Of a stretch of DNA of 64,000 bases, positions 1-64,000 are shown in pieces (the first letter of the stretch is position 1; every line of letters begins with the position of its first letter). The notes under the pieces were generated by a model that saw only the letters and a list, made by a program, of their open reading frames with translations, had not been told where the DNA came from and searched no databases. Where the stretch lies: contig NZ_CP019323.1 in the NCBI RefSeq assembly GCF_001971585.1, forward strand, positions 1,354,053-1,418,052, written 5' to 3'. A program made the translations under genes and the position numbers. Source of the DNA: Companilactobacillus allii (GTDB taxonomy: Bacteria > Bacillota > Bacilli > Lactobacillales > Lactobacillaceae).

Positions 1-52
1 AATAAACGAAAATAGTATAATATGTTTCAAAATAAAGGGAGATAATGTGTAA

Positions 53-637
53 ATGATGACAGAACATGAGAAATTATTGGCAGGACTAGATTACGATTAT
101 CGTGATCCTGAGTTACAAGGTATGATCGCTCACTGTAAGGAATTGGTCGGTATCATAAATACAACAACTGATTTTAAAAAGAGACAAGAAAGCGTCGATA
201 ACTTATTTGGAGTTTCCGGCAAGGGTCTAACCATCAACGGTCAAATCAGTGCACTGTATGGAGAGCATATTCACGTTGGTGATGATGTGTTCATCAATGG
301 GAATTGTACTTTTCAAGATTCAAATATCATTACATTAGGCAGTCGTGTAGTGATTGCTCCAGATACCAAGTTGTATTGTGGTGAACATGCGATCGATGCA
401 AGTAAGCGCTTTGGAGTACGTGAGGATGGTAGTAAATATCTGATTACTTATACAAAGCCCATAAGTATTGGTGATGATGTATGGATCGGTGGAAACGTCA
501 CGATTATTGGTGGAGTAACCATTGGTAATAACGTTATAGTTGGTGCAGGAGCTGTCGTTACTAAAGATGTTCCTGATAATACTATCGTTGCTGGCGTTCC
601 AGCTAAGGTCATTAGAAGTCTAGAGCCATTGAAATAA
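53..637 (+). CDS. maa: Maltose/galactoside-type O-acetyltransferase
   Basis: This 194-residue protein is a cytoplasmic acetyl-CoA-dependent sugar O-acetyltransferase of the Maa/LacA family. The N-terminal part (about residues 1-55) matches the family's Mac helical domain. The rest is a left-handed beta-helix of hexapeptide repeats, seen as runs such as IGDDVWIGGNVTIIGGVTIG and VGAGAVVTKDVP. The conserved GEHAIDASKR segment carries the likely catalytic histidine. A GGGAG ribosome site lies about 11 bases before the first of two adjacent ATG codons. The natural sugar substrate cannot be told from sequence. The ABM-like gene follows 17 bases later and may be cotranscribed. Confidence 0.88.
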   Translation: MMTEHEKLLAGLDYDYRDPELQGMIAHCKELVGIINTTTDFKKRQESVDNLFGVSGKGLTINGQISALYGEHIHVGDDVFINGNCTFQDSNIITLGSRVVIAPDTKLYCGEHAIDASKRFGVREDGSKYLITYTKPISIGDDVWIGGNVTIIGGVTIGNNVIVGAGAVVTKDVPDNTIVAGVPAKVIRSLEPLK

Positions 638-654
638 TAAGTAGGGAGTAGTTT

Positions 655-1323
655 ATGGAAAAGTTAACACAGGCACCATTATTTCGATTGTTTAATCTAA
701 AAATTGATCCAATCAATCGAACATCTTTTTTAGATGTTGGACAAAATAACTTGATGACATCGATCAAAAATGAAGTCGGTACTTTGGCAATGTACACCGG
801 ACACCTTGATTCTAGTGGTGCAGATAATATTGTTATCGAACTTTATAAAGATCAGCCAAGTTATGAGATTCATGCAAATTCACCACAATTTGCTGCCTTT
901 AAAAAAGTCGCAGGTAAAATTGTCGTTGACCAAAGTGTCACCTCTTTAAATCCACAATTATTACTTGAGAGTACTGAACCCGTTCAAGGTATAAAACAAG
1001 CGGAGTTTGTTCAATTAACTGAATTGACAATAGATGATTCAAGCATAGATAAGTTCAGGATTCTTGTTTCTGAGAAGATGAAGCAAGATAAGTCTAAGTC
1101 TGAAGTTTTAGTTGCCTATGCAGGTAATGATTCGGCGGATTCCACAAAGTGGTATTTATTTGAGATTTATCAAAACAAGTCAGTTTATGATGATTGTCAA
1201 AAAGAAGAATATGTTAAGAAATATAAAGAAGAAACTAAGCAAATGATCAAGCAAACTAAGAATTATACTTTGAATCCAGATACTGTGGTTAATCATGGTG
1301 GATTGGATTTTGAGAATAAGTAA
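655..1323 (+). CDS. ABM-like (antibiotic biosynthesis monooxygenase fold) protein
   Basis: This 222-residue soluble protein appears to hold two ferredoxin-like halves (about residues 1-105 and 110-215). Each has the pattern of small dimeric monooxygenases: an N-terminal strand, a helix, a strand ending in an acidic or aromatic segment (IVIELYKDQPSYEIHANSP; WYLFEIYQNKSVYDDCQKEE), and a helix with basic and acidic residues. Tandem ABM proteins are common in lactobacilli and mostly uncharacterised. A GGGAG site precedes the ATG. I cannot name a substrate, and the family call rests on fold-like patterns alone. Confidence 0.6.
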   Translation: MEKLTQAPLFRLFNLKIDPINRTSFLDVGQNNLMTSIKNEVGTLAMYTGHLDSSGADNIVIELYKDQPSYEIHANSPQFAAFKKVAGKIVVDQSVTSLNPQLLLESTEPVQGIKQAEFVQLTELTIDDSSIDKFRILVSEKMKQDKSKSEVLVAYAGNDSADSTKWYLFEIYQNKSVYDDCQKEEYVKKYKEETKQMIKQTKNYTLNPDTVVNHGGLDFENK

Positions 1324-1326
1324 TAG

Positions 1327-1345
1327 AAGTGTAAAGGTACACGCT
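1327..1345 (+). repeat. 5'-end fragment of the dispersed repeat family (R1')
   Basis: Just after the ABM-like stop codon the sequence resembles the first 20 bases of copy R4 at 42121: both have AGTGT, a short purine-rich stretch, then GGTACACG. It looks like the 5' end of a plus-strand copy whose remainder is lost. It faces the complete minus-strand copy R1. Confidence 0.45.
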
Positions 1346-1376
1346 TAACTTAAATGGCGGGGTTGTGACATAACTA

Positions 1377-1516
1377 TTTTTCTACTCAAACTTGCAGTGA
1401 AAACGCGTGCCAAAACACAATTTTCTCCTTATAAGTCCAAAAAGCCGATATTTACTTACGTAAATGCCGGCTTTTTGAACTTATAAACGAAAACTGAACG
1501 TGTTTTGTCACGCTCT
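1377..1516 (-). repeat. Dispersed nested-stem repeat, copy R1
   Basis: On the minus strand this copy runs from AGAGCGTGACAAAACAC to GTTTGAGTAGAAAAA, downstream of the HAD phosphatase gene. The outer arms (GCGTGCCAAAACAC with GTGTTTTGTCACGC) pair with one mismatch. The inner arms pair as CAAAAAGCCG with CGGCTTTTTG around an ATTTAC-TTAC-GTAAAT apex. It lies between convergent genes and the inner hairpin has a T or A tract on each side, so it could stop transcription in both directions. It aligns along its full length with copy R6 at 50.5 kb. Confidence 0.85.
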
Positions 1517-1531
1517 GGCCATTTTTGTGTT

Positions 1532-2335
1532 CTATTTAATAAAATTCATAATTCCAAAACTAACACCATCTTGTTGATTGGTCTTGGTAATATGAGTAGC
1601 GTATTTTTTAACCTCTTTTGTGGCATTTTCCATGATGATAGATGTTCCAGTCATTTTTAGCATGGGAATATCGTTATGGCCATCGCCAAAGGCTGCCATT
1701 TCTGATTTTTCTAAGTGGTTAAGTTTTTGAATATATGCAATACCAGCTGATTTCTTAGCTTTGTCACTGGTTATTTCTAAGTAATTATTACCGGACTGTT
1801 GAATACTGACCCCGGTTAAGTGCAAGTCGTCTAATGCCTTTATTATAGTAGTCATTTCACTTATTGAATTGGCTATAAACATTATCTTATAGATGTCTTC
1901 ATCGACATTTTTGAAGAATTCGGGGTATTTGACTACCTCTGGTTCATGGAAGGTTAGACTTGTCTCTAGCTTGATTCCAGAATCTATTTTGTCGGTATAC
2001 CATTTCTCATCTGTGTATAAACTCAAACTAATATCTTCAAACTGCTGTCTCATTTGGAGTGTGATGTTCTCGACAACTCTCGAATCCAAAAAGTCCTCAG
2101 ATATCTTATCAATAGAATTTCCATGGCGCTTGTAAATCAAACCACCATTAAAGGCAATTTGGGTGTTGGTCAAACCTAGCACGTCAATCGTATCGAACAT
2201 TTCGATTGGACTTCTTGCCGATACTAGGGTAAATGGGATGTTACAAGACTTGATAGTTTGAATGTTCATATCACTTATAACGCCACGATCATTTAAAAGA
2301 GTTCCATCCATATCAGAAAAAATTTGTTTTATCAC
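1532..2335 (-). CDS. Cof-type HAD-superfamily sugar-phosphatase-like hydrolase
   Basis: This 267-residue HAD hydrolase of the Cof/YidA subfamily probably dephosphorylates sugar or nucleotide phosphates in the cytoplasm. Motif I is FSDMDGTLL, with the nucleophile and acid aspartates at residues 8 and 10. Motif II is the LVSAR segment. A Cof-type C2 cap spans about residues 85-190. Motif IV is FGDGHNDIPML. The gene lies 17 bases after a PTS IIA gene on the same strand, so the two probably form an operon. That would fit handling of phosphosugars, but no sugar can be inferred. Confidence 0.85.
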   Translation of the reverse strand: MIKQIFSDMDGTLLNDRGVISDMNIQTIKSCNIPFTLVSARSPIEMFDTIDVLGLTNTQIAFNGGLIYKRHGNSIDKISEDFLDSRVVENITLQMRQQFEDISLSLYTDEKWYTDKIDSGIKLETSLTFHEPEVVKYPEFFKNVDEDIYKIMFIANSISEMTTIIKALDDLHLTGVSIQQSGNNYLEITSDKAKKSAGIAYIQKLNHLEKSEMAAFGDGHNDIPMLKMTGTSIIMENATKEVKKYATHITKTNQQDGVSFGIMNFIK

Positions 2336-2352
2336 TATATAAATACTCCTAA

Positions 2353-2820
2353 TTAATTAGTTGATTTTTGAGCAATAGAATCTTCAACCAATTGAACCAA
2401 TGTATCGGGGTTATCAAGGTTATTTTGGAATTTATCGACAATATCCTGATTGGTTAGTTCTTCACGAAGATTCTTTACAATATAATGATAATCCTTTTCG
2501 TGACTATTTCTAGGCATAATTAAAGCGATTACAACATTTACTGGCTGATCATCACTGGAATTCCAATTAATATCATCATCAAAGGTCATTATGAATATGT
2601 TCGGTTCGTCAATATCTGAAGAATTAGCATGTGGAATGGCTACCTTACCTCCAAAGGCAGTTGAACCGGCGGCTTCACGTGCTAAAAATCCACTTTTGAT
2701 TTCTTGTTCATTGATTCCTAATTTGTCAGCAATGACTTGAGAAATTGTTGATAGAATTTGAATTTCATTAGCATTTGGTAAATAAATATTTGTAAATACA
2801 TTTTCATTTGTTAGTTTCAT
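2353..2820 (-). CDS. PTS system fructose/mannitol-type EIIA component
   Basis: This 155-residue protein is a stand-alone phosphotransferase IIA domain of the PTS_EIIA_2 (fructose/mannitol/Ntr) family. It takes phosphate from HPr on the histidine in VAIPHANSSD (His64). The FLAREAAGSTAFGG and IFIMTFDDDINW segments fit the family. No IIB or IIC gene is nearby, so it either works with membrane components encoded elsewhere or is regulatory. The HAD phosphatase follows on the same strand. Confidence 0.87.
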   Translation of the reverse strand: MKLTNENVFTNIYLPNANEIQILSTISQVIADKLGINEQEIKSGFLAREAAGSTAFGGKVAIPHANSSDIDEPNIFIMTFDDDINWNSSDDQPVNVVIALIMPRNSHEKDYHYIVKNLREELTNQDIVDKFQNNLDNPDTLVQLVEDSIAQKSTN

Positions 2821-2910
2821 AATAGTACGCTCCTAATCTGTTATTCTTGACTACAACTGGAGTGTAATTGGTAGAACGCGTTCCATGTCAAGGGTAAATA
2901 TTACTTTGTT

Positions 2911-2924
2911 AGTAAACGTTTTCT
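2911..2924. promoter_or_regulatory. Candidate catabolite-responsive element (cre)
   Basis: AGTAAACGTTTTCT matches the CcpA consensus TGWNANCGNTNWCA except at the two outermost positions. It lies in the divergent gap between the PTS IIA gene and histidinol phosphatase. CcpA control of the PTS IIA/HAD pair is the more natural reading. The call is a sequence match only. Confidence 0.45.
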
Positions 2925-2960
2925 GTGATTAAATTGGAGTAATAAATAAGGGGGCATTTT

Positions 2961-3797
2961 ATGTTAATGGATGGACATACGCATACTGAATTTTGCCAAC
3001 ATGGTAGTGGTGAAACAGCCGAAAGGATGGTTTTACGTGCTATTCAATTGGGGATGAAAAAGTATTGTATTACAGAACATGCACCGCTTCCTTCAGATTT
3101 CAAAACGGTATTTGGTGGCAATGTGGACGGTGTTGATACTGGTGCAATGGACTTGGTCGACCTTCCAGCTTATATGAAAGAGATGTCGCGTCTTCAAAAA
3201 AAATATTCTGATGAAATAGAGATCTCAATTGGATTTGAAGTCGATTATCTTGAAGGTTTCGAAGATTATACTAAGGACTTTTTAGACGAATACGGACCAC
3301 AGACACAAGAAAGTATTCTGTCAGTTCATTTTATGCAAGGAAAAGATCAAAAGCAGTGGTGTATTGATTATGATGTGGAAGATTACAAAGAAGGTTTTGA
3401 ACAATTTCTTGATGATCCACAACATGTATTCAGACAGTATTATCAAACTGTTAAGAAGTCTGTGGAGGCTGACCTTGGCGTGTATCGTCCGCAACGAATC
3501 GGACATATGAGTCTGATTAGAAAATTTCAGGATTATTTCAATCTTACCCAGGATTATGATGCCAAAACTATGGCGTTGGTTACTGAGATACTTAATGAAA
3601 TCAAACAACAAAACCGAGAATTAGACTTGAACTTGGCTGGGCTTTATAAGCCATTTTGTAATGATTATTATCCTGGTGCACAAATAACTAAACTCGCAAA
3701 GGAAATGAAGATACCTTTGATATATGGATCAGACGCTCACGATATATTATCAGTTGGACACGGACAACATTTAGTTGCATCTGCAAATTTGTCTTGA
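2961..3797 (+). CDS. hisK: Histidinol-phosphatase, PHP family
   Basis: This 278-residue PHP-domain phosphatase converts L-histidinol phosphate to L-histidinol, the penultimate phase of histidine synthesis. The first PHP motif is MDGHTHTEFCQHGSGE, followed by the metal-binding ITEHAP and GFEVDYLEG segments, and the C-terminal YGSDAHDILSVGHG motif. It replaces the HAD-type phosphatase half found in bifunctional HisB, consistent with the single-domain HisB downstream. It has its own ATG with a GGGGGC site and lies upstream of the T-box, so it is not controlled by that leader. Confidence 0.92.
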   Translation: MLMDGHTHTEFCQHGSGETAERMVLRAIQLGMKKYCITEHAPLPSDFKTVFGGNVDGVDTGAMDLVDLPAYMKEMSRLQKKYSDEIEISIGFEVDYLEGFEDYTKDFLDEYGPQTQESILSVHFMQGKDQKQWCIDYDVEDYKEGFEQFLDDPQHVFRQYYQTVKKSVEADLGVYRPQRIGHMSLIRKFQDYFNLTQDYDAKTMALVTEILNEIKQQNRELDLNLAGLYKPFCNDYYPGAQITKLAKEMKIPLIYGSDAHDILSVGHGQHLVASANLS

Positions 3798-3822
3798 CAG
3801 ATGACGTTAATGCTCCTATTAT
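3794..3822 (+). promoter_or_regulatory. Promoter for the his T-box transcript
   Basis: A perfect -35 box TTGACA (3794-3799) and the -10 box TATTAT (3817-3822) are separated by exactly 17 bases. The -35 overlaps the stop codon of histidinol phosphatase. Transcription would begin about 60 bases before T-box Stem I. Confidence 0.75.
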
Positions 3823-3884
3823 TAATTTTAAATTAAATGATTATTAAAAAAACTAATTTTATTTTAATAATAGTTGTGATTAGG

Positions 3885-4123
3885 AAAAGTAGTCGATAAC
3901 CGCTCTAACAGAGAGTCCTATATGATGAGACAGGATAGAAGTTATTGATGAACACACACCTATGAACTGTAGAACTGAACCAAGTAGGTCCTACCGAGTG
4001 GATTCGTTATCCAAGTTGACTAAGCCAACATGAGGTCTAATTCGTAAGGATTAGATAAAATGAGGTGGAACCGCGTGAAAACGTCCTCTTAGCAAATATT
4101 TTATTTGCTAAGGGGATTTTTTT
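3885..4123 (+). ncRNA. T-box leader of the his operon (His specifier likely)
   Basis: The leader has Stem I features, with GATGAA followed by a CAC triplet at 3953-3955 in the expected specifier position. The T-box sequence TGGAACCGCG follows at 4066-4075. A strong terminator pairs TTAGCAAATA with TATTTGCTAA around a four-base loop and ends in a T run (4083-4123). CAC would read tRNA-His, matching the ten biosynthetic genes downstream. Because the triplets overlap (AAC, CAC, ACA), the specifier is inferred partly from gene function. Uncharged tRNA should favour the antiterminator and let the operon be transcribed. Confidence 0.9.
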
Positions 4124-4158
4124 ATACAATTTTTTAATAAATCAAGGGGGCGTTTTAA

Positions 4159-5301
4159 TTGAAGAATAATTTATTACCATTAGGAACTCGCGATGAGTTT
4201 GGGAGTCGTGCAATTGTGAAACAAAATATCATTACGGTGATCCAACGACATTTTCAATCACGTGGTTTCTCCAAGATTTCAACGCCATTATTAGAAAAAG
4301 AAGAAGTTTTTGATCAATATCAATTGGGTAATTACCAAGTATACCGATTTCTAGATCAAGATGGCGATACCTTAGTTTTGAGACCAGATCTAACACTACC
4401 AATAGCCAGATTCTTGAGCTCAACGAATATACCATTACCACAAAAGTTCTTTTATACAGGAGATATTTTCCGGATCAGTCGCAGGCTTTCAGGTTCATAC
4501 AATGAATTGACCCAAGCCGGCGTTGAATTGATTGGGTATAAGTCGACTAAAGCAGAACTAGAATGCCTAGTTATGATCAATCAATTGAGTATGGAATTAT
4601 TAGATGATGAAGTTGAAATAGAACTAGGATTTGCGGATTTTGCTGAAGCAATCATGCAACAAGTTACTAACGACAAAACGCTTAAGCAACAAATATTACA
4701 AGCCTTATTCGATAAAAAGATCCCAAGATATGAACAATTGATTAAGAGGTTTGAAGATAATCAATTATACGAATTCTTAAGGCAATGGCCGAGATTGTTT
4801 GGTGAACCAGAGTGGATATTTGATAAATTGAATAGCTTTGAGTTGCCTGATTCAATCCAAGAAAAAATCCAGATATTAACAAGTGTCACTGAATGGATCA
4901 AACAGACCATGCCCAAACAAAATGTGTCGATAGATCTAAGCAGTAGGGCCCCACAAGAATATTACACTTGCTTAACTTTTAGAGGCTTTTCGAAGAATGG
5001 TGCAGGATATATTTTCAGTGGTGGCAGATATGACAAGCTATTAGCCAATTTCCAAGATCAAAGTGAGTCCGCAGTTGGTATGGGCATCAATATTGATCTG
5101 ATCACTGATGTGGTACTTGATAAAAACATCAAAACTAATAAAACCTTGATTTATTTTGATAAATCTAAGTGGAATGAAGCAGAAGAAATTTTAAAGAAGA
5201 CTCCAAATGGCATCCTTTCGTTGGCTGATACTAGAGAACAAGCAGTAAGTGAGGCAAAGCAAATGAAGGCTGAGTTATTGGATCTGACGGGGGGGAATTA
5301 A
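4159..5301 (+). CDS. hisZ: ATP phosphoribosyltransferase regulatory subunit HisZ
   Basis: HisZ is a catalytically inactive paralogue of histidyl-tRNA synthetase. It forms a hetero-octamer with short-form HisG, activates it and makes it sensitive to histidine. The 380-residue protein shows class II synthetase-like motifs: LLEKEEVFDQYQL, LVLRPDLTLPIARF and YIFSGGRYDKL. It lacks the anticodon-binding domain of true HisRS. The start is TTG at 4159, preceded by an AAGGGGG ribosome site, as no nearby ATG fits. It is the first gene of the his operon, and hisG follows two bases after its stop. Confidence 0.93.
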   Translation: MKNNLLPLGTRDEFGSRAIVKQNIITVIQRHFQSRGFSKISTPLLEKEEVFDQYQLGNYQVYRFLDQDGDTLVLRPDLTLPIARFLSSTNIPLPQKFFYTGDIFRISRRLSGSYNELTQAGVELIGYKSTKAELECLVMINQLSMELLDDEVEIELGFADFAEAIMQQVTNDKTLKQQILQALFDKKIPRYEQLIKRFEDNQLYEFLRQWPRLFGEPEWIFDKLNSFELPDSIQEKIQILTSVTEWIKQTMPKQNVSIDLSSRAPQEYYTCLTFRGFSKNGAGYIFSGGRYDKLLANFQDQSESAVGMGINIDLITDVVLDKNIKTNKTLIYFDKSKWNEAEEILKKTPNGILSLADTREQAVSEAKQMKAELLDLTGGN

Positions 5302-5303
5302 AA

Positions 5304-5954
5304 ATGTCTGATTCACAAATAAAAATTGCATTGACTAAAGGTCGTGTGGAAGAACAAGTGATACCGCTACTAGAAGCTTCTGGAATAAATTGTGATCAAA
5401 TAAGAAATAAACAGCGTCGATTGATATTTGATTCCAAAACACAACCATATGAATTCATCCTTGCAAAAGGTCCAGATGTTACCACATTTTTGGAACGTGG
5501 GGCAGTGGATATCGGAATTGTTGGTAGTGATATTTTGGTGGAACATCAAAGTACACAATATGAATTATTGGATTTGGAATTAGGCAAATGCCAATTTGTC
5601 TTAGCATCAACAAAAGACTTTGATCCAAATGAACCCAAAAGGAAAATCATTGGAACCAAGTATCCTAATATAACCAAGAAATACTTCGATAAATTAGGAC
5701 AAGATGTGGAAATTATCAAAATTGAAGGTTCAGTTGAATTAGCACCACTAACTGGCCTAGCTGATGCAATCGTTGATATTACAGAAACAGGTACAACTAT
5801 CAAAGAAAATAATCTAGTGATTTATGACTATTTGGACAAAGTTTCAACTAGATTAGTGGTCAATCGAATGGCTCTAAAACAGCATCCCAAAGAGATATAT
5901 GCACTTGTTGATAACTTGAGTTCAACTATTAATAACGAGGAGATAATCAAATGA
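5304..5954 (+). CDS. hisG: ATP phosphoribosyltransferase catalytic subunit, short form
   Basis: HisG joins ATP and PRPP to make phosphoribosyl-ATP, the first and feedback-controlled step of histidine synthesis. At 216 residues it is the short form that lacks the C-terminal regulatory domain and needs HisZ, encoded just upstream. The PRPP-binding stretch ADAIVDITETGTTIKENNL is visible near residue 160. Its end overlaps hisD by four bases (ATGA), implying coupled translation. Confidence 0.95.
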   Translation: MSDSQIKIALTKGRVEEQVIPLLEASGINCDQIRNKQRRLIFDSKTQPYEFILAKGPDVTTFLERGAVDIGIVGSDILVEHQSTQYELLDLELGKCQFVLASTKDFDPNEPKRKIIGTKYPNITKKYFDKLGQDVEIIKIEGSVELAPLTGLADAIVDITETGTTIKENNLVIYDYLDKVSTRLVVNRMALKQHPKEIYALVDNLSSTINNEEIIK

Positions 5955-7237
5955 AAATTTATAAGAAGAATCTATCTGAACTAAAGGAAATCGTGCAAAC
6001 AAAGACACGTCAATTGAATGATCCAAAAATAAGTCAAAGTGTCAGTGAGATCATCGAAAATGTTGTTGAAAATGGTGATACCGCTCTGAAAGAATATGAG
6101 AAGAAGTTTGATAACGTTGATATTTCAACTTTCAAATTAGACCAAAGTGTCATTGATGATGCATATGAAACTCTTGATAAAGATGTTAAGGATGCACTAC
6201 TTTTAGCCAAAAGAAATATTACTAATTTCCATGAAAAGGAAAAGGAGACTGGATTCATTGATTCAGAGCAAAAGGGTGTTTTAAGGGGCCAAAAGTTATT
6301 GCCACTACAAACAGTAGGACTCTACGTTCCCGGTGGTACCGCCGCTTATCCATCAACCATTTTGATGAGTGCTCTACCTGCTAAGATTGCGGGGGTTGAG
6401 AAGGTAATTATTGTGACTCCTCCACAGAAAAATGGTATTAATAAGGCTGTCTTGGCTGCTGCCAAAATTGCAGGAGTAGATTCAATTTACCAAGTTGGTG
6501 GTGCACAAGCTATCGCAGCTTTAGCATTTGGAACGGAGTCGATTCCACGTGTGGATAAGATTGTTGGACCTGGGAATATCTTTGTTGCAACAGCTAAGAA
6601 ACAAGTCTTCGGTCAAGTTGCCATTGATATGGTCGCAGGGCCCTCAGAAATAGGGATAATTGCTGATGAGTCGTCTGATCCTAAGCAAATTGCGGCTGAT
6701 TTATTGTCACAGGCTGAACACGATAAACTTGCTAGACCAATTCTTGTAACAGACAGTGAAACTTTGGCCAAGCAAGTTAGTGAGAATGTGGATAAGCAAT
6801 TGGAAACTTTACCACGAAAAGAGATTGCCAAAAGTTCAGTTAATAACAAGGGGTTCATTGCTGTTGTTGAAGAAATTGATGATATGTTCGAACTTATGAA
6901 CACTGTTGCACCAGAGCACTTGGAGATTCAAGTGGAGAATCCAACGCAATATTTGAACCAGATCAGAAACGCTGGATCGGTCTTCTTAGGTAAGTATGCC
7001 AGTGAACCATTGGGAGATTATGTTGCTGGACCTAACCACATCTTGCCAACTGGTGGTACTGCGAGGTTCTCATCACCATTAGGTGTATATGACTTTGTTA
7101 AACGTACCTCATTTATTCAATACACCAAACCAGCACTAGCAAAAGAAGCTAAAGCAATCACGACTTTGGCCAGAGTCGAAGGTCTAGAAGCACATGCCAG
7201 AGCTATTGAATCAAGATTTGACAAATATTATGAATAA
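5951..7237 (+). CDS. hisD: Histidinol dehydrogenase
   Basis: HisD oxidises histidinol to histidine in two NAD+-dependent steps using a zinc ion. The 428-residue length is standard. Recognisable segments include VGLYVPGGTAAYPSTILM, VDKIVGPGNIFVATAK, MVAGPSEIGIIAD, QAEHD, APEHLEI and YVAGPNHILPTGGTARFSS. The last holds the catalytic region and a zinc ligand. The gene overlaps hisG by four bases and is followed after 15 bases by hisB with its own GAGGAG site. Confidence 0.96.
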   Translation: MKIYKKNLSELKEIVQTKTRQLNDPKISQSVSEIIENVVENGDTALKEYEKKFDNVDISTFKLDQSVIDDAYETLDKDVKDALLLAKRNITNFHEKEKETGFIDSEQKGVLRGQKLLPLQTVGLYVPGGTAAYPSTILMSALPAKIAGVEKVIIVTPPQKNGINKAVLAAAKIAGVDSIYQVGGAQAIAALAFGTESIPRVDKIVGPGNIFVATAKKQVFGQVAIDMVAGPSEIGIIADESSDPKQIAADLLSQAEHDKLARPILVTDSETLAKQVSENVDKQLETLPRKEIAKSSVNNKGFIAVVEEIDDMFELMNTVAPEHLEIQVENPTQYLNQIRNAGSVFLGKYASEPLGDYVAGPNHILPTGGTARFSSPLGVYDFVKRTSFIQYTKPALAKEAKAITTLARVEGLEAHARAIESRFDKYYE

Positions 7238-7252
7238 TGAGGAGTAAAAACT

Positions 7253-7837
7253 ATGAGAACAGCAACGATTGAACGTAAGACAAAAGAAACACAAATAAAA
7301 ATAAGCCTTAATCTAGATGATCAGTCAAAAGTGAAAATCGATACTGGAATCGGCTTTTTGAATCACATGCTGAACCTTTTTGCCAAACACGGTAGATTTG
7401 GTTTGATCGTGGAAGCACACGGAGATTTAGATGTTGATCCACACCACACTACTGAAGATACTGGGATTGTTTTGGGTGAATGTTTCAAAGAGGCTTTGGG
7501 CAACAAAGAAGGAATCGAAAGATACGGTACACAATTTGTGCCAATGGACGAAACACTGGGACAAGTTAGTGTTGATTTGAGCGGTCGCTCATATCTGGTC
7601 TTTGATGCTGAATTAACTAATCCAAGATTGGGTGGATTGGATACAGAAACTGTCGAGGATTTCTTTCAAGCAGTTGCCTTTGCTACAGAGATGAACCTTC
7701 ACGCCAGGATCCTGTATGGTCGAAATACTCACCACAAAGTGGAAAGTCTATTTAAAGCGTTCGGTAGAGCAATGAGAGAGGCTGTAACAATCAATCCTGA
7801 AATCAAAGGCGTTAATTCTACGAAAGGTGTGATTTGA
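7253..7837 (+). CDS. hisB: Imidazoleglycerol-phosphate dehydratase
   Basis: HisB dehydrates imidazole glycerol phosphate to imidazole acetol phosphate with manganese. This 194-residue enzyme is monofunctional: the phosphatase domain of enterobacterial HisB is absent, and that role falls to the PHP phosphatase upstream of the operon. Metal-binding motifs are [29 protein letters not shown] and the C-terminal [16 protein letters not shown]. Its stop codon shares one base with the hisH start (TGATG). Confidence 0.96.
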
Positions 7838-8436
7838 TGTTTTCGATAGTTGATTATGATACTGGTAATACTCGTAATTTAAAAAAGGCATTGGATTATT
7901 TACAAATTGAAAATGAATTAACTGATGATAAAGAAAAGATACTCAAGTCAGATGCTGTGATCCTGCCAGGTGTTGGGGCTTTTGCGGCCGCAATGGCAGA
8001 GCTTGAAAAAAGAGACTTAGTCACTACTTTGCAACAAGTTGCAACAAAAGGCACACCGATATTAGGTATTTGTTTGGGGATGCAATTACTATTTGATAGT
8101 AGTGATGAATATGGAGAACATGTTGGTCTTGGTTTGATACCAGGGAAAGTCATAGCTATTCCTGATGATGTCAAAGTTCCACAGATGGGATGGAATCAAA
8201 ATAAAGCAATTAAAGAAAGCAAATTCGGTTCAATAGATGGTCAATTCACATACTTTGTTCATTCGTATTATGCCAAATGCGATGAGGAAAATATCTTGGC
8301 TGAGGTTGAATATGGTACGTCCATTCCTAGTATTGTCGAGAATAACAATGTATATGGAATGCAATTTCATCCTGAAAAAAGTGGACAAGTTGGTTTAAAA
8401 CTTTTAAAGGAATTTCAAGAGGTGGTGGAATCATGA
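7837..8436 (+). CDS. hisH: Imidazole glycerol phosphate synthase glutaminase subunit
   Basis: HisH is a class I glutamine amidotransferase that supplies ammonia to HisF for ring closure. The nucleophile cysteine is in GICLGMQLLF and the His-Glu pair is in QFHPEKSGQVG. The oxyanion region VILPGVGAF is also present. I start it at the ATG at 7837, overlapping the hisB stop by one base. An upstream in-frame TTG at 7834 lies inside hisB and is less likely. The 199-residue size is normal. Confidence 0.95.
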   Translation: MFSIVDYDTGNTRNLKKALDYLQIENELTDDKEKILKSDAVILPGVGAFAAAMAELEKRDLVTTLQQVATKGTPILGICLGMQLLFDSSDEYGEHVGLGLIPGKVIAIPDDVKVPQMGWNQNKAIKESKFGSIDGQFTYFVHSYYAKCDEENILAEVEYGTSIPSIVENNNVYGMQFHPEKSGQVGLKLLKEFQEVVES

Positions 8437-9158
8437 TCTTTCCAGCAATTGATTTATACAATGGTCAAAGTGTCAGATTGTTTAAGGGTGATTATAACAA
8501 GGTAACGCTCATCAATAAGGATCCGATTATGCAGGCAAAAGAAATCTTAGCGGCTGGCGTCAATCAAATTCACTTGGTAGATCTTGATGGTGCCAAGACG
8601 GGTCAACCGAAGAATTATGAAGTAATCAAAAAAATCCGCCAAAGTTTCACTGGATTCTTAGAGCTTGGTGGTGGAATCCGTGATTATAAGACGGCTAAAG
8701 ATTATCTAGATCTAGGTATTGATAGGATCATTATTGGTTCTGCAGCAATCGAAGATCCACAATTTGTTAAGGATCTGTTGAAGAAGTATGGTGGTGATCG
8801 AATTGTCATAGGCGTTGATGGTAACGATGGTAAAGTCGCGGTCAATGGTTGGATAGAACAATCAAACGTTACTATGGAAACTTTAATTAAAGCCATGATG
8901 GATAGCGGTGCTAAGCATTTCATCGTTACTGATGTATCACGTGATGGGACAATGACGGGTCCTAATTTGGATCTATTATGGAAGTTGAAATTGGATATGC
9001 CTCAAGTTAACTTCGTGGCCAGTGGTGGAATAAGGAATTTGAAGGATCTTCATCAATTGAAGGCATTTGGCTTAGTCGATGTGATCATTGGAAAGGCTCT
9101 TTATGAAGGCACTATTACTCTAGAACAGATTGCTGAGGTGGAGAAAAATGTTAGCTAA
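8433..9158 (+). CDS. hisA: ProFAR isomerase HisA
   Basis: HisA is a TIM-barrel enzyme that opens the ribose ring of ProFAR to PRFAR by an Amadori rearrangement. The catalytic aspartates are in [14 protein letters not shown] at the N terminus and [14 protein letters not shown] in the second half. Phosphate-binding glycine loops are ELGGGIRD and VASGGIRN. It has 241 residues, overlaps hisH by four bases, and its last 11 bases overlap hisF. Confidence 0.96.
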
Positions 9159-9903
9159 ACGAATCATTCCATGTCTTGATGTTGATTCCGGACGAGTAAA
9201 AAAAGGTGTCAATTTTAATAATCTGACAGATGTCGGTGATCCAGTTGAAATTGCTGCTGAGTACCAAAGACAAGGTGCAGATGAACTAGTATTTTTGGAC
9301 ATTACAGCAACAAATGAACACAGAAAGACAATGACACAAGTCGTTGAACAAGTGTCATCACAAGTCTTCATGCCCTTGACCATCGGTGGTGGTGTCAGCA
9401 GTGTTCAAGATATTCAAGCTTTATTAAAAGCTGGTGCAGACAAAGTGGCAATTAATTCTGCTGCTGTGGATAACCCTGATCTGATCACAGCTGGAGCAGA
9501 AAAGTTTGGTAATCAGTGTATCGTCGTGGCCATTGATGTCTCTAAGAATAAAAGTGGCGAGTACATCGTCTATATTCACGGAGGTAAAACAGCGACCAAG
9601 CTCAATGCCATAGATTGGGCCAAGACAGCAGTAGAACACGGTGCAGGTGAACTATTAATTACTAGTATGGATAGAGACGGTACCAAGGATGGATTCGATA
9701 TATCACTTTATCAAGAAATCAGCCAAGTGGTAAATGTTCCGATAATTGCCTCAGGTGGTGCTGGTAGAGCTTTAGACTTCTCGGAAGTGTTCAAGCAAGG
9801 CAATGTTGATGGGGCCTTAGCAGCATCTGTATTTCACTATGGTGAGTTAACGATTGAAGAGGTTAAACAAGCAGTAAAAAAAGAAGGTATCACGATAAGA
9901 TGA
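9148..9903 (+). CDS. hisF: Imidazole glycerol phosphate synthase cyclase subunit
   Basis: HisF is the TIM-barrel synthase that, with ammonia from HisH, converts PRFAR to imidazole glycerol phosphate and AICAR. The N terminus [19 protein letters not shown] holds the first catalytic aspartate and [13 protein letters not shown] the second. The family almost always begins [12 protein letters not shown], so I start at the ATG at 9148 and not at the ATG 18 bases upstream. The gene overlaps hisA by 11 bases and hisI by four. Confidence 0.96.
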
Positions 9904-10223
9904 CAGAATTGAAACCGGATTTTTCAAAGGGGTTATTAACAAGTGTTGTGGTGGATGCAAATACCAAAGATGTATTGATGGTAGCTTGGATGAACCAAGA
10001 AAGTTATGAGAGGACTTTGGAAAGTGGACAAACTTGGTTTTGGTCTCGTTCTAGAAAGGAACTGTGGCATAAAGGAGCTACTAGTGGCAATTTACAAGAT
10101 GTCGTTTCAATGACACTTGATTGTGACCTGGATACTTTATTGGTCTCGGTAATACCACACGGTCCAGCCTGTCATACAGGAAGCACTAGTTGTTTTTTCA
10201 ATAAAGTAAAAGGAGAAAAATAA
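9900..10223 (+). CDS. hisI: Phosphoribosyl-AMP cyclohydrolase
   Basis: HisI opens the adenine ring of phosphoribosyl-AMP. The 107-residue protein is the single-domain form. The zinc-binding [20 protein letters not shown] segment and the [14 protein letters not shown] and [14 protein letters not shown] motifs are typical. In many bacteria it is fused to HisE, but here the two genes are adjacent and separate, with HisE starting at the base after the HisI stop. Confidence 0.96.
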
Positions 10224-10556
10224 ATGCAAGATTTAGATGAATTATATGCTCTGATCAAGTCACGAAAAGAAAATCCTAAAAAAGGTTCATATACTGATTA
10301 TTTATTTACTAAGGGTCTCGACAAGATTTTGAAAAAGGTTGGTGAAGAATCAACTGAAGTGGTGGTCGCTGCCAAAAATCCTGACAAGCCACGTGGAGAC
10401 GGTGAGCTGGTTTACGAATCAGCCGATTTGTTATATCACTTATGTGTATTGTGGGTCGAACAAGGAGTTAGCTTTGATCAAATCAAAGTAGAGTTGGCTA
10501 AGCGTGAAGGCTTAATGAGTGATTTCAAAGATAGACCGGAAGTTAAAGACTTATAG
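10224..10556 (+). CDS. hisE: Phosphoribosyl-ATP pyrophosphatase
   Basis: HisE removes pyrophosphate from phosphoribosyl-ATP, the second pathway step. This 110-residue all-helical MazG-like protein shows [20 protein letters not shown] followed by the metal-binding [12 protein letters not shown] and [14 protein letters not shown] helices. It begins directly after the hisI stop, with an AAAAGGAG site inside the hisI end, and is followed by hisC after 11 bases. Confidence 0.95.
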
Positions 10557-10567
10557 GAGGTCAAACT

Positions 10568-11635
10568 ATGAAGAGAATTATTCAGCAGTTACAGCCATAT
10601 ATTCCTGAAAGATCAATAGATGATCTGAAGAAGGAATTGGGACTGTCTAAACTAGTACGATTATCGGCTAATGAAAATGCCTATGGGACCTCCCCAGATG
10701 TTAAAAAGGCAGTTGTCAATTGGACATATGATCAAAGTAATCGTTACCCAGATGGGGATGCTAAAGAACTTCGTGATTTGATCTCTAAAAAGTTCTCACT
10801 GGATCCTGAACAAATCGTCTTTGGGGTGGGTTTAGATGAAGTGATCGTCATGTTGTCACGTGTGTTCTTGTCACCAGGGGATGAAGAATTAGTATCGGCA
10901 CCAACATTTTCTGAATATGCACTACATGCTGAGATCGAAGAGGCAAAAGTCAAAAGTGTCCCAGTGTTTAACAGTGGCCAGATTAACTTTGCTGGCATGT
11001 TAGATGCCATTAGTGAGCGTACAAAGCTTATCTGGATCTGTAACCCTAATAATCCGACCGGAACACTGGAGACAGTATCTGATATTGAAAACTTTGTGGA
11101 AAAAGTTCCAAATAACATCATGGTCTTGGTTGATGAAGCTTATATTGATTTTGCGACAACTCCTAATGCCTCTGCTATGGATCTGACTAAAAAGTATCCT
11201 AACATTGTCGTCATGAGGACTTTTTCGAAGGCATATGGATTGGCCAACTTTAGAGTTGGGTATGCAGTATTTCCTAAGATAGTAAGTGTAGATGTTCAAA
11301 AAGTTCGCCTGCCATATAACGTTAATTCGATTGCCCAAGTGGCTGCGGTAGCGGCTTTCAAGGACGAGAGCTTTGTCAGGAATGTGGTTGAAAAAAACGC
11401 ATTAGAACGCCAGTTGTGGGAGAAGTTTTTTGACGATAATAAAATCAAATATTATCCCAGTCAAGCCAATTTCATTTTCTTTGAGTATCCTGATGCAGAC
11501 AAACTAGCTGACTATTTATTACATCATGGCTATCTTTTAAGAACAGGACTGAAGAAGAATTGGTTAAGATTGACCGTGGGGATGAAAATAGATAATGAAG
11601 AATTACGTAATTTGATCTATGATTATAAAGGGTGA
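10568..11635 (+). CDS. hisC: Histidinol-phosphate aminotransferase
   Basis: HisC is a PLP-dependent fold-type I aminotransferase that makes histidinol phosphate from imidazole acetol phosphate and glutamate. ICNPNNPTGT, VDEAYIDF and RTFSKAYGLANFRVGY are visible; the last holds the PLP-binding lysine. It has 355 residues and a strong AGGAGG site. As the final gene it completes the set of ten, and together with the upstream phosphatase the route from PRPP to histidine is fully encoded here. A terminator overlaps its stop codon. Confidence 0.95.
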   Translation: MKRIIQQLQPYIPERSIDDLKKELGLSKLVRLSANENAYGTSPDVKKAVVNWTYDQSNRYPDGDAKELRDLISKKFSLDPEQIVFGVGLDEVIVMLSRVFLSPGDEELVSAPTFSEYALHAEIEEAKVKSVPVFNSGQINFAGMLDAISERTKLIWICNPNNPTGTLETVSDIENFVEKVPNNIMVLVDEAYIDFATTPNASAMDLTKKYPNIVVMRTFSKAYGLANFRVGYAVFPKIVSVDVQKVRLPYNVNSIAQVAAVAAFKDESFVRNVVEKNALERQLWEKFFDDNKIKYYPSQANFIFFEYPDADKLADYLLHHGYLLRTGLKKNWLRLTVGMKIDNEELRNLIYDYKG

Positions 11636-11652
11636 ATTTATCACTCTTTTTT
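11629..11652 (+). terminator. Terminator at the end of the his operon
   Basis: AGGGTGA (11629-11635) pairs with TCACTCT (11641-11647), including one G-T pair, around a five-base loop and is followed by a T run. The left arm contains the hisC stop codon, so the ribosome may cover it during translation. It ends about 20 bases before the next gene. Confidence 0.6.
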
Positions 11653-11672
11653 ACTGTATAAGGAAGTCTTTT

Positions 11673-12593
11673 ATGAATATAGGACAAATTACGAATCAAA
11701 TCATTCTAATGTTTTGTTTAATGCTGGTAGGTGTGTTGATAAATAAGTGCAAATTTATGCACGCTCAAACATCTAATGACTTAACTAATATCTTGTTGTA
11801 CGTTGTTTCACCATGCTTGATCATCAATGCCTTCGAGCAGAAATATTCAGCTAGCAGGATCAAGCAGTTTGTTTTGGTCGCTATTGGCATTGTGATTTTT
11901 TATATTATTGCTATTATTATTTCAAAATTAGTTTTTGGACGGTTGAAGAATAAGAATCTCAGTCGAATAACTCAATATGGTAGTGTCTATTCAAATGCTG
12001 GATTTATGGGGATACCCTTGATCAGTGCCTTGTTTGGAACAAGTGGGGTATTTTTTGCCGTAGTGTCGTTGGCTGGATTCAATATCTTTAGTTGGACACA
12101 TGGTGTGTCTTTGTTTAGAGATTCTGATGAGAGAATTGATGCTAAACAAATAATACTTAATCCTAATATTATTGCGATCGTTGTCGGTTTATTAATGTTT
12201 ATCTTTTCATTACGATTGCCGGGAACTATTAATACAGTCGTCAAAAATGTCGGTTCGATCAATACACCATTATCAATGATCGTCATTGGTAATAGCTTAG
12301 CCAATATTAAGATCAGTAAGGATATGATCGATAAGAATATTGGCAAGGCATTGATATTGAGGAATCTGATTTTCCCAATCATTATGATATTTTTACTTAA
12401 GTATTTGGGCATAACAGGGATCGCTTATTACACGACTATAATCATGGCGGCATGTCCGGTAGCAGGCATCGTAGTTTTGTTTACTTTGCAAGCAAAAGGG
12501 GATGCTGGTCCGGCAATATCTTTGATGAGTATTTCGACCGTAATCAGCTTGGTAACTATACCTTTGATGTTTGCTCTGGGTGGTATTTTATAA
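11673..12593 (+). CDS. AEC family permease (auxin efflux carrier-like)
   Basis: This 306-residue integral membrane protein has about ten hydrophobic segments in two halves, as in the auxin efflux carrier/bile-acid-like (BART) superfamily. Bacterial relatives export or import organic acids such as malate. N-terminal VGVLINKCKFMHAQTSNDLTNILLYVVSPCLI and the YSNAGFMGIPL segment in the middle are typical. I start at the ATG at 11673 after AAGGAAG; an upstream in-frame start lies within hisC. Its substrate cannot be inferred. Confidence 0.8.
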   Translation: MNIGQITNQIILMFCLMLVGVLINKCKFMHAQTSNDLTNILLYVVSPCLIINAFEQKYSASRIKQFVLVAIGIVIFYIIAIIISKLVFGRLKNKNLSRITQYGSVYSNAGFMGIPLISALFGTSGVFFAVVSLAGFNIFSWTHGVSLFRDSDERIDAKQIILNPNIIAIVVGLLMFIFSLRLPGTINTVVKNVGSINTPLSMIVIGNSLANIKISKDMIDKNIGKALILRNLIFPIIMIFLLKYLGITGIAYYTTIIMAACPVAGIVVLFTLQAKGDAGPAISLMSISTVISLVTIPLMFALGGIL

Positions 12594-12634
12594 AAAAAAG
12601 AGGCCTCACTTTTGTGTGAAGTCTCTTTTTGTGT
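12594..12634. terminator. Bidirectional terminator
   Basis: AGAGGCCTCACTTT and a partly complementary GTGAAGTCTCTTTTT form a hairpin with an A tract on the left and a T tract on the right. It lies between the converging AEC permease and MucBP genes, so it could serve both. Confidence 0.75.
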
Positions 12635-12637
12635 GCA

Positions 12638-13663
12638 CTATAGGTTCAAATATTTACTTTCAATATAATAGCCATCTTCTAATTCTGCCCAAACACTGCT
12701 GTTATCTAGTTGGATTAAGCGTTTAACGAATACCTTTTGTCCTCCAAAATATCGCTTGTTATCCATATTGCCATAAGGAGTTTCCCAAGCTGTTACATTT
12801 TGATCGGAATAATAGAGGATTTGAGATGATCGATTGATTGGCATACTATCAATTATTTGGTAAATGTAGCTGATATTTTCTGCATTCACATTGAGTGGGC
12901 TACTGATAGACTGTTGTTCTTCAGAATATTGCTTCAAGACAACAGTCGAGATATTCTCGGAACTAGGTATCCAAGTACTTCCACCTAAGTTATACCAAAT
13001 AGTATTACTGTAAGTTTCCTTCAATGCCTTGTATACACGCCAATTTGAATCATGTGGTAATGGAAGCTTCAAGGCAATTTTACTGCCCGGTTCGTTAAAG
13101 ACATCAACGTTGTCATTAGTCTTGATAAATAGATTCTTTTTGATGTCGTATTTTACAAATGGAATAGTATTATAGACAAATTCATATTCCTGAACGTGAC
13201 TTGAAAAATGTCCCTTAGATTTCTTAGGATAATCAACAAGGAAACGTTCGGCCTCTGCTAGTGGTTTGGCTTGATAATCTTTGTTCAATTCACCATAAAG
13301 GTATTGAGGATCAGATATCAATTCACCATTAGTATTACGGTGATAAACGACCACTGGAGCTGCCATTTGCTTGAAGTAAATAAGATAGATCCCATCATCA
13401 TTTGGAATGAAGGTCTGTTGAAAATTCTGGACAGATGATAAGACATATCCTGGAATAGTTTTCCAAGGCATATCCAAATTGTCGTTATAGTGACCCTTTA
13501 AACTTACAGGCTTTGCCAAAGGCGAACCAACTGAGTCGATATAGTTAATAGTTATTTCTACATCGTTGCGAGTTATTTTCTTAATTTTAGAAGAAACAAG
13601 ATTATTATTCATATGTGTGTCCCCATTTTTTGGGGAATAGGTTCTTTTAGTAAATTTCCCCAT
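12638..13663 (-). CDS. MucBP-domain protein with two SH3/GW-like repeats, no export signal
   Basis: This 341-residue protein opens with a basic stretch and then a MucBP-like module (about residues 35-95: VEITINYIDSVGSPLAKPV to YFKQ). A second related segment follows (about 98-160). Two SH3_8/GW-like cell-wall modules make up the C terminus (about 175-245 and 265-341, with IWYNLGGSTWIP and VWAELEDGYYIESKYL). Such domains are normally extracellular. There is no signal peptide, LPXTG motif or membrane segment. An AAGGGG site sits correctly before the chosen ATG. Function is unknown; wall adhesion is only a domain-based guess. Confidence 0.65.
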   Translation of the reverse strand: MGKFTKRTYSPKNGDTHMNNNLVSSKIKKITRNDVEITINYIDSVGSPLAKPVSLKGHYNDNLDMPWKTIPGYVLSSVQNFQQTFIPNDDGIYLIYFKQMAAPVVVYHRNTNGELISDPQYLYGELNKDYQAKPLAEAERFLVDYPKKSKGHFSSHVQEYEFVYNTIPFVKYDIKKNLFIKTNDNVDVFNEPGSKIALKLPLPHDSNWRVYKALKETYSNTIWYNLGGSTWIPSSENISTVVLKQYSEEQQSISSPLNVNAENISYIYQIIDSMPINRSSQILYYSDQNVTAWETPYGNMDNKRYFGGQKVFVKRLIQLDNSSVWAELEDGYYIESKYLNL

Positions 13664-13812
13664 AATTAAACCCCTTCAATGTACTTTAGATTAGTGTAAT
13701 TCTATCACGACTAAGTAGGGGAGTTAGTCAAATGTGACCTTATTAGCGATAACTTAAATTAAATATAAAGAAGATTAAAGAAAAATTTAAAAAATAGAAA
13801 TTGGGCAGAATA

Positions 13813-13844
13813 CAAAAAAACAATATTCACATGAGTAAATATCG
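13813..13844 (-). terminator. Terminator downstream of clpE
   Basis: Read on the minus strand, CGATATTTAC and GTGAATATTG pair around a TCAT loop, followed by seven T residues. The ATTTAC/GTGAAT apex resembles the apex of the inner hairpin in the dispersed repeat family. Confidence 0.7.
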
Positions 13845-13869
13845 TTTTTGGGGTACATATTAAGTAAAT

Positions 13870-16092
13870 CTATTTCTTTTCAGAAACCTCGGCAGTTTCA
13901 GGTGCATTGTATTTACCAATGGTGATTTCACCTTTAACGATCTTAGCTTCAAGTTCTTTTTCTTTAGAATTATCCAAGAAGTAATCAGCAACTTTATCTT
14001 CGATTTGTTCCTCAATAACTCTTCTCAATGGACGAGCACCCATCTTAGGATTGAAGCCTAGATCAACAAGCTTCTCTTTGGCATCCTTTGTAACGTGAAT
14101 ACTTAAGTTTTGATCAGCAATCATTGAGTTTGTGTCAGCGAGCATCAAATCAACGATCTTCATCAAGTTGGCTTTTGTTAATGAGTTGAACTCAACTATG
14201 CCATCAAATCTATTTAGGAATTCAGGTTTGAAGAATTCTGACAAACTGTTAATAACTGAATGTGTCTTACCGTTTGCTTCTGCACCAAATCCAACGTTTG
14301 CTTCTTGCAAGCCTTGTCCGGCGTTTGAAGTCATAATAATGATAGTATCCTTGAAACTTACTGTACGGCCTTGAGAGTCAGTTAAACGACCGTCATCAAG
14401 AATCTGTAGGAACATATGCATTACATCAGGGTGAGCCTTTTCGATTTCGTCTAGTAGAATCAAACTGTATGGGTTACGACGAACTTGTTCAGTTAATTGA
14501 CCAGCTTCTTCATAACCTACATACCCTGGAGGTGAACCGATAAGCTTTGACACACTGTGTTTTTCCATGTACTCAGACATATCAAAACGGATCATTGAGT
14601 CTTCAGTACCGAATAACTCACGTGCTAATTGCTTAGCAAGCTCAGTTTTACCAACACCAGTAGGTCCTACAAATAGGAAACTACCGATTGGTCTACCAGA
14701 TTTATTGAAACCAACTCTGTTACGACGGATTGCTTTAGAAACTTGCTTTACAGCATCGTCTTGTCCAATGATATGGCTCTTTAAATCTGAATCCAAGTTC
14801 TTCAATTGTGATTGTTCTTTTGATTGGAGTTCACCAACAGGGATGTTGGTCTTTTCTTCAACGATATCTTGAATAGCCTTTTCAGTAACGATGCTCTTGT
14901 CAGCAGGTTCGCCATTTGCACTATTTTTCATATCTTGGAACTTAGTTACTTGATCACGGTAGTAAGCGGCTTTTTCGTAATCTTCATTACGTAGGGCAGC
15001 TTGCTTTTGTACTTCAGCATCAGATATCTTATTGTCTAGATCAGCCATATCAACGTGATTGATCTGCAAGTTCTTTTTAGAACCAGCCTCATCAATTAAG
15101 TCAATTGCCTTATCTGGCAAGAATCTATCTTGAATGTAACGTGCTGATAATTCTGCAGCAGCCTTGATAGCTTCATTAGAGTACTTTACGTGATGATAAT
15201 CTTCATATTTTGGTTGAAGACCCTTAAGAATTTGAACTGTCTCTTCAACAGTAGGTTCATCAACTTGAACAGGTTGTAGACGACGCTCAAGAGCTGAATC
15301 TTTTTCAATAGTTCTATATTCATTCAGAGTTGTTGCACCGACCAATTGTAGGTCGCCACGTGCTAGGGCAGGTTTCAAGACGTTACCAGCATCCATACCA
15401 CCTTCGGCATTACCAGCTCCAACGATTTCATGAATTTCATCAATGAACAAGATGATTTCCTTGCTCTTTTGTAATTCTTGGATCAATTGTTGCATACGTT
15501 GTTCGAATTGACCACGGACACCAGTTCCTTGAACTAGTGAAACGACGTCTAGTCTAACAACACGTTTATTTTGTAACTTCTCTGGGACATCTCCGTCCGC
15601 AATTTTTTGAGCAAGACCTTCAACAACAGCTGTTTTACCAACACCAGCCTCACCAATTAGAACGGGGTTGTTCTTTGTTCTTCTATTTAAAATTTCAATG
15701 ACACGACTAATTTCTTTATCACGACCTATAACAGGGTCGATTTGGCCTTTTTTAGCCAATTCTGTTAAATCAACACCATATTGATCTAATACACCGTTAC
15801 CACGACTGTGTCTACGATTATTACCGTTTCCACCGCCAGTTTGAGTCTGTGGACCTTGTTGTTCAAAGCCATTGGCGGATTGACCACCATTGTTTAGGGA
15901 ATTGAACAAGTCTTCAAAACTTGAAAAGCCGTTTGGGTTTTCTACCATATTATTCATACCTTCGTTAGCTTGATTTCTTAATTGTTGATAGCAATTCTGA
16001 CAGAGATTGATTTCTGTACGTTGACCATTAACACTTGTATATAAATGAATTGTTGCTTCATTTTTTTGACAATTTTGACAGAGCACTTGCAC
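13870..16092 (-). CDS. clpE: ATP-dependent Clp protease ATP-binding subunit ClpE
   Basis: ClpE is a Hsp100 unfoldase that feeds substrates to ClpP. The 740-residue protein has an N-terminal zinc finger with cysteines at 5, 8, 31 and 34, which separates ClpE from ClpC. Two AAA+ modules follow, with Walker A motifs GEAGVGKT and GPTGVGKT and Walker B LFIDEIHE and [10 protein letters not shown]. Between them is a UVR-like helical segment ([20 protein letters not shown]). Upstream lies a CIRCE operator over the promoter, implying HrcA control. I saw no CtsR heptad repeats. Confidence 0.94.
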
Positions 16093-16125
16093 CCCACCTT
16101 TCTATCTTATATCGATTACAACGGT

Positions 16126-16162
16126 AGTATATAACTTAGCACTCGGGTATTGCAAGTGCTAA
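16126..16162 (-). promoter_or_regulatory. CIRCE operator overlapping the clpE promoter
   Basis: TTAGCACTC-N9-AAGTGCTAA at 16136-16162 matches the HrcA operator CIRCE (TTAGCACTC-N9-GAGTGCTAA) with a single mismatch. On the minus strand a -35-like TTGCAA (16155-16150) sits across the CIRCE spacer and a -10-like TATACT (16131-16126) follows 18 bases later. HrcA bound here would block the promoter directly. Confidence 0.85.
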
Positions 16163-16207
16163 GTCTTAAAAATATACAGAAATTTTTCATAATTTTTTTC
16201 TAATAAA

Positions 16208-16246
16208 TATTAACGCTTGCAAAACACTTGCATGTAAGCGTTGCAT
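16208..16246. promoter_or_regulatory. Two cre-like half-sites as an inverted repeat upstream of ptsHI
   Basis: AACGCTT and AAGCGTT form an inverted repeat. Reading outward, TGCAAGCGTTAATA (minus strand, 16221-16208) and TGTAAGCGTTGCAT (plus strand, 16233-16246) each match the CcpA consensus TGWNANCGNTNWCA closely on one side, with two and three mismatches. A -10-like TATAAT at 16307-16312 serves ptsH. CcpA control of ptsHI is known in lactic acid bacteria, but here it is an inference. Confidence 0.45.
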
Positions 16247-16380
16247 GGCTTATTATAACAAGGGTTTATCAAAGGTTTTTTTACAAAACTCTTGTGAAAG
16301 AATCTATATAATGGTAAATTAATTAGTGAATATTTGTAGAATGACTACAAGAATCTTAAAAATATGGTGAGGTATTTATT

Positions 16381-16647
16381 ATGGAAAAGAAAGATTTTCA
16401 CATTATTGCAGAAACAGGAATCCACGCACGTCCAGCTACTATGTTAGTACAAGCTGCTAGCAAGTTTACTTCAGATATCAACATTGAATTCAATGGTAAA
16501 TCAGTAAACCTTAAATCAATCATGGGTGTTATGTCACTTGGTGTTGGCCAAGGTGCTGACGTTACAATTACTGCCGACGGTGATGACGCTGCTGATTCTA
16601 TCGCTGCTATTACAGATACAATGACAAAGGAAGGACTTGCTGAATAA
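16381..16647 (+). CDS. ptsH: Phosphocarrier protein HPr
   Basis: HPr (88 residues) relays phosphate from enzyme I to sugar-specific EIIA proteins, and as HPr-Ser-P is the CcpA corepressor. The catalytic histidine is His15 in GIHARPAT and the regulatory serine is Ser46 in [11 protein letters not shown]. Both are intact. The gene overlaps ptsI by one base (TAATGG) and has a GTGAGG ribosome site. The stand-alone EIIA at 2.4 kb is a possible partner within this window. Confidence 0.98.
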
Positions 16648-18371
16648 TGGTTAAAACTATCAAAGGGATTGCAGCTAGTGATGGAATTGCTACTGCAGAA
16701 GCATACCTTTTGGTTCAACCAGATCTGTCTTTCGATAAAAAAAGCATTTCTGACACTGAAGCCGAAATTAGCCGTTTAAAAGACGCAATCGCCACATCAG
16801 ATTCAGAACTTACAAAGATCAGAGATGTTGCTAAAGAGTCTTTAGGTGAAGATGAAGCTCAAGTCTTTGATGCTCATAAGATGATTTTGGCTGATCCAGA
16901 ATTTACTGGCGCAGTTGAACAAGAAGTTTCAGATAAATCAGTTAATGCTGAACAAGCACTTGATGATGTATCTAAGAACTTTATCGCAATTTTTGAAGGT
17001 ATGACTGATAATCCATATATGCAAGAACGTGCTGCCGATGTACGCGATGTTACAAAACGTGTAATGGCACATCTTCTTGGAGTTGAATTACCAAACCCTT
17101 CATTGATCGATCATGAAGTAATCATTGTTGCTCATGATTTAACACCTAGTGATACTGCTCAATTGAACAAAAAGTATGTTAAAGGATTTGTTACAGATAT
17201 CGGTGGACGTACTGCTCACTCAGCCATTATGGCTCGTTCATTGGAATTGCCTGCTGTTGTTGGTACTGACTCAATTACAGGAGACGTCAAAGAAGGCCAA
17301 ACTGTTATCCTTGATGGATTAAACGGTGCAGCTATCGTAGACCCAACTGATGACGATATCAAGAAATATGCTAAGTTAGCTAAAGACTTTGCTGATCAAA
17401 AAGCAGAGTGGGAGAAGTTGAAGAATGAAGCCACAGTTACTGCTGATGGCAAGCATTTTGATATTGCTGCTAATATTGGTACTCCTGATGACCTTCAAGG
17501 TGTTATTGATAATGGTGCCGAAGGTGTCGGACTTTACCGTACAGAATTCTTGTATATGCAATCTGAGGAACTTCCTACAGAAGATGACCAATTCAATGCA
17601 TATAAAAAAGTTCTTGAAGGTATGAATGGCAAGGCTGTTGTTGTTCGTACAATGGATATCGGTGGTGACAAGCACTTGTCATATCTACCACTTCCAGAAG
17701 AAATGAACCCATTCTTGGGTTACCGTGCTATCCGTATCAGTTTGGATAGACAAGAAATCTTCAGAACACAACTTAGAGCATTGCTTCGTGCATCTGCATT
17801 CGGACAATTACGTATCATGTTCCCAATGATCGGTACATTGCAAGAATTCAGAGACGCTAAGAAGATTTTTGAAGAAGAGAAGTCTAAGTTAGTTGCAAAA
17901 GGTGTAGAGGTTTCTGACAACATTCAATTAGGAATGATGATGGAAGTTCCAGCCGCAGCTATTTTGGCTGATCAATTTGCTAAGGAAGTTGACTTCTTTA
18001 GTATTGGTACAAATGACTTGATTCAATACACAATGGCTGCTGATCGTGGTAATGAACATGTTTCTTACCTATATCAACCATATAACCCTTCAATCTTGAG
18101 ACTAGTTAAGCACGTTATTGACTCAGCTCATAAAGAAGGCAAGTGGGCAGGTATGTGTGGAGAAGCTGCCGGTGATAACATCATGGTCCCATTACTATTA
18201 GGTATGGGTCTAGATGAATACTCAATGAGTGCTACATCAGTACTTCGTGTAAGAAGTTTGATGAAGAAGTTGAGTACAGCTGATCTTAAAGAATTAGCTG
18301 AAAAAGCAGTTAGCGAATCAGTTACTAATGAAGATAACGAAAAACTTGTTGAATCATATATCAATAAGTAA
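16647..18371 (+). CDS. ptsI: Phosphoenolpyruvate-protein phosphotransferase, enzyme I
   Basis: Enzyme I takes phosphate from PEP and passes it to HPr. The 574-residue protein shows the N-terminal HPr-binding helices, the phosphohistidine motif [15 protein letters not shown] (His191), and the TIM-barrel PEP site with [39 protein letters not shown] and MCGEAAGD. It forms an operon with ptsH. Copy R2 of the dispersed repeat begins seven bases after its stop codon and probably terminates the operon. Confidence 0.98.
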
Positions 18372-18377
18372 TAAACC

Positions 18378-18518
18378 AGAGTGTGAAAATGCACGGGTAA
18401 TTTCCGAGCATTAACGCAAATAGTTTCGGCATTCACGAAAGTGAATACCGAAACTATTTTTGTTAAGCGGAAGAAATTGTGTGTTTTCACGCGTTTTCGC
18501 TATAAAATTGAGTAGAGA
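18378..18518 (+). repeat. Dispersed nested-stem repeat, copy R2
   Basis: The outer arms GTGAAAATGCAC and GTGTGTTTTCAC pair fully if two G-T pairs are allowed. The inner arms AATAGTTTCGG and CCGAAACTATT pair around ATTCAC-GAAA-GTGAAT. The copy starts after the ptsI stop, and its tail (TTGAGTAGAGAA) reaches the end of the converging membrane-protein gene. Its inner hairpin is identical to that of copy R5, 26 kb away, although the outer arms differ. Confidence 0.85.
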
Positions 18519-18523
18519 ATAAA

Positions 18524-19987
18524 TTATGCTTTTTTAATATTTTTAATTGCTAAAAATACATTGTTTAATCCTAATCCAGCAAGAATTGAGATTATTGGTA
18601 GGAATTCTATCCGATATCTAGGTTGAACCTCGATAATCAGGTTTATTACTGCAAATGCCATTAACGGAAGTAACAACAGATAGAATTTATCATCAAATTT
18701 TGATTTGAATAATGCTAAGGATCCAATCCATGAGAATACTATTAGAACAATTGACCCCATGTAGGCAATGTAATTGATCCAATCCACTGTTTTTGGTGAA
18801 TGTTTCTTAGCATAGTCAGTAAAGTCAGTTGCTAGAGTTCTTGATGACCATAATGTCTGTGTCTTGTTAATAAACAATTTTAACCAAGCATTATTTTCAT
18901 TTAGATACGTTATTTCACTTTTTAACTGAGTATTTTCTATTTTTTTCATATGAGAGCGTGATTTACTGGCATCTATGAATTTATTAAGGTCATTAGAATA
19001 AGTTCCACCAGATTGATAATTCAAGCCACTTAAGAATTTCCATTGTGGATCGTTATTGGATAATCCATAGTCATTGATACCTGCAGCCTTTATTCCCCAA
19101 CCAGAAAGACTGAATAGGACAAAGTAAATGGCTAATGTAAGCAAGAAGCTCAATCCAGTCTTATAATCACGATGTTTCATTAAAATGAAAATCAATACGA
19201 ACACTATGATACCAGCAATGAAAACCGGACCAATAGGACGTATCAAACAAGCCAATGTTAGTGAAACACCAGCTAGAACATAACTCCAGAGTTTATCGTT
19301 AAATAGTAGGTAGAATGTTACTAAGTATAGTAAAGAACCTAAGTATTGATTATCAGCTTGACTATTAAGAGCAAACCAGTCGATATCTACCATTAAAAGT
19401 AAAACCGATAGACGAGCAATTTTTATATTATTAAAAATTTTGTTGGCTAGTAAATAAGTCATGAGTAAAGTTAGGGCTTGATAAACAACGTTTAAGAATT
19501 GAACGACAAAAATATTAAAGCCAAACACTTTGACGATACCTATAATGTAGACCATGAATCCTGATTGATATGCGTATTTAGAAAAATAGTCATTGTCAGT
19601 TTCGTAGAGTTTGTATCCATCTAAGAAACCTGGTGCACGAGTCCAGAAGTTCCCGAAGTCACTTATTTGCGCGTTTGGTACGTTTAATATCCACACCAGT
19701 GCAGTGATACTAAACGCCAGTAACATGACGATCAGTAGGCCTATATTTATCTTTTTACTGTCAGTTCTGATTCTTACCAGTAAATATCCAACTAATAGAA
19801 TAATTGCAAAGAATATTATAAGAACAGGTATGTTTCGTGATACGTTTTGAGATAAGAAGTTATGATAGTAAAATGTCAGCATTAGTAGGAATACTAAACT
19901 GGTGAATATTGCGACACATATTAGTATTATTTTGCTTAAGATGCTTTGAAATTTATAGATGATTTTTTCCCCTTTGTAATTCCCCAA
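18524..19987 (-). CDS. Polytopic GT-C-like glycosyltransferase/membrane protein
   Basis: This 487-residue protein has about ten to twelve hydrophobic segments. An aspartate motif (ISDFGNFWTRAPGF) sits in the first long extracellular loop, the pattern of GT-C lipid-sugar-dependent glycosyltransferases (PMT/ArnT relatives). A soluble loop of about 100 residues follows residue 300. Such enzymes decorate wall polymers or surface proteins; the acceptor is unknown. The start is uncertain: the TTG at 19987 has no clear ribosome site, while AAAGGGG lies inside the reading frame with no ATG, GTG or TTG at proper spacing after it. Confidence 0.65.
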   Translation of the reverse strand: MGNYKGEKIIYKFQSILSKIILICVAIFTSLVFLLMLTFYYHNFLSQNVSRNIPVLIIFFAIILLVGYLLVRIRTDSKKINIGLLIVMLLAFSITALVWILNVPNAQISDFGNFWTRAPGFLDGYKLYETDNDYFSKYAYQSGFMVYIIGIVKVFGFNIFVVQFLNVVYQALTLLMTYLLANKIFNNIKIARLSVLLLMVDIDWFALNSQADNQYLGSLLYLVTFYLLFNDKLWSYVLAGVSLTLACLIRPIGPVFIAGIIVFVLIFILMKHRDYKTGLSFLLTLAIYFVLFSLSGWGIKAAGINDYGLSNNDPQWKFLSGLNYQSGGTYSNDLNKFIDASKSRSHMKKIENTQLKSEITYLNENNAWLKLFINKTQTLWSSRTLATDFTDYAKKHSPKTVDWINYIAYMGSIVLIVFSWIGSLALFKSKFDDKFYLLLLPLMAFAVINLIIEVQPRYRIEFLPIISILAGLGLNNVFLAIKNIKKA

Positions 19988-20085
19988 GTTTGTTTTTTCA
20001 GTGGATCAAATGATTCTTCCCTCCTTAATTACGTTTATATTTTATCATAAAATATAAATTGTTCGGTTTAATCTATTAAAAAGCA

Positions 20086-20114
20086 TTGACAAGTGTGCCA
20101 GATTAGAATATTCT
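20086..20114 (+). promoter_or_regulatory. Promoter for the brnQ T-box transcript
   Basis: A perfect -35 TTGACA (20086-20091) and -10 TATTCT (20109-20114) are separated by 17 bases, upstream of the T-box leader. Confidence 0.7.
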
Positions 20115-20139
20115 AATTACATTAAAAATAAATGAATTT

Positions 20140-20407
20140 AAAAGCAAGTAAGTGGAGAAGTAATTGAGCTGTACGAATCACAGGAAGCCATGTTAATTGA
20201 GAAATGGTATTTGTCGTTTGATGAAAGTAGCCACGGAGCTTACAATGCGAGCGAAAGCAAGTGTTGCATGGGTGCACCCATTATTGTGCTAGCGTATTAT
20301 TTGTACGTGAAAAGATGTTGTCTGTGAGGGCATCATAAAGCAAGGGTGGTACCGCGCATAAGCGTCCTTTGAAAATCTTAATTGATTTTCAAAGGGCGCT
20401 TTTTTTC
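20140..20407 (+). ncRNA. T-box leader upstream of brnQ (Val specifier proposed)
   Basis: The T-box sequence GGGTGGTACCGCG lies at 20344-20356. A terminator pairs AGCG-CCTTTGAAAATC with GATTTTCAAAGG-CGCT and ends in a T run (20361-20407). Aligning Stem I with the Met leader at 42.3 kb (TTGATTGAAG then ATG) places GTA at 20227-20229 in the specifier position (TTTGATGAAA then GTA). GTA is a valine codon, which fits a branched-chain amino acid carrier, and the TGGT bulge fits an A73 tRNA. The specifier is less certain than the T-box itself. Confidence 0.88.
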
Positions 20408-20428
20408 ATTTTAATGGAGGCGGATCAT

Positions 20429-20551
20429 ATGAATGATTTGAATAATAGTAATGGCGGACTTGTTCGAGTGTATAGAAAATATGATTTGCAGAAACTAATA
20501 CATTCAATTGAAAGAAGAGTTCACTTATGGAAAAGACAGATAAAAAATTAA
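20429..20551 (+). CDS. Short leader ORF between the T-box and brnQ
   Basis: A 40-codon ORF begins at an ATG with a consensus GGAGG site (20415-20419), just after the T-box terminator. It overlaps the start of brnQ by 25 bases in another frame. The product is basic and polar (it ends RRVHLWKRQIKN) and matches nothing I know. brnQ has only a weak AGAAGAG site, so this ORF may drive brnQ by translational coupling. It may also be a decayed gene remnant. Confidence 0.45.
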   Translation: MNDLNNSNGGLVRVYRKYDLQKLIHSIERRVHLWKRQIKN

Positions 20552-21903
20552 CTTTTAAACATTATATTATTATTGGATCCATGTTGTTTGGGATGTTCTT
20601 CGGTGCCGGCAACTTGATCTTCCCAATTCATCTAGGACAGTTGGCTGGTGGACATTGGTTAACAGCTGGCTTGGGATTCTTGTTAACTGGAACATTATTA
20701 CCCTTATTAGGAATTATTGCTATCAGTATTACACGTTCCACAGGAATCTATGATTTGGCGAAGCCAATTGGTCATCGCTATGCATCGTTTTTCATGATCT
20801 TGACATGTGCCACTTTAGGACCTTTGTTTGCGACTCCAAGAACGGCCACAACACCATTTCAAATCAGTATCGCTACACATATTAGTGCTAGTCAGGAACC
20901 ATGGTATTTACTAGGATATTCATTGATTTTCTTTTTACTTGCAGGATTTTTCTCTCGTAAACCAACAGGGATTGTTGATGCAATTGGTAAAATTCTAAAT
21001 CCAGCATTTTTGATTCTTCTAGCTATTATTTTTGGGATTGCCTTCACTAATCCAATGGGTTCTGCCTCTAGTGCACATATTACTAGTGATTATCAGAATG
21101 GAGCTTTATTGAACGGATTTTTGCAAGGGTACAACACGATGGATGCTTTAGCAGCTTTGTTGTTTGGTATCGTTGTTGTTACATCGATTCGTAGTTTTGG
21201 CCAAAATAAACCAAGTTCAATTGCTAAAACTGCTGCTAAGTCGAGTTTGTTGAGTATTGCGCTGGAAGCATTCATCTACTTAGTTCTCATCTGGATCGGG
21301 GCAACTTCATTGACACATTTTAAGATTTCAGCCGATGGAGGGATTGCCTTTTCCCAAATTGCCAATCATTTTATGGGACTACCTGGTGAGATAATCCTAG
21401 CCGTAATGGCAACTTTAACTTGTTTAACAACTGCAGTTGGTTTGCTTACGTCATTTGCAGAAGCACTTCATGAAAAGTTCCCTAAGATCTCATATAAGTC
21501 TTGGGACATGATCTCATGTATTGCCTCATTTCTAATTGCTAATATAGGTCTAGAACAGATCATTGCTTGGTCGACTCCAATGTTAATGTTCTTGTATCCA
21601 TTAGCTATTACATTGATCATCTTGTCAATTGCATCACCATTGTTCAACCGTGATCCGATAGTATATCGACTAACAACCATTTTCACGATCATTCCAGCTT
21701 TGATAGATGCATTGAATTCTGTACCAGCAATTATTTCAGAACAAGGATTTGCACAACAGATCTTGAAATGGGATCAAATGTATCTGCCATTTGCCAAATA
21801 CGGGATGGATTGGTTGTTGCCAGCCTTGATTGGATTATTAGCAGGGTTGATCATTCATTATGTTCAACCCAGCATTAAACGTTCAAAATTAAAAACTGAG
21901 TAA
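20527..21903 (+). CDS. brnQ: Branched-chain amino acid transport system carrier protein
   Basis: BrnQ is a cation-coupled LIVCS-family importer of leucine, isoleucine and valine. The 458-residue protein has about twelve membrane segments. The N-terminal GSMLFGMFFGAGNLIFPIHLG and the TCATLGPLFATPRTATTPF segment are family hallmarks. The T-box upstream should raise expression when a branched-chain tRNA is uncharged. The ATG at 20527 gives the expected N terminus. A simple terminator follows. Confidence 0.95.
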   Translation: MEKTDKKLTFKHYIIIGSMLFGMFFGAGNLIFPIHLGQLAGGHWLTAGLGFLLTGTLLPLLGIIAISITRSTGIYDLAKPIGHRYASFFMILTCATLGPLFATPRTATTPFQISIATHISASQEPWYLLGYSLIFFLLAGFFSRKPTGIVDAIGKILNPAFLILLAIIFGIAFTNPMGSASSAHITSDYQNGALLNGFLQGYNTMDALAALLFGIVVVTSIRSFGQNKPSSIAKTAAKSSLLSIALEAFIYLVLIWIGATSLTHFKISADGGIAFSQIANHFMGLPGEIILAVMATLTCLTTAVGLLTSFAEALHEKFPKISYKSWDMISCIASFLIANIGLEQIIAWSTPMLMFLYPLAITLIILSIASPLFNRDPIVYRLTTIFTIIPALIDALNSVPAIISEQGFAQQILKWDQMYLPFAKYGMDWLLPALIGLLAGLIIHYVQPSIKRSKLKTE

Positions 21904-21914
21904 CAAATTTGAGG

Positions 21915-21944
21915 AGACGAAGTCAAGTAGATTTCGTCTTTTTT
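21915..21944 (+). terminator. Terminator of brnQ
   Basis: AGACGAA (21915-21921) pairs with TTCGTCT (21933-21939) and is followed by a T run. Confidence 0.75.
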
Positions 21945-22184
21945 AATGAGAAAATTTCGTGTCAAGTACTTGAAATTTGTCTGGAATGTATAATTAAAAT
22001 AATCATTGCTTATCAAGCGATAAGCATATTAGAATGGTAATTGCGGATTTAAAAAAAACAAATTGAATTAAGTTGAATCAAAATTTAATTCCAAAAAAAA
22101 TTATTTGGTAAATCAATATTTAAAAATGCCGAGAATAACGGCACTTAAGACTCTGAAAAACAGGTTCACTAATTTGTTGGTCAA

Positions 22185-22232
22185 ATACAATATCTTGTTA
22201 TATCTCTTGATATGAGATACCATATATTGTGT
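22185..22232. promoter_or_regulatory. Two NrdR-like boxes upstream of nrdJ
   Basis: ATACAATATCTTGTTA (22185-22200) and ATACCATATATTGTGT (22217-22232) resemble the ACACWATATATTGTGT box bound by the NrdR repressor. They lie 32 bases centre to centre, three helical turns, as in known nrd promoters. Between them, TATCTC and GAGATA form an extra inverted repeat. The rest of the 357-base gap from brnQ holds the brnQ terminator and AT-rich sequence. I saw no cobalamin riboswitch. Confidence 0.7.
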
Positions 22233-22260
22233 TGTAACAAATTAATTGGAGTGATACATA

Positions 22261-24504
22261 ATGATGAACTTATTGAAAAAAATCACATTAGATGATGAAT
22301 TTATAGATGAAGTAAAGAAGAGTGTTAAACCACACTGGGGAGAACTCGGATGGGTTACTTATAAGCGTACTTATGCACGTTTTATTGATGAATTAGGACG
22401 TACTGAAAACTGGTCAGAAACTGTTAAGCGTGTTGTTGAGGGTAATATTAATCTTGACCCTCGTTTGAGAGATGATTCATTGACTGAAGAGCAATATCAA
22501 AGTCTAGTTGATGAAGCTCATAATCTATACAAGTTGGTTTATGGATTAGCAGCTACTCCTTCAGGTAGAAACCTTTGGATCTCTGGTACAAAGTATCAAG
22601 ACCGTAATGGGGATGCTTTGAACAACTGTTGGTTCATTGCCATCAGGCCACAAAAGTATGGTGATAGTCATATTCTTCCTAGTTATTTGGATGAAGATCA
22701 AGTCGCTGTATCAATGCCTTTCTCATTCATGTTTGATCAATTAATGAAAGGTGGCGGTGTTGGTTTCTCTGTTGTTCCTGACAATATGAAACAAATGCCT
22801 GTCGTTGATCAAAGTGTTGACTTAACTGTTCTAATCAGCAAGGATAGCGCATCTTATGATGATTCTATTGAAGCTGGGGCAATTGATCGTGAAGACTGGT
22901 TAAAGGATCATGACGCTAGTAAAGCACGTTTTTACAAGCTTCCAGATACTCGTGAAGGTTGGGTAATTGGTAATGCTGAAATGATCGATGCTCACTTTGC
23001 ATCAACTAATCCTGAAAAGATCAATGATGTTGTCTTGGATATTACTGACATCAGACCAAATGGTGCAAAGATCAAGGGATTTGGTGGTACTGCATCTGGT
23101 CCTGTTCCATTAATTGAGATGTTCTTTGATATCAATGAAGTTTTAAATAATGCTTTAGGTAAGAAGTTAACATCAGTTGATTGTACTGATATGGGTAATT
23201 TGATCGGTAAAACAGTCGTTGCCGGAAACGTTCGTCGTTCAGCTGAGCTGGCACTTGGTGGAGCAACTGATGATGACTTTATTACAATGAAACAAGATCA
23301 AAAGAAACTTTATCATCACCGTTGGGCTTCTAACAACAGTGTTGCTGTTGATTCTAAGTTTACAAAGTACGAACCAATCGCTGATTCAATTACACATAAT
23401 GGTGAACCAGGGATCGTTAATCTTGAATTATCACGTAACTACGGTCGTATTGCTGATGGATATCAACCAGGAATTGATGATGCCGTTGAAGGTACTAATC
23501 CATGTGGGGAAATCTCATTGAGCAATGGTGAACCATGTAATTTGTTTGAAGTATTCCCAGTTATTGCAGAACAACAAGGCTGGAATCTAGAAGAAGCATT
23601 CAGCTTGGCTGCAAGATATACTAAACGTGTTACATTCAGTAATTACGATTGGGAAGTATCTCGTAATGCTATTGCCAAGAATCGTCGTATTGGTGTTTCA
23701 ATGTCTGGTATTCAAGACTGGATCTTGAACACATTTGGTAATCGTGTTGTTACAGGATTCACTGACACTAAAGATGAGTCTGGCGAAGTTGTTAAAAAAC
23801 CAGTTTATGATAAGAAGATAGTTAAAGAGTTCGATGATTTGTATCATTCAGTTGTTAAGGCTGACGTTGATTATTCACACGAGTTGAATTGCAATGTTTC
23901 AATCAAACATACAACAGTTAAACCATCTGGTACTGTTGCTAAGTTGGCTGGAGTTTCTGAAGGGATGCACTTCCATTATGCTGGATATTTGATTCAAAGA
24001 ATCAGATTCCAAGATAGTGACCCATTGCTTCCAGCTTTGAAGGCATGTGGATATAAAATTGAACCAGATGTTTATACAAAGCATACAATGTGTGTAGAAT
24101 TCCCAGTTAAAGCCGTTAATGCAGATAATCCTAACTTTGCGTCTGCCGGTAATGTATCAATTGCTGAACAGTTCGCTACACAAGCATTCCTACAAACATA
24201 TTGGTCTGATAATGCGGTAAGTTGTACCGTTACTTTCCAACCTAGTGAAGCTAAGGAAATCGCACCATTAATGTATCAATATAGACATATTACAAAATCA
24301 ACTTCACTACTACCTTATAGTGGTGGAGAGTTCAAACAAGCACCTAAGGAACCAATTGATAAGGATGTTTATTCTAAGCGTGTTTCAATGATCAGTGGAA
24401 ATGTTGCAACTGTTTTTGCTGATATGAATGATAACCACGATAAGAAGGATATCGAATTAGTTGATCAATCCGACTGTGAAAGTGGAGCTTGTCCAATTAG
24501 ATAA
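22261..24504 (+). CDS. nrdJ: Adenosylcobalamin-dependent class II ribonucleoside-triphosphate reductase
   Basis: This monomeric RTPR reduces ribonucleoside triphosphates to deoxy forms with coenzyme B12. The 747-residue protein closely follows the Lactobacillus leichmannii enzyme (VKPHWGELGWVTYKRTYARF at the N terminus). The active-site NPCGEISLSNGEPCNLFE holds the radical cysteine and one of the disulfide pair. The C-terminal CESGACPIR supplies the shuttle cysteines (739 and 744). The enzyme is oxygen-independent but needs cobalamin from the medium or made by the cell. NrdR boxes and a strong terminator flank it. Confidence 0.97.
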   Translation: MMNLLKKITLDDEFIDEVKKSVKPHWGELGWVTYKRTYARFIDELGRTENWSETVKRVVEGNINLDPRLRDDSLTEEQYQSLVDEAHNLYKLVYGLAATPSGRNLWISGTKYQDRNGDALNNCWFIAIRPQKYGDSHILPSYLDEDQVAVSMPFSFMFDQLMKGGGVGFSVVPDNMKQMPVVDQSVDLTVLISKDSASYDDSIEAGAIDREDWLKDHDASKARFYKLPDTREGWVIGNAEMIDAHFASTNPEKINDVVLDITDIRPNGAKIKGFGGTASGPVPLIEMFFDINEVLNNALGKKLTSVDCTDMGNLIGKTVVAGNVRRSAELALGGATDDDFITMKQDQKKLYHHRWASNNSVAVDSKFTKYEPIADSITHNGEPGIVNLELSRNYGRIADGYQPGIDDAVEGTNPCGEISLSNGEPCNLFEVFPVIAEQQGWNLEEAFSLAARYTKRVTFSNYDWEVSRNAIAKNRRIGVSMSGIQDWILNTFGNRVVTGFTDTKDESGEVVKKPVYDKKIVKEFDDLYHSVVKADVDYSHELNCNVSIKHTTVKPSGTVAKLAGVSEGMHFHYAGYLIQRIRFQDSDPLLPALKACGYKIEPDVYTKHTMCVEFPVKAVNADNPNFASAGNVSIAEQFATQAFLQTYWSDNAVSCTVTFQPSEAKEIAPLMYQYRHITKSTSLLPYSGGEFKQAPKEPIDKDVYSKRVSMISGNVATVFADMNDNHDKKDIELVDQSDCESGACPIR

Positions 24505-24508
24505 TTTA

Positions 24509-24552
24509 AATAAGCCAGTGTTTACGAAAGTAAATGCTGGCTTATTTTTTTT
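24509..24552 (+). terminator. Terminator of nrdJ
   Basis: AATAAGCCAG pairs with CTGGCTTATT around TGTTTAC-GAAA-GTAAATG, followed by eight T residues. Its apex matches the apex of the dispersed repeats' inner hairpin. Confidence 0.88.
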
Positions 24553-24663
24553 GAAAAAACTAGTTTGAATGAAAATTTACATAAAATTTACAATAAATAA
24601 AAAGGAAATATACATATATATTGCATAATAAGTTGTATTGAAAAACATATATGGGGTGACGAA

Positions 24664-25746
24664 ATGTCTACAATTTTGAATCAGGTATCAAAACAGTACA
24701 GTGAAAAAGAAAACATTCTAAAGAATGTCTCTGCTGAAATTGAAACAGGTGAATTCTTCGTAATTGTTGGACCTTCAGGCTGTGGTAAGAGTACTTTATT
24801 ACGCATGATTGCAGGCTTAACTTCTATATCTGATGGTGAGATCAGTATTGATGGGAAAGTTGTAAATGACTTGCAGCCTAAAGACCGTAAACTGACAATG
24901 GTATTTCAAAGCTACGCACTATTCCCATTTTTAAATGTTTGGGACAATGTTTCTTTTGGATTAAAGGCAAGAAATATTGACCAAGCTGAAGTACATCAAC
25001 GAGTTAATGATGCGTTAGACATGGTTAATTTGAGTGAATTAAAAGATCGTAAGCCACGTGAACTATCAGGTGGACAAAGGCAGCGTGTAGCATTGGCACG
25101 TGCTGTTGCTAGCGATGCTAAGATCTGCTTGATGGATGAACCCTTATCAAACTTAGATGCCCAGTTACGTATAAAGATGCGCCAAGAAATTTATCAACTA
25201 TAAAGAAAATTGGGCATCACACTTATCTATGTTACTCATGATCAAGTCGAAGCAATGACAATGGCTGATCATATTATGGTATTGAACGATCATGAGGTAC
25301 AACAAATTGGTACTCCTACAGAGATTTATCAACAACCTGCAAATGAGTTTGTGGCTAATTTCTTCGGAACACCATTGATCAATCTTCTTCCAGCTAAACG
25401 TATTGATGATAACACACTGAATATTGAAGGAGATTTTACAATTAAAACCAACAAAAAAATCTCTAAGGATGAAGTTAATGTAGGTATTAGACCAGGAGAA
25501 TTGCAGATCAGAACTAGTGATGAATTAAATGCGAATGCCACTGTTAATAATTCTGAGTTTTTGGGTGACGAAACAATTATTTATGTAACCATGAACAGTG
25601 GAAGGGAAGTGCGTGTTCTCATTCCCGGCAAGTCTGTATTTGCACCATATGAGAAAGTGAAGATTACTTCTAGTGGTGATATTTTCTTATTTGATGAGAA
25701 TCACAAAAGAATACCTTTTGACATGGAGGAATTAGGTAATGCTTAA
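24664..25746 (+). pseudogene. ugpC: UgpC/MalK-type sugar ABC transporter ATPase, interrupted by an in-frame TAA
   Basis: The first 179 codons carry Walker A (GPSGCGKST), the Q loop (MVFQSYALFPF), the signature LSGGQRQR and Walker B (ICLMDEPLS). A TAA at 25201-25203 then stops the frame. The same frame continues at once with [17 protein letters not shown], holding the switch histidine, and the OB-fold (TOBE) C terminus to 25746. The family normally has glutamine or histidine at the stop position, so one C-to-T change of CAA would explain it. A TTG at 25210 could restart translation, but neither half alone would be a working ATPase. The neighbouring transporter genes are intact. Confidence 0.85.
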
Positions 25747-26680
25747 AACTACAACTCCTGAAATAGAAGAAATTAAGACAAAGACAAAGAAAAAGCATTA
25801 CTCTTTTTCTTTAAATGCCAAAGATAAGTACTATGCTCTATTATTTTTAGGACCATCACTATTAATCTTGAGTGTATTTGTTTTCTATCCAATGCTTAAG
25901 ACATTATATATCAGTATGTTTCTGACCAACACGTTAGGTAAAACAACGGTATTTAATGGGTTTAATAACTATACGCAACTATTAAGTTCACCAGAATATA
26001 TAACCAGCATGATATCAACGTTGATTTATGTATTATCTGTAACGGTTCTTACTGTTTCCATTGGATTATTATTAGCCAACTTAGCTAGTCAGAAGCTAGC
26101 TGGAATAGGTGTTTTTAGAACTCTATATTCAATCACAATGGGAGTCTCCGTCTCAGTAGCGGCGATTTTCTGGTTGTTCATTTTTAATCCTTCAACAGGA
26201 TTCTTTGCGATTATTAGTAACTACTTACATTTGCCAGTGATGAATTGGTTAACAGATCCAAAAATGGCCATGTGGGCAGTTATTATTACAACTGTTTGGA
26301 TGAATCTAGGTTTTACTTTCTTGATTTTATTGGGTTCTATATCATCAGTTCCAACCACACTATATGAAGCCGCAAGTGTTGAAGGGGCAAGCAATCGTCG
26401 TCAATTCTTTAAGATCACGATTCCTATGATCTCGCCAACTTTGTTCTTTGTATCAACAATTACATTGATTGATTCATTTAAGAGTTTTGGATTGATTGAC
26501 TTGATCACCAAAGGTGGACCAACTAATTCAACTAATATGCTGGTTTATAGAATTTATAAGGATGCCTTTTACAGTGGTAACTATGGTCAAGCTAGTTCAG
26601 AGGCCATTATTTTAACCATTATTATTGCTTTCTTCACATTTCTACAATTCAAATTCTTAGAAAAGAGAGTGAATTATTAA
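25739..26680 (+). CDS. ugpA: ABC transporter permease, UgpA-type
   Basis: This 313-residue MalF/UgpA-like permease has six predicted membrane segments. The EAA loop ([22 protein letters not shown]) that docks on the ATPase is present. The N-terminal 25 residues are basic and cytoplasmic. The start overlaps the end of the ATPase frame by eight bases and its own stop overlaps ugpE by one. Together with UgpE it would form the channel of a sugar or glycerol-3-phosphate importer. Confidence 0.88.
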
Positions 26681-27510
26681 TGATGACCTCTAATAAACCG
26701 AATCGTTTGAATAAATTCTTCAGTTATTTGTTATTGATTGTTTTGGCAATAATCATTTTGGCACCATTCTTTATTGGGATTTGGACCAGCTTTTTACCAA
26801 CAATGGATATTGCACAAGGTAACTTCTTCAGTACTAAGATTTCATTTGACAACTATGCAGCTGCACTAACGAAGACACCAATCATTAGATATTTAGGCAA
26901 CAGTTTGGTTATTTCAACATTAACAATGATTGCACAATTAATCTTTTGTTCTATGAGTGCTTATGCTTTTGTTTTCTTGAAGTTCAAATACCGTAATGCA
27001 ATCTTCGTTTTGTTCCTTATAACGATGATGCTTCCGTTTGAAGCAGAGATTATTCCCAACTTTACAACTGTTAAGAATTTAGGAATGCTAGATAATTATT
27101 CAGTGTTACTAATTCCTTTTTTAACATCAGCTTTTGGTACATTTATGCTTCGCCAAGCATTCATGCAGACACCTGCAGAATTAAAAGAAGCTTCTGATAT
27201 TGAAGGGTTGAATCATTTCCAATTCTATTGGAGCATCGTACTTCCATATAACAAAATCAGTTTAATTACGCTGGGTGCCTATAGTTTCTTAGGTGCATGG
27301 AATCAATATCTTTGGCCAATGTTGACAACGTTTAGTAACAACTCTCGACTGATTCAAAATGGACTACGTCAATTACAATCAGAAGAGACATTTAATGATT
27401 GGGGAATGATTCAAGCTAGTGCTGCAATAATCGTTATCCCAACGATTATTGTCTTGTTTATTGGTCAACATTATTTCAAATCTGGTATGAATGAGGGCGC
27501 TGTAAAATGA
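26680..27510 (+). CDS. ugpE: ABC transporter permease, UgpE-type
   Basis: This 276-residue MalG/UgpE-like permease has six membrane segments and the EAA motif LKEASDIEGLNHFQFYWSIVLP. The C-terminal segment ends in HYFKSGMNEGAVK, typical of the family. ATGATG at the start leaves the exact first codon open. The gene overlaps ugpA by one base and the binding-protein gene by four. Confidence 0.88.
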   Translation: MMTSNKPNRLNKFFSYLLLIVLAIIILAPFFIGIWTSFLPTMDIAQGNFFSTKISFDNYAAALTKTPIIRYLGNSLVISTLTMIAQLIFCSMSAYAFVFLKFKYRNAIFVLFLITMMLPFEAEIIPNFTTVKNLGMLDNYSVLLIPFLTSAFGTFMLRQAFMQTPAELKEASDIEGLNHFQFYWSIVLPYNKISLITLGAYSFLGAWNQYLWPMLTTFSNNSRLIQNGLRQLQSEETFNDWGMIQASAAIIVIPTIIVLFIGQHYFKSGMNEGAVK

Positions 27511-28865
27511 GCAAGAAACTAAATAAGTTTTTAATTTCCGTAACTCTTATAATAGCGGCAATAGTATTGGGAATATTTACTACTAATAGGCCAGTTAAGT
27601 CGTCATCATCGTCAGACCGAATCCCGATTGTATTCTGGCATGAGATGGGTGGACCGTCAGAAGATGCACTTGAAGAAGTGGTAAATGGATTTAATAAATC
27701 TCAAACGAAGTATAAAGTCATCCCTAAATACCAAGGTACATATGATGAAGCAATCCAAAAGATTCTTCAAACTCATGGTACAAATACTTCACCAGCAATT
27801 TTTCAAGCATTTGATATTGCCACAGCACAGATGATTCACAGTAAATTTACAACTCCCGTACAAAACTTTATCGATAAAGATAAGGACTTTGATATTGAGA
27901 AGATTGCTCCTGCCGCAAGATCTTTTTATTCTAACGGCGGTAAGCAACAAGCTATGCCGTTCAATACTTCACAACCGGTTCTTTATTACAACGCTTCATT
28001 ATTGAAGAAGTATAATATTACACCACCACCTGTATCACCAACATATTCAGACATTACACGTGTGGCTAAACAATTATATGAACGATCAGACCACAAAACT
28101 AAAGGATTGACCGTACAAATATATGGTTGGTTATTGGAGCAGGCTACGACAAATTCAGGTCAAACTCTTGCTAATAACAATAATGGACATACAGGTATCC
28201 CAACTGAAGTTAAGTTAAATAATGGTTCAACTGTTAAGTTTATGGAATGGATCCGTGAAAACATCAAATCTGGAGATTTCATAAACTACGGTTCTGGTGC
28301 TAGTGCTGGTGCCAACCAAACTGCTGGATTCTTATCTGGTAAAGTTGGTATGTTTATCCAATCTTCAGCAAGCATGGGCCAATTGACGAAGGATAATCCA
28401 AATAAACTTGGTATAACATACTTCCCACATCCTGATAATCAAAAGGCCAACGGTGTTTCTATAGGTGGTGCAGCACTTTGGATTTCAAATGATAAATCAA
28501 AGGCTGTTCAACAAGGTGCATACGAATTTTCTAAATATGCACTTAGTCCAGCAGTTCAAGCACAATGGCAAAAATCAACAGGGTACTTGGCATTGAATAA
28601 AGATTCTCAAAAGGAAAAAGTTTTGAAAGATCTTTATGCCAAGAATCCTGAGGCTAAAGTTCCTGGACAACAATTAGCTGATGCAAAACCTAACTATGTC
28701 AATTCAGGTATTCTTCTCGAGGGGATGCAAGTTACACGTCAACTGGAAGAAGTAGCTATGGAACAATCATATAATGGTGGAGATATTAAGAAAGCATTGG
28801 CGCACGCTGACAAGAATATCAATCAGAATATTGCTACATCAAACCGCGCAAACGGCTATAAATAA
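27507..28865 (+). CDS. ugpB: Extracellular solute-binding protein, UgpB-like
   Basis: This 452-residue family 1 binding protein resembles UgpB, the sn-glycerol-3-phosphate receptor. It shows IPVVFWHEMGG-like and YQGTYDEAIQK segments near the N terminus and MPFNTSQPVLYYNASLLKKY further on. The N terminus is a hydrophobic stretch (about residues 8-25) but has no lipobox cysteine, unusual for a Gram-positive binding protein. It may be anchored by an uncleaved segment or released. The substrate is inferred from similarity of motifs; other phosphodiesters or sugars are possible. Confidence 0.8.
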   Translation: MSKKLNKFLISVTLIIAAIVLGIFTTNRPVKSSSSSDRIPIVFWHEMGGPSEDALEEVVNGFNKSQTKYKVIPKYQGTYDEAIQKILQTHGTNTSPAIFQAFDIATAQMIHSKFTTPVQNFIDKDKDFDIEKIAPAARSFYSNGGKQQAMPFNTSQPVLYYNASLLKKYNITPPPVSPTYSDITRVAKQLYERSDHKTKGLTVQIYGWLLEQATTNSGQTLANNNNGHTGIPTEVKLNNGSTVKFMEWIRENIKSGDFINYGSGASAGANQTAGFLSGKVGMFIQSSASMGQLTKDNPNKLGITYFPHPDNQKANGVSIGGAALWISNDKSKAVQQGAYEFSKYALSPAVQAQWQKSTGYLALNKDSQKEKVLKDLYAKNPEAKVPGQQLADAKPNYVNSGILLEGMQVTRQLEEVAMEQSYNGGDIKKALAHADKNINQNIATSNRANGYK

Positions 28866-28876
28866 GTATTTGTAAG

Positions 28877-28915
28877 AGCACACTCAATTTTATTCTTAAT
28901 TAAGTGTGCTTTTTC
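28877..28915 (+). terminator. Terminator of the ugp-type operon
   Basis: AGCACACT (28877-28884) pairs with AGTGTGCT (28903-28910) and is followed by TTTTC. Confidence 0.72.
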
Positions 28916-28973
28916 TTTACAATTTTCGATTACAGTTGTAAACTATGAATTGTAGTAAAGGATTACAGATGTA
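28916..28973 (+). promoter_or_regulatory. copY promoter with two cop boxes
   Basis: TACAGTTGTA (28931-28940) and TACAGATGTA (28964-28973) both match the CopY operator TACANNTGTA exactly and lie 33 bases apart. A promoter with TTTACA (28916-28921), a 17-base spacer and TAAACT (28939-28944) overlaps the first box. CopY bound without copper would block RNA polymerase. Confidence 0.88.
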
Positions 28974-28996
28974 AACGATAAGGACATAATAAAAAA

Positions 28997-29416
28997 ATGA
29001 ATGAAATTGAAAATATGACAAAAGCTGAATGGCAGGTGATGAGAATCATCTGGACACTTGGTGAATCAACAAGTAAGCAAGTTATAGATGTACTAGAAAA
29101 GAAAACTGATTGGAAACAAGCTACAATCAAAACTTTGATTGTTAGATTGCACGAAAAAGAGTTTTTGAAGGCAGATGTATCAAGCAGACCATATGTATAT
29201 CATCCCGAAATTTCAGAAGATGATGCGATAGATCAAACCGTTAATAACTTATTTGATAACCTCTGTTGTATGAAAAAAGGCGAAGCAATAGGGGATTTGA
29301 TCGGTAGCTCTGATATTTCTAAAAACGAGATTCAAGGATTGATTGAGAAATTGGAGAACAAAAAAAGAAATGCGCCTGAGCAAGTAAAGTGCGATTGTTT
29401 GGAGGAGTCATTATGA
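28997..29416 (+). CDS. copY: Copper-responsive repressor CopY
   Basis: CopY is a BlaI/MecI-family winged-helix repressor that leaves the cop boxes when zinc is replaced by copper(I). The 139-residue protein has the MTKAEWQVMRIIWTLGESTS helix-turn-helix region. The classic C-terminal CxCxxxxCxC metal site is reduced to one CxC (KCDCLEESL), with another CC pair earlier (NLCCMKK). Metal sensing may therefore use a different set of ligands. The gene overlaps copB by four bases. Confidence 0.88.
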   Translation: MNEIENMTKAEWQVMRIIWTLGESTSKQVIDVLEKKTDWKQATIKTLIVRLHEKEFLKADVSSRPYVYHPEISEDDAIDQTVNNLFDNLCCMKKGEAIGDLIGSSDISKNEIQGLIEKLENKKRNAPEQVKCDCLEESL

Positions 29417-31494
29417 TGAACAATATGAAAAACGAAAAAATGCAAAATATGAAAAATGATAAAACGCAAAATATGAGTAGTATGGATAGTGAAAGTATGG
29501 ATATGGACAAAATGATGAATAGCGGCCATATGATGATGAATCATGGTGGCGTTATGATGGATATGGGAGATTTACGTAAGAAGTTTTGGGTTTCATTAAT
29601 TCTTGCAATTCCAGTCTTCATTTTCTCACCATTCATGGGGTTCAATATAGTACCGCAATTCCCGGGATCTACTTGGATCATAATGGTATTGAGTTCAGTT
29701 CTATTTTTCTATGGTGGTAAACCATTCATAACTGGTGCGAAAGGTGAGTTAAAAGCAAAACAACCAGCTATGATGACCTTGATCACCATGGGTATCAGTG
29801 TTGCATATTTCTATAGTTTATATGCTTTTGTAATGACTGATATTTTACATAGTGGAAAAAATATTACTAATTTCTTCTGGGAATTAGCTTCATTGATTGT
29901 AATTATGTTACTTGGACATTGGATCGAAATGAAATCTACGATGAGTGCTGGTAACGCACTTCAAAAGATTGCTTCACTAGTTCCTAATCAAGTACATATG
30001 GTTAATGGTTCAGAAACAACCGATAATGATATTTCGATGGTCAAATCAAATGATGTAGTAGAAGTTCGTGCCGGAGAATCAATTCCACTTGATGGTGAAA
30101 TCATTAGTGGTGAAAGTTATATTAATGAATCACTTATTACTGGTGAATCAAAGGCAGTTAAAAAAGGCCTTGGTAAAAATGTTGTTGGTGGTTCAATCAA
30201 TGGTGAAGGTACAATTAGAGTTAAAGTTACAAAGACTTCAAATGAAGGTTACCTATCACAAATCAGTAAGTTAGTTTCAGATGCACAAAATAATAAGTCT
30301 AAGACACAAATGTTGGCTGATAAAGTATCTGGTTGGTTATTCTATGCCGCAGTTACAGCCGGTTTGTTAGCATTTGTATATTGGTTAGTATTTGGTAATG
30401 TGAACCTTGCGTTATTACGTTTAGTTACAGTTCTAGTTATCGCATGTCCACACGCATTAGGATTGGCAGTTCCACTAGTAATGTCACGTAGTACCTCGAT
30501 TGCTGCAACAAATGGTTTGATCATTCGTGATAACCAAGCAATGGAGAATAGTCGTAAGATCGATTATGTTGCAATGGATAAAACAGGTACATTGACAGAA
30601 GGTAAATTCACAGTTAATGGTTTGAAAGTTGTATCAGATGCCAACGAAAAAGATGTCTTATCAGTGATTGCCGGAATCGAAAGTGGTTCTAGTCATCCAA
30701 TCGCTAATAGTGTTGTTGCATACGCTAAAGAACAAAAAATCGAAGCTACAAAACTTGAGAATATTCAAGCTATTAAAGGATACGGTATGAGTGCCACAAA
30801 GGATGCTCATAAGTATTTGTTAGTAAATATGAAGTATCTACAAGAGAACAAGTTATCATTTGATAGAACAGCTACAAAAGAGTATTTGGACAAAGGTAAT
30901 ACTGTTAGTTATTTGGTCATTGATGGCAAAGTTGTCGGATTCATTGCTTTGGGTGATACAGTCAAAGCCAATTCTGTACAATTCATCAAAGATTTAAAAG
31001 CTAGAAATATTACACCTATCATGTTGACTGGTGATAACAAAGAAGCCGCAAAAGCCTTCGCAAATCAACTTGGTATTGATGAATTCAAAGCTGAACTTCT
31101 TCCAGAAGACAAGCATACAGTTATCAAGAATCTTGAATTGCAAGGACATCACGTTATGATGGTCGGTGATGGTATCAACGATGCACCAAGTTTAGCAAGT
31201 GCCACAATAGGTGTTGCCATTGGTGCTGGTACCGATGTAGCAATTGATTCAGCGGATGTTGTTTTGTATAATTCAGATCCTAGCGATATCACCAAATTCT
31301 TGAAGTTATCTGCAAAGACATATCGCAAGACAGTCGAGAACCTATGGTGGGGTGCTGGATATAATATCTTAGCCATTCCATTAGCAGCCGGAGTATTAGC
31401 CGGAATCGGAATCATATTAAGCCCAGCAGTCGGTGCAATAATCATGTCATTGTCTACAGTTATCGTTTCATTGAATGCCATGAGCTTACACTAG
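29413..31494 (+). CDS. copB: P1B-type copper-transporting ATPase, CopB-like
   Basis: This 693-residue P-type ATPase exports copper. Its N-terminal 45 residues are rich in methionine with a few histidines, replacing the usual CxxC metal domain. The transmembrane metal motif is ACPHALGLAVPL, where CPH marks the CopB (P1B-3) group. The phosphorylation motif MDKTGTLTEG, the TGES loop and GDGINDAPSLA are intact. I start at the ATG at 29413 after GGAGGAG, overlapping the copY stop. No copZ chaperone is present here. The TAG stop is also part of repeat R3. Confidence 0.93.
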   Translation: MMNNMKNEKMQNMKNDKTQNMSSMDSESMDMDKMMNSGHMMMNHGGVMMDMGDLRKKFWVSLILAIPVFIFSPFMGFNIVPQFPGSTWIIMVLSSVLFFYGGKPFITGAKGELKAKQPAMMTLITMGISVAYFYSLYAFVMTDILHSGKNITNFFWELASLIVIMLLGHWIEMKSTMSAGNALQKIASLVPNQVHMVNGSETTDNDISMVKSNDVVEVRAGESIPLDGEIISGESYINESLITGESKAVKKGLGKNVVGGSINGEGTIRVKVTKTSNEGYLSQISKLVSDAQNNKSKTQMLADKVSGWLFYAAVTAGLLAFVYWLVFGNVNLALLRLVTVLVIACPHALGLAVPLVMSRSTSIAATNGLIIRDNQAMENSRKIDYVAMDKTGTLTEGKFTVNGLKVVSDANEKDVLSVIAGIESGSSHPIANSVVAYAKEQKIEATKLENIQAIKGYGMSATKDAHKYLLVNMKYLQENKLSFDRTATKEYLDKGNTVSYLVIDGKVVGFIALGDTVKANSVQFIKDLKARNITPIMLTGDNKEAAKAFANQLGIDEFKAELLPEDKHTVIKNLELQGHHVMMVGDGINDAPSLASATIGVAIGAGTDVAIDSADVVLYNSDPSDITKFLKLSAKTYRKTVENLWWGAGYNILAIPLAAGVLAGIGIILSPAVGAIIMSLSTVIVSLNAMSLH

Positions 31495-31636
31495 AGCGAG
31501 CCATAACACGGGTAATTTCCGAGCATTAACACAAAAAATAGGTAGTATTCACGAATGTGAATGCTACCTATTTTTAGCGTTAAGCGGAAGAAATTGTGTT
31601 ATGTCTCGCGTTTCAGCAAGTTAGAAGGAAAAAGAA
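31493..31636 (+). repeat. Dispersed nested-stem repeat, copy R3
   Basis: The copy starts AGAGCGAGCC inside the copB stop codon (TAG-AGCG). The outer arms GCGAGCCATAACAC and GTGTTATGTCTCGC pair with one mismatch. The inner arms AAATAGGTAG and CTACCTATTT pair around ATTCAC-GAAT-GTGAAT. The inner stem differs in sequence from R2 and R5 yet keeps full pairing. It lies between convergent copB and the histidine kinase gene. Confidence 0.85.
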
Positions 31637-31676
31637 GGAAAGTTCAAATCTCTGGAATTAAAAAGGTTTAGGGAAA

Positions 31677-31722
31677 AAAGAAATTGTGTTATAGCTCGCG
31701 TTTCAGCAAGCTGATAGAAAAA
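31677..31722 (+). repeat. Half copy of the repeat (R3'), 3' arm only
   Basis: Forty bases after R3, its 3' outer arm and tail recur: AAATTGTGTTATAGCTCGCG then TTTCAGCAAG. This second arm could also pair with the R3 5' arm, again with one mismatch, giving two alternative outer stems. Confidence 0.7.
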
Positions 31723-31728
31723 ACAAAA

Positions 31729-32724
31729 TCAACCCTGATAATAAGGCAAATCCAAAAATGTAATAACTATTTCAGTGCCAACTCCAACCTGAGAGTTCAA
31801 AGTTATCTGATGTCCAAGATTATCAACCATCTTCTTAACTAAGTACAAACCCATACCAGTAGATTTACTGCCAAACTTACGTCCATTGTCTCCAGTGAAT
31901 CCCTTAGTGAATACTCGACTGATATCCTTATTCGCAATCCCGACACCGTTATCTTTAATATGAAGTTTAATACTATTGTTATCATCAGAAGTGAAAATAT
32001 CGATCTTTCCACCTGGATCCGTATATTTTAAACTGTTAGTGATGATTTGATTCAGGATGAAATTCAACCATTTTTCATCAGTAAGAATCTTTTTATCAGT
32101 AACATCGATGCTGATCCCGATACGTTTTGAGATAAACATTCGCTTGTTGGATCGAATCGACGCTTTAACAATATTATTCAGATCTTGTTCCTGAATTAAG
32201 TAATCATTGGAAAAGTTATTCAATCTGGCAAAATATAATGCTTGGTCTACTAAGTAGTCAATTTTGTCGATTTCTTCATCGACAAGATCCTCATTCAAAT
32301 CACTATCTTGTGCTAATTTCAAAGCCGCAAGTGGGACTTTAATATCGTGTACCCAAGACTCGGTGTATTCTTGTTGATCATGCTGATTCTGATAAAGTTC
32401 TGTTAATTCTTTGCGATATTCCAAGACAATGTTGTTTATCTTGTCTTGTACAAAACGCTGTTCTTTATTTTGTGCACCGTGTAATTCCTTTGATAGGTCT
32501 TCTTGATAGTTATCGAGAAGTTTATACCAACTTTTCTTGCGGTGGTAGGACAGAATTAGACCAACTGAAACAAAGATGACAGATATTATCCAAGAATATA
32601 TCAGTGTGCCTGTTTGAAACTTAACCTTTGGATCTAAGAACAAAATTGCTTCGATAAATGTGACACCCAAAAGGATTGCTAGTAGTGCTAGTAAATGATC
32701 ACGTAAATATTTTAAAAATGACAT
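31729..32724 (-). CDS. BceS-like sensor histidine kinase
   Basis: This 331-residue intramembrane-sensing kinase has two membrane helices (about residues 10-30 and 40-60) joined by a very short loop, a coiled-coil linker, the H box TESWVHDIKVPLAALK, and the ATPase motifs NQIITNSLKY, DNGVGI and GMGLYLVKKM. Such kinases do not bind the signal themselves but sense flux through a partner BceAB transporter, encoded just across the divergent promoter. The ligand is usually a wall-active peptide antibiotic such as bacitracin. Confidence 0.9.
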   Translation of the reverse strand: MSFLKYLRDHLLALLAILLGVTFIEAILFLDPKVKFQTGTLIYSWIISVIFVSVGLILSYHRKKSWYKLLDNYQEDLSKELHGAQNKEQRFVQDKINNIVLEYRKELTELYQNQHDQQEYTESWVHDIKVPLAALKLAQDSDLNEDLVDEEIDKIDYLVDQALYFARLNNFSNDYLIQEQDLNNIVKASIRSNKRMFISKRIGISIDVTDKKILTDEKWLNFILNQIITNSLKYTDPGGKIDIFTSDDNNSIKLHIKDNGVGIANKDISRVFTKGFTGDNGRKFGSKSTGMGLYLVKKMVDNLGHQITLNSQVGVGTEIVITFLDLPYYQG

Positions 32725-32735
32725 ATTAGCCTCAT

Positions 32736-33410
32736 TTAAGGGATGATGTAGCCTTGTCCCACTTTAGTTACGATATAATTCTTCAAACCGAATTTTTCAA
32801 TTTTACCACGTAGGCGATTTATATTAACAGTCAATGTATTATCATCGACAAAACGTTCATCGTCCCACATGAAATTCAATAATTGTTCTCGAGTAACGAT
32901 CTTGCCTTGATCACGCAATAATCTTTGTAATAACTTGTACTCATTCTTAGACAAATCAATTTTGTCAGTTCCAATTTCAACAGTCCCACTAGATAAGTTC
33001 AGTTTCAAACCGTTGTGTTCGATAACGTCACTTGTATTCTTAGTGAAGTCATATGTGCGACGTAATAGAGCATTTATTTTGGCGATTAGAATATCGACAG
33101 AGAATGGCTTCTCGACGAAATCATCGGCCCCCATATTCATTGCCATGATTTGATCCATATTAGAATTCCTAGATGAAATTATTATTATCGGAGTTTTGGA
33201 AACCTTTCTGATTTCTTGATTCCAATAGTAACCGTCATATACAGGTAAGTTAATATCAAGCAAAACTAAGTCTGGCTTGTATTCTTGAAACTCTTCCATT
33301 ACATTATTGAAGTCTTCAATAACGTGTGTGTTTATTTGCCATTTCAAAAGATTCTCGCTTATCAGTGTAGAAATGGACTGATCGTCTTCAACAATCATAA
33401 TTTTGACCAT
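32736..33410 (-). CDS. BceR-like OmpR-family response regulator
   Basis: This 224-residue regulator has a receiver domain (acidic pair EDD near the N terminus, phospho-acceptor in VLLDINLPVYDG, conserved lysine in VEKPFS) and a C-terminal winged helix (TVNINRLRGKIEK). It lies 11 bases upstream of the kinase gene. It would activate the divergent bceAB-like genes. I could not assign its binding site in the 78-base gap. Confidence 0.92.
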   Translation of the reverse strand: MVKIMIVEDDQSISTLISENLLKWQINTHVIEDFNNVMEEFQEYKPDLVLLDINLPVYDGYYWNQEIRKVSKTPIIIISSRNSNMDQIMAMNMGADDFVEKPFSVDILIAKINALLRRTYDFTKNTSDVIEHNGLKLNLSSGTVEIGTDKIDLSKNEYKLLQRLLRDQGKIVTREQLLNFMWDDERFVDDNTLTVNINRLRGKIEKFGLKNYIVTKVGQGYIIP

Positions 33411-33488
33411 GTAAAAACCTCCTCGTGCTAAAATGAAGACACTAACTACTATAATAACAATATTATCTTAATTATTGGAGAAATTAAC

Positions 33489-34259
33489 GTGCAAATCAAT
33501 GTATTGAATATTGCCAAGGACTATGGCAAGCGTCTAAATGCGGTTCATGCTATCAAGAATATTAGTTTGGAAGTCAAAAAAGGTGAGTTTCTTGGCATTA
33601 TGGGACCTAGTGGTGCCGGTAAGTCTACTTTGCTTAATATAATATCGACCAATGAGCGTCCCGATCACGGTCAGGTGATCATTGATGGTATCGATATGAC
33701 TCAGCTACACGACAGAGAGCTAGCTAAGTATCGGCGCAATAAAATGGGATTTATCTATCAAAGCTTCGAATTATTAGATTCATTAAATGTTAAAGAAAAT
33801 ATTATATTGCCATTGGCACTTAATCATGCCAACAAAAAATTTATTGAAGCACGAGTGAAACATCTTAATTATCTGCTTAATATTGAAGAGCTCAGCAATC
33901 GAAATGTGGAGGACTTGTCGCTTGGTCAAAGACAGATTGTTTCGGCTGCTAGAGCCCTAGTCAATAATCCGGAGATGTTATTTGCAGATGAGCCAACAGG
34001 AAGTCTGGATTCTAAGTCGGCCACTATCTTGTTGAACTACATGCAGTTGATCAATAAACGAGAGAATGCAACAATATTAATGGCGACACACGATGCATTC
34101 ACGGCTAGTTATTGTAGTCGAGTGATCTTTATTAAAGATGGCGTCATATTCTCAGAGATTGTTAACTCTGGTAAACGTGAGGATTTCTTTGAACAAATAA
34201 TCAATATGCAACGCACTATAGGCGGAGGAAGTTATTTCAATGTATCTGAAAATAGTTAG
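33489..34259 (+). CDS. BceA-like ABC transporter ATP-binding protein
   Basis: This 256-residue ATPase is of the MacB/LolD/BceA type. Walker A is GPSGAGKST, the signature is LSLGQRQIVSAARAL (a Q-for-G variant), Walker B is MLFADEPTGSLDSK and the H loop is ATHD. The start is a GTG after TTGGAGAA. It overlaps the permease gene by 20 bases. With the permease it would confer resistance to peptides that bind lipid II cycle intermediates. Confidence 0.92.
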   Translation: MQINVLNIAKDYGKRLNAVHAIKNISLEVKKGEFLGIMGPSGAGKSTLLNIISTNERPDHGQVIIDGIDMTQLHDRELAKYRRNKMGFIYQSFELLDSLNVKENIILPLALNHANKKFIEARVKHLNYLLNIEELSNRNVEDLSLGQRQIVSAARALVNNPEMLFADEPTGSLDSKSATILLNYMQLINKRENATILMATHDAFTASYCSRVIFIKDGVIFSEIVNSGKREDFFEQIINMQRTIGGGSYFNVSENS

Positions 34260-36243
34260 AAGAAGTCTTAGTAAGATGCACGACAGTTATCTGATTTATA
34301 CTCTGGCATGTAGTTTTGCGATTGGAATTTTCAGTATACTGATATCACTTGTCGATAATAGGATACTCAAGCATGATATTAGTCTGTGGAGAAGTTCAAT
34401 GATGCCAATAGTATTCACGCTTAGTATTGTGTTTGCGGCATCGGCCTTTGTATATATGGCATACGTTGGTGGTTTTTTTATTAAGCAACAAAGATATGAG
34501 TTTTTAACATTTGAAAAGCTCGGCATGTCAAAGGCCACTATCGTTGTCTTGGGATTCATGCAGACATTTGTGATTCAAGTATTCGCTTGGGTTTTGGGTA
34601 TAATCGAGGCGTTTATTTTTCAGAAGTTCTTTGGAATGTTGTTACTGTATTTGATGCGAGTAAAAATAAGTTTCACTTCATACTTAAACTTAGACAGCTT
34701 GTTATCTTTGTTGAGGATTGCTGTAACATCGATATTTGTATTTAGTATTATAAATGCGATTAGAACGTATTCAATAGTGAAAAAAAATAAGCCAAATATT
34801 AAGAAAATAAATATTTGGCTGAGGATACCGACAGGTACATTTGGAATCCTACTTTTTATTAGTGCTGTTATTGGGACGATTGCACTGTTTACAACGGTTC
34901 AAGATACGGATTCAGGCTATTCCAATCACTTGATTTTCGAAAGCATGTACGTTGCCATTGCTTATTTTGCTGGAACATACTTGATCTACTTTGGCTTTTT
35001 GCCGGTTTTATTGACCGTTTTACAAAAGGTCAAACGTATCTCATATTCAGGATTGAATCTGTTTTCCTTTAAATACTTGAAGTCACGAACGATGCGCAAT
35101 ACTTCAGTACTATGGTTTGTGACCGAATTGTCTACTATGGCGTTGATATTATTAACAACATGTTACTTTGGATATAAGTTGATTTATGAGAATTATCATA
35201 CTGAATATCCATTTGCGTTGACTGCTAACAAGAATACAGTTGAAGATGTTAAGAATACAATAGATGATAGTAAAACAGAGATATCGCACCAATATCATTC
35301 AAGGATAAAGATAACTCTGGTGTCTACGCTAGATACGACAAGAAGGGTATTAGTTCAACGTCCTGCGTCATTTATGTCTTATTCAGAATATATGAACTTG
35401 CCTAAGAAGATACGTAAACAAAATCCAGAACTGGGCCCAAAGCAATTCATGAGGATCGGTTTTGGCAATGATGAGACTTTTGGATTTTCTGATCGTAAAG
35501 TTGAATGGAATGTAAAGAATGCCACCAAAATCGTTACTAGGAAGAATGGTTCGTCATTTCCTTATGGTGGTGGGATGTTCCCAGGATCATTGATGGTCAC
35601 ACCGGATAGCTACTATAATAAGTTGTCCTCTGCTAGCACTGACACTTTGTATGGCTGGTACTTCAAGCACGGTGATAAACTGACTAAGAAGCAGGCGAGA
35701 TCATTGGTAAAGTATCGGAATGCCTATGTGATAAGTGTTAATGCTAAGTCTGATCTGAACAATTCTACTTTCAAAATATCTCGATACAATCCGGATAATT
35801 ATACTAATGATGACTATATTCAAGCCGGATTTGTTAGGCAGGAAAGTGCCAAAAGACACTTGCATCAGATCGTTGGATTCTTTATATTCATGGTAGCCAT
35901 CTTCAGTATTGCTTTGTTGATAGCTCTTGGGAGCGTTCTAACGCTTCGAATATTGCTAAGGGATGATTACGAGTGGCGACAATTAAAGACTCTCAAGAAG
36001 ATAGGTGTCAGTGACCAAGAGATACGTGGAATCATTCGTAGTGAGAATGCATTGACGTTTGTTATTCCCATTGTCTTTGCAATTCTACAATCCTATGCAG
36101 CTATAGCAATCGTGAATAATGGATATGACTCGATAGTTCCAGAATTCACATTGATCTGTTTGAGTTATGTTGTTTTATATAGTCTGATTGGAATAGTCAC
36201 TTATATGATCTCATGGCGAAGTGTTAAGCGGAGAATCAGTTGA
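34240..36243 (+). CDS. BceB-like ABC transporter permease
   Basis: This 667-residue permease has FtsX-like membrane segments (about ten in all) with a large extracellular domain between about residues 320 and 540, the arrangement of BceB transporters that free lipid targets from antimicrobial peptides and signal to the kinase. The gene converges on and overlaps the next gene by eight bases. The antibiotic specificity cannot be read from the sequence. Confidence 0.9.
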   Translation: MYLKIVRRSLSKMHDSYLIYTLACSFAIGIFSILISLVDNRILKHDISLWRSSMMPIVFTLSIVFAASAFVYMAYVGGFFIKQQRYEFLTFEKLGMSKATIVVLGFMQTFVIQVFAWVLGIIEAFIFQKFFGMLLLYLMRVKISFTSYLNLDSLLSLLRIAVTSIFVFSIINAIRTYSIVKKNKPNIKKINIWLRIPTGTFGILLFISAVIGTIALFTTVQDTDSGYSNHLIFESMYVAIAYFAGTYLIYFGFLPVLLTVLQKVKRISYSGLNLFSFKYLKSRTMRNTSVLWFVTELSTMALILLTTCYFGYKLIYENYHTEYPFALTANKNTVEDVKNTIDDSKTEISHQYHSRIKITLVSTLDTTRRVLVQRPASFMSYSEYMNLPKKIRKQNPELGPKQFMRIGFGNDETFGFSDRKVEWNVKNATKIVTRKNGSSFPYGGGMFPGSLMVTPDSYYNKLSSASTDTLYGWYFKHGDKLTKKQARSLVKYRNAYVISVNAKSDLNNSTFKISRYNPDNYTNDDYIQAGFVRQESAKRHLHQIVGFFIFMVAIFSIALLIALGSVLTLRILLRDDYEWRQLKTLKKIGVSDQEIRGIIRSENALTFVIPIVFAILQSYAAIAIVNNGYDSIVPEFTLICLSYVVLYSLIGIVTYMISWRSVKRRIS

Positions 36244-36679
36244 TTATCTTGTAATCTTTGGTGAAGAATCCAAATGGGGTCTTTGAATCTGAACGTATCC
36301 CTTGATCGATTTCTCGTTGAATATATTTCTTGCCGTCTTGCATGTTTGTTTCGGTATCAAAGGTACTGATTATTAGATATTCTTGTAAGTTTTCACGTAG
36401 TTGGTATACCGACGAATTATAGTCAATTTTGCCGGTATCAATGAATTTGCTGCGAAATAATGCAGATTGGTCAGCATTGAACTTGAGATATGTCAATAAA
36501 TACAGCTCGTCTCTGGAATCAATGGTTCCTGTGAGATTGCGGTATTGCCCATTTCTTGTTAATACTTTTATCAAAAGGTGGTCTGTTTTAGTATCAAATA
36601 AGGGTTTTAATAAAGTATCGGCAGATTGTTGTTGAGGCTTTAAAAAGGAATATGTTCCTAACTTTAATGTTATGTTCAT
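36236..36679 (-). CDS. Small protein, possibly ABM/heme-oxygenase-like
   Basis: This 147-residue soluble protein is not confidently recognised. The ending (EYLIISTFDTETNMQDGKKYIQ then a basic/aromatic tail) resembles the C-terminal pattern of small ABM-fold proteins such as HmoB/TRAP. I start at the ATG at 36679, which has a GAAAGGA site, and not at the TTG 24 bases upstream. It is convergent with the BceB-like gene and overlaps it by eight bases. Confidence 0.5.
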   Translation of the reverse strand: MNITLKLGTYSFLKPQQQSADTLLKPLFDTKTDHLLIKVLTRNGQYRNLTGTIDSRDELYLLTYLKFNADQSALFRSKFIDTGKIDYNSSVYQLRENLQEYLIISTFDTETNMQDGKKYIQREIDQGIRSDSKTPFGFFTKDYKIIN

Positions 36680-36721
36680 AATTACTGAAATCCTTTCAAT
36701 CAAAATTTTTGGAGGTTTTCT

Positions 36722-37444
36722 ATGTTAGTCACAGTATTAGGTTATTATGGAGGATACCCTTATAAGGGTATTGGTACATCAGGATATTTATTACAAGATG
36801 AAGATTTTAACATCTTGATAGATTGTGGTAGTGGTGTTTTGAATGAGTTATCCAACTACATCAAACCAACTGATTTGGACGCGGTAGTATTATCTCATTA
36901 TCACCACGATCATACCGCTGATGTCGGAGTTTTGCAGTATAATTGGCTCGCAGCCAAAATGCCAGATCCACTTCCAATCTATGGTCACACTCAAGACTTT
37001 GTTAATTTTGCTCAATTGACTGAAGATGGAGCTACTAGAGGGATCGCATATAATGACTATGAGCCAACTGAGATTGGACCATTCAAGTTTGAATTTATGC
37101 GAACGATTCACCCAGTTCCAGCCTATGCGATGAGAATAACAAAAGACGGCAAAGAGATCGTTTATACTGCCGACACAACTTACTTCGATGGTTTGGTGGA
37201 TTTTGCTAAAGGCGCCGATTTGTTGATCACTGATACTAATTTCCCAGAAGATGTTACTGGTAGAAAGTGGCATATGAATACCAAGGAATCAGGGACTTTG
37301 GCTAAAGATGCTGGTGTTAAGAGATTAATGATCAGTCATTTACCACAAACTGTCGATGTCTCAACTATGTTAGAACAATCACAAAAATACGCAGGTGAAA
37401 TTCCTACTATTAATGCGTTTGAGCAATTAGAAATTGAAGTATAA
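36722..37444 (+). CDS. MBL-fold metallohydrolase
   Basis: This 240-residue metallo-beta-lactamase-fold hydrolase has the dinuclear zinc motif LSHYHHDHTAD, a later histidine in TIHPVPAYAMRI, the bridging aspartate in VYTADTTYFDG and SHLPQ near the end. It belongs to the group near RNase Z and phosphodiesterases. No partner gene reveals a substrate. The start ATG has a GGAGG site. The 260-base AT-rich gap after it holds the spx promoter region, but I assign no other element there. Confidence 0.8.
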   Translation: MLVTVLGYYGGYPYKGIGTSGYLLQDEDFNILIDCGSGVLNELSNYIKPTDLDAVVLSHYHHDHTADVGVLQYNWLAAKMPDPLPIYGHTQDFVNFAQLTEDGATRGIAYNDYEPTEIGPFKFEFMRTIHPVPAYAMRITKDGKEIVYTADTTYFDGLVDFAKGADLLITDTNFPEDVTGRKWHMNTKESGTLAKDAGVKRLMISHLPQTVDVSTMLEQSQKYAGEIPTINAFEQLEIEV

Positions 37445-37704
37445 GTTAGATATTGATATAACAGTATATTTATAACTATACATAACTTATAACTAATGAT
37501 ATAAATTATTTTATGGTTATGATTGTTGTGAATTTGCTACACAAACATTGTTAACCTAGGTATTATTTTTCACAATGTACGTTTTGTAGAACAGATATTC
37601 GTAACTTTTATTGCAAAAAGTGTAGATTTTATTTTTGTTTTAATGTAAAATAATCTTGTGCTCAAATAGTATTTAATAATACATAAGAAAAGGAGAGATT
37701 ATAT

Positions 37705-38103
37705 ATGGTAACTATTTATACATCTCCAAGTTGCACTTCATGCCGTAAAGCTAAGGCTTGGCTTGAAGAACATGACATTCCTTACAAAGAAAGAAACATC
37801 TATTCAGAACCTTTAAACAAACAAGAAATTCAACAGGTACTTCAAATGACAGAAAACGGAACTGAAGAAATCATTTCTACACGTTCCAAAGCATTCCAAA
37901 ATTTAAAGGTTGATCTTGATGATTTAACAATTGATCAATTGTTAACATTAGTTCAAGAGAATCCTGGATTACTAAAACGTCCTATTATTATGGATGACAA
38001 ACGTCTCCAAGTTGGTTTCAACGAAGACGAAATTAGAAGATTCTTACCAAGAAGTGTCAGAACTATGGAGTTACAAAAAGCACAGCTTATGGCTGGCTTA
38101 TAA
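37705..38103 (+). CDS. spx: Transcriptional regulator Spx
   Basis: Spx binds the RNA polymerase alpha C-terminal domain and redirects transcription under thiol stress. The 132-residue ArsC-fold protein has the redox switch Cys10 and Cys13 ([11 protein letters not shown]). The C-terminal [16 protein letters not shown] segment fits the family. Its level is set by ClpXP with the adaptor YjbH, encoded at 45.9 kb. A hairpin terminator follows. Confidence 0.95.
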
Positions 38104-38129
38104 AATATAACCAATGGTCTATTATTAGT

Positions 38130-38170
38130 TTCAAGTGAAGATTAATTTCTTCACTTGGAGCTTTTTTTTA
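38130..38170 (+). terminator. Terminator of spx
   Basis: CAAGTGAAG (38132-38140) pairs with CTTCACTTG (38149-38157) and is followed by a T-rich run. Confidence 0.85.
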
Positions 38171-38304
38171 TGCAAAAAATGGATTTTTCGCGTTATTACA
38201 GATGATAATGTCAAGCATTATGCTAAGTTTACAAAATGTAGATGATAATTTTCATTTTAAAAAAATATTTATTAATTTTATTGATAACAAATTAATGCAA
38301 ATAT

Positions 38305-38336
38305 AATGTATCATGTCCTTATAGATATGATACATT
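38305..38336. promoter_or_regulatory. Perfect 10-bp inverted repeat ahead of the WxL protein gene
   Basis: AATGTATCAT (38305-38314) and ATGATACATT (38327-38336) are perfect inverted repeats around a 12-base spacer. They lie about 20 bases before the GGGGAGGA ribosome site. The repeat could be a repressor operator or an mRNA hairpin in the 5' leader. There is no T run, so it is not a terminator. Confidence 0.5.
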
Positions 38337-38373
38337 TCGTGTAATTAACTAACTTTTCGGGGAGGATAATTAG

Positions 38374-41334
38374 TTGAATAATTATAAAAAAACAAGAATT
38401 TTCACTTATGTTACATTAATCGCAATTTTAATGATCACTGGTTTATTTAAGGTTTCTACTGTTAAGGCGGATTCTGTAGATACAGTTATTAGTATGGCAC
38501 CCGAGGGATTGCCTTTGGATGGATTCTTTAGTATTCCAAGTAATTATAATGCAAACACTTCAGGTGCAACTACAGCAAATAGTTCTAAAATAATTACCGG
38601 TCCCAACGCACTATATCCCAATACTGATGCTGTAAAGGTTACAAATGCTGACGCAAAAAACGAAGTTGGTTCTGCTTGGGGTAACCTGGATAGTGGTAAT
38701 TATTTAGATGTAACCAAGCCACAAACATTATCCATGTGGTTATTCTTTGGTCAACCTGATAATAATGGTGATGCAGCGGATGGAATGGCTTTTGTTTTAC
38801 AAAATGATATTAGGGGAGCTAGTGCTATTGCAACTGATTCTAAAAATAATCCAACCGCAGGGGAAACTATGGGCGTTTGGGGAAATGATATAGGTACTGG
38901 TGATACTTCTACCGGTGCTGTAGCAAAGCATGCTATACAGAGTAGTTGGGCGTTAGAGTTTGATACATATAGTAATAAAGGTTCATCTAAAGGAACTGCA
39001 TTTGATTCTGGAACTGACCAATCTGGAGGTAAACTAACGAATGGTCAACATATAGCTGCAGATTATCCCGGCTTTGCAGATGCATATGCAAAAGTTTCTT
39101 CAGGTGTTTACAGTATGAAACATACTCAAGAGGGGACGTTAAAACCACACAATAATGTTGCATTAGCCGAATCATCAAGCATGTCAGGTAAGGGTCGTTG
39201 GCATCATTTGACACTTGAATATACCCCTTCAATTGATGGTGCAAGTCCTTATATAGATTATTACTTTAATGATAAAAAAATTGATGGAACCGCCGGACAT
39301 GAATTGGGCTATGACGAAGAAACCGACCACGTTACAATTGATTTATCCAAATTTAACCTAGGTACAAGTAATAAACTACGCTATGGGTTCACTGGTTCTA
39401 CGGGTGATGTTCAAAACACTAACATGGTTATTTTTGAAACTATGCCTTCACTAGTTAACGCTGAAACTACTTCGTCAATCAACGATGTAACTCAAGCTAA
39501 TCGTGAGATAGCCTCTGGCGGGACTGTTCATGCTGGTGATAAACTACAATTTAACTATAAATTATCTTACTTGTCAGGTAGCAAGAGTCTTGATAATGCA
39601 AATGCAACGATTACTCTTCCGGATACCGAAGCGATAGACTATACAGCTGACTCAAATGGTAATGTTGGTAATGTCAACTATACTAATGCGGATGGAATTG
39701 ATAATTCTGTGGATATTCCGAAGAGTGCAATTAGTGATGGCACCTTGAATCTTACTTCGCTTAAGTCAATTGGAGGTGAAGACGGGATAACAGGTCTTAC
39801 AGTCCAATTGAATGGTAAGGCTAATGACTACGGTACATCAACGCATGATGTAGCCAGTGAGCATGCTAAGTTTACCAGTGATTACTACAAAGGTGACACT
39901 ATGTCACCAAACTTTACAATTGCTAATCCAACAACGACAAAAACATTAACGCTGGCTTCTGATAGTCTTGATAAAACAGCTTATATTGGAAGTGGAGACG
40001 AAGTAAATCTTGACGGTACAATGAAATACAATACAACAGATAAAGTGAATAATGAAAATATTATTTTTATGGTTAGTGTAGATGGTGAAACTCCTACAAA
40101 CGTTGCGATGAGTGGTGGTACAAATGGTGAATTTACATTACCTTACACTACAGGAAGTACTAATGATTTAAGCAATATGCAACTCGGAAAAGGGAAACAT
40201 ACTATTGAAGTCTTTGCGGTTGATAAGAGTAATGATTATACGAGTTCGAATACACTTACTTATACGGTCGATGTGAAAGAAGTCGGTCTGATTGCTACAG
40301 CGGACCAAACAGATATAACTGCAACGGATAACTCCCCAATAAAACTATCCGGTACTTATAAGCACAATAATGGTATGGCGTTAGAGGATCCTGCTGTTAC
40401 TGTAAGTTATACAATCAATGGTGGAACTACAAAGACTGAGAAAATAAATAATGCTAATGGTACATTTAGTTTAAATATCGATCCATCAGATCTTAATACA
40501 GGAGATAATACTGTATCGGTATATTTGACTGATTCGGCATTGCACACTTCTGAAGATAATCCATTGACTTATAATATAAATGTTCCAAAAACTGCTCCAG
40601 TTCTTAGTACCGATAACACAGATATTACGGCATTACAGTCGGATGGAAAGACGAATTTACCAGGTAGTGTTACATATGATGGTACGTATAAATTCAATGA
40701 TTCAGATTTGACCTGGCATATGTCAGTTGCTGGTGCAGATAAAGGATCATCAGATATTCAAAGTAGTCATGAAGATGTAACTAGTTCTGACTTCACCCAA
40801 ACCTTCAACTTGTCAGATGTAGGTCTAAACACTGTCAGTGATACACCATATGTGGTTACTGCATATGTAACTGATCCATATGGACGTCAGTCCAATACCG
40901 TAACATATAATGTAAAGGTGATAGATAGAACTGTCAGTGTTAATCCAGATCCTACTTTGTCATTTAACACTATTAATACAAGTGAGGCAGATAGGGTAGT
41001 CAAGAGAAGTGGTGGCTGGAATATAATGGTTCACAGTGTTAAGTCATCTTGGGACTTGACGGCCAATTCTTCAGAGTTTACGAAGACTGTTAATAATGAA
41101 ACTACAAAACTAGGTGCCAATTTGATATTTACAAATAAAGATGGTGTAAGTCAATCTATGATGGATCAACCGATCCTTCTAGATTCAAATGATGATCAAG
41201 ATTCTGAAGATGTGAATGTTGCAGGTGATTGGTCAGCGGATACTGGGATTTTATTGAATGTTTTACCTAATCCATCTGCCGGTAAATACAATGGAACAAT
41301 TACTTGGAATATTACGCAAGGTCCTGTTGAATAA
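38374..41334 (+). CDS. WxL-domain surface protein with L-type lectin domain
   Basis: This 986-residue secreted protein has a signal peptide (cut near VKA-DS, residue 32). An L-type lectin domain spans about residues 45-365 (MWLFFGQPDNNGDAADGMAF and SWALEFDTYSNK). An adhesin-like region follows, then three Ig-like repeats of about 95 residues beginning KTLTLASDS, GLIATADQT and APVLSTDNT. The C-terminal WxL domain (about 855-986) has SSWDLTAN and TITWNITQGP. WxL domains bind peptidoglycan without covalent links. It starts at TTG after GGGGAGGA. It stands between spx and mecA, which are close neighbours in related genomes. It is probably an adhesin for glycans. Confidence 0.9.
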   Translation: MNNYKKTRIFTYVTLIAILMITGLFKVSTVKADSVDTVISMAPEGLPLDGFFSIPSNYNANTSGATTANSSKIITGPNALYPNTDAVKVTNADAKNEVGSAWGNLDSGNYLDVTKPQTLSMWLFFGQPDNNGDAADGMAFVLQNDIRGASAIATDSKNNPTAGETMGVWGNDIGTGDTSTGAVAKHAIQSSWALEFDTYSNKGSSKGTAFDSGTDQSGGKLTNGQHIAADYPGFADAYAKVSSGVYSMKHTQEGTLKPHNNVALAESSSMSGKGRWHHLTLEYTPSIDGASPYIDYYFNDKKIDGTAGHELGYDEETDHVTIDLSKFNLGTSNKLRYGFTGSTGDVQNTNMVIFETMPSLVNAETTSSINDVTQANREIASGGTVHAGDKLQFNYKLSYLSGSKSLDNANATITLPDTEAIDYTADSNGNVGNVNYTNADGIDNSVDIPKSAISDGTLNLTSLKSIGGEDGITGLTVQLNGKANDYGTSTHDVASEHAKFTSDYYKGDTMSPNFTIANPTTTKTLTLASDSLDKTAYIGSGDEVNLDGTMKYNTTDKVNNENIIFMVSVDGETPTNVAMSGGTNGEFTLPYTTGSTNDLSNMQLGKGKHTIEVFAVDKSNDYTSSNTLTYTVDVKEVGLIATADQTDITATDNSPIKLSGTYKHNNGMALEDPAVTVSYTINGGTTKTEKINNANGTFSLNIDPSDLNTGDNTVSVYLTDSALHTSEDNPLTYNINVPKTAPVLSTDNTDITALQSDGKTNLPGSVTYDGTYKFNDSDLTWHMSVAGADKGSSDIQSSHEDVTSSDFTQTFNLSDVGLNTVSDTPYVVTAYVTDPYGRQSNTVTYNVKVIDRTVSVNPDPTLSFNTINTSEADRVVKRSGGWNIMVHSVKSSWDLTANSSEFTKTVNNETTKLGANLIFTNKDGVSQSMMDQPILLDSNDDQDSEDVNVAGDWSADTGILLNVLPNPSAGKYNGTITWNITQGPVE

Positions 41335-41439
41335 TCATTACATATAGGTCACTAATTTTGTTTGAACAAACTAAGGTTTATTTACTTTACAAACATTTTG
41401 AGACTGTTAAAATGTAGATACAGAATTGAGGTGACTATG

Positions 41440-42117
41440 ATGGAAATGGATCGACTTAATGATAATACAATCAGAGTCATTCTTAGTACGCAGGATTTGC
41501 AAGATCGCGGAGTTACTGTTTTGGATTTGTTGGGAAATAAAAAACAGATTGAGACATTCTTCTATAGTATTTTGGATGAAGTTGATAAAGATCATGTTTT
41601 CACGAATAATGAACCAGTGACTTTTCAAATTATGCCTAACAAACAAGGACTAGAGTTACTTATTAGCAAGAATGATGAGGCTGATGATGCTGGTTCATTG
41701 CCATTAAATACGTTGCAAGATTCAAACGATACTGAAGATAATTCATTTGAATTTGATAATGCAAAGTTAGGTAACGATGAGTACGATGAGGATACTGCAC
41801 CATACTTGAATGACCCTGACACACCTACGAAGGCAATTATTGTTGAATTTAAGAACTTTGAGGATTACGTTCAACTTGCTGATTTATTGCACTTAGAGAG
41901 TGGAGTTTCTAATCTTTGGGAATATCAAGGTATATACTACTTACAATTGATTCTGTTTACAGATGAGATGCATGATATGACCTACAACGATGTTTTAGCT
42001 ATGTTAAGTGAATATAGCTTCAAGACAAAGGTTACTGCTGCTGTATTGTCTGAATATGGTAAGAAGGTTATGAGTAAGACAGCTTTGGAATTAACTAGAT
42101 ATTACTTTAAAAACTAA
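41440..42117 (+). CDS. mecA: Adaptor protein MecA
   Basis: MecA delivers substrates such as competence and stress regulators to ClpC-ClpP. The 225-residue protein has the N-terminal substrate domain (MEMDRLNDNTIRVILSTQDL), an acidic linker, and the C-terminal ClpC-binding domain (FKNFEDYVQLADLL). I start at the second of two adjacent ATG codons, six bases after GAGGTG. An upstream frame extension of 26 residues is not conserved in type. Repeat R4 begins three bases after its stop. Confidence 0.92.
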   Translation: MEMDRLNDNTIRVILSTQDLQDRGVTVLDLLGNKKQIETFFYSILDEVDKDHVFTNNEPVTFQIMPNKQGLELLISKNDEADDAGSLPLNTLQDSNDTEDNSFEFDNAKLGNDEYDEDTAPYLNDPDTPTKAIIVEFKNFEDYVQLADLLHLESGVSNLWEYQGIYYLQLILFTDEMHDMTYNDVLAMLSEYSFKTKVTAAVLSEYGKKVMSKTALELTRYYFKN

Positions 42118-42120
42118 ATG

Positions 42121-42200
42121 AGAGTGTGGCGGTACACGTTTTCCTTTCGTGTGTAAGCCAAGAAAATCGGTATTTACGTAAGTAAATATCGCTTTTTTTG
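42121..42200 (+). repeat. Dispersed repeat, truncated copy R4
   Basis: The copy starts AGAGTGTGGCGGTACACG, three bases after the mecA stop codon. It carries an inner hairpin with ATTTAC-GTAA-GTAAAT and a T run, but the 3' outer arm and tail are missing. The Met T-box promoter starts 19 bases later. Confidence 0.7.
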
Positions 42201-42218
42201 TTTTATATAGAAAAAAAT

Positions 42219-42247
42219 TTGACAAGTAATAAATAAAAGAGTAAATT
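42219..42247 (+). promoter_or_regulatory. Promoter for the Met T-box transcript
   Basis: TTGACA (42219-42224) and TAAATT (42242-42247) are separated by 17 bases. Confidence 0.65.
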
Positions 42248-42254
42248 AATCACA

Positions 42255-42546
42255 ATCAAATGATTAAAGATTATTTAATCTTATTAGACGTTGAAGAGAA
42301 GAGTAGATTAACGAGTAGTTTGAATAGTGACCGTTAGATGGTGAAAAGACGGAGCAAAAGTTGATTGAAGATGAGCTTGGAGTCTTACCTAGGTGGAAGC
42401 CAAAGGTACGCAAGGATGCGATATCATCCCGGACATGTTAGTGTCGTTGAGGTATTTTGGGTAATCAAAATACGAATTAGGGTGGTACCACGGTAATCGT
42501 CCCTACATTACAGAGTAAGTCTGTGTATGTAGGGACGATTTTTTTG
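42255..42546 (+). ncRNA. T-box leader upstream of metQ-luxS (Met specifier)
   Basis: Stem I carries TTGATTGAAG followed by ATG at 42371-42373 in the specifier position, a Met codon. The T-box GGTGGTACCACGG lies at 42481-42493. A terminator pairs ATCGTCCCTACAT with ATGTAGGGACGAT and ends in a T run (42497-42546). Low charged tRNA-Met should turn on the methionine-binding protein gene and probably luxS behind it. Confidence 0.92.
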
Positions 42547-42578
42547 TATAAGAATTATAATCTTGAGGAGGCGTATAT

Positions 42579-42626
42579 ATGAGAGAATTATTAATTTTAA
42601 AACCACCCATGTGGTACTCAGGTTAG
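42579..42626 (+). CDS. 15-codon ORF between the Met T-box and metQ
   Basis: The ORF encodes MRELLILKPPMWYSG. It has a consensus GAGGAGG site and lies just beyond the T-box terminator, 29 bases before the metQ ATG. metQ has its own GAGGGGG site. A short ORF with the same type of GGAGGCG site occupies the same place ahead of brnQ. It may be a leader peptide or the remains of a deleted gene. Confidence 0.4.
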   Translation: MRELLILKPPMWYSG

Positions 42627-42655
42627 AAAGCTTTTAATTTGAGGGGGATATAAAA

Positions 42656-43507
42656 ATGAGAAAAAAGTGGCACAAAATTATTGGAACAATATTACTAACA
42701 TTATCAATATTTATTTTGGCAGGTTGTGGAAAGAGTGCATCAGCCAATACAAATAAAACTATCACAGTTGGTTCGCAAGGGTCCGACTTAGAGATTTGGC
42801 AACATATCGCCAAAAGTTCACAGGCCAAATCAGCTGGATTGAAGATCAAAGTTAAAGAGATTACTGATGGCGCTCAATTGAACAAAGCAACAACCGAAGG
42901 TGAGGTTGATGTTAACGCCTTTCAATCTTGGTCTTATTATCAAGCCTATAATAAACAAAATCCAAATGGAAAGTTAGCAGCATTGGGAACAACTTATCTT
43001 GAACCATTAGGTATTTATTCTAAGAAGTACAAAAAAATTAGTGACATACCTGATGGAACAACTATAGCAATCGCTAATAATCCAGCTAATACATCAAGAG
43101 ACCTGTTGTTATTACAAAAGGCAGGATTGATAACTCTTGATAAGGGATTTGATGCTTTGAGCAATACCAAGGATATCAAGAGCAATCCTAAGAATTTGAA
43201 GTTTAAGGAGATTGACGATACCACCGGCCCACGTGTCTTGAATGATGTGGATGTTGTATTGATCTCTAACACTGTTGCATTAGATGGCGGTCTGCATGTT
43301 CTTACAGATTCGATATATCACGAAAGTGTTGATCAAAGTACTAAAGATAACGTCAATATTTTGGCCACAGCAAAGAAGAACAAGAATAACGCACAATACA
43401 AAAAGCTCGTTAAGCTATATCACAATAAGAAAATTCAAAAATATATTAATAAGAAGTACTATGGAACAAAGATAGAAGTAAATAAACCATTATCATATTT
43501 GAAATAA
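42656..43507 (+). CDS. metQ: MetQ-like methionine-binding lipoprotein
   Basis: This 283-residue NlpA/MetQ-family lipoprotein binds methionine for an ABC importer. The signal peptide ends in the lipobox LAGC, with the lipid-bearing cysteine near residue 23. VNAFQSWSYYQAYN, IAIANNPANTSRDLLLLQKAGLI and the DDTTGPRVLNDVDVVLISN segment fit MetQ. The Met T-box upstream supports a methionine role. No metN or metI gene is near, so its ATPase and permease must be elsewhere. Confidence 0.9.
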   Translation: MRKKWHKIIGTILLTLSIFILAGCGKSASANTNKTITVGSQGSDLEIWQHIAKSSQAKSAGLKIKVKEITDGAQLNKATTEGEVDVNAFQSWSYYQAYNKQNPNGKLAALGTTYLEPLGIYSKKYKKISDIPDGTTIAIANNPANTSRDLLLLQKAGLITLDKGFDALSNTKDIKSNPKNLKFKEIDDTTGPRVLNDVDVVLISNTVALDGGLHVLTDSIYHESVDQSTKDNVNILATAKKNKNNAQYKKLVKLYHNKKIQKYINKKYYGTKIEVNKPLSYLK

Positions 43508-43528
43508 AATTTTAGGAGATATTAAATT

Positions 43529-44002
43529 ATGGCAAAAGTTGAAAGTTTCACATTGGATCACACAAAGGTTAAGGCACCATACGTTAGATTGATCACAGAA
43601 GAACATGGAGAAAAAGGAGACGCTATTTCAAACTTTGATCTACGTCTAGTTCAACCAAACGAGAACGCTATTCCAACTGCTGGATTACATACTATTGAAC
43701 ATCTATTGGCAGGATTATTGAGAGATCGTTTGGACGGAGTCATTGATTGTTCACCATTTGGTTGTCGTACTGGTTTCCACTTGATCACTTGGGGAGAACA
43801 CTCAACTACTGAGGTCGCAGAAGCACTGAAGGGTGCACTTGATGATATTGCCAACAAAGTAGAATGGAAAGATGTCCAAGGAACAGACAAGTACAGTTGT
43901 GGTAACTATCGTGATCATTCACTATTTTCAGCTAAGGAATGGTCAAAGAAGATTCTTGAAGAAGGAATCAGCAATGATCCATATGAAAGACACGTTATCT
44001 AG
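43529..44002 (+). CDS. luxS: S-ribosylhomocysteine lyase LuxS
   Basis: LuxS splits S-ribosylhomocysteine into homocysteine and DPD, the precursor of autoinducer-2. The 157-residue enzyme has the metal site HTIEH (His54, His58) and a third ligand in [10 protein letters not shown] (Cys124), with the catalytic Cys79 in FGCRTGFH. It lies 21 bases after metQ, with an AGGAGA site, so it is probably read from the Met T-box transcript. This links methionine recycling to methionine uptake. Confidence 0.96.
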
Positions 44003-44038
44003 TTTGATTGGATAATTATTTTAAAAGGAGCTATTACA

Positions 44039-44815
44039 ATGGGATTGTTTGAAGAATTAGATAGTAAAGTGGTATTAGTTACTGGGGGAAATCAAGGAAT
44101 CGGGGAATCCGTTGTAGATACCTTTTTGAATGAAAACTCCATTGTTATATGTGCTGATTTGGCAATTCATGAAAGTAAGTTAGAGAAGAAGTCAGACCAG
44201 TTATACAAGATCCACTTGGATGTCAGTGATGAAGACAGCGTCAAAAATCTTACAGCTCAACTTATCGCCAATAATTTGATTCCTAATGTAGCCATCAATG
44301 TGGCAGGGATTTCAACAATGAATTATTTGATTGAGAGTAAGACAAGTGACTTTGACAAAACAATCGCAGTCAATACACGTGGAACATACTTGATAACAAA
44401 GTATATCGTCAAAGAAATGGTCAAGCTGAATCGACCAGGTAAAGTTGTTCTAATAGCTTCCCAAGCAGGTAAAAATGGTTACCGTGCAATGTCTGCCTAT
44501 GTGGCATCAAAACATGCCGTATTAGGATTGACAAAGACCTTAGCAATCGAAGTTGCTCATAATCAGATCAACGTTAACGCCGTTTGTCCCGGTATAGTTG
44601 AAACTCCTATGAAACATCGTGAAAGAAATGACGGTGCAGTTATTCGAGGATTGACATCTGATGACATAGAAAAAGAAGATAATAGCCAAGTTCCATTAGG
44701 AAGAACAGCAAAACCACAAGACGTCGCTAACGTAGTGTTGTTCCTATCTAGCCATTTGTCAGATTATATGACTGGGCAGGGAGTTAATGTTACTGGCGGA
44801 ATGACAATGAATTAG
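44039..44815 (+). CDS. Short-chain dehydrogenase/reductase
   Basis: This 258-residue classical SDR has the cofactor motif VTGGNQGIGESV, the NVAGI strand, an intact active site (Ser in LIASQAG, YVASKHA with Tyr and Lys), and PGIVETPM. Similarity to acetoin/diacetyl and sorbitol-6-phosphate type reductases is general only. It follows luxS by 36 bases with an AAAAGGAG site. Repeat R5 starts directly after its stop. Confidence 0.85.
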   Translation: MGLFEELDSKVVLVTGGNQGIGESVVDTFLNENSIVICADLAIHESKLEKKSDQLYKIHLDVSDEDSVKNLTAQLIANNLIPNVAINVAGISTMNYLIESKTSDFDKTIAVNTRGTYLITKYIVKEMVKLNRPGKVVLIASQAGKNGYRAMSAYVASKHAVLGLTKTLAIEVAHNQINVNAVCPGIVETPMKHRERNDGAVIRGLTSDDIEKEDNSQVPLGRTAKPQDVANVVLFLSSHLSDYMTGQGVNVTGGMTMN

Positions 44816-44960
44816 AGAGCGTAACAAAACGCGCCCAATTTCCGAGTACTAACGCAAATAGTTTCGGCATTCACGAAAGTGAATACCGAAACTATTTTTG
44901 TTAGACGGAAGAAATTGCGTTTTGTTACGCGTTTAAGACCGCAAGTTTGAGAAGCAAAAA
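44816..44960 (+). repeat. Dispersed nested-stem repeat, copy R5
   Basis: The copy starts AGAGCG at the base after the stop TAG. The outer arms GTAACAAAACGC and GCGTTTTGTTAC are perfect complements. The inner hairpin (AATAGTTTCGG with CCGAAACTATT) is the same as in R2. The tail GCAAGTTTGAGAAG matches R1 and R6. Confidence 0.88.
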
Positions 44961-44991
44961 AGGCAAGCAGGAGCACTAAAAAAGCATAAAT

Positions 44992-45030
44992 GTTAGACGG
45001 AAGAAATTGCGATTAGTTACGCGTTTAAAA
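44992..45030 (+). repeat. Half copy of the repeat (R5'), 3' arm only
   Basis: GTTAGACGGAAGAAATTGCG followed by ATTAGTTACGCGTTTAAAA repeats the 3' arm of R5 about 80 bases downstream with a few changes. R3 shows the same kind of duplicated 3' half. Confidence 0.7.
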
Positions 45031-45076
45031 TCAACCATTCTCAAAATACGTAATTTGTCATTAGAGGTGAATAAAT

Positions 45077-45943
45077 ATGTATGCAGCTTTTAATCAAAAC
45101 AAGAAGTTAGTCAATGCTATTGAAAGTAACTTTGAGGACCAATATTTCTGTGCAAATTGCAATCGACCTGTAAAGTTGATTCGAAATGATAATAACTCTT
45201 TTTTCCGACATGAAAATGCTTGTAATAATGAAGAAAATGAAAGAAGTATTCACAAAAAAGGTAAGAAATTAATTGTTGATGCTTTAAAAATCATTGGATA
45301 TAAAGATATAACTTTGGAGCATTACTTAAAAACAATAAAGCAAAGACCTGATATTATGATTGATCAAAGAATAGTTATAGAATATCAGTGTGCAAAGATT
45401 AATATTGATAAATTAATGAATCGTGTTGAAAGCTATCATGCATTGGGTATTACGAATATTTGGATATTAGGTGGAGAATATTTATCAAATAAATTATATA
45501 GAGTACATATGAAATTTATATCGTATAATTTGAATTGGGGTTTCTATTTATTGATGTTGGATTCAGAACATGACCAGATTAGTCTGTTCTATGGAATAAG
45601 ATTCTTTGGCCCATTTAATAAAGTTCAGTATAAAAGAAAAATATTTTTGATAGAGGATATTTTGGAGTTATTGGAATTTAAACCTAAATTATCTCCAGTA
45701 GAAGGAATAGAAATAGACCATTACCAGTTGCGAAAGATCAGAAAGTTAACGGGTAAAGGAATCAACCGATTTAAAGCTGATTATTATAATCAGAATAACG
45801 AAACTGTTGAGAATTTTTTGAAGGGTAAAAGGTTTGGAGTTATGAAGCCTATTTATCAAAACCACCAGTGGAGGATTTCTTGTGGTGAGTGCGAACAATA
45901 TTTGAAACAACCGTTTTTGTGCACAAAAAAAGAAGATAATTAA
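45077..45943 (+). CDS. coiA: Competence protein CoiA-like nuclease
   Basis: CoiA helps process or recombine DNA taken up during competence. The 288-residue protein has the CoiA zinc-finger-like N terminus (YFCANCNRPVKLI and FFRHENAC). A restriction-nuclease-like core follows (KRPDIMI-like QRPDIMIDQRIVIEYQCAKI), with Asp and Glu-Gln as candidate catalytic residues. Neighbours mecA, yjbH and relQ match the usual coiA region in lactobacilli, although pepF is missing between coiA and yjbH. It is convergent with yjbH by one base. Confidence 0.85.
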   Translation: MYAAFNQNKKLVNAIESNFEDQYFCANCNRPVKLIRNDNNSFFRHENACNNEENERSIHKKGKKLIVDALKIIGYKDITLEHYLKTIKQRPDIMIDQRIVIEYQCAKINIDKLMNRVESYHALGITNIWILGGEYLSNKLYRVHMKFISYNLNWGFYLLMLDSEHDQISLFYGIRFFGPFNKVQYKRKIFLIEDILELLEFKPKLSPVEGIEIDHYQLRKIRKLTGKGINRFKADYYNQNNETVENFLKGKRFGVMKPIYQNHQWRISCGECEQYLKQPFLCTKKEDN

Positions 45944-45944
45944 A

Positions 45945-46595
45945 TTATCTTCTGAATTGATCGAGACTTATTACTGTGTTGTTGTTAATATATGTTGGCT
46001 TTGTTTCTGGCATTGTTGATTCTAACATCGCTGTTAGATTTTGATTGATAATCTCTTCAGATACCTTACTACCAAAGTCGTTGATCATAAGACCAGGCTT
46101 TTCTGGATTATCATTATCGAAAATAACGATCGTTGGAGCTTTTTCAATATGCATTTCCTTTGAAAGCTGTTTGTCCCGTTTAATCCCCAAGTCTACACAG
46201 GCACTATTTTTTTCACTCATTATGGATTTATAGTCCAAACCACTGTTAACAATAGCTGTTTTGATTGTTTCATCACTGAAAGGATTATTAAGCACGTTGA
46301 TTTGTTCTTGAAGATTCATCAAGAAATTACGAGCTTTTTTGTTTCCTTGGCATGATGCTGCTTTGTAGAGGCGAGCTGCTTCTTCTACTTCTTGTGTGGC
46401 TTTTGAACGTTGATCTAAATCACATAATTTGTAACCTTGTAATTGAATATACTCATTAATTGTTTCCATGTTGTAATTGGTAACAAAATGATATTGTGTT
46501 TCAATTTCATGTTTCCTTGTGAAGTCAATAATTGACTGTTCGACTTTTAGACAATATGAACATACGGGATTAATATATATGAAAACTTCCCACAT
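45945..46595 (-). CDS. yjbH: YjbH/SpxH-like DsbA-family adaptor
   Basis: This 216-residue thioredoxin-fold protein of the FrnE/YjbH type has NPVCSYCLKVE with a CxxC near the N terminus and a helical insert. YjbH is the adaptor that hands Spx to ClpXP; spx lies 8 kb upstream here. I start at the ATG at 46595, after TGGAGGA; the longer frame adds 33 residues without a start signal. It is divergent from relQ. Confidence 0.85.
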   Translation of the reverse strand: MWEVFIYINPVCSYCLKVEQSIIDFTRKHEIETQYHFVTNYNMETINEYIQLQGYKLCDLDQRSKATQEVEEAARLYKAASCQGNKKARNFLMNLQEQINVLNNPFSDETIKTAIVNSGLDYKSIMSEKNSACVDLGIKRDKQLSKEMHIEKAPTIVIFDNDNPEKPGLMINDFGSKVSEEIINQNLTAMLESTMPETKPTYINNNTVISLDQFRR

Positions 46596-46755
46596 TTTTG
46601 ATTTCCTCCATCTCTCTAGCATAGTTATTCTAACAGCAATGATATAAAAGGTAAAATTATAAACTCTGGAAGTTAATATTCTTGTGTTTTGCACATTTTA
46701 GTGAAACTTAATTGGAATTAAGATATCCTTAGTAGGGAAGTAATTGGAGGCAATC

Positions 46756-47412
46756 ATGGCAGAAATCAAATGGAACGAATTTTTGATACCTTATTCACAG
46801 GCAGTGGATGAGTTAAAGATAAAATTCAGAGACCTTCGTAAGGAGTTCTTAGAAAAGAACGAACACTCACCAATTGAATTTGTTACTGGTCGTGTTAAAA
46901 CAATTGATAGTATTAAAGAAAAAATGCAACGTCGCTATATATCTGAAGGTTTACTAGAACAAGATATGCAAGATATCGCGGGAATTAGAATTCAATGCCA
47001 ATTTGTTGAAGATATCTATGATGTCGCTAGATTATTGCATATCAGAGAAGACATGCGTGTGATTGAGGAACGTGATTATATTGCTAATAGTAAGTCGAGT
47101 GGATATAGGTCGTATCATGTTGTTATTGAATATCCAATTCAAACAGCTAAAGGTCAAAAAAATATTCTAGCAGAGATTCAAATTAGGACTTTGGCAATGA
47201 ACTTTTGGTCGACAATTGAGCATTCGCTTAATTATAAGTACAAAGGGGATTTCCCAGAGGAAATAAATGAACGTCTGAAACGTGCGGCTGAGGCTTCATT
47301 CATGTTGGATGAAGAGATGTCAAAAATCAGAGAAGAAATTCAGGATGCACAAAAGTACTTTACTGATCGCAAACGTGATACAAATAATACGACGGAGCAT
47401 AATGACAAATGA
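46756..47412 (+). CDS. relQ: Small alarmone synthetase RelQ
   Basis: RelQ makes (p)ppGpp from ATP and GDP or GTP. The 218-residue protein has only the synthetase domain: GRVKTIDSIKEKMQRR, DIAGIRIQCQF, SSGYRSYHVVIEYP and LAEIQIRTLAMNFW. There is no hydrolase, TGS or ACT domain. A C-terminal helix supports tetramers in this family. I start at the ATG at 46756 after GGAGG. It overlaps nadK by four bases, as is usual. Confidence 0.93.
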   Translation: MAEIKWNEFLIPYSQAVDELKIKFRDLRKEFLEKNEHSPIEFVTGRVKTIDSIKEKMQRRYISEGLLEQDMQDIAGIRIQCQFVEDIYDVARLLHIREDMRVIEERDYIANSKSSGYRSYHVVIEYPIQTAKGQKNILAEIQIRTLAMNFWSTIEHSLNYKYKGDFPEEINERLKRAAEASFMLDEEMSKIREEIQDAQKYFTDRKRDTNNTTEHNDK

Positions 47413-48221
47413 AATTTTGGGTGAATAATAACAATAAAGAGCAGTCAGTAGCTGCCTCAGATAAGTTAAGACAAGCATTGGTAGATAGTGGTATGGAACA
47501 AAGTCGTCGTAATCCAGCACTAGTGATTAGTGTCGGTGGGGATGGTACTTTGTTAAGCACATTTCACGCCTATGCAGCGCATTTGGATACGGTGAAATTT
47601 CTAGCGCTTCATACTGGACACTTAGGTTTTTATTCTGATTGGACTGATCAAGAGATCGATGAATTAGTTGATTGTATTGTCAAATGTCAGGAAAATATCC
47701 CGTCAACCAGCTATCCTCTTTTGGATATTAAAGTTGATCGCGAAGAAGGTGAAAGTTTCCATGGAATTGCGATCAATGAAACTGTCGTTAGACGATTGTC
47801 TGCTTTAACAATGAAGACAAGAGTTAATTTGGATGGTGAATTCTTTGAGAACTTTCGTGGAGATGGACTTTGTTTTTCCACACCAACTGGATCAACTGCC
47901 TATTCAAAGGCGATTGGTGGTGCTTTGATACATCCCAAGATTAGTGTGTATCAAATGGTTGAAATTGCTTCTATAAATAATCGAGTATATAGAACTATTT
48001 CATCACCGATTATTATTCCACATAATCAACAAGTCGATCTTTATCCACATCGTGCTGATGATTATGTTATTACTTGTGATGGAATATCGACTAAATTGAA
48101 GAATGTTAAGAAAATATCAATCAAATTGAATTCTCAAAGAGCACAGTTTGCCCAATACCGTCATCGTCATTTCTGGACTAGAGTCGAGACTGCCTTCCTA
48201 GGTCAAGATGGCGAACAATAG
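47409..48221 (+). CDS. nadK: NAD kinase
   Basis: NadK phosphorylates NAD to NADP. The 270-residue protein has the diacylglycerol-kinase-fold motif SVGGDGTLLSTFHA, the NE dipeptide in AINETVVRR, and the conserved GDGLCFSTPTGSTAYSKAIGG segment. It overlaps relQ by four bases and rluD by 14, in a conserved operon. Confidence 0.95.
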   Translation: MKFWVNNNNKEQSVAASDKLRQALVDSGMEQSRRNPALVISVGGDGTLLSTFHAYAAHLDTVKFLALHTGHLGFYSDWTDQEIDELVDCIVKCQENIPSTSYPLLDIKVDREEGESFHGIAINETVVRRLSALTMKTRVNLDGEFFENFRGDGLCFSTPTGSTAYSKAIGGALIHPKISVYQMVEIASINNRVYRTISSPIIIPHNQQVDLYPHRADDYVITCDGISTKLKNVKKISIKLNSQRAQFAQYRHRHFWTRVETAFLGQDGEQ

Positions 48222-49110
48222 ATTTTTAAAGTTCACAATAAATAGTACGGATAAAAAAATAATCCGTAAATTTCTAAGCCATCAGAATTTCTCTTCAAGT
48301 CAGCTTCGTAATCTGAAAAATAAAGGTGGACAGATCTTTGTAAACCACAAGAAACGTCATTTGGACTTTAGAATGAAAACAGGTGACAGTTTATTAGTTG
48401 TCTTAAGTGAAGAGATACCAGCAGATATCATTGAACCAATGCAGGGCAAATTGGACGTGATTTATGAAGATGATTATTTATTAGTTGTGAATAAACCGCC
48501 AGGGTTGGCTAGTTTACCTACCAGAGCAAGAACAAGTAGAACGATGTCTAATATCGTTAAGTATTATTTAGAAGAGAATCATGAGAATAGTACCATCCAC
48601 TTGGTGACAAGACTGGATCGTGATACTTCTGGTTTAATGGTTTTTGCGAAGAACTCGTTTACGCATTCATTGTTGGACCAAATACTTCATTCACAAGATT
48701 TCCAAAAATATTATTTAGCACTTATTTATGGGCAAATGACACCTAGTTTGGGCTTGATCGATCTACCGATAGGAATCGATCCGGATGCCTTTTATTTACG
48801 AAATATTGATCAAAATGGTAAGGCGTCTAAAACGGAATATAAAACAATTGCAAATTATAAAACGGCTAGTTTATTAAAATTGAAGTTATTAACAGGTAGA
48901 ACACACCAGATACGGGTGCATCTATCAGCTATGGGACATCCAATTATTGGGGATGAGATGTATAGTCATAGGAAAGACTCAAGAATAAGTCGTCAAGCAC
49001 TACATTGTTATGAATTAAAGATCGTCCATCCAGTAACGCATGAGTTACTGAATTTAAAGGCACCAATTCCTCAAGATATGGTATTGTTAAGGAGTGCCTT
49101 AGAGGGGTGA
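48208..49110 (+). CDS. rluD: RluA/RluD-family pseudouridine synthase
   Basis: This 300-residue enzyme modifies uridines in rRNA or tRNA. It has an S4-like N-terminal RNA-binding domain (SSSQLRNLKNKGGQIFVN), the catalytic aspartate in LVTRLDRDTSGLMVFAKN and the late motif GRTHQIRVHLSAMGHPIIGD. The target uridines cannot be inferred. It overlaps nadK and lies five bases before mgtE. Confidence 0.92.
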   Translation: MANNRFLKFTINSTDKKIIRKFLSHQNFSSSQLRNLKNKGGQIFVNHKKRHLDFRMKTGDSLLVVLSEEIPADIIEPMQGKLDVIYEDDYLLVVNKPPGLASLPTRARTSRTMSNIVKYYLEENHENSTIHLVTRLDRDTSGLMVFAKNSFTHSLLDQILHSQDFQKYYLALIYGQMTPSLGLIDLPIGIDPDAFYLRNIDQNGKASKTEYKTIANYKTASLLKLKLLTGRTHQIRVHLSAMGHPIIGDEMYSHRKDSRISRQALHCYELKIVHPVTHELLNLKAPIPQDMVLLRSALEG

Positions 49111-49114
49111 TGAA

Positions 49115-50488
49115 ATGGATGAAAATGAGAAAAGACTGCAAGAAAAATTTGCACAGTTAAAGAAATATTTGGATAAAGGTGATAAGAAAAGATTCAGAAA
49201 AACCTATCTGGATATGCATTTTTATGACCAGAGTACCTTTTATCTTACCCTAGATAAACCAGAAAGATTAAGTCTGTATTCACTGCTTGAGCCCGATGAA
49301 TTGGGTGATATGTTTGACACGATTGAAGACGACTTACCAGAGATCCCTGAGTATTTAAAAGAGATGGATCTGGAGTTTGCGGCTGAAATGTTGAACGATA
49401 TGTATGATGATAATGCGGCCGATGTGTTGGAACATTTGGAGAAGTCCGACGTTGATAGATTCTTAGGCCAAATGCCTAGAGCTGACGCCAACAATCTACG
49501 TGGATTATTGCACTATGATACAGAAACAGCCGGTGGTATTATGACCACTGACTATGTTCAGTTTCACGAACAAGAGACTGCCGCTAATGCTATAAAAGAT
49601 TTACGTAGTTTTGCGGAAACAGCTGAGACTATCTATTATCTTTATGTTTTAGATAATCATGATGATCTAGTTGGTGTAATGTCCTTACGTGACTTGATTC
49701 TATTGGATCCAGGTGACAAGTTAGGTGAGAAGATGAATAGCGATGTTATCACTGTTAACGTTGATGCTGAACAGGCAGAAGTTGCTCAAATTTTTAGAGA
49801 TTACGAGTTCTTGGCTGTTCCAGTTGTTGACCATGCCAATCAGATGGTTGGTATTATAACGGTTGATGATGTTATTGAAGTTATTGATGATGAATCATTA
49901 CAAGATTATTCAGGACTTGCCGGTGTTAGTGTCGATGAGACAACACAAGATAGTCCATTAAGGGCAGCCTCCAAGCGTTTGCCTTGGTTGATAACTTTGT
50001 TGTTATTAAGTATGATCACTGCAACTTTAATTAATCATTATGAGAATCTTTTGGCAGAGGCCAGTATTTTAGCAGTATTTATTTCAACCATCACTGGTAC
50101 TGCAGGTAATGCTGGTACACAGAGTTTGGCTGTTGCTGTTAGAAGATTGGCAGTCGAAGAGATTGATCGTCATGAATTTTTCAAGTTAATAGTTAAAGAA
50201 TTATTAACAGGATTTATCACCGGTGTCGTTACAGGTATATCCGTAACGGTGTTGGTAGGAGTGTGGAAGCATAATTTCATATTAGGAATGGTTATTGGAC
50301 TGGCCATGTGTGCCGCTATAACGGTGGCTAATCTGGCTGGAAGCCTTATTCCAATGCTAATGTCTAGTTTTGGATTCGATCCCGCCGTAGCGAGTGGTCC
50401 ATTTATCTCTACACTTAGTGATTTAACTAGTGTGTTGATTTACTTCAGTATTGCTGGAATGTTCTTGCAATCATTTACTAGTATGTGA
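49115..50488 (+). CDS. mgtE: Magnesium transporter MgtE
   Basis: MgtE is a gated magnesium channel. The 457-residue protein has the N-terminal superhelical domain (about residues 35-135, AAEMLNDMYDDNAADVLEHL), two CBS domains (about 140-260) with MTTDYVQFHEQETA and VPVVDHANQMVGIITVDDV, and five membrane helices with GTAGNAGTQSLAVAVRRLA lining the pore. It closes the relQ-nadK-rluD-mgtE operon. Repeat R6 lies just beyond its stop, in the opposite orientation. Confidence 0.95.
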   Translation: MDENEKRLQEKFAQLKKYLDKGDKKRFRKTYLDMHFYDQSTFYLTLDKPERLSLYSLLEPDELGDMFDTIEDDLPEIPEYLKEMDLEFAAEMLNDMYDDNAADVLEHLEKSDVDRFLGQMPRADANNLRGLLHYDTETAGGIMTTDYVQFHEQETAANAIKDLRSFAETAETIYYLYVLDNHDDLVGVMSLRDLILLDPGDKLGEKMNSDVITVNVDAEQAEVAQIFRDYEFLAVPVVDHANQMVGIITVDDVIEVIDDESLQDYSGLAGVSVDETTQDSPLRAASKRLPWLITLLLLSMITATLINHYENLLAEASILAVFISTITGTAGNAGTQSLAVAVRRLAVEEIDRHEFFKLIVKELLTGFITGVVTGISVTVLVGVWKHNFILGMVIGLAMCAAITVANLAGSLIPMLMSSFGFDPAVASGPFISTLSDLTSVLIYFSIAGMFLQSFTSM

Positions 50489-50498
50489 AGGTTAACAC

Positions 50499-50635
50499 TT
50501 TTTCTACTCAAATTTGCAGTGCAAACGCGTGCCAGAACACAATTTTTTCAATATAACAAAAGGCCAGTATTTACATGCGTAAATACTGGTCTTTTGTGCT
50601 TATAAACGAAAACTGAACGTGCTCTGTCACGCTCT
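50499..50635 (-). repeat. Dispersed nested-stem repeat, copy R6
   Basis: On the minus strand the copy begins AGAGCGTGACAGAGCACG and ends GCAAATTTGAGTAGAAAAA. Its first two bases are the AG of the cutC TAG stop codon. The outer arms pair with two mismatches; the inner arms CCAGTATTTAC and GTAAATACTGG pair perfectly. It aligns along its whole length with R1. It lies between convergent mgtE and cutC. Confidence 0.85.
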
Positions 50636-51281
50636 ATTCCAAATCAATCAAACGCGTACCGTGTAATTCTTTAACACCTAAAACATCAGAAACATGGTCA
50701 CAATTTTCATAAGTGATACCACCACCGGGAACGATAGTGATTCTACCATCTGCATAATCAATGTACTTTTTCAGATTATCTAGTGTTTCAGAGATAGGGA
50801 TACTTAGTGGTCCACCGTGAGTGAGGATACGATCAACACCTTTATCAACTAACCAATCCATGGCAGATAACTTTTTGTCATCAGGAATATCATCAAAGGC
50901 CATGTGGAAAACTATTTGCATCCCTGAACTTGCAGCAATCAATTGTTCAACAGCTTCTTCATCGATTTCACCAGTCTTAGTCAATGCACCGAAACAAACA
51001 GCATCAACTCCGAGTTTTTGAGCTTGAAATAGGTCTGCTTCCATCATTTTTATTTCAATATCGTTATAAACAAAGTTTCCACCACGTGGTCGTATCATTT
51101 CAACTAATGGGATATGCTTTTCTTGAAGGTACTTTGTAGCTTCTTGTAAGACACCAGTACTTGGACTAGTACCACCAACGGCTAGATTGTCATTAAGCTC
51201 GATCCTATTGGCACCGGCTAAGACAGCTTGAGGAATAGTTGTAAAATTTTCTACACAAATTTCTTTAAAGATAAGAATCAC
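50634..51281 (-). CDS. cutC: CutC family copper homeostasis-like protein
   Basis: This 215-residue TIM-barrel protein of the CutC family has KEICVENFTTIPQAVLAGANRIELND, VEMIRPRGGNFVY and ILTHGG near the end. CutC was linked to copper tolerance, but its biochemical role is not settled, so the name is a family label. The start codon at 51281 is GTG with a weak ribosome site. Its stop codon lies inside repeat R6. Confidence 0.85.
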   Translation of the reverse strand: MILIFKEICVENFTTIPQAVLAGANRIELNDNLAVGGTSPSTGVLQEATKYLQEKHIPLVEMIRPRGGNFVYNDIEIKMMEADLFQAQKLGVDAVCFGALTKTGEIDEEAVEQLIAASSGMQIVFHMAFDDIPDDKKLSAMDWLVDKGVDRILTHGGPLSIPISETLDNLKKYIDYADGRITIVPGGGITYENCDHVSDVLGVKELHGTRLIDLE

Positions 51282-51326
51282 TTCTCTCGAATTATTTAAT
51301 CCCTTTCATTGTACACAATAGAGCAC

Positions 51327-51352
51327 AAAAAAAGAACGTCTTGAGACGTTCT
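51327..51352 (-). terminator. Terminator downstream of uppP
   Basis: On the minus strand AGAACGTC and GACGTTCT pair around TCAA, followed by seven T residues. Confidence 0.88.
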
Positions 51353-51362
51353 AATTAATTAA

Positions 51363-52205
51363 TTACGCAATCATACCTTTGACGAATCCAAAGTATATAA
51401 TTACAAGAATTGCTAAAATAATTCTATACCAACCAAATGCCTTGAAGTCATTGCTTCTAATATAGTTCAATAAGAACTTGATTGAAGCATATGCAACAAC
51501 GAATGATACGAATGTACCGACTAATAAAATAGTCAATTCATCGGCGGTAAATGTGTTACCACTTGCAAAGTACTTAACGATTTTCAATAAACTAGCACCA
51601 AACATTGTGGGAATGGCCAAGAAAAATGAAAATTCTGTGGCAACAAATCTAGAAGTACCAATGGAGATACCACCTAAGATGGTTGCACCAGAACGTGAAG
51701 TACCAGGAACTAGTGACAATACTTGGAATAGTCCGATTTTAAAAGCTGTTCCATATGATAAATTATCCAAGTCAGTAACTTGTGGTTGTTTATCCTTAAA
51801 GTAATTCTCAACGATAATGAATAAAATACCATAAATTAGTAATGTGGCTGCGATAACTTGCCAACTAGTTAAGTTCTTATCCATCCAGTCATTCAATGGA
51901 AGTCCAATTACGACTGATGGGATAATTGCTACTAGGACCTTGAACCAAATGTCCCAAGTCAAACGTTTCTGATGACCGTTTTTCTTAGGTGAGAATGGAT
52001 TCAATTTGTGAAAATAAATCAAGATAACTGCCAGTATCGCTCCAAATTGAATAACAACCATAAACATGTGAATGAAGGCCGATGATTCATTTAGTTTGAC
52101 GAATTCGTCAGCTAGATACAAATGTCCAGTTGAACTGATAGGTAGGAACTCAGTAAAACCTTCAATTATACCAAGAATGATAGTCTTTATAATTTCGATG
52201 AACAT
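51363..52205 (-). CDS. uppP: Undecaprenyl-diphosphatase (BacA family)
   Basis: UppP removes a phosphate from undecaprenyl diphosphate so the lipid carrier can be reused in wall synthesis; overexpression gives bacitracin resistance in other species. The 280-residue membrane protein has the two catalytic motifs [14 protein letters not shown] and [14 protein letters not shown]. The window also encodes a BceAB-like module acting on the same lipid cycle. Confidence 0.95.
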
Positions 52206-52231
52206 TATTATTTTCTCCTATAATTTTGGGA

Positions 52232-53251
52232 CTAAATAAAGTGTACACATACACACTCAGGAATGGAAATATTTTCTTCTAGAAGATTTAGTGCACCTTT
52301 GTTTGAACTACGTGTGAAAATGCTTACATTATCAGAATCTTGGTTGGCAACGACTAAGTATTTTCCTGAAGGATCAAGTTCGAAGTCTCTTGGTCCATTA
52401 CCCATAGTCTTAACTGTGTTAAGTTTCTTTAGACGATCTCCATCTGGAGAAACTGATAATGTAGCGATAGTGTCAGCTCCACGTGTTGATACATAAAGGA
52501 AGTTACCATCTTTAGAAATACGTATTGCAGCGGTAGTGTTTTTTTGTTCATCTTTTGCAACTTCGATTTCGTCAACCAAAGTCAAGTTTGAGTCGGTTGC
52601 ATTGTACTCCATTACAAGAACTTTTGAAGATAATTCACAGGCAATATAGACATATGGTTTAGTTGGATTAAATACCAAATGTCTAGGAGCGTAACCTGAT
52701 GGGGCGATGAATTCGTTGAGTTGTTTTGGATTCTTTGGGTCATCAATATTGTAGATATATATACGATCGGCACCATAATCACAAATGATCAATTTACCAT
52801 CTGGTGTAAGAGCTGAGTAGTGGGGCTTGGATTGATCTTGTTCTGGACGTGGGCCAGAGCCTTCAAAGTGAATTTCTGAATAGTGTTCGATTTTACCATC
52901 TTTTGTTAAATGATCGATCTTAACTTTGCTTAGATGGAAGTAGGCACTAAAAATCAAACTACGACTTTCATCAAATTTTACGTAAGAAGGTGAAGTTTCT
53001 TCAGAGAAATCTTCATCGAGTAATTTTGCTTTATCACCACTGATATCGTAAGTGACAATGCCACCTTTACCGTCTTTTTTGGCAAGGGAGATTAGTTTCA
53101 AATCATTTGTTACATCAATATAAGTTGGACCAGTTAGTTCAACTAATGTCTTAGGAGCTGATAGTTTACCAGTATCTGAATCCAATTCAGCTTGATAAAC
53201 TCCTTTTCCAGTTTTGCTTGTATAACCACTAAAGAGAACTTTTTCTAACAT
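52232..53251 (-). CDS. Lactonase-family beta-propeller protein (6-phosphogluconolactonase-like)
   Basis: This 339-residue protein is a seven-bladed beta-propeller of the YbhE/Pgl lactonase family (repeats such as LYVSTRGADTIATLSV and YLVVANQDSDNVSIF). Some members hydrolyse 6-phosphogluconolactone. The start is the ATG at 53251 after GGAGGAA; the longer frame adds 11 residues without a proper site. It is divergent from the AI-2E-type gene. Confidence 0.85.
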   Translation of the reverse strand: MLEKVLFSGYTSKTGKGVYQAELDSDTGKLSAPKTLVELTGPTYIDVTNDLKLISLAKKDGKGGIVTYDISGDKAKLLDEDFSEETSPSYVKFDESRSLIFSAYFHLSKVKIDHLTKDGKIEHYSEIHFEGSGPRPEQDQSKPHYSALTPDGKLIICDYGADRIYIYNIDDPKNPKQLNEFIAPSGYAPRHLVFNPTKPYVYIACELSSKVLVMEYNATDSNLTLVDEIEVAKDEQKNTTAAIRISKDGNFLYVSTRGADTIATLSVSPDGDRLKKLNTVKTMGNGPRDFELDPSGKYLVVANQDSDNVSIFTRSSNKGALNLLEENISIPECVCVHFI

Positions 53252-53332
53252 TACAATTTCCTCCAAACAATGTATAGTGTACATTATAATATTACTGTAC
53301 CATTATTGATACACACAAGGAGCACGTATAAT

Positions 53333-54535
53333 ATGAAAGAATCACCAAAAAAAGAAGAAACTTGGTTTTATAAGTGGTTTTTAAACAATCAAGTTACAAT
53401 TGTCTTATTAAATATTTTTGTTATTTTTCTAGTTATTTTCTTGTTTTCAAAAATAAGTTTCGTTTTTACACCGATAAATCGAATTCTAGGAATAGTGATG
53501 CCACCGGTCATCTTAGCATTAGTATTGTATTATTTGATTAATCCACTGATAGATGTACTAGAGAATAAGTTTAATATCAAGCGGGTCATTTCCATAATGT
53601 TTGTATTCATAATTATTTTTGCATTATTGGTGTGGGGAATAATGTCGCTGATTCCCTTTATCCAGAATCAAATTGATTCTCTGATACAAAATTGGCCACA
53701 GTATTGGGATTCTTTAAACAAGAGTCTACAAAGTATGTTCAAAGATCCTAAGTTACATGTATTCCGTGATAACTTAGCAAGTTCAAATGCAAAAATAACA
53801 AAGAATTTTGAGTCAGCTGTTAACAAGATCCTTCCTCAAACCTTTAGTGGTATCAGTTCTGCTGTAAGTACGGTAACCAATGTTGTTATTATAATATTGA
53901 CTGCACCATTTATTTTGTTCTTTATGCTTAAAGATAAAAATAAGTTCAAAGATTCAGTCGTAGCATTTGTTCCAACCAAGTTAAGGAAATCAACTGGTGA
54001 AATGTTAACTGAAATGGGCCAATCCCTTAGCTCTTACATTACAGGACAACTAACAGTGGCATTTTGGGTAGCGGTCATGTTCTTTGTTGGCTATTTAATA
54101 ATCGGGCAGCGTTATGCATTAGTTCTTGGTATCAGTGCTGGTATATTGAACTTGATCCCATACGTTGGTTCCACTTTAGCATTGATTCCATCATTAATTA
54201 TTGGTGCATTTATCTCACCATCGATGCTGATCAAAGTAATCATAGTCTTTGCAGTTGAGCAGACAATTGAAACACGTGTTATTTCGCCTATTATTGTTGG
54301 TAACAAGATGCAGATGCACCCAGTTACAACTATCCTGGTATTATTAGTTTCAGCAGGGATGTTTGGATTGTTTGGGATGATTGCCGGAATTCCGGTATTT
54401 GCCATTCTAAAGATCATTTGTACTAGAATATTCAGATGGGTCAAACGTAATTCACATTGGTACGAGGACGAAACAGATCCAAATAGTGACGAGCCTCAAA
54501 AAGATATAAATGAATCTAAAAAAATTCACGAATAA
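53333..54535 (+). CDS. AI-2E family transporter (UPF0118)
   Basis: This 400-residue membrane protein has about eight hydrophobic segments in the AI-2E/YdiK arrangement. The region LGISAGILNLIPYVGSTLALIPSLI and the FAVEQTIETRVISPIIVGNKM segment near the end are hallmarks. Characterised relatives include an AI-2 exporter and sodium/proton antiporters. luxS at 43.5 kb makes an AI-2 role possible but not shown. I start at the ATG at 53333 after AAGGAG. Confidence 0.85.
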   Translation: MKESPKKEETWFYKWFLNNQVTIVLLNIFVIFLVIFLFSKISFVFTPINRILGIVMPPVILALVLYYLINPLIDVLENKFNIKRVISIMFVFIIIFALLVWGIMSLIPFIQNQIDSLIQNWPQYWDSLNKSLQSMFKDPKLHVFRDNLASSNAKITKNFESAVNKILPQTFSGISSAVSTVTNVVIIILTAPFILFFMLKDKNKFKDSVVAFVPTKLRKSTGEMLTEMGQSLSSYITGQLTVAFWVAVMFFVGYLIIGQRYALVLGISAGILNLIPYVGSTLALIPSLIIGAFISPSMLIKVIIVFAVEQTIETRVISPIIVGNKMQMHPVTTILVLLVSAGMFGLFGMIAGIPVFAILKIICTRIFRWVKRNSHWYEDETDPNSDEPQKDINESKKIHE

Positions 54536-54547
54536 TTCAAATACATA

Positions 54548-54576
54548 TTGTACTTGCATAAATTAACAGGTATAAT
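54548..54576 (+). promoter_or_regulatory. Promoter ahead of the trmL leader
   Basis: TTGTAC (54548-54553) and a perfect TATAAT (54571-54576) are 17 bases apart. Transcription should start near 54583, 149 bases before the trmL start. Confidence 0.75.
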
Positions 54577-54582
54577 ATCTAT

Positions 54583-54697
54583 AAACTTTGTGGTTACTTG
54601 TTTTTCTCAGGATTAATTTTGACAAAAGCAAGTAAATGTAAAAGCTTAACTAACGCATGTCCTTGCTGTGGCGATCACCGAGGGTATGCGTTTTTTT
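54583..54697 (+). ncRNA. Structured leader or small RNA ending in a terminator, upstream of trmL
   Basis: From the inferred start site the RNA can form a first stem (TTACTTG near 54594 with CAAGTAA near 54629, extended by T-A pairs). It then forms a terminator-like hairpin whose ACGCAT (54653-54658) pairs with ATGCGT (54686-54691), with further CCT/AGG and GTG/CAC pairs inside, followed by seven T residues. It matches no riboswitch I recognise. It could be an attenuator for trmL or a free small RNA of about 115 bases. Confidence 0.5.
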
Positions 54698-54702
54698 GTT
54701 GA
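54619..54702 (+). CDS. Cysteine-rich 27-codon ORF in the trmL leader
   Basis: TTG at 54619, seven bases after AGGA, opens a frame that ends at a TGA at 54700. The predicted peptide has five cysteines among its last 21 residues (…KCKS…ACPCCGDHRGYAFFC), with a zinc-ribbon-like CPCCG. The cysteine codons TGT, TGC and TGT lie in the 5' half of the terminator hairpin. It could be a cysteine-sensing leader peptide, a tiny metal-binding protein, a gene remnant or chance. Confidence 0.3.
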   Translation: MTKASKCKSLTNACPCCGDHRGYAFFC

Positions 54703-54731
54703 AAAAGTTAAAAAGAAGGGAATATTTAAAA

Positions 54732-55241
54732 ATGACTAATCATATAGCTTTGTATCAACCACTTATGCCAGCTAATACAGGTAATATTGCCCGTACTTGT
54801 GCTGGAACAAATACCAAGTTGCATCTAATACGACCACTAGGTTTCAGTACTGATGATGCCCATATGAAGCGAGCTGGGTTGGATTATTGGGATAAGGTGG
54901 ATATTACTTATCACGATAGTTTAGAGGATTTTGTTCAATCAGTTCCAGATGATAATTATTTGTACTTAATTACTAAGTTCTCCAATAAGGTATATAGTGA
55001 TGCAGATTTCACTGATACTTCAAAAGACCATTATTTCCTATTTGGTAAAGAAACAACTGGATTACCAGAAGATTATATGCGTGATAATCCCGAAAAATGT
55101 TTGAGAATTCCTATGAGCGATAATATTAGAGCATTGAACCTTTCTAATAGTTGTGCTTTAGTAATCTATGAAGCGGTTCGTCAACAGAACTTTGCTGGAT
55201 TAGAGACAAAACATCACTATGAGCATGACAAACTAGATTAA
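54732..55241 (+). CDS. trmL: tRNA (cytidine/uridine-2'-O-)-methyltransferase TrmL
   Basis: TrmL (formerly CspR) methylates the 2'-O of the wobble base 34 in some tRNA-Leu species. The 169-residue SPOUT enzyme shows LYQPLMPANTGNIARTCAGT, FLFGKETTGLPEDYM-like and RIPMSDNIRALNLSNSCALV, the trefoil-knot SAM site. I start at ATG 54732 after GAAGGGA. A longer in-frame extension from 54657 overlaps the terminator and is rejected. It is followed by the DUF1149-like gene and ftsK. Confidence 0.93.
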   Translation: MTNHIALYQPLMPANTGNIARTCAGTNTKLHLIRPLGFSTDDAHMKRAGLDYWDKVDITYHDSLEDFVQSVPDDNYLYLITKFSNKVYSDADFTDTSKDHYFLFGKETTGLPEDYMRDNPEKCLRIPMSDNIRALNLSNSCALVIYEAVRQQNFAGLETKHHYEHDKLD

Positions 55242-55258
55242 TAAAGGGGATAATTATA

Positions 55259-55687
55259 ATGAAGACAAACAAAGGTGAAGTAACCGTACAATCCTTTCAT
55301 TACGATGTTGAATCACCCGCAGCTGACGTTAAGTCAGATCTGCAGATCTCAATTGAACATCCAGATTTGTTGGATGCAAAGGGCAATCCTTTAAGTGAAG
55401 ACGAAGGTAAAATATTCCAAATAGTAATTCCTTTTGAAGTTCATCCAGAAAATGCACCTTTCAAAGTTTCTGGTCTTATTGGTCAAGTTGTCCAATTAGT
55501 TGGATTCCAAGGAAAACCAGAAGATCTCGAGCCCAAGCAAGTTGAACAAATTTCACGTCCGGTTGTTGAGTATATTGAAACATTGACATATCAAGTGACA
55601 GTTGTTGCACTTAACCGTGGAGTTTCATTGAATTTTACAGCACATAATAATGTTGAACCAAATGATACAACAAAGGATAAAAAGTGA
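55259..55687 (+). CDS. DUF1149 family SecB-like protein
   Basis: This 142-residue soluble, acidic protein resembles DUF1149 proteins found next to trmL and ftsK in lactic acid bacteria. The core (ISIEHPDLLDAKGN, FQIVIPFEVHPENAPFKVSGLIGQVVQL, RPVVEYIETLTYQV) has the SecB-like fold pattern. A chaperone role is a guess from fold. It starts after AAAGGGG and ends at a strong terminator. Confidence 0.75.
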   Translation: MKTNKGEVTVQSFHYDVESPAADVKSDLQISIEHPDLLDAKGNPLSEDEGKIFQIVIPFEVHPENAPFKVSGLIGQVVQLVGFQGKPEDLEPKQVEQISRPVVEYIETLTYQVTVVALNRGVSLNFTAHNNVEPNDTTKDKK

Positions 55688-55688
55688 G

Positions 55689-55710
55689 ACAGCCGAAAGG
55701 CTGTTTTTTT
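55689..55710 (+). terminator. Terminator after the DUF1149-like gene
   Basis: ACAGCC and GGCTGT pair around GAAA, followed by seven T residues. Confidence 0.92.
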
Positions 55711-55797
55711 GTTTTGTGAAATATTCTCCAGAAGTTTGTACTACTTAGATTCTAAATGTATAATTTTAAAATAGTGATAGGATTATGTGAGGTTTAT

Positions 55798-58200
55798 ATG
55801 GTAAAAAGAAAGGCGAAATCTACGCCTACTAAAAGAACTAGAAAAGCCACTCCAAAAAATAAGAGTGACAGCAGATTATTTAGATCTATTTTTGGCCTAT
55901 TGCTGATTGTATTATCAGTCTTGGGTTTATTTAAATTTGGTATCATTGGTAACTTTTTTGACAATATTTATCGAATCTTTGTTGGGGATAGTTATCCAAT
56001 AATGTTAATTGTCAGTATATTCGTGGGTGCCTTTTTAATCGCTACGGGAAGATTACCCGTTATGACGCCTAAGCGAAACTTTGGATTTTTATTCACATAT
56101 TTGGGAACGTTAGTAATATTACATATTTTGATGTTCAATAAGATTCAACTTTACCACAACTATAATTTGGTCACGTGGAATACTTTATCAGCTGATATGG
56201 CTGATTTCACAGTTAATAAGTCTGTTGGTGGAGGGATGATTGGATCTTATTTATACAGCCTATTTATGCCGCTATTCTCGATTTGGGGAACGTATTTCAT
56301 TACATTCCTAATGATTGCAGTTGGAATATTGATGTTATTCAATGTAACGATGAAACAAGTTGCGATTGTTACAACCAGTATCTTGGTTCATATCAAGCAA
56401 GGTATGATCAAAGTAAGAGACGATTTATCTGGTCATTATAATAATTATGTTGATTCAAGAGAAAACGAGAAATCAAAGAAGCCAGAGAAGGTACAACCAG
56501 AGTCCAAGGTGGACCGTGACAATAGTCGATTTAAAGATATCAATAGTTTTGCCAAAGACGATACAGAGCCAAGTAAGTCTGATGATTCAGATTTTCAAAT
56601 CGATATGCCGACCCAATCGTCAACTGATGAAGTGGTTGAGTCAGCACCTACCAAAACGGCTCAGGTCATATCTAAGCCTTATGGCATTGATAATACTGAT
56701 AAAAAAGATTTACCAACTCCAGTTAGCTCCAGAAATATTGATGATGACGATTATAAGTTGCCTTCATCAGACTTGTTGGAGCAACCAAAGCGCGTTGACC
56801 AAAGTGGTGAGGTCAAGCTTATTGATGAGAATAAAGATAAATTGAAACAGACATTCAAGAGCTTTGGTGTCAATGTGGATGTTAAAAAAGCCAGCCTTGG
56901 ACCAACTATTACAAAATATGAAGTTCAGCCAGCAGTTGGTGTAAAGGTAAGTAAAATCGTTAATTTAGCTGATGACTTGGCATTGGCACTAGCCGCTAAG
57001 GATATTAGAATCGAAGCGCCTATTCCTGGTAAGTCGTTTGTTGGTATTGAAGTTCCAAATAAAACGATCTCGACAGTTTCATTTAAAGATATTACTGAGA
57101 ATCAAAAAGATAAAACGCATCCATTGATAGTTCCACTAGGGAAGGATGTTTCTGGTAATATTATTGAGATCAATATAACAAAGATGCCGCATTTATTGAT
57201 TGCGGGTTCTACTGGTAGTGGTAAGTCTGTTGCTATCAATACCATAATTACCGGTATTTTGATGAAGGCCAAGCCTAGTGAGGTCAAGCTGATCTTGATT
57301 GATCCTAAGATGGTTGAGTTGAATGTTTATAACGGAGTGCCTCACTTGTTGATCCCAGTAGTAACGGATGCAAGAAGGGCTGCAGGTGCCTTACAAAAGG
57401 CGGTTACCGAGATGGAACGTCGTTACAAGTTGTTTGCGGAAACTAACCATAGGAATATTGGTGAGTATAACGAAGACGTTGACAAATTCAATGAGACCGC
57501 TGAAGCAGATAACAAAATGGAAAGATTGCCATTTATTGTAGTCATTGTTGATGAATTATCAGATTTGATGATGGTAGCAGGACATGAAGTAGAAGCAGCC
57601 ATCGTTCGTTTGGCCCAAATGGCTCGTGCCGCAGGATTACATATTATCATCGCTACACAGCGTCCATCAGTTGATGTTATTACTGGATTGATCAAAGCCA
57701 ATATTCCATCTAGAATGGCCTTTGCTGTCTCTAGTGGTGTTGACTCTAGAACTATACTTGATTCAGTTGGAGCTGAGAAGTTGTTGGGTCGTGGTGATAT
57801 GTTATTTCAACCAATCGGTAAGAGTAAGCCAGTAAGGCTTCAGGGAGCTTATATTTCTGAACATGAGGTTGAAAACGTCGTGAAATTTGTTAGTGAACAA
57901 CAACAAGCTGAATACGACGAAGATATGATACCAACTGATATAGATGAAAATAATTCTAAGAGTGATAAGCCCAACGATGAATATTGGGACGATGCAGTAT
58001 CTATGATAGTTCAGCAACAATCTGCCAGTGTATCGATGTTGCAACGTAGGTTCCAAATCGGTTACAATCGAGCAGCTAGAATGGTAGACGAAATGGAAGA
58101 AAAAGGGATTGTTGGACCTTCTGAGGGTAGTAAACCTCGTAAAGTATTATTAACACAGGAACAATTAGATTCAATTAAGAAAAAACAGGTGGAAAATTGA
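55798..58200 (+). CDS. ftsK: DNA translocase FtsK/SpoIIIE
   Basis: This 800-residue motor pumps DNA through the division septum. It has a basic N terminus, four to five membrane helices (about residues 30-190), a long charged linker, and the motor domain with Walker A AGSTGSGKSVAI near residue 470 and Walker B IVVIVDELSDLMM. The C-terminal gamma winged helix (SVSMLQRRFQIGYNRAARMVD) reads KOPS/SRS sites. I start at the ATG at 55798; the longer frame adds 14 residues. It overlaps the M16 gene by four bases. Confidence 0.95.
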   Translation: MVKRKAKSTPTKRTRKATPKNKSDSRLFRSIFGLLLIVLSVLGLFKFGIIGNFFDNIYRIFVGDSYPIMLIVSIFVGAFLIATGRLPVMTPKRNFGFLFTYLGTLVILHILMFNKIQLYHNYNLVTWNTLSADMADFTVNKSVGGGMIGSYLYSLFMPLFSIWGTYFITFLMIAVGILMLFNVTMKQVAIVTTSILVHIKQGMIKVRDDLSGHYNNYVDSRENEKSKKPEKVQPESKVDRDNSRFKDINSFAKDDTEPSKSDDSDFQIDMPTQSSTDEVVESAPTKTAQVISKPYGIDNTDKKDLPTPVSSRNIDDDDYKLPSSDLLEQPKRVDQSGEVKLIDENKDKLKQTFKSFGVNVDVKKASLGPTITKYEVQPAVGVKVSKIVNLADDLALALAAKDIRIEAPIPGKSFVGIEVPNKTISTVSFKDITENQKDKTHPLIVPLGKDVSGNIIEINITKMPHLLIAGSTGSGKSVAINTIITGILMKAKPSEVKLILIDPKMVELNVYNGVPHLLIPVVTDARRAAGALQKAVTEMERRYKLFAETNHRNIGEYNEDVDKFNETAEADNKMERLPFIVVIVDELSDLMMVAGHEVEAAIVRLAQMARAAGLHIIIATQRPSVDVITGLIKANIPSRMAFAVSSGVDSRTILDSVGAEKLLGRGDMLFQPIGKSKPVRLQGAYISEHEVENVVKFVSEQQQAEYDEDMIPTDIDENNSKSDKPNDEYWDDAVSMIVQQQSASVSMLQRRFQIGYNRAARMVDEMEEKGIVGPSEGSKPRKVLLTQEQLDSIKKKQVEN

Positions 58201-59474
58201 GAAAATCAATCGCAAATAATGTGGCTTTGAATATTAAGCCAATAAAAAAGTTTCGTACAATCAAAATTCAAATTGATTTTTTAAGACCATTATCAAGAGA
58301 AGAGACTACGAAAAGACGTTTATTAGCCAATGTTTTGTCCAATTCTACGAAGCATTATCCAACCTTTAAAGCGTTGAATGATCGTGAAATGGAACTGTAC
58401 GGTTCTGAAATAAACGTGTACACACGTAATTTATTAAACTTTAATGACTTGGCTTTTAGTATTGAATTCGCTGATCCTAAGTTTTTATTACACGATCCCA
58501 ATCAATTAAGTGAAAATCTTAATCTTTTAGGTGAGATAGTCTTTCAACCTAATCTTAAAAACGATTCGGAGTTTGATGATATAGCATTTGACACTGAGAA
58601 AAGAAACTTGATGTCAAACCTAGCTTCAATAGATGACAATCAAGATTTGGTCAGTATATTGGGACTTACCAACTTGCTTTACCAAGATAACCCTAATCGT
58701 CAAGTTCCAATCTTTGGTGATATTTTACAATTGAAGGCATTGAACAACGCTGATTTATATGATCATTATAAAGATGTATTAAAAAATGACGCGGTCGTTG
58801 TTAATGTTGTTGGTGACGTTGATGAAGAGGAGTTCACTAAGACTTTCATGGATAGTGAGTTTGTTTCTAAATTGAAGAGTGACCGTCAAAATCTATCTAT
58901 TGAGTTTGACCATTTTGACAAGTTGGTTAATACTCCTGCCTCAAAAGAAGACCACAAACATTTGAATCAAAGTCGTTTGGCAATTGCATATTTAACTAAA
59001 AAAATCGATGTTAAAAATAGTCGACTAGCACCGCAAGCAATGAACTTGATACTTGGTGGGGATGATCAATCACAATTATTCCAGCAGGTGAGAGAGAAGA
59101 ATAGTTTGGCTTATTCAGTTTCTAGTTCATATCAGCCAATCAGTCACTTGGTTACGATTCAAGCTGGTTTGGATGCTAAAAAACTTGGTCAGGCAACCGA
59201 CTTAATTAATAAACAGATTGATTTTATAAAAAATGATAAATTTACAGATGATCAAATTGTCCACGCCCAAAAGGTCATGGATACTAGAAGAGAGATCTCA
59301 TCAGATTCGATTCAGCACTATATCATGCGTAGTATTTGGGAAACAGTATATTCTAAGTCGTTACTAACTGATGAACAATTTAAGATTGAACTTGATAAAA
59401 TGGATCGTAAACATATTGTGGCAGTTGCTCATGACATGAGTGAAATTGCACAGTACAGACTAATTGGGGATTAA
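58197..59474 (+). CDS. ymfF: M16-family peptidase-like protein YmfF (inactive type)
   Basis: This 425-residue protein has the M16 (pitrilysin) fold in two halves, with GDVDEEEF and QVREKNSLAYSVSSSY typical of the second half. The zinc motif HxxEH is absent from its N-terminal half, where NDREMELYGSEINVYTR occupies the region. It therefore probably pairs with the active M16 protein encoded next, as in YmfF/YmfH. The start is TTG after GGTGGAA, overlapping ftsK by four bases. Confidence 0.88.
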   Translation: MRKSIANNVALNIKPIKKFRTIKIQIDFLRPLSREETTKRRLLANVLSNSTKHYPTFKALNDREMELYGSEINVYTRNLLNFNDLAFSIEFADPKFLLHDPNQLSENLNLLGEIVFQPNLKNDSEFDDIAFDTEKRNLMSNLASIDDNQDLVSILGLTNLLYQDNPNRQVPIFGDILQLKALNNADLYDHYKDVLKNDAVVVNVVGDVDEEEFTKTFMDSEFVSKLKSDRQNLSIEFDHFDKLVNTPASKEDHKHLNQSRLAIAYLTKKIDVKNSRLAPQAMNLILGGDDQSQLFQQVREKNSLAYSVSSSYQPISHLVTIQAGLDAKKLGQATDLINKQIDFIKNDKFTDDQIVHAQKVMDTRREISSDSIQHYIMRSIWETVYSKSLLTDEQFKIELDKMDRKHIVAVAHDMSEIAQYRLIGD

Positions 59475-59488
59475 TGATTGGAGAACGT

Positions 59489-60715
59489 ATGGCCGAAAGA
59501 CTTAAGAAATATTCTAAGAAATTGAAGAATGGTTATGAAATAGAAGTGGTTCCACTTCCTAGTTACAATCAGGTGTATGGTCTTGCAATGACGGACTTTG
59601 GATCAGTTGATACTCGAAATGGTGATCTACCTGCAGGTATTGCTCACTTTATTGAACACAAGTTATTTGCCAAACCGGGATATGATGTCTCCGAAAAGTT
59701 TGCAGAATACGGTGCTAACTCTAATGCATATACTAGTTATACAAAAACAGCCTATTTGTTTCAGACTCTAGATAACCCCTATGACAATCTAAAGGTGTTG
59801 TTGGATTTGATTCAAAATCCACATTTTACTGAGGAAAACGTGGCTTCTGAACGTGGCATAATTGATCAAGAAATCCAAATGTATCTAGATATGCCAGAAT
59901 GGGTATTAGAACAAAGAATTTTGGGACAGTTATACCCAAATGATCCAATATCTCAGGATATTGCAGGAACTAGTGAGTCACTTCAACAGATTAATAAGGA
60001 CAATTTATTGGCAACTTATCAACAGAATTATCGTCCTAATAATATGGACTTAGTTCTTGTTGGGGATGTTGATTTCAAAAAAATTGAAGATATTGTTGAG
60101 AATTCTGATTTTCATGGTAGTCCTGATATTCTTCCATCAATAAAACAAGATTTTGAACCAATTGGTGCCGGTGGTCAGGAAAAAATGGAAATAACTCAAG
60201 GTAGATCAGCATATGGAATTAGGATAGACGCTGATGTATCAAAGCCTGAGTTAGTTAAGTTGCAGTTTGAATTAAATATGATTATGGAGACTTTGATAGG
60301 TGAAGCTTCTGATAATTATGAAAAAATGAGCAATTTAAATATAATTGATGACAGTTTTTCTTATAATGTTGTTGCAGAAAACAACTATTGTTTTATGATT
60401 GTAAGTGGGTCAACTAATTATCCTGAAAAATTTCAGGAATACTTACAGAAACATTTGTCATTTGATGAATTAAAAAAAGTCTTAGATACAAAGAGATTTG
60501 AAAGAATCAAGCGTGATGCAATTGGATCATATTTGTTTGCTCAAAACTCACCAGACGCTATTGCCAATCAAATGGCTGAATTATACTTTTATGATGTTGA
60601 TTATTTGGAATTGATCAAATTGATCGACTCGATTAGTTATGACGATGTTTTGCAAGTAGCAGAGCAATTTATCAAGGATGATAATTGTACCTACTACAAT
60701 ATTTTGCCGAAATAG
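59489..60715 (+). CDS. ymfH: M16-family zinc metallopeptidase YmfH
   Basis: This 408-residue peptidase keeps the inverted zinc motif HFIEH (in AGIAHFIEHKLF) and the distal glutamate (ERGIIDQEIQMYLD). The second half has the usual inactive M16 domain. It forms a pair with the preceding inactive M16 protein. I choose ATG 59489, seven bases after GGAGA. Substrates are unknown; in Bacillus the gene sits in the same ymf cluster. Confidence 0.9.
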   Translation: MAERLKKYSKKLKNGYEIEVVPLPSYNQVYGLAMTDFGSVDTRNGDLPAGIAHFIEHKLFAKPGYDVSEKFAEYGANSNAYTSYTKTAYLFQTLDNPYDNLKVLLDLIQNPHFTEENVASERGIIDQEIQMYLDMPEWVLEQRILGQLYPNDPISQDIAGTSESLQQINKDNLLATYQQNYRPNNMDLVLVGDVDFKKIEDIVENSDFHGSPDILPSIKQDFEPIGAGGQEKMEITQGRSAYGIRIDADVSKPELVKLQFELNMIMETLIGEASDNYEKMSNLNIIDDSFSYNVVAENNYCFMIVSGSTNYPEKFQEYLQKHLSFDELKKVLDTKRFERIKRDAIGSYLFAQNSPDAIANQMAELYFYDVDYLELIKLIDSISYDDVLQVAEQFIKDDNCTYYNILPK

Positions 60716-60725
60716 GAAGTATTTT

Positions 60726-61445
60726 ATGTATGCATTAGTGATGGGAAGCTCTGGTGATATTGGTGCTAGTACGGCAAGAGTTCTTGCTGCAAAGGGCTGG
60801 TCATTATATCTTCACTATAATAAGAACCAAAAGCGTATTGCTAGTTTGCAAAGTGAATTGGCGACTAAATATCCACATCAGGACTTTTTGCCAGTTCATT
60901 TTGATATGAGTCTTGATAAAGTTGATACTTTGACTAAGCAGATATACGGATTAGATGCGATTATATTTGCGCAGGGTAATACCTATTACAAGTTATTAGT
61001 TGATATTGAAGAAAAAGAAATCGACGCTTTGTGGAATATCCACATTAAGATGCCAATTTTGATTTTGAAGGCACTACAGGATAAATTGGCACGAACGCAT
61101 CACGGTAGGATAGTTTTCATTGGTTCCATCTATGGTAAAGTTGGATCTGCAATGGAAGTTGTTTATAGCACTGTTAAAGGAGCCATGACCTCGTTTGCTG
61201 ACGCATATGCTAAAGAGGTCGCATCTTTGGGCATCTCAGTTAATGTTGTTGCTCCAGGTGCTGTTAATACTAAGATGAACGCGGAGTTTTCTAGTGCGGA
61301 TTTAGAAAGTATCAAAGAAGAGATACCTGCCGATAGATTGGCAACACCAGATGAAATAGCTGATTTAGTTAGTTATTTTGTTAATGTAAAGTCAAACTAC
61401 TTAACAGGACAAACGATTTATTTTGCTGGCGGTTGGTTGTTATAA
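60726..61445 (+). CDS. ymfI: SDR-family EF-P 5-aminopentanone reductase YmfI-like
   Basis: This 239-residue SDR sits in the ymf cluster. In Bacillus subtilis YmfI reduces the 5-aminopentanone on EF-P to 5-aminopentanol. It has VMGSSGDIGASTARVLA, a catalytic serine in FIGSIYGK, and YSTVKGA with Tyr and Lys, plus TGQTIYFAGGW at the end. FabG-like fatty acid reductase activity is the alternative, less likely by context. The ATG at 60726 follows AGGAAG. Confidence 0.87.
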   Translation: MYALVMGSSGDIGASTARVLAAKGWSLYLHYNKNQKRIASLQSELATKYPHQDFLPVHFDMSLDKVDTLTKQIYGLDAIIFAQGNTYYKLLVDIEEKEIDALWNIHIKMPILILKALQDKLARTHHGRIVFIGSIYGKVGSAMEVVYSTVKGAMTSFADAYAKEVASLGISVNVVAPGAVNTKMNAEFSSADLESIKEEIPADRLATPDEIADLVSYFVNVKSNYLTGQTIYFAGGWLL

Positions 61446-61510
61446 CGTCGTTGGTTGTTCAGTAATAATATATGTTATACTTAGAAAAATTAGTTAATCG
61501 GTGGTAAATA

Positions 61511-62374
61511 ATGGACGAAATTGGCCAAAAATTAAGAAATGCACGTATAAAAAAAGGATACACAATTGATGACTTACAACAAGTCACAAAGATTCAGAAA
61601 AGATATTTGATAGCGATTGAAGAAGGACAATTCGATCATTTGCCCGGTGATTTTTATGTGCGCGCTTTTATCAAACAATATTCGGATGCTGTTGATATTT
61701 CTAGTGATGATTTGCTAGAAGAATACAAGGCTGAAATTCCTGATTCTCAACCAAAGGAACCAGTTCAAAGTGAAGAAAAGAAGAATACTAGATCTATTAA
61801 AGAAGAATCTAGCTCATTCTTTTCAAACTTAGGTAATTATATTCCACAAATTATTGTGGGAATTATAGTTATTGTGATTATTGGTGTTATCGCCTTTGGG
61901 ATGATGCATAAGAGTTCTAGCTCTTCTAATGTAACTATTCCAAAGGATAGTACTGAAGAAACTGCAAAGAAGTCATCTAGTGATACAAAATCTACAAAGA
62001 AAGCTACTTCAACAAAGAAGAAGTCAGCTGCAAAGAAGAAATCAACTAGCTTAACAGTTAAAGAGTCAAGTACAACAGGAACATATACAGTCACAAACTT
62101 GCCAACTGATGGTGCTGATGTGACAGTTTCTGCTGACGGTGGACAAGCCTGGATTCAATTTGGTGAGGGTTCTGACACAACTTGGCAACAAGCTTTAAGC
62201 TCTGGTGAGAAGAAGACAACTAAGATCACTAGTGACGTTACATCATTCTCAATTCAAACGGGTAATATTACTAATACCAAAGTAAGTATTGGTGGTAAAT
62301 CTGTTGACTTGAGTAGTGTTAGTTCTGGTAGTTCAATTGTGCAAACTTTGACATTTAATGTTGAAAATGATTAA
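61511..62374 (+). CDS. ymfM: RodZ-like helix-turn-helix membrane protein YmfM
   Basis: This 287-residue protein has a cytoplasmic HTH (GQKLRNARIKKGYTIDDLQ, residues 4-70), a linker, one membrane helix (about 112-132, IIVGIIVIVIIGVIAFGMM), a lysine/serine/threonine-rich extracellular stretch with SSTKKATSTKKKSAAKKKST, and a DUF4115-like domain at the C terminus. RodZ proteins link MreB to the membrane and help cell shape. It lies upstream of pgsA, as in related species. Confidence 0.9.
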   Translation: MDEIGQKLRNARIKKGYTIDDLQQVTKIQKRYLIAIEEGQFDHLPGDFYVRAFIKQYSDAVDISSDDLLEEYKAEIPDSQPKEPVQSEEKKNTRSIKEESSSFFSNLGNYIPQIIVGIIVIVIIGVIAFGMMHKSSSSSNVTIPKDSTEETAKKSSSDTKSTKKATSTKKKSAAKKKSTSLTVKESSTTGTYTVTNLPTDGADVTVSADGGQAWIQFGEGSDTTWQQALSSGEKKTTKITSDVTSFSIQTGNITNTKVSIGGKSVDLSSVSSGSSIVQTLTFNVEND

Positions 62375-62381
62375 AAATAAA

Positions 62382-62450
62382 GAGGCTTAAACACTTTGTC
62401 CTAGCCTGAAATATATGAGGCTAGGACAAAGTCCGGCCTCATTTTATTTT
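62382..62450 (+). terminator. Long hairpin between ymfM and pgsA
   Basis: ACTTTGTCCTAGCCT pairs perfectly with AGGCTAGGACAAAGT around a ten-base loop. An outer GAGGC/GCCTC stem flanks it, and a T-rich tract follows. It is long for a simple terminator and lies only 25 bases before the pgsA start. Confidence 0.8.
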
Positions 62451-62474
62451 GCTAAAAAACGGAGGAAATTAAAA

Positions 62475-63059
62475 ATGGTTTGGAATTTACCAAATAAACT
62501 TACTATGTTACGTATCATCTTGATCCCTATATTCATAATTCTATTGGCGTTTAGCTGGGGAGGATTAGGTGATATCTATGTTGCCAATGACTTGATACCA
62601 GTTAACCATGTACTCGCAACGGCGGTATTTATTATTGCCTCGTTAACAGATTTGGCTGATGGCAAAATTGCTCGTGCCAATCATCTTGTTACTAATTTTG
62701 GTAAATTTGCTGATACTTTAGCAGATAAGATGCTTGTTATGACTGCCTTTATCTTTCTTGTAGAATTAAAAATGGCACCAGCTTGGGTAGTTGCAATTAT
62801 CGTGTGTCGTGAATTAGCAGTTACAGGTCTTAGAATGATTGTTCTAGAAGAAGGCGGCAAAGTAATGGCTGCTCAAATGCCGGGTAAGATCAAGACAACG
62901 ACTCAAATGTTGGCAATTATATTTTTACTTATGCACAATATCTTCTTCTCAGCTATTAATTTCCCAATAGGTCAAATATTGTTGTATATTTGTTTATTCT
63001 TCACTATATATTCAGGTGCTGATTATTTTATTCAATCAAGAGACATATTTAAAAAATAA
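62475..63059 (+). CDS. pgsA: CDP-diacylglycerol-glycerol-3-phosphate 3-phosphatidyltransferase
   Basis: PgsA makes phosphatidylglycerol phosphate. The 194-residue membrane protein has the CDP-alcohol transferase motif DGxxAR(x8)GxxxDxxxD, seen as DLADGKIARANH then FGKFADTLADK. It begins MVWNLPNKLTMLRIIL, typical of the family. I start at the ATG at 62475 after GGAGGAAA and not at 62415, which lies in the terminator. Confidence 0.95.
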   Translation: MVWNLPNKLTMLRIILIPIFIILLAFSWGGLGDIYVANDLIPVNHVLATAVFIIASLTDLADGKIARANHLVTNFGKFADTLADKMLVMTAFIFLVELKMAPAWVVAIIVCRELAVTGLRMIVLEEGGKVMAAQMPGKIKTTTQMLAIIFLLMHNIFFSAINFPIGQILLYICLFFTIYSGADYFIQSRDIFKK

Positions 63060-63082
63060 AACGTAATTTAGAAGTGAGAACA

Positions 63083-63637
63083 ATGAAAAAAGAAAAAGCT
63101 TTTGCTCAATATCGTGAAATGATTGAAGCTGCCGACTTTGAATCAGGTATTCCAGAAGAATTCAAATCAATACCTAAGGATACAGTGGAACAGCTTAAGA
63201 AACTTAATATGACTATTTCTGCCGCTGAAAGTTTAACTGCAGGATTATTTCAATCCTCAATTGCAGATATACCGGGTGCCTCGCAAGTTATGGAGGGTGG
63301 ATTTGTAACATATTCTGATGAAGCCAAGGCCAATTTGCTTCACATTAGTTCAGATATTATCAAGAAATATACAGTAGTTAGTCCTACAGTTGCTCAAGTT
63401 ATGTCTGAGTCGACTGCTAAGATAAATAGTGCTGATATTGGTGTTGGTCTGACTGGAGTTGCTGGACCTGATCCACTTGAAGGAAGCCCAGTGGGTACAG
63501 TCTTTATCGGTGTTTATGATAGAAAGATTGATTCATGCATAGTTAGAGAATTTCACTTTGAAGGTTCAAGACGTGCCGTTCGTTTAAAGTCAGTTATTAT
63601 AGCTTTTGTTCTCGTACAAAAACTCATTCAGGAGTAA
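63083..63637 (+). CDS. cinA: CinA C-terminal-domain protein (nicotinamide-nucleotide amidase-like)
   Basis: This 184-residue protein matches only the C-terminal amidase domain of CinA (PncC type), which deamidates NMN. ISAAESLTAGLFQSSIADIPGAS, FVTYSDEAK and GLTGVAGPDPLEGSPVGTVFIG are present. The N-terminal MoaB-like domain of full-length CinA (about 410 residues in many Firmicutes) is absent, replaced by about 45 residues of unrelated helical sequence. It lies just before recA, the usual place. The ATG at 63083 is preferred to the GTG at 63074. Confidence 0.88.
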   Translation: MKKEKAFAQYREMIEAADFESGIPEEFKSIPKDTVEQLKKLNMTISAAESLTAGLFQSSIADIPGASQVMEGGFVTYSDEAKANLLHISSDIIKKYTVVSPTVAQVMSESTAKINSADIGVGLTGVAGPDPLEGSPVGTVFIGVYDRKIDSCIVREFHFEGSRRAVRLKSVIIAFVLVQKLIQE

Positions 63638-63648
63638 TTATCTTTAAA

Positions 63649-63699
63649 CAAACATTTGTTCGCTTTTTTCTTGCTTTTTTGAATGATAACTAATAAGAT
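63649..63699 (+). promoter_or_regulatory. LexA box and promoter of recA
   Basis: CAAACATTTGTTCG (63649-63662) matches the Gram-positive LexA box CGAACRNRYGTTYG with one mismatch. A promoter with TTGCTT (63671-63676), a 17-base spacer and TAAGAT (63694-63699) follows. This fits SOS control of recA. Confidence 0.75.
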
Positions 63700-63731
63700 A
63701 CTAATGATGAATGCATTAGGAGGAAACTAAT

Positions 63732-64000
63732 TTGGCTAAAGAAGAGAAAAAAAGAATAGAAGATGAAGACGCACGTAAACAAGCACTAGACAAGGCTTTG
63801 AAATCAATTGAAAAAGACTTTGGTAAGGGTGCTATTATGCGCATGGGTGATGATGTTGACACTCGAATATCTACAATTTCATCTGGTTCTTTAGCATTAG
63901 ACAATGCTCTTGGCGTGGGTGGATTTCCACGTGGTAGAATTGTTGAAATTTATGGACCTGAAAGTTCTGGTAAGACTACTGTAGCGTTACACGCTGTTGC
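63732..64000 (+). CDS. recA: Recombinase RecA, 5' part
   Basis: The first 89 residues of RecA are present before the window ends. The start is TTG at 63732, after a consensus AGGAGG site. The N-terminal polymerisation helix with [20 protein letters not shown], the [14 protein letters not shown]alker A region and [14 protein letters not shown] are all visible. The N terminus is longer and more charged than in Escherichia coli, as in other lactobacilli. The rest of the gene lies outside the window. Confidence 0.97.

Follow-up and report, generated by a model that had tools for sequence, protein, structure and literature searches.

We describe here a dispersed, transposon-like repeat of Lactobacillaceae that, on balance, appears to be retained at gene 3' ends as an RNA element, a reading to which we assign a rough probability of 0.55. 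According to this reading, the transcript would fold into one long rod that starts near the stop codon, next to the terminating ribosome; the rod would stand in for an intrinsic terminator and/or shield the mRNA 3' end from exonucleases, and copies would be spread by an enzyme acting in trans and persist at sites where they double as the end of a gene. The repeat concerns more than 100 gene ends in the Companilactobacillus allii genome alone. The family is a case in which repeats seem to have taken possession of gene ends, and one in which RNA-level selection on a mobile repeat could be measured inside one genome.

Copies in the window

The window, by which we mean the whole 64,000-nt stretch of C. 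allii DNA that was analysed, contains six places that an earlier, sequence-only reading had grouped as one repeat family, and the covariance model R1, which was built from 32 copies, matched at all six. Five of these are full copies, with R1 scores of 104–161 bits. Copy c1 (1375-1516, minus strand) starts 15 nt past the stop of the ORF at 1532-2335 (minus) and is flanked by AAATGGC and GCCATTT; copy c2 (18378-18522, plus) starts 6 nt past the stop of the ORF at 16647-18371; copy c3 (31493-31636, plus) completes, with its own first bases AG, the TAG stop of the ORF at 29389-31494; copy c5 (44816-44961, plus) lies immediately 3' of the TAG stop of the ORF at 44039-44815; and copy c6 (50497-50635, minus) again supplies the AG of a TAG stop, that of the ORF at 50634-51281 (minus). 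The remaining place, c4 (42121-42255, plus), which lies 3 nt past the stop of the ORF at 41362-42117, had been described as truncated and is indeed a degraded copy (40.5 bits), in which the 5' half and apical hairpin are retained and the outer 3' arm is gone. The earlier description of outer arms that differ between copies, each with its own matching 3' arm, was borne out, and folding of the copies compared with shuffled sequences gave z values of -6.3 to -10.0 for the five full copies and -4.9 for c4.

Two features were absent from the earlier description. All six copies start at, or at most 15 nt past, the stop codon of an ORF in the same orientation, and extra 3' halves are located behind c3 (31678-31726, plus) and c5 (44991-45028, plus), with distal arms that could pair with the 5' arm of the respective copy at 13 of 14 and 12 of 14 positions. 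A weak R1 match at 24503-24552 (33.8 bits, model positions 36-87 only), at the end of an nrdJ-like ORF (22261-24504), is probably a plain hairpin. The window also holds three T-box leaders (3867-4091, 20138-20372 and 42282-42507), the third of which scored 84.2 of 93 bits, under the gathering score, and sits behind the degraded copy c4; a 23S-methyl RNA motif at 54591-54697 overlaps the start of the ORF at 54657-55241.

Size and distribution of the family

The repeat family is far larger than the window. Queried at the DNA level with a single copy, the 2.5-Mb C. allii genome yielded 60 matches, and R1 gave 147 matches at E≤1 and 139 at E<1e-6 (150 candidates scored), these 139 places including some overlapping neighbouring tandem copies. 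The covariance-model search for more copies that had been proposed for this genome and its relatives was also productive outside C. allii: 33 of 36 Companilactobacillus genomes (C. allii included) were matched at E≤0.001, the other 32 of them with 1 to 83 matches each (88 candidates scored per genome), and 80 of 201 Lactobacillaceae genomes, spanning 18 of 40 genera, were matched at E≤1e-6 in a search that had stricter filters than the genus search and scored at most 15 candidates per genome. G026, one of the three genus genomes without an R1 match, gave two matches with a later, wider model, R2. Over the order, R2 at a cutoff of E≤1e-6 found matches in 78 of the 395 genomes searched, and 31 of those are Lactobacillaceae. 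In the other 47, from other families, the matches are few and weaker (best 3.8e-13); they could be distant relatives or simply long hairpins, and are not claimed as members.

Named members outside the genus were found on two Latilactobacillus curvatus plasmid records. In the plasmid search, matches occurred in C. allii and L. curvatus records only, and five further queries gave no match; a phage search with one copy as query was likewise negative. A partial match (L300) lies on the C. allii plasmid p1_WK39, a 3.6-kb molecule with only two annotated features.

Secondary structure and covariation

The fold was assessed on two alignments. Alignment A4 contains 128 rows from the C. allii genome (E≤1e-14; 100 own-genome sources), leaving out L154-L159 and some overlapping loci and including one row (L018:1502-1645:+) that is an antisense reading of another copy; A6 contains 45 diverse rows, 8 from C. 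allii and 37 from other genomes. (A further alignment, A5, holds four antisense rows.) The element is ~140 nt in length, or ~170 nt in what is seemingly its youngest subfamily, and is predicted to form a rod of ~115–130 nt. From the 5' side, the model consists of a variable 14-bp outer helix, a 5' bulge, a 6-bp helix, an internal loop, another 6-bp helix, which carries a bulged A, and an apical hairpin (17 bp, variable), with GUUU behind the rod. The internal loop is a conserved 3x4 asymmetric one, with YGA opposite a GGAA-like strand, and the near-invariant positions are the 5' AGAG, G18, A23, GAG 30-32, CGGA 104-107 and the GUUU. A kink-turn was considered for the internal loop, and the kink-turn consensus gave no support for it.

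We observed that 95.8% of cells pair in A4, with double-sided changes in 39 of 43 pairs, values that were reached by none of 500 shuffles, and that versions slid out of register pair at 39–56%; these shuffle and slid controls ignore relatedness among copies. For A6, the stored structure gave 95.8% pairing and double-sided changes in 36 of 43 pairs, and a refined helix, selected and tested on one and the same alignment, gave 96.9% and 38 of 43; again 0 of 500 shuffles reached either result. When all A6 column pairs were ranked by a G-test with average-product correction, 32 of the top 40 were pairs of the structure, and 11 of the 38 scored structure pairs stood above every non-structure pair. 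The strong outsiders in this test, 25-112, 27-110 and 28-109, contradict the helix 2 register given by RNAalifold and by the covariance model. That register was dropped, and the covarying pairs instead indicate an AGCUUC/GAAGCU-like helix 2 that leaves the internal loop. The structure thus looks to be under selection, with pairing maintained. This agrees with the sequence-only reading, which had taken the covariation as the mark of a selected structure: pairing lies beyond all shuffles and all slid controls, in C. allii and across genera, and both further copies (139 genomic places) and covarying pairs that are largely structural, the two things whose absence would have spoken against that reading, were found.

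A structure of this kind could also be a cis-acting regulatory RNA of the 3'-UTR, bound by a protein or working as a switch: a protein would read the internal loop and, where a second 3' half is present, the 5' half could pair with either 3' partner. Consistent with this, the internal loop, bulged A and GUUU are conserved over ten genera while the helices vary, and extra 3' halves are common: by pattern, a 3'-half remnant is present 25-150 nt behind 46 of the 128 A4 rows, as compared with 100 of 2997 random stretches, and the distal arm equals the copy's own arm within one mismatch in 26 of 128 rows (control ~1%). The distance to the second 3' half ranges from 53 to 216 nt, and a 5' half upstream was seen in 2 of 128 rows. 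We nevertheless regard a regulatory RNA as unlikely. In other genomes the distal arm was within one mismatch in only 3 of 45 rows, a set that includes the antisense row L248, and eroded tandem copies, which are the simplest cause of the second 3' halves, could account for the second arm (L222).

Strand that folds

Both arms are on one strand, so that intermediates of the G-U type can be tolerated when it is the sense strand that folds, and those of the A-C type when it is the opposite strand. The ratio of G-U to A-C was 82:11 in A6, with G-U in excess in 23 pair columns as compared with 2; 67:8 in the 37 other-genome rows of A6 (21 columns as compared with 3); and 167:73 in A4 without helix 2 (26 columns as compared with 4). 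Because G-U exceeds A-C, and because GNRA apical loops close 79 of the 128 copies, the sense strand is favoured, that is, RNA of the upstream gene's transcript. A C-to-T strand mutation bias of transcription could add to the G-U excess.

The G-U excess alone cannot separate RNA from sense single-stranded DNA, and the fold might serve in the latter form as substrate of an HUH- or recombinase-type mobiliser, as in REP or attC elements, without any role as RNA. An imperfect hairpin, conserved asymmetric bulges, a single orientation to genes and patchy dispersal would all suit such a substrate. On the other hand, the stop-codon position and the GNRA loops suit RNA better, and two candidate enzymes do not follow the repeat. 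The Y1 transposase domain (18 of 36 genus genomes) and the reverse transcriptase domain (12 of 36) were both rejected as resident mobilisers since their presence does not track copy number; both are missing from genomes G032 (76 scored matches) and G034 (83 scored matches). We therefore find a role confined to single-stranded DNA rather improbable. Integron attC sites carry a stop codon inside the site; the likeness to them was dropped because the copies are dispersed and do not form cassette arrays.

Template switching during replication can yield well-matched arms of arbitrary sequence together with duplicated 3' halves. Since both are present here, the arms might have been matched by such palindrome correction, with no selection on structure. 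We consider this distinctly improbable: palindrome correction would tend to erase the asymmetric loop and bulges, which persist across genera, and would also tend to erase the excess of G-U over A-C.

Mobility and insertion sites

Patchy occurrence at orthologous gene ends, nesting of copies and the near identity of two of them are best read as signs of a mobile repeat. The gene before c5 has its closest relatives in named Companilactobacillus genomes (up to 89% identity), and among 20 named loci of this gene end, 18 of them from Companilactobacillus, we saw by eye an element with different arms in C. nantensis, C. nodensis and C. insicii, a partial element in C. nuruki, an apparent remnant in C. 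jidongensis, and no element in the remaining loci. For the gene preceding c6, the comparison covered 10 relatives of 30 loci, 19 not being located by marker strings; 9 of the 10 share the end position of the protein, which in the tenth stops a few residues earlier, and the 9 with the shared end have a TAA or TAG and no sense element. At another C. allii copy (L112), four relatives show in place of the element a short hairpin that overlaps the stop. At c5 and L112, inspection by eye against relatives too distant for a firm reading revealed no target-site duplication.

Nested copies include L127, which sits inside a reversed, older copy, at its apex, and L006 and L141, each behind an older 5' half. 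L126 (C1:804123) and L127 (C1:2167057) are near-identical, ~170 nt in length, and end in TGTCACAACCCC, which is partly inverse to the 5' end and may represent a terminal repeat in a young subfamily. Some copies, as judged by eye, start with AGAGCGTGACA and finish with TGTCACAAACTC(T), which may be partial terminal inverted repeats. Insertion into palindrome centres is clear in three cases (c1, L126 and L127) and was rejected as a general rule, since flanking inverted repeats of at least 7 nt were seen 12 times in 128 rows as compared with 16.5 expected; an enrichment of such repeats would be predicted had terminator palindromes been the insertion targets. A search for an autonomous version gave 53 hits to the tail pattern, and no ORF-bearing form was present at the five places inspected (L296, L297, L298, L115 and L091), which look like eroded or apex-deleted copies. 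In four of these (L296, L298, L091 and L115) the apical hairpin or the 5' half has apparently been deleted, as is expected for unstable long palindromes.

Position relative to stop codons

In 112 of the 128 A4 rows, the stop of a sense ORF lies within -30 to +40 nt of the first base of the element. The mode is +2 (33 rows), where a T and the element's own AG make a TAG stop; ORFs of at least 60 codons were considered and, of two candidates, the one nearer +2 was taken, so that the distribution leans towards this peak. Stops also occur at +9, +23 and +37, most of those rows using stops inside the element, and the 16 rows without a near stop comprise tandem or nested copies, some without an ORF, and the antisense row mentioned above. 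TAG accounts for 39 of 84 stops at elements and for 55 of 226 elsewhere. Among 40 other-genome copies, chosen from the best-scoring matches of the genus and family searches and derived from 30 genomes (19 of them in nine other genera), 32 have a stop within -34 to +30, one of these (L244) resting on a 69-codon ORF. Independent annotations agree with these positions: the trmB stop of L. curvatus overlaps the match by 2 nt, and a C. allii transporter gene ends 8 nt ahead of a match.

The outer helix mostly starts 1–14 nt past the stop codon. For the rod the median is 5 nt (96 rows with a stop at -40 to +3), as compared with 14 nt for plain terminator-like hairpins of C. allii (Mann-Whitney p 6e-4). 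Since 15 of 45 of the plain hairpins also start within 5 nt of the stop, part of the closeness of the element reflects how gene ends are built in this genome. The next gene is convergent for 77 of 128 elements, as compared with 80 of 214 other gene ends that have a next gene.

A more radical reading of these positions is that a mobile RNA element targets stop codons, inserting in sense orientation in or behind the stop, which its own first bases rebuild, such that the helix meets the terminating ribosome. If this were true, the insertion step would read mRNA or a stopped ribosome, for example by stop-codon cutting in the A site followed by copying, and to our knowledge no bacterial repeat is familiar for insertion of that sort. 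We think it a long shot. Were the anchoring a targeting rule and not a by-product, how the element finds the ends of reading frames would become a testable question.

Proposed role at gene ends

The element occupies the place of a terminator, yet its U tract appears weak. In 11 of 128 rows the element is followed at 10–190 nt by a terminator-like hairpin, a share similar to that of random stretches (64 of 600), so that these C. allii rows show no enrichment of canonical terminators downstream. Behind the copies of other genomes such a hairpin was observed in 9 of 44 cases (the other-genome set above without L248). Under the same rules, 45 of 166 gene ends that lack an element carry one within 60 nt; the detector misses many terminators, and the search windows of 10–190 nt and 60 nt are unequal. 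Of the 128 copies, 53 have at least 4 T among the 6 nt that follow the rod, and 49 have TTTT at the inner hairpin. This weakness of the U tract makes termination uncertain. Inspection by eye showed a plain terminator behind the element or its remnant in C. nodensis, C. insicii and C. jidongensis. From these sequences we infer a 3'-end role for the repeat that would consist of termination and/or exonuclease protection.

That these are ordinary intrinsic terminators evolved in place, with no mobile repeat, is hardly credible despite the plain hairpins that also lie near stops (15 of 45 within 5 nt), for the shared core sequence, with homology of ~145 nt over 139 places, already goes a long way to contradict this explanation, which faces nested copies, element-free sites in four relatives and a weak U tract as well.

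Relation to known elements

The sequence-only reading had recognised no named family in the repeat, and Rfam release 15 likewise gave no match at the gathering score for the window copies or for 20 other-genome loci; the sub-threshold hits on copies were mostly microRNA hairpins. In the open-licence literature, as judged by titles and the openings of abstracts, no description of this lactobacillar repeat family was found.

REP and REPIN elements are many, short, palindromic and extragenic, and are accompanied by RAYT (Y1) transposases. The lactobacillar repeat shares the first four properties and differs in its ~115–130-nt rod, in its sense placement at stop codons and in that Y1 is missing from copy-rich genomes. 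Like an intrinsic terminator, it is a gene-end hairpin with no other terminator behind it above background; unlike one, it is much longer and has a conserved core sequence and a U tract that appears weak. MITEs are short, non-coding, dispersed and folded (PMC10969869), as is the present repeat; for the latter, the two sites inspected by eye against distant relatives showed no target-site duplication, no partner transposase was found, and the possible terminal repeats, identified by eye, are only partial. In the portion of that review available to us the string 'lactobacill' is absent, and in the available portion of another paper (PMC2267715) Lactobacillus is mentioned once, as L. johnsonii in a table of counts.

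Of the kinds described so far, the closest we found, in a paper available to us in part, are the SPRITE, BOX and RUP repeats of Streptococcus pneumoniae, which are small and interspersed, have stable predicted folds, are in excess between convergent genes and insert into each other (PMC3049150). SPRITE copies are located near CDS 3' ends, and their co-option as terminators has been proposed (PMC3049150). The available text of that report contains no stop-codon overlap by a repeat and no cross-genus covariation. The lactobacillar repeat resembles SPRITE both in its closeness to CDS 3' ends and in its excess between convergent genes. It differs in anatomy: SPRITE consists of an 18-bp duplex with a long U-rich tract behind it (PMC3049150), whereas the lactobacillar repeat is a nested rod behind which only GUUU is near-invariant.
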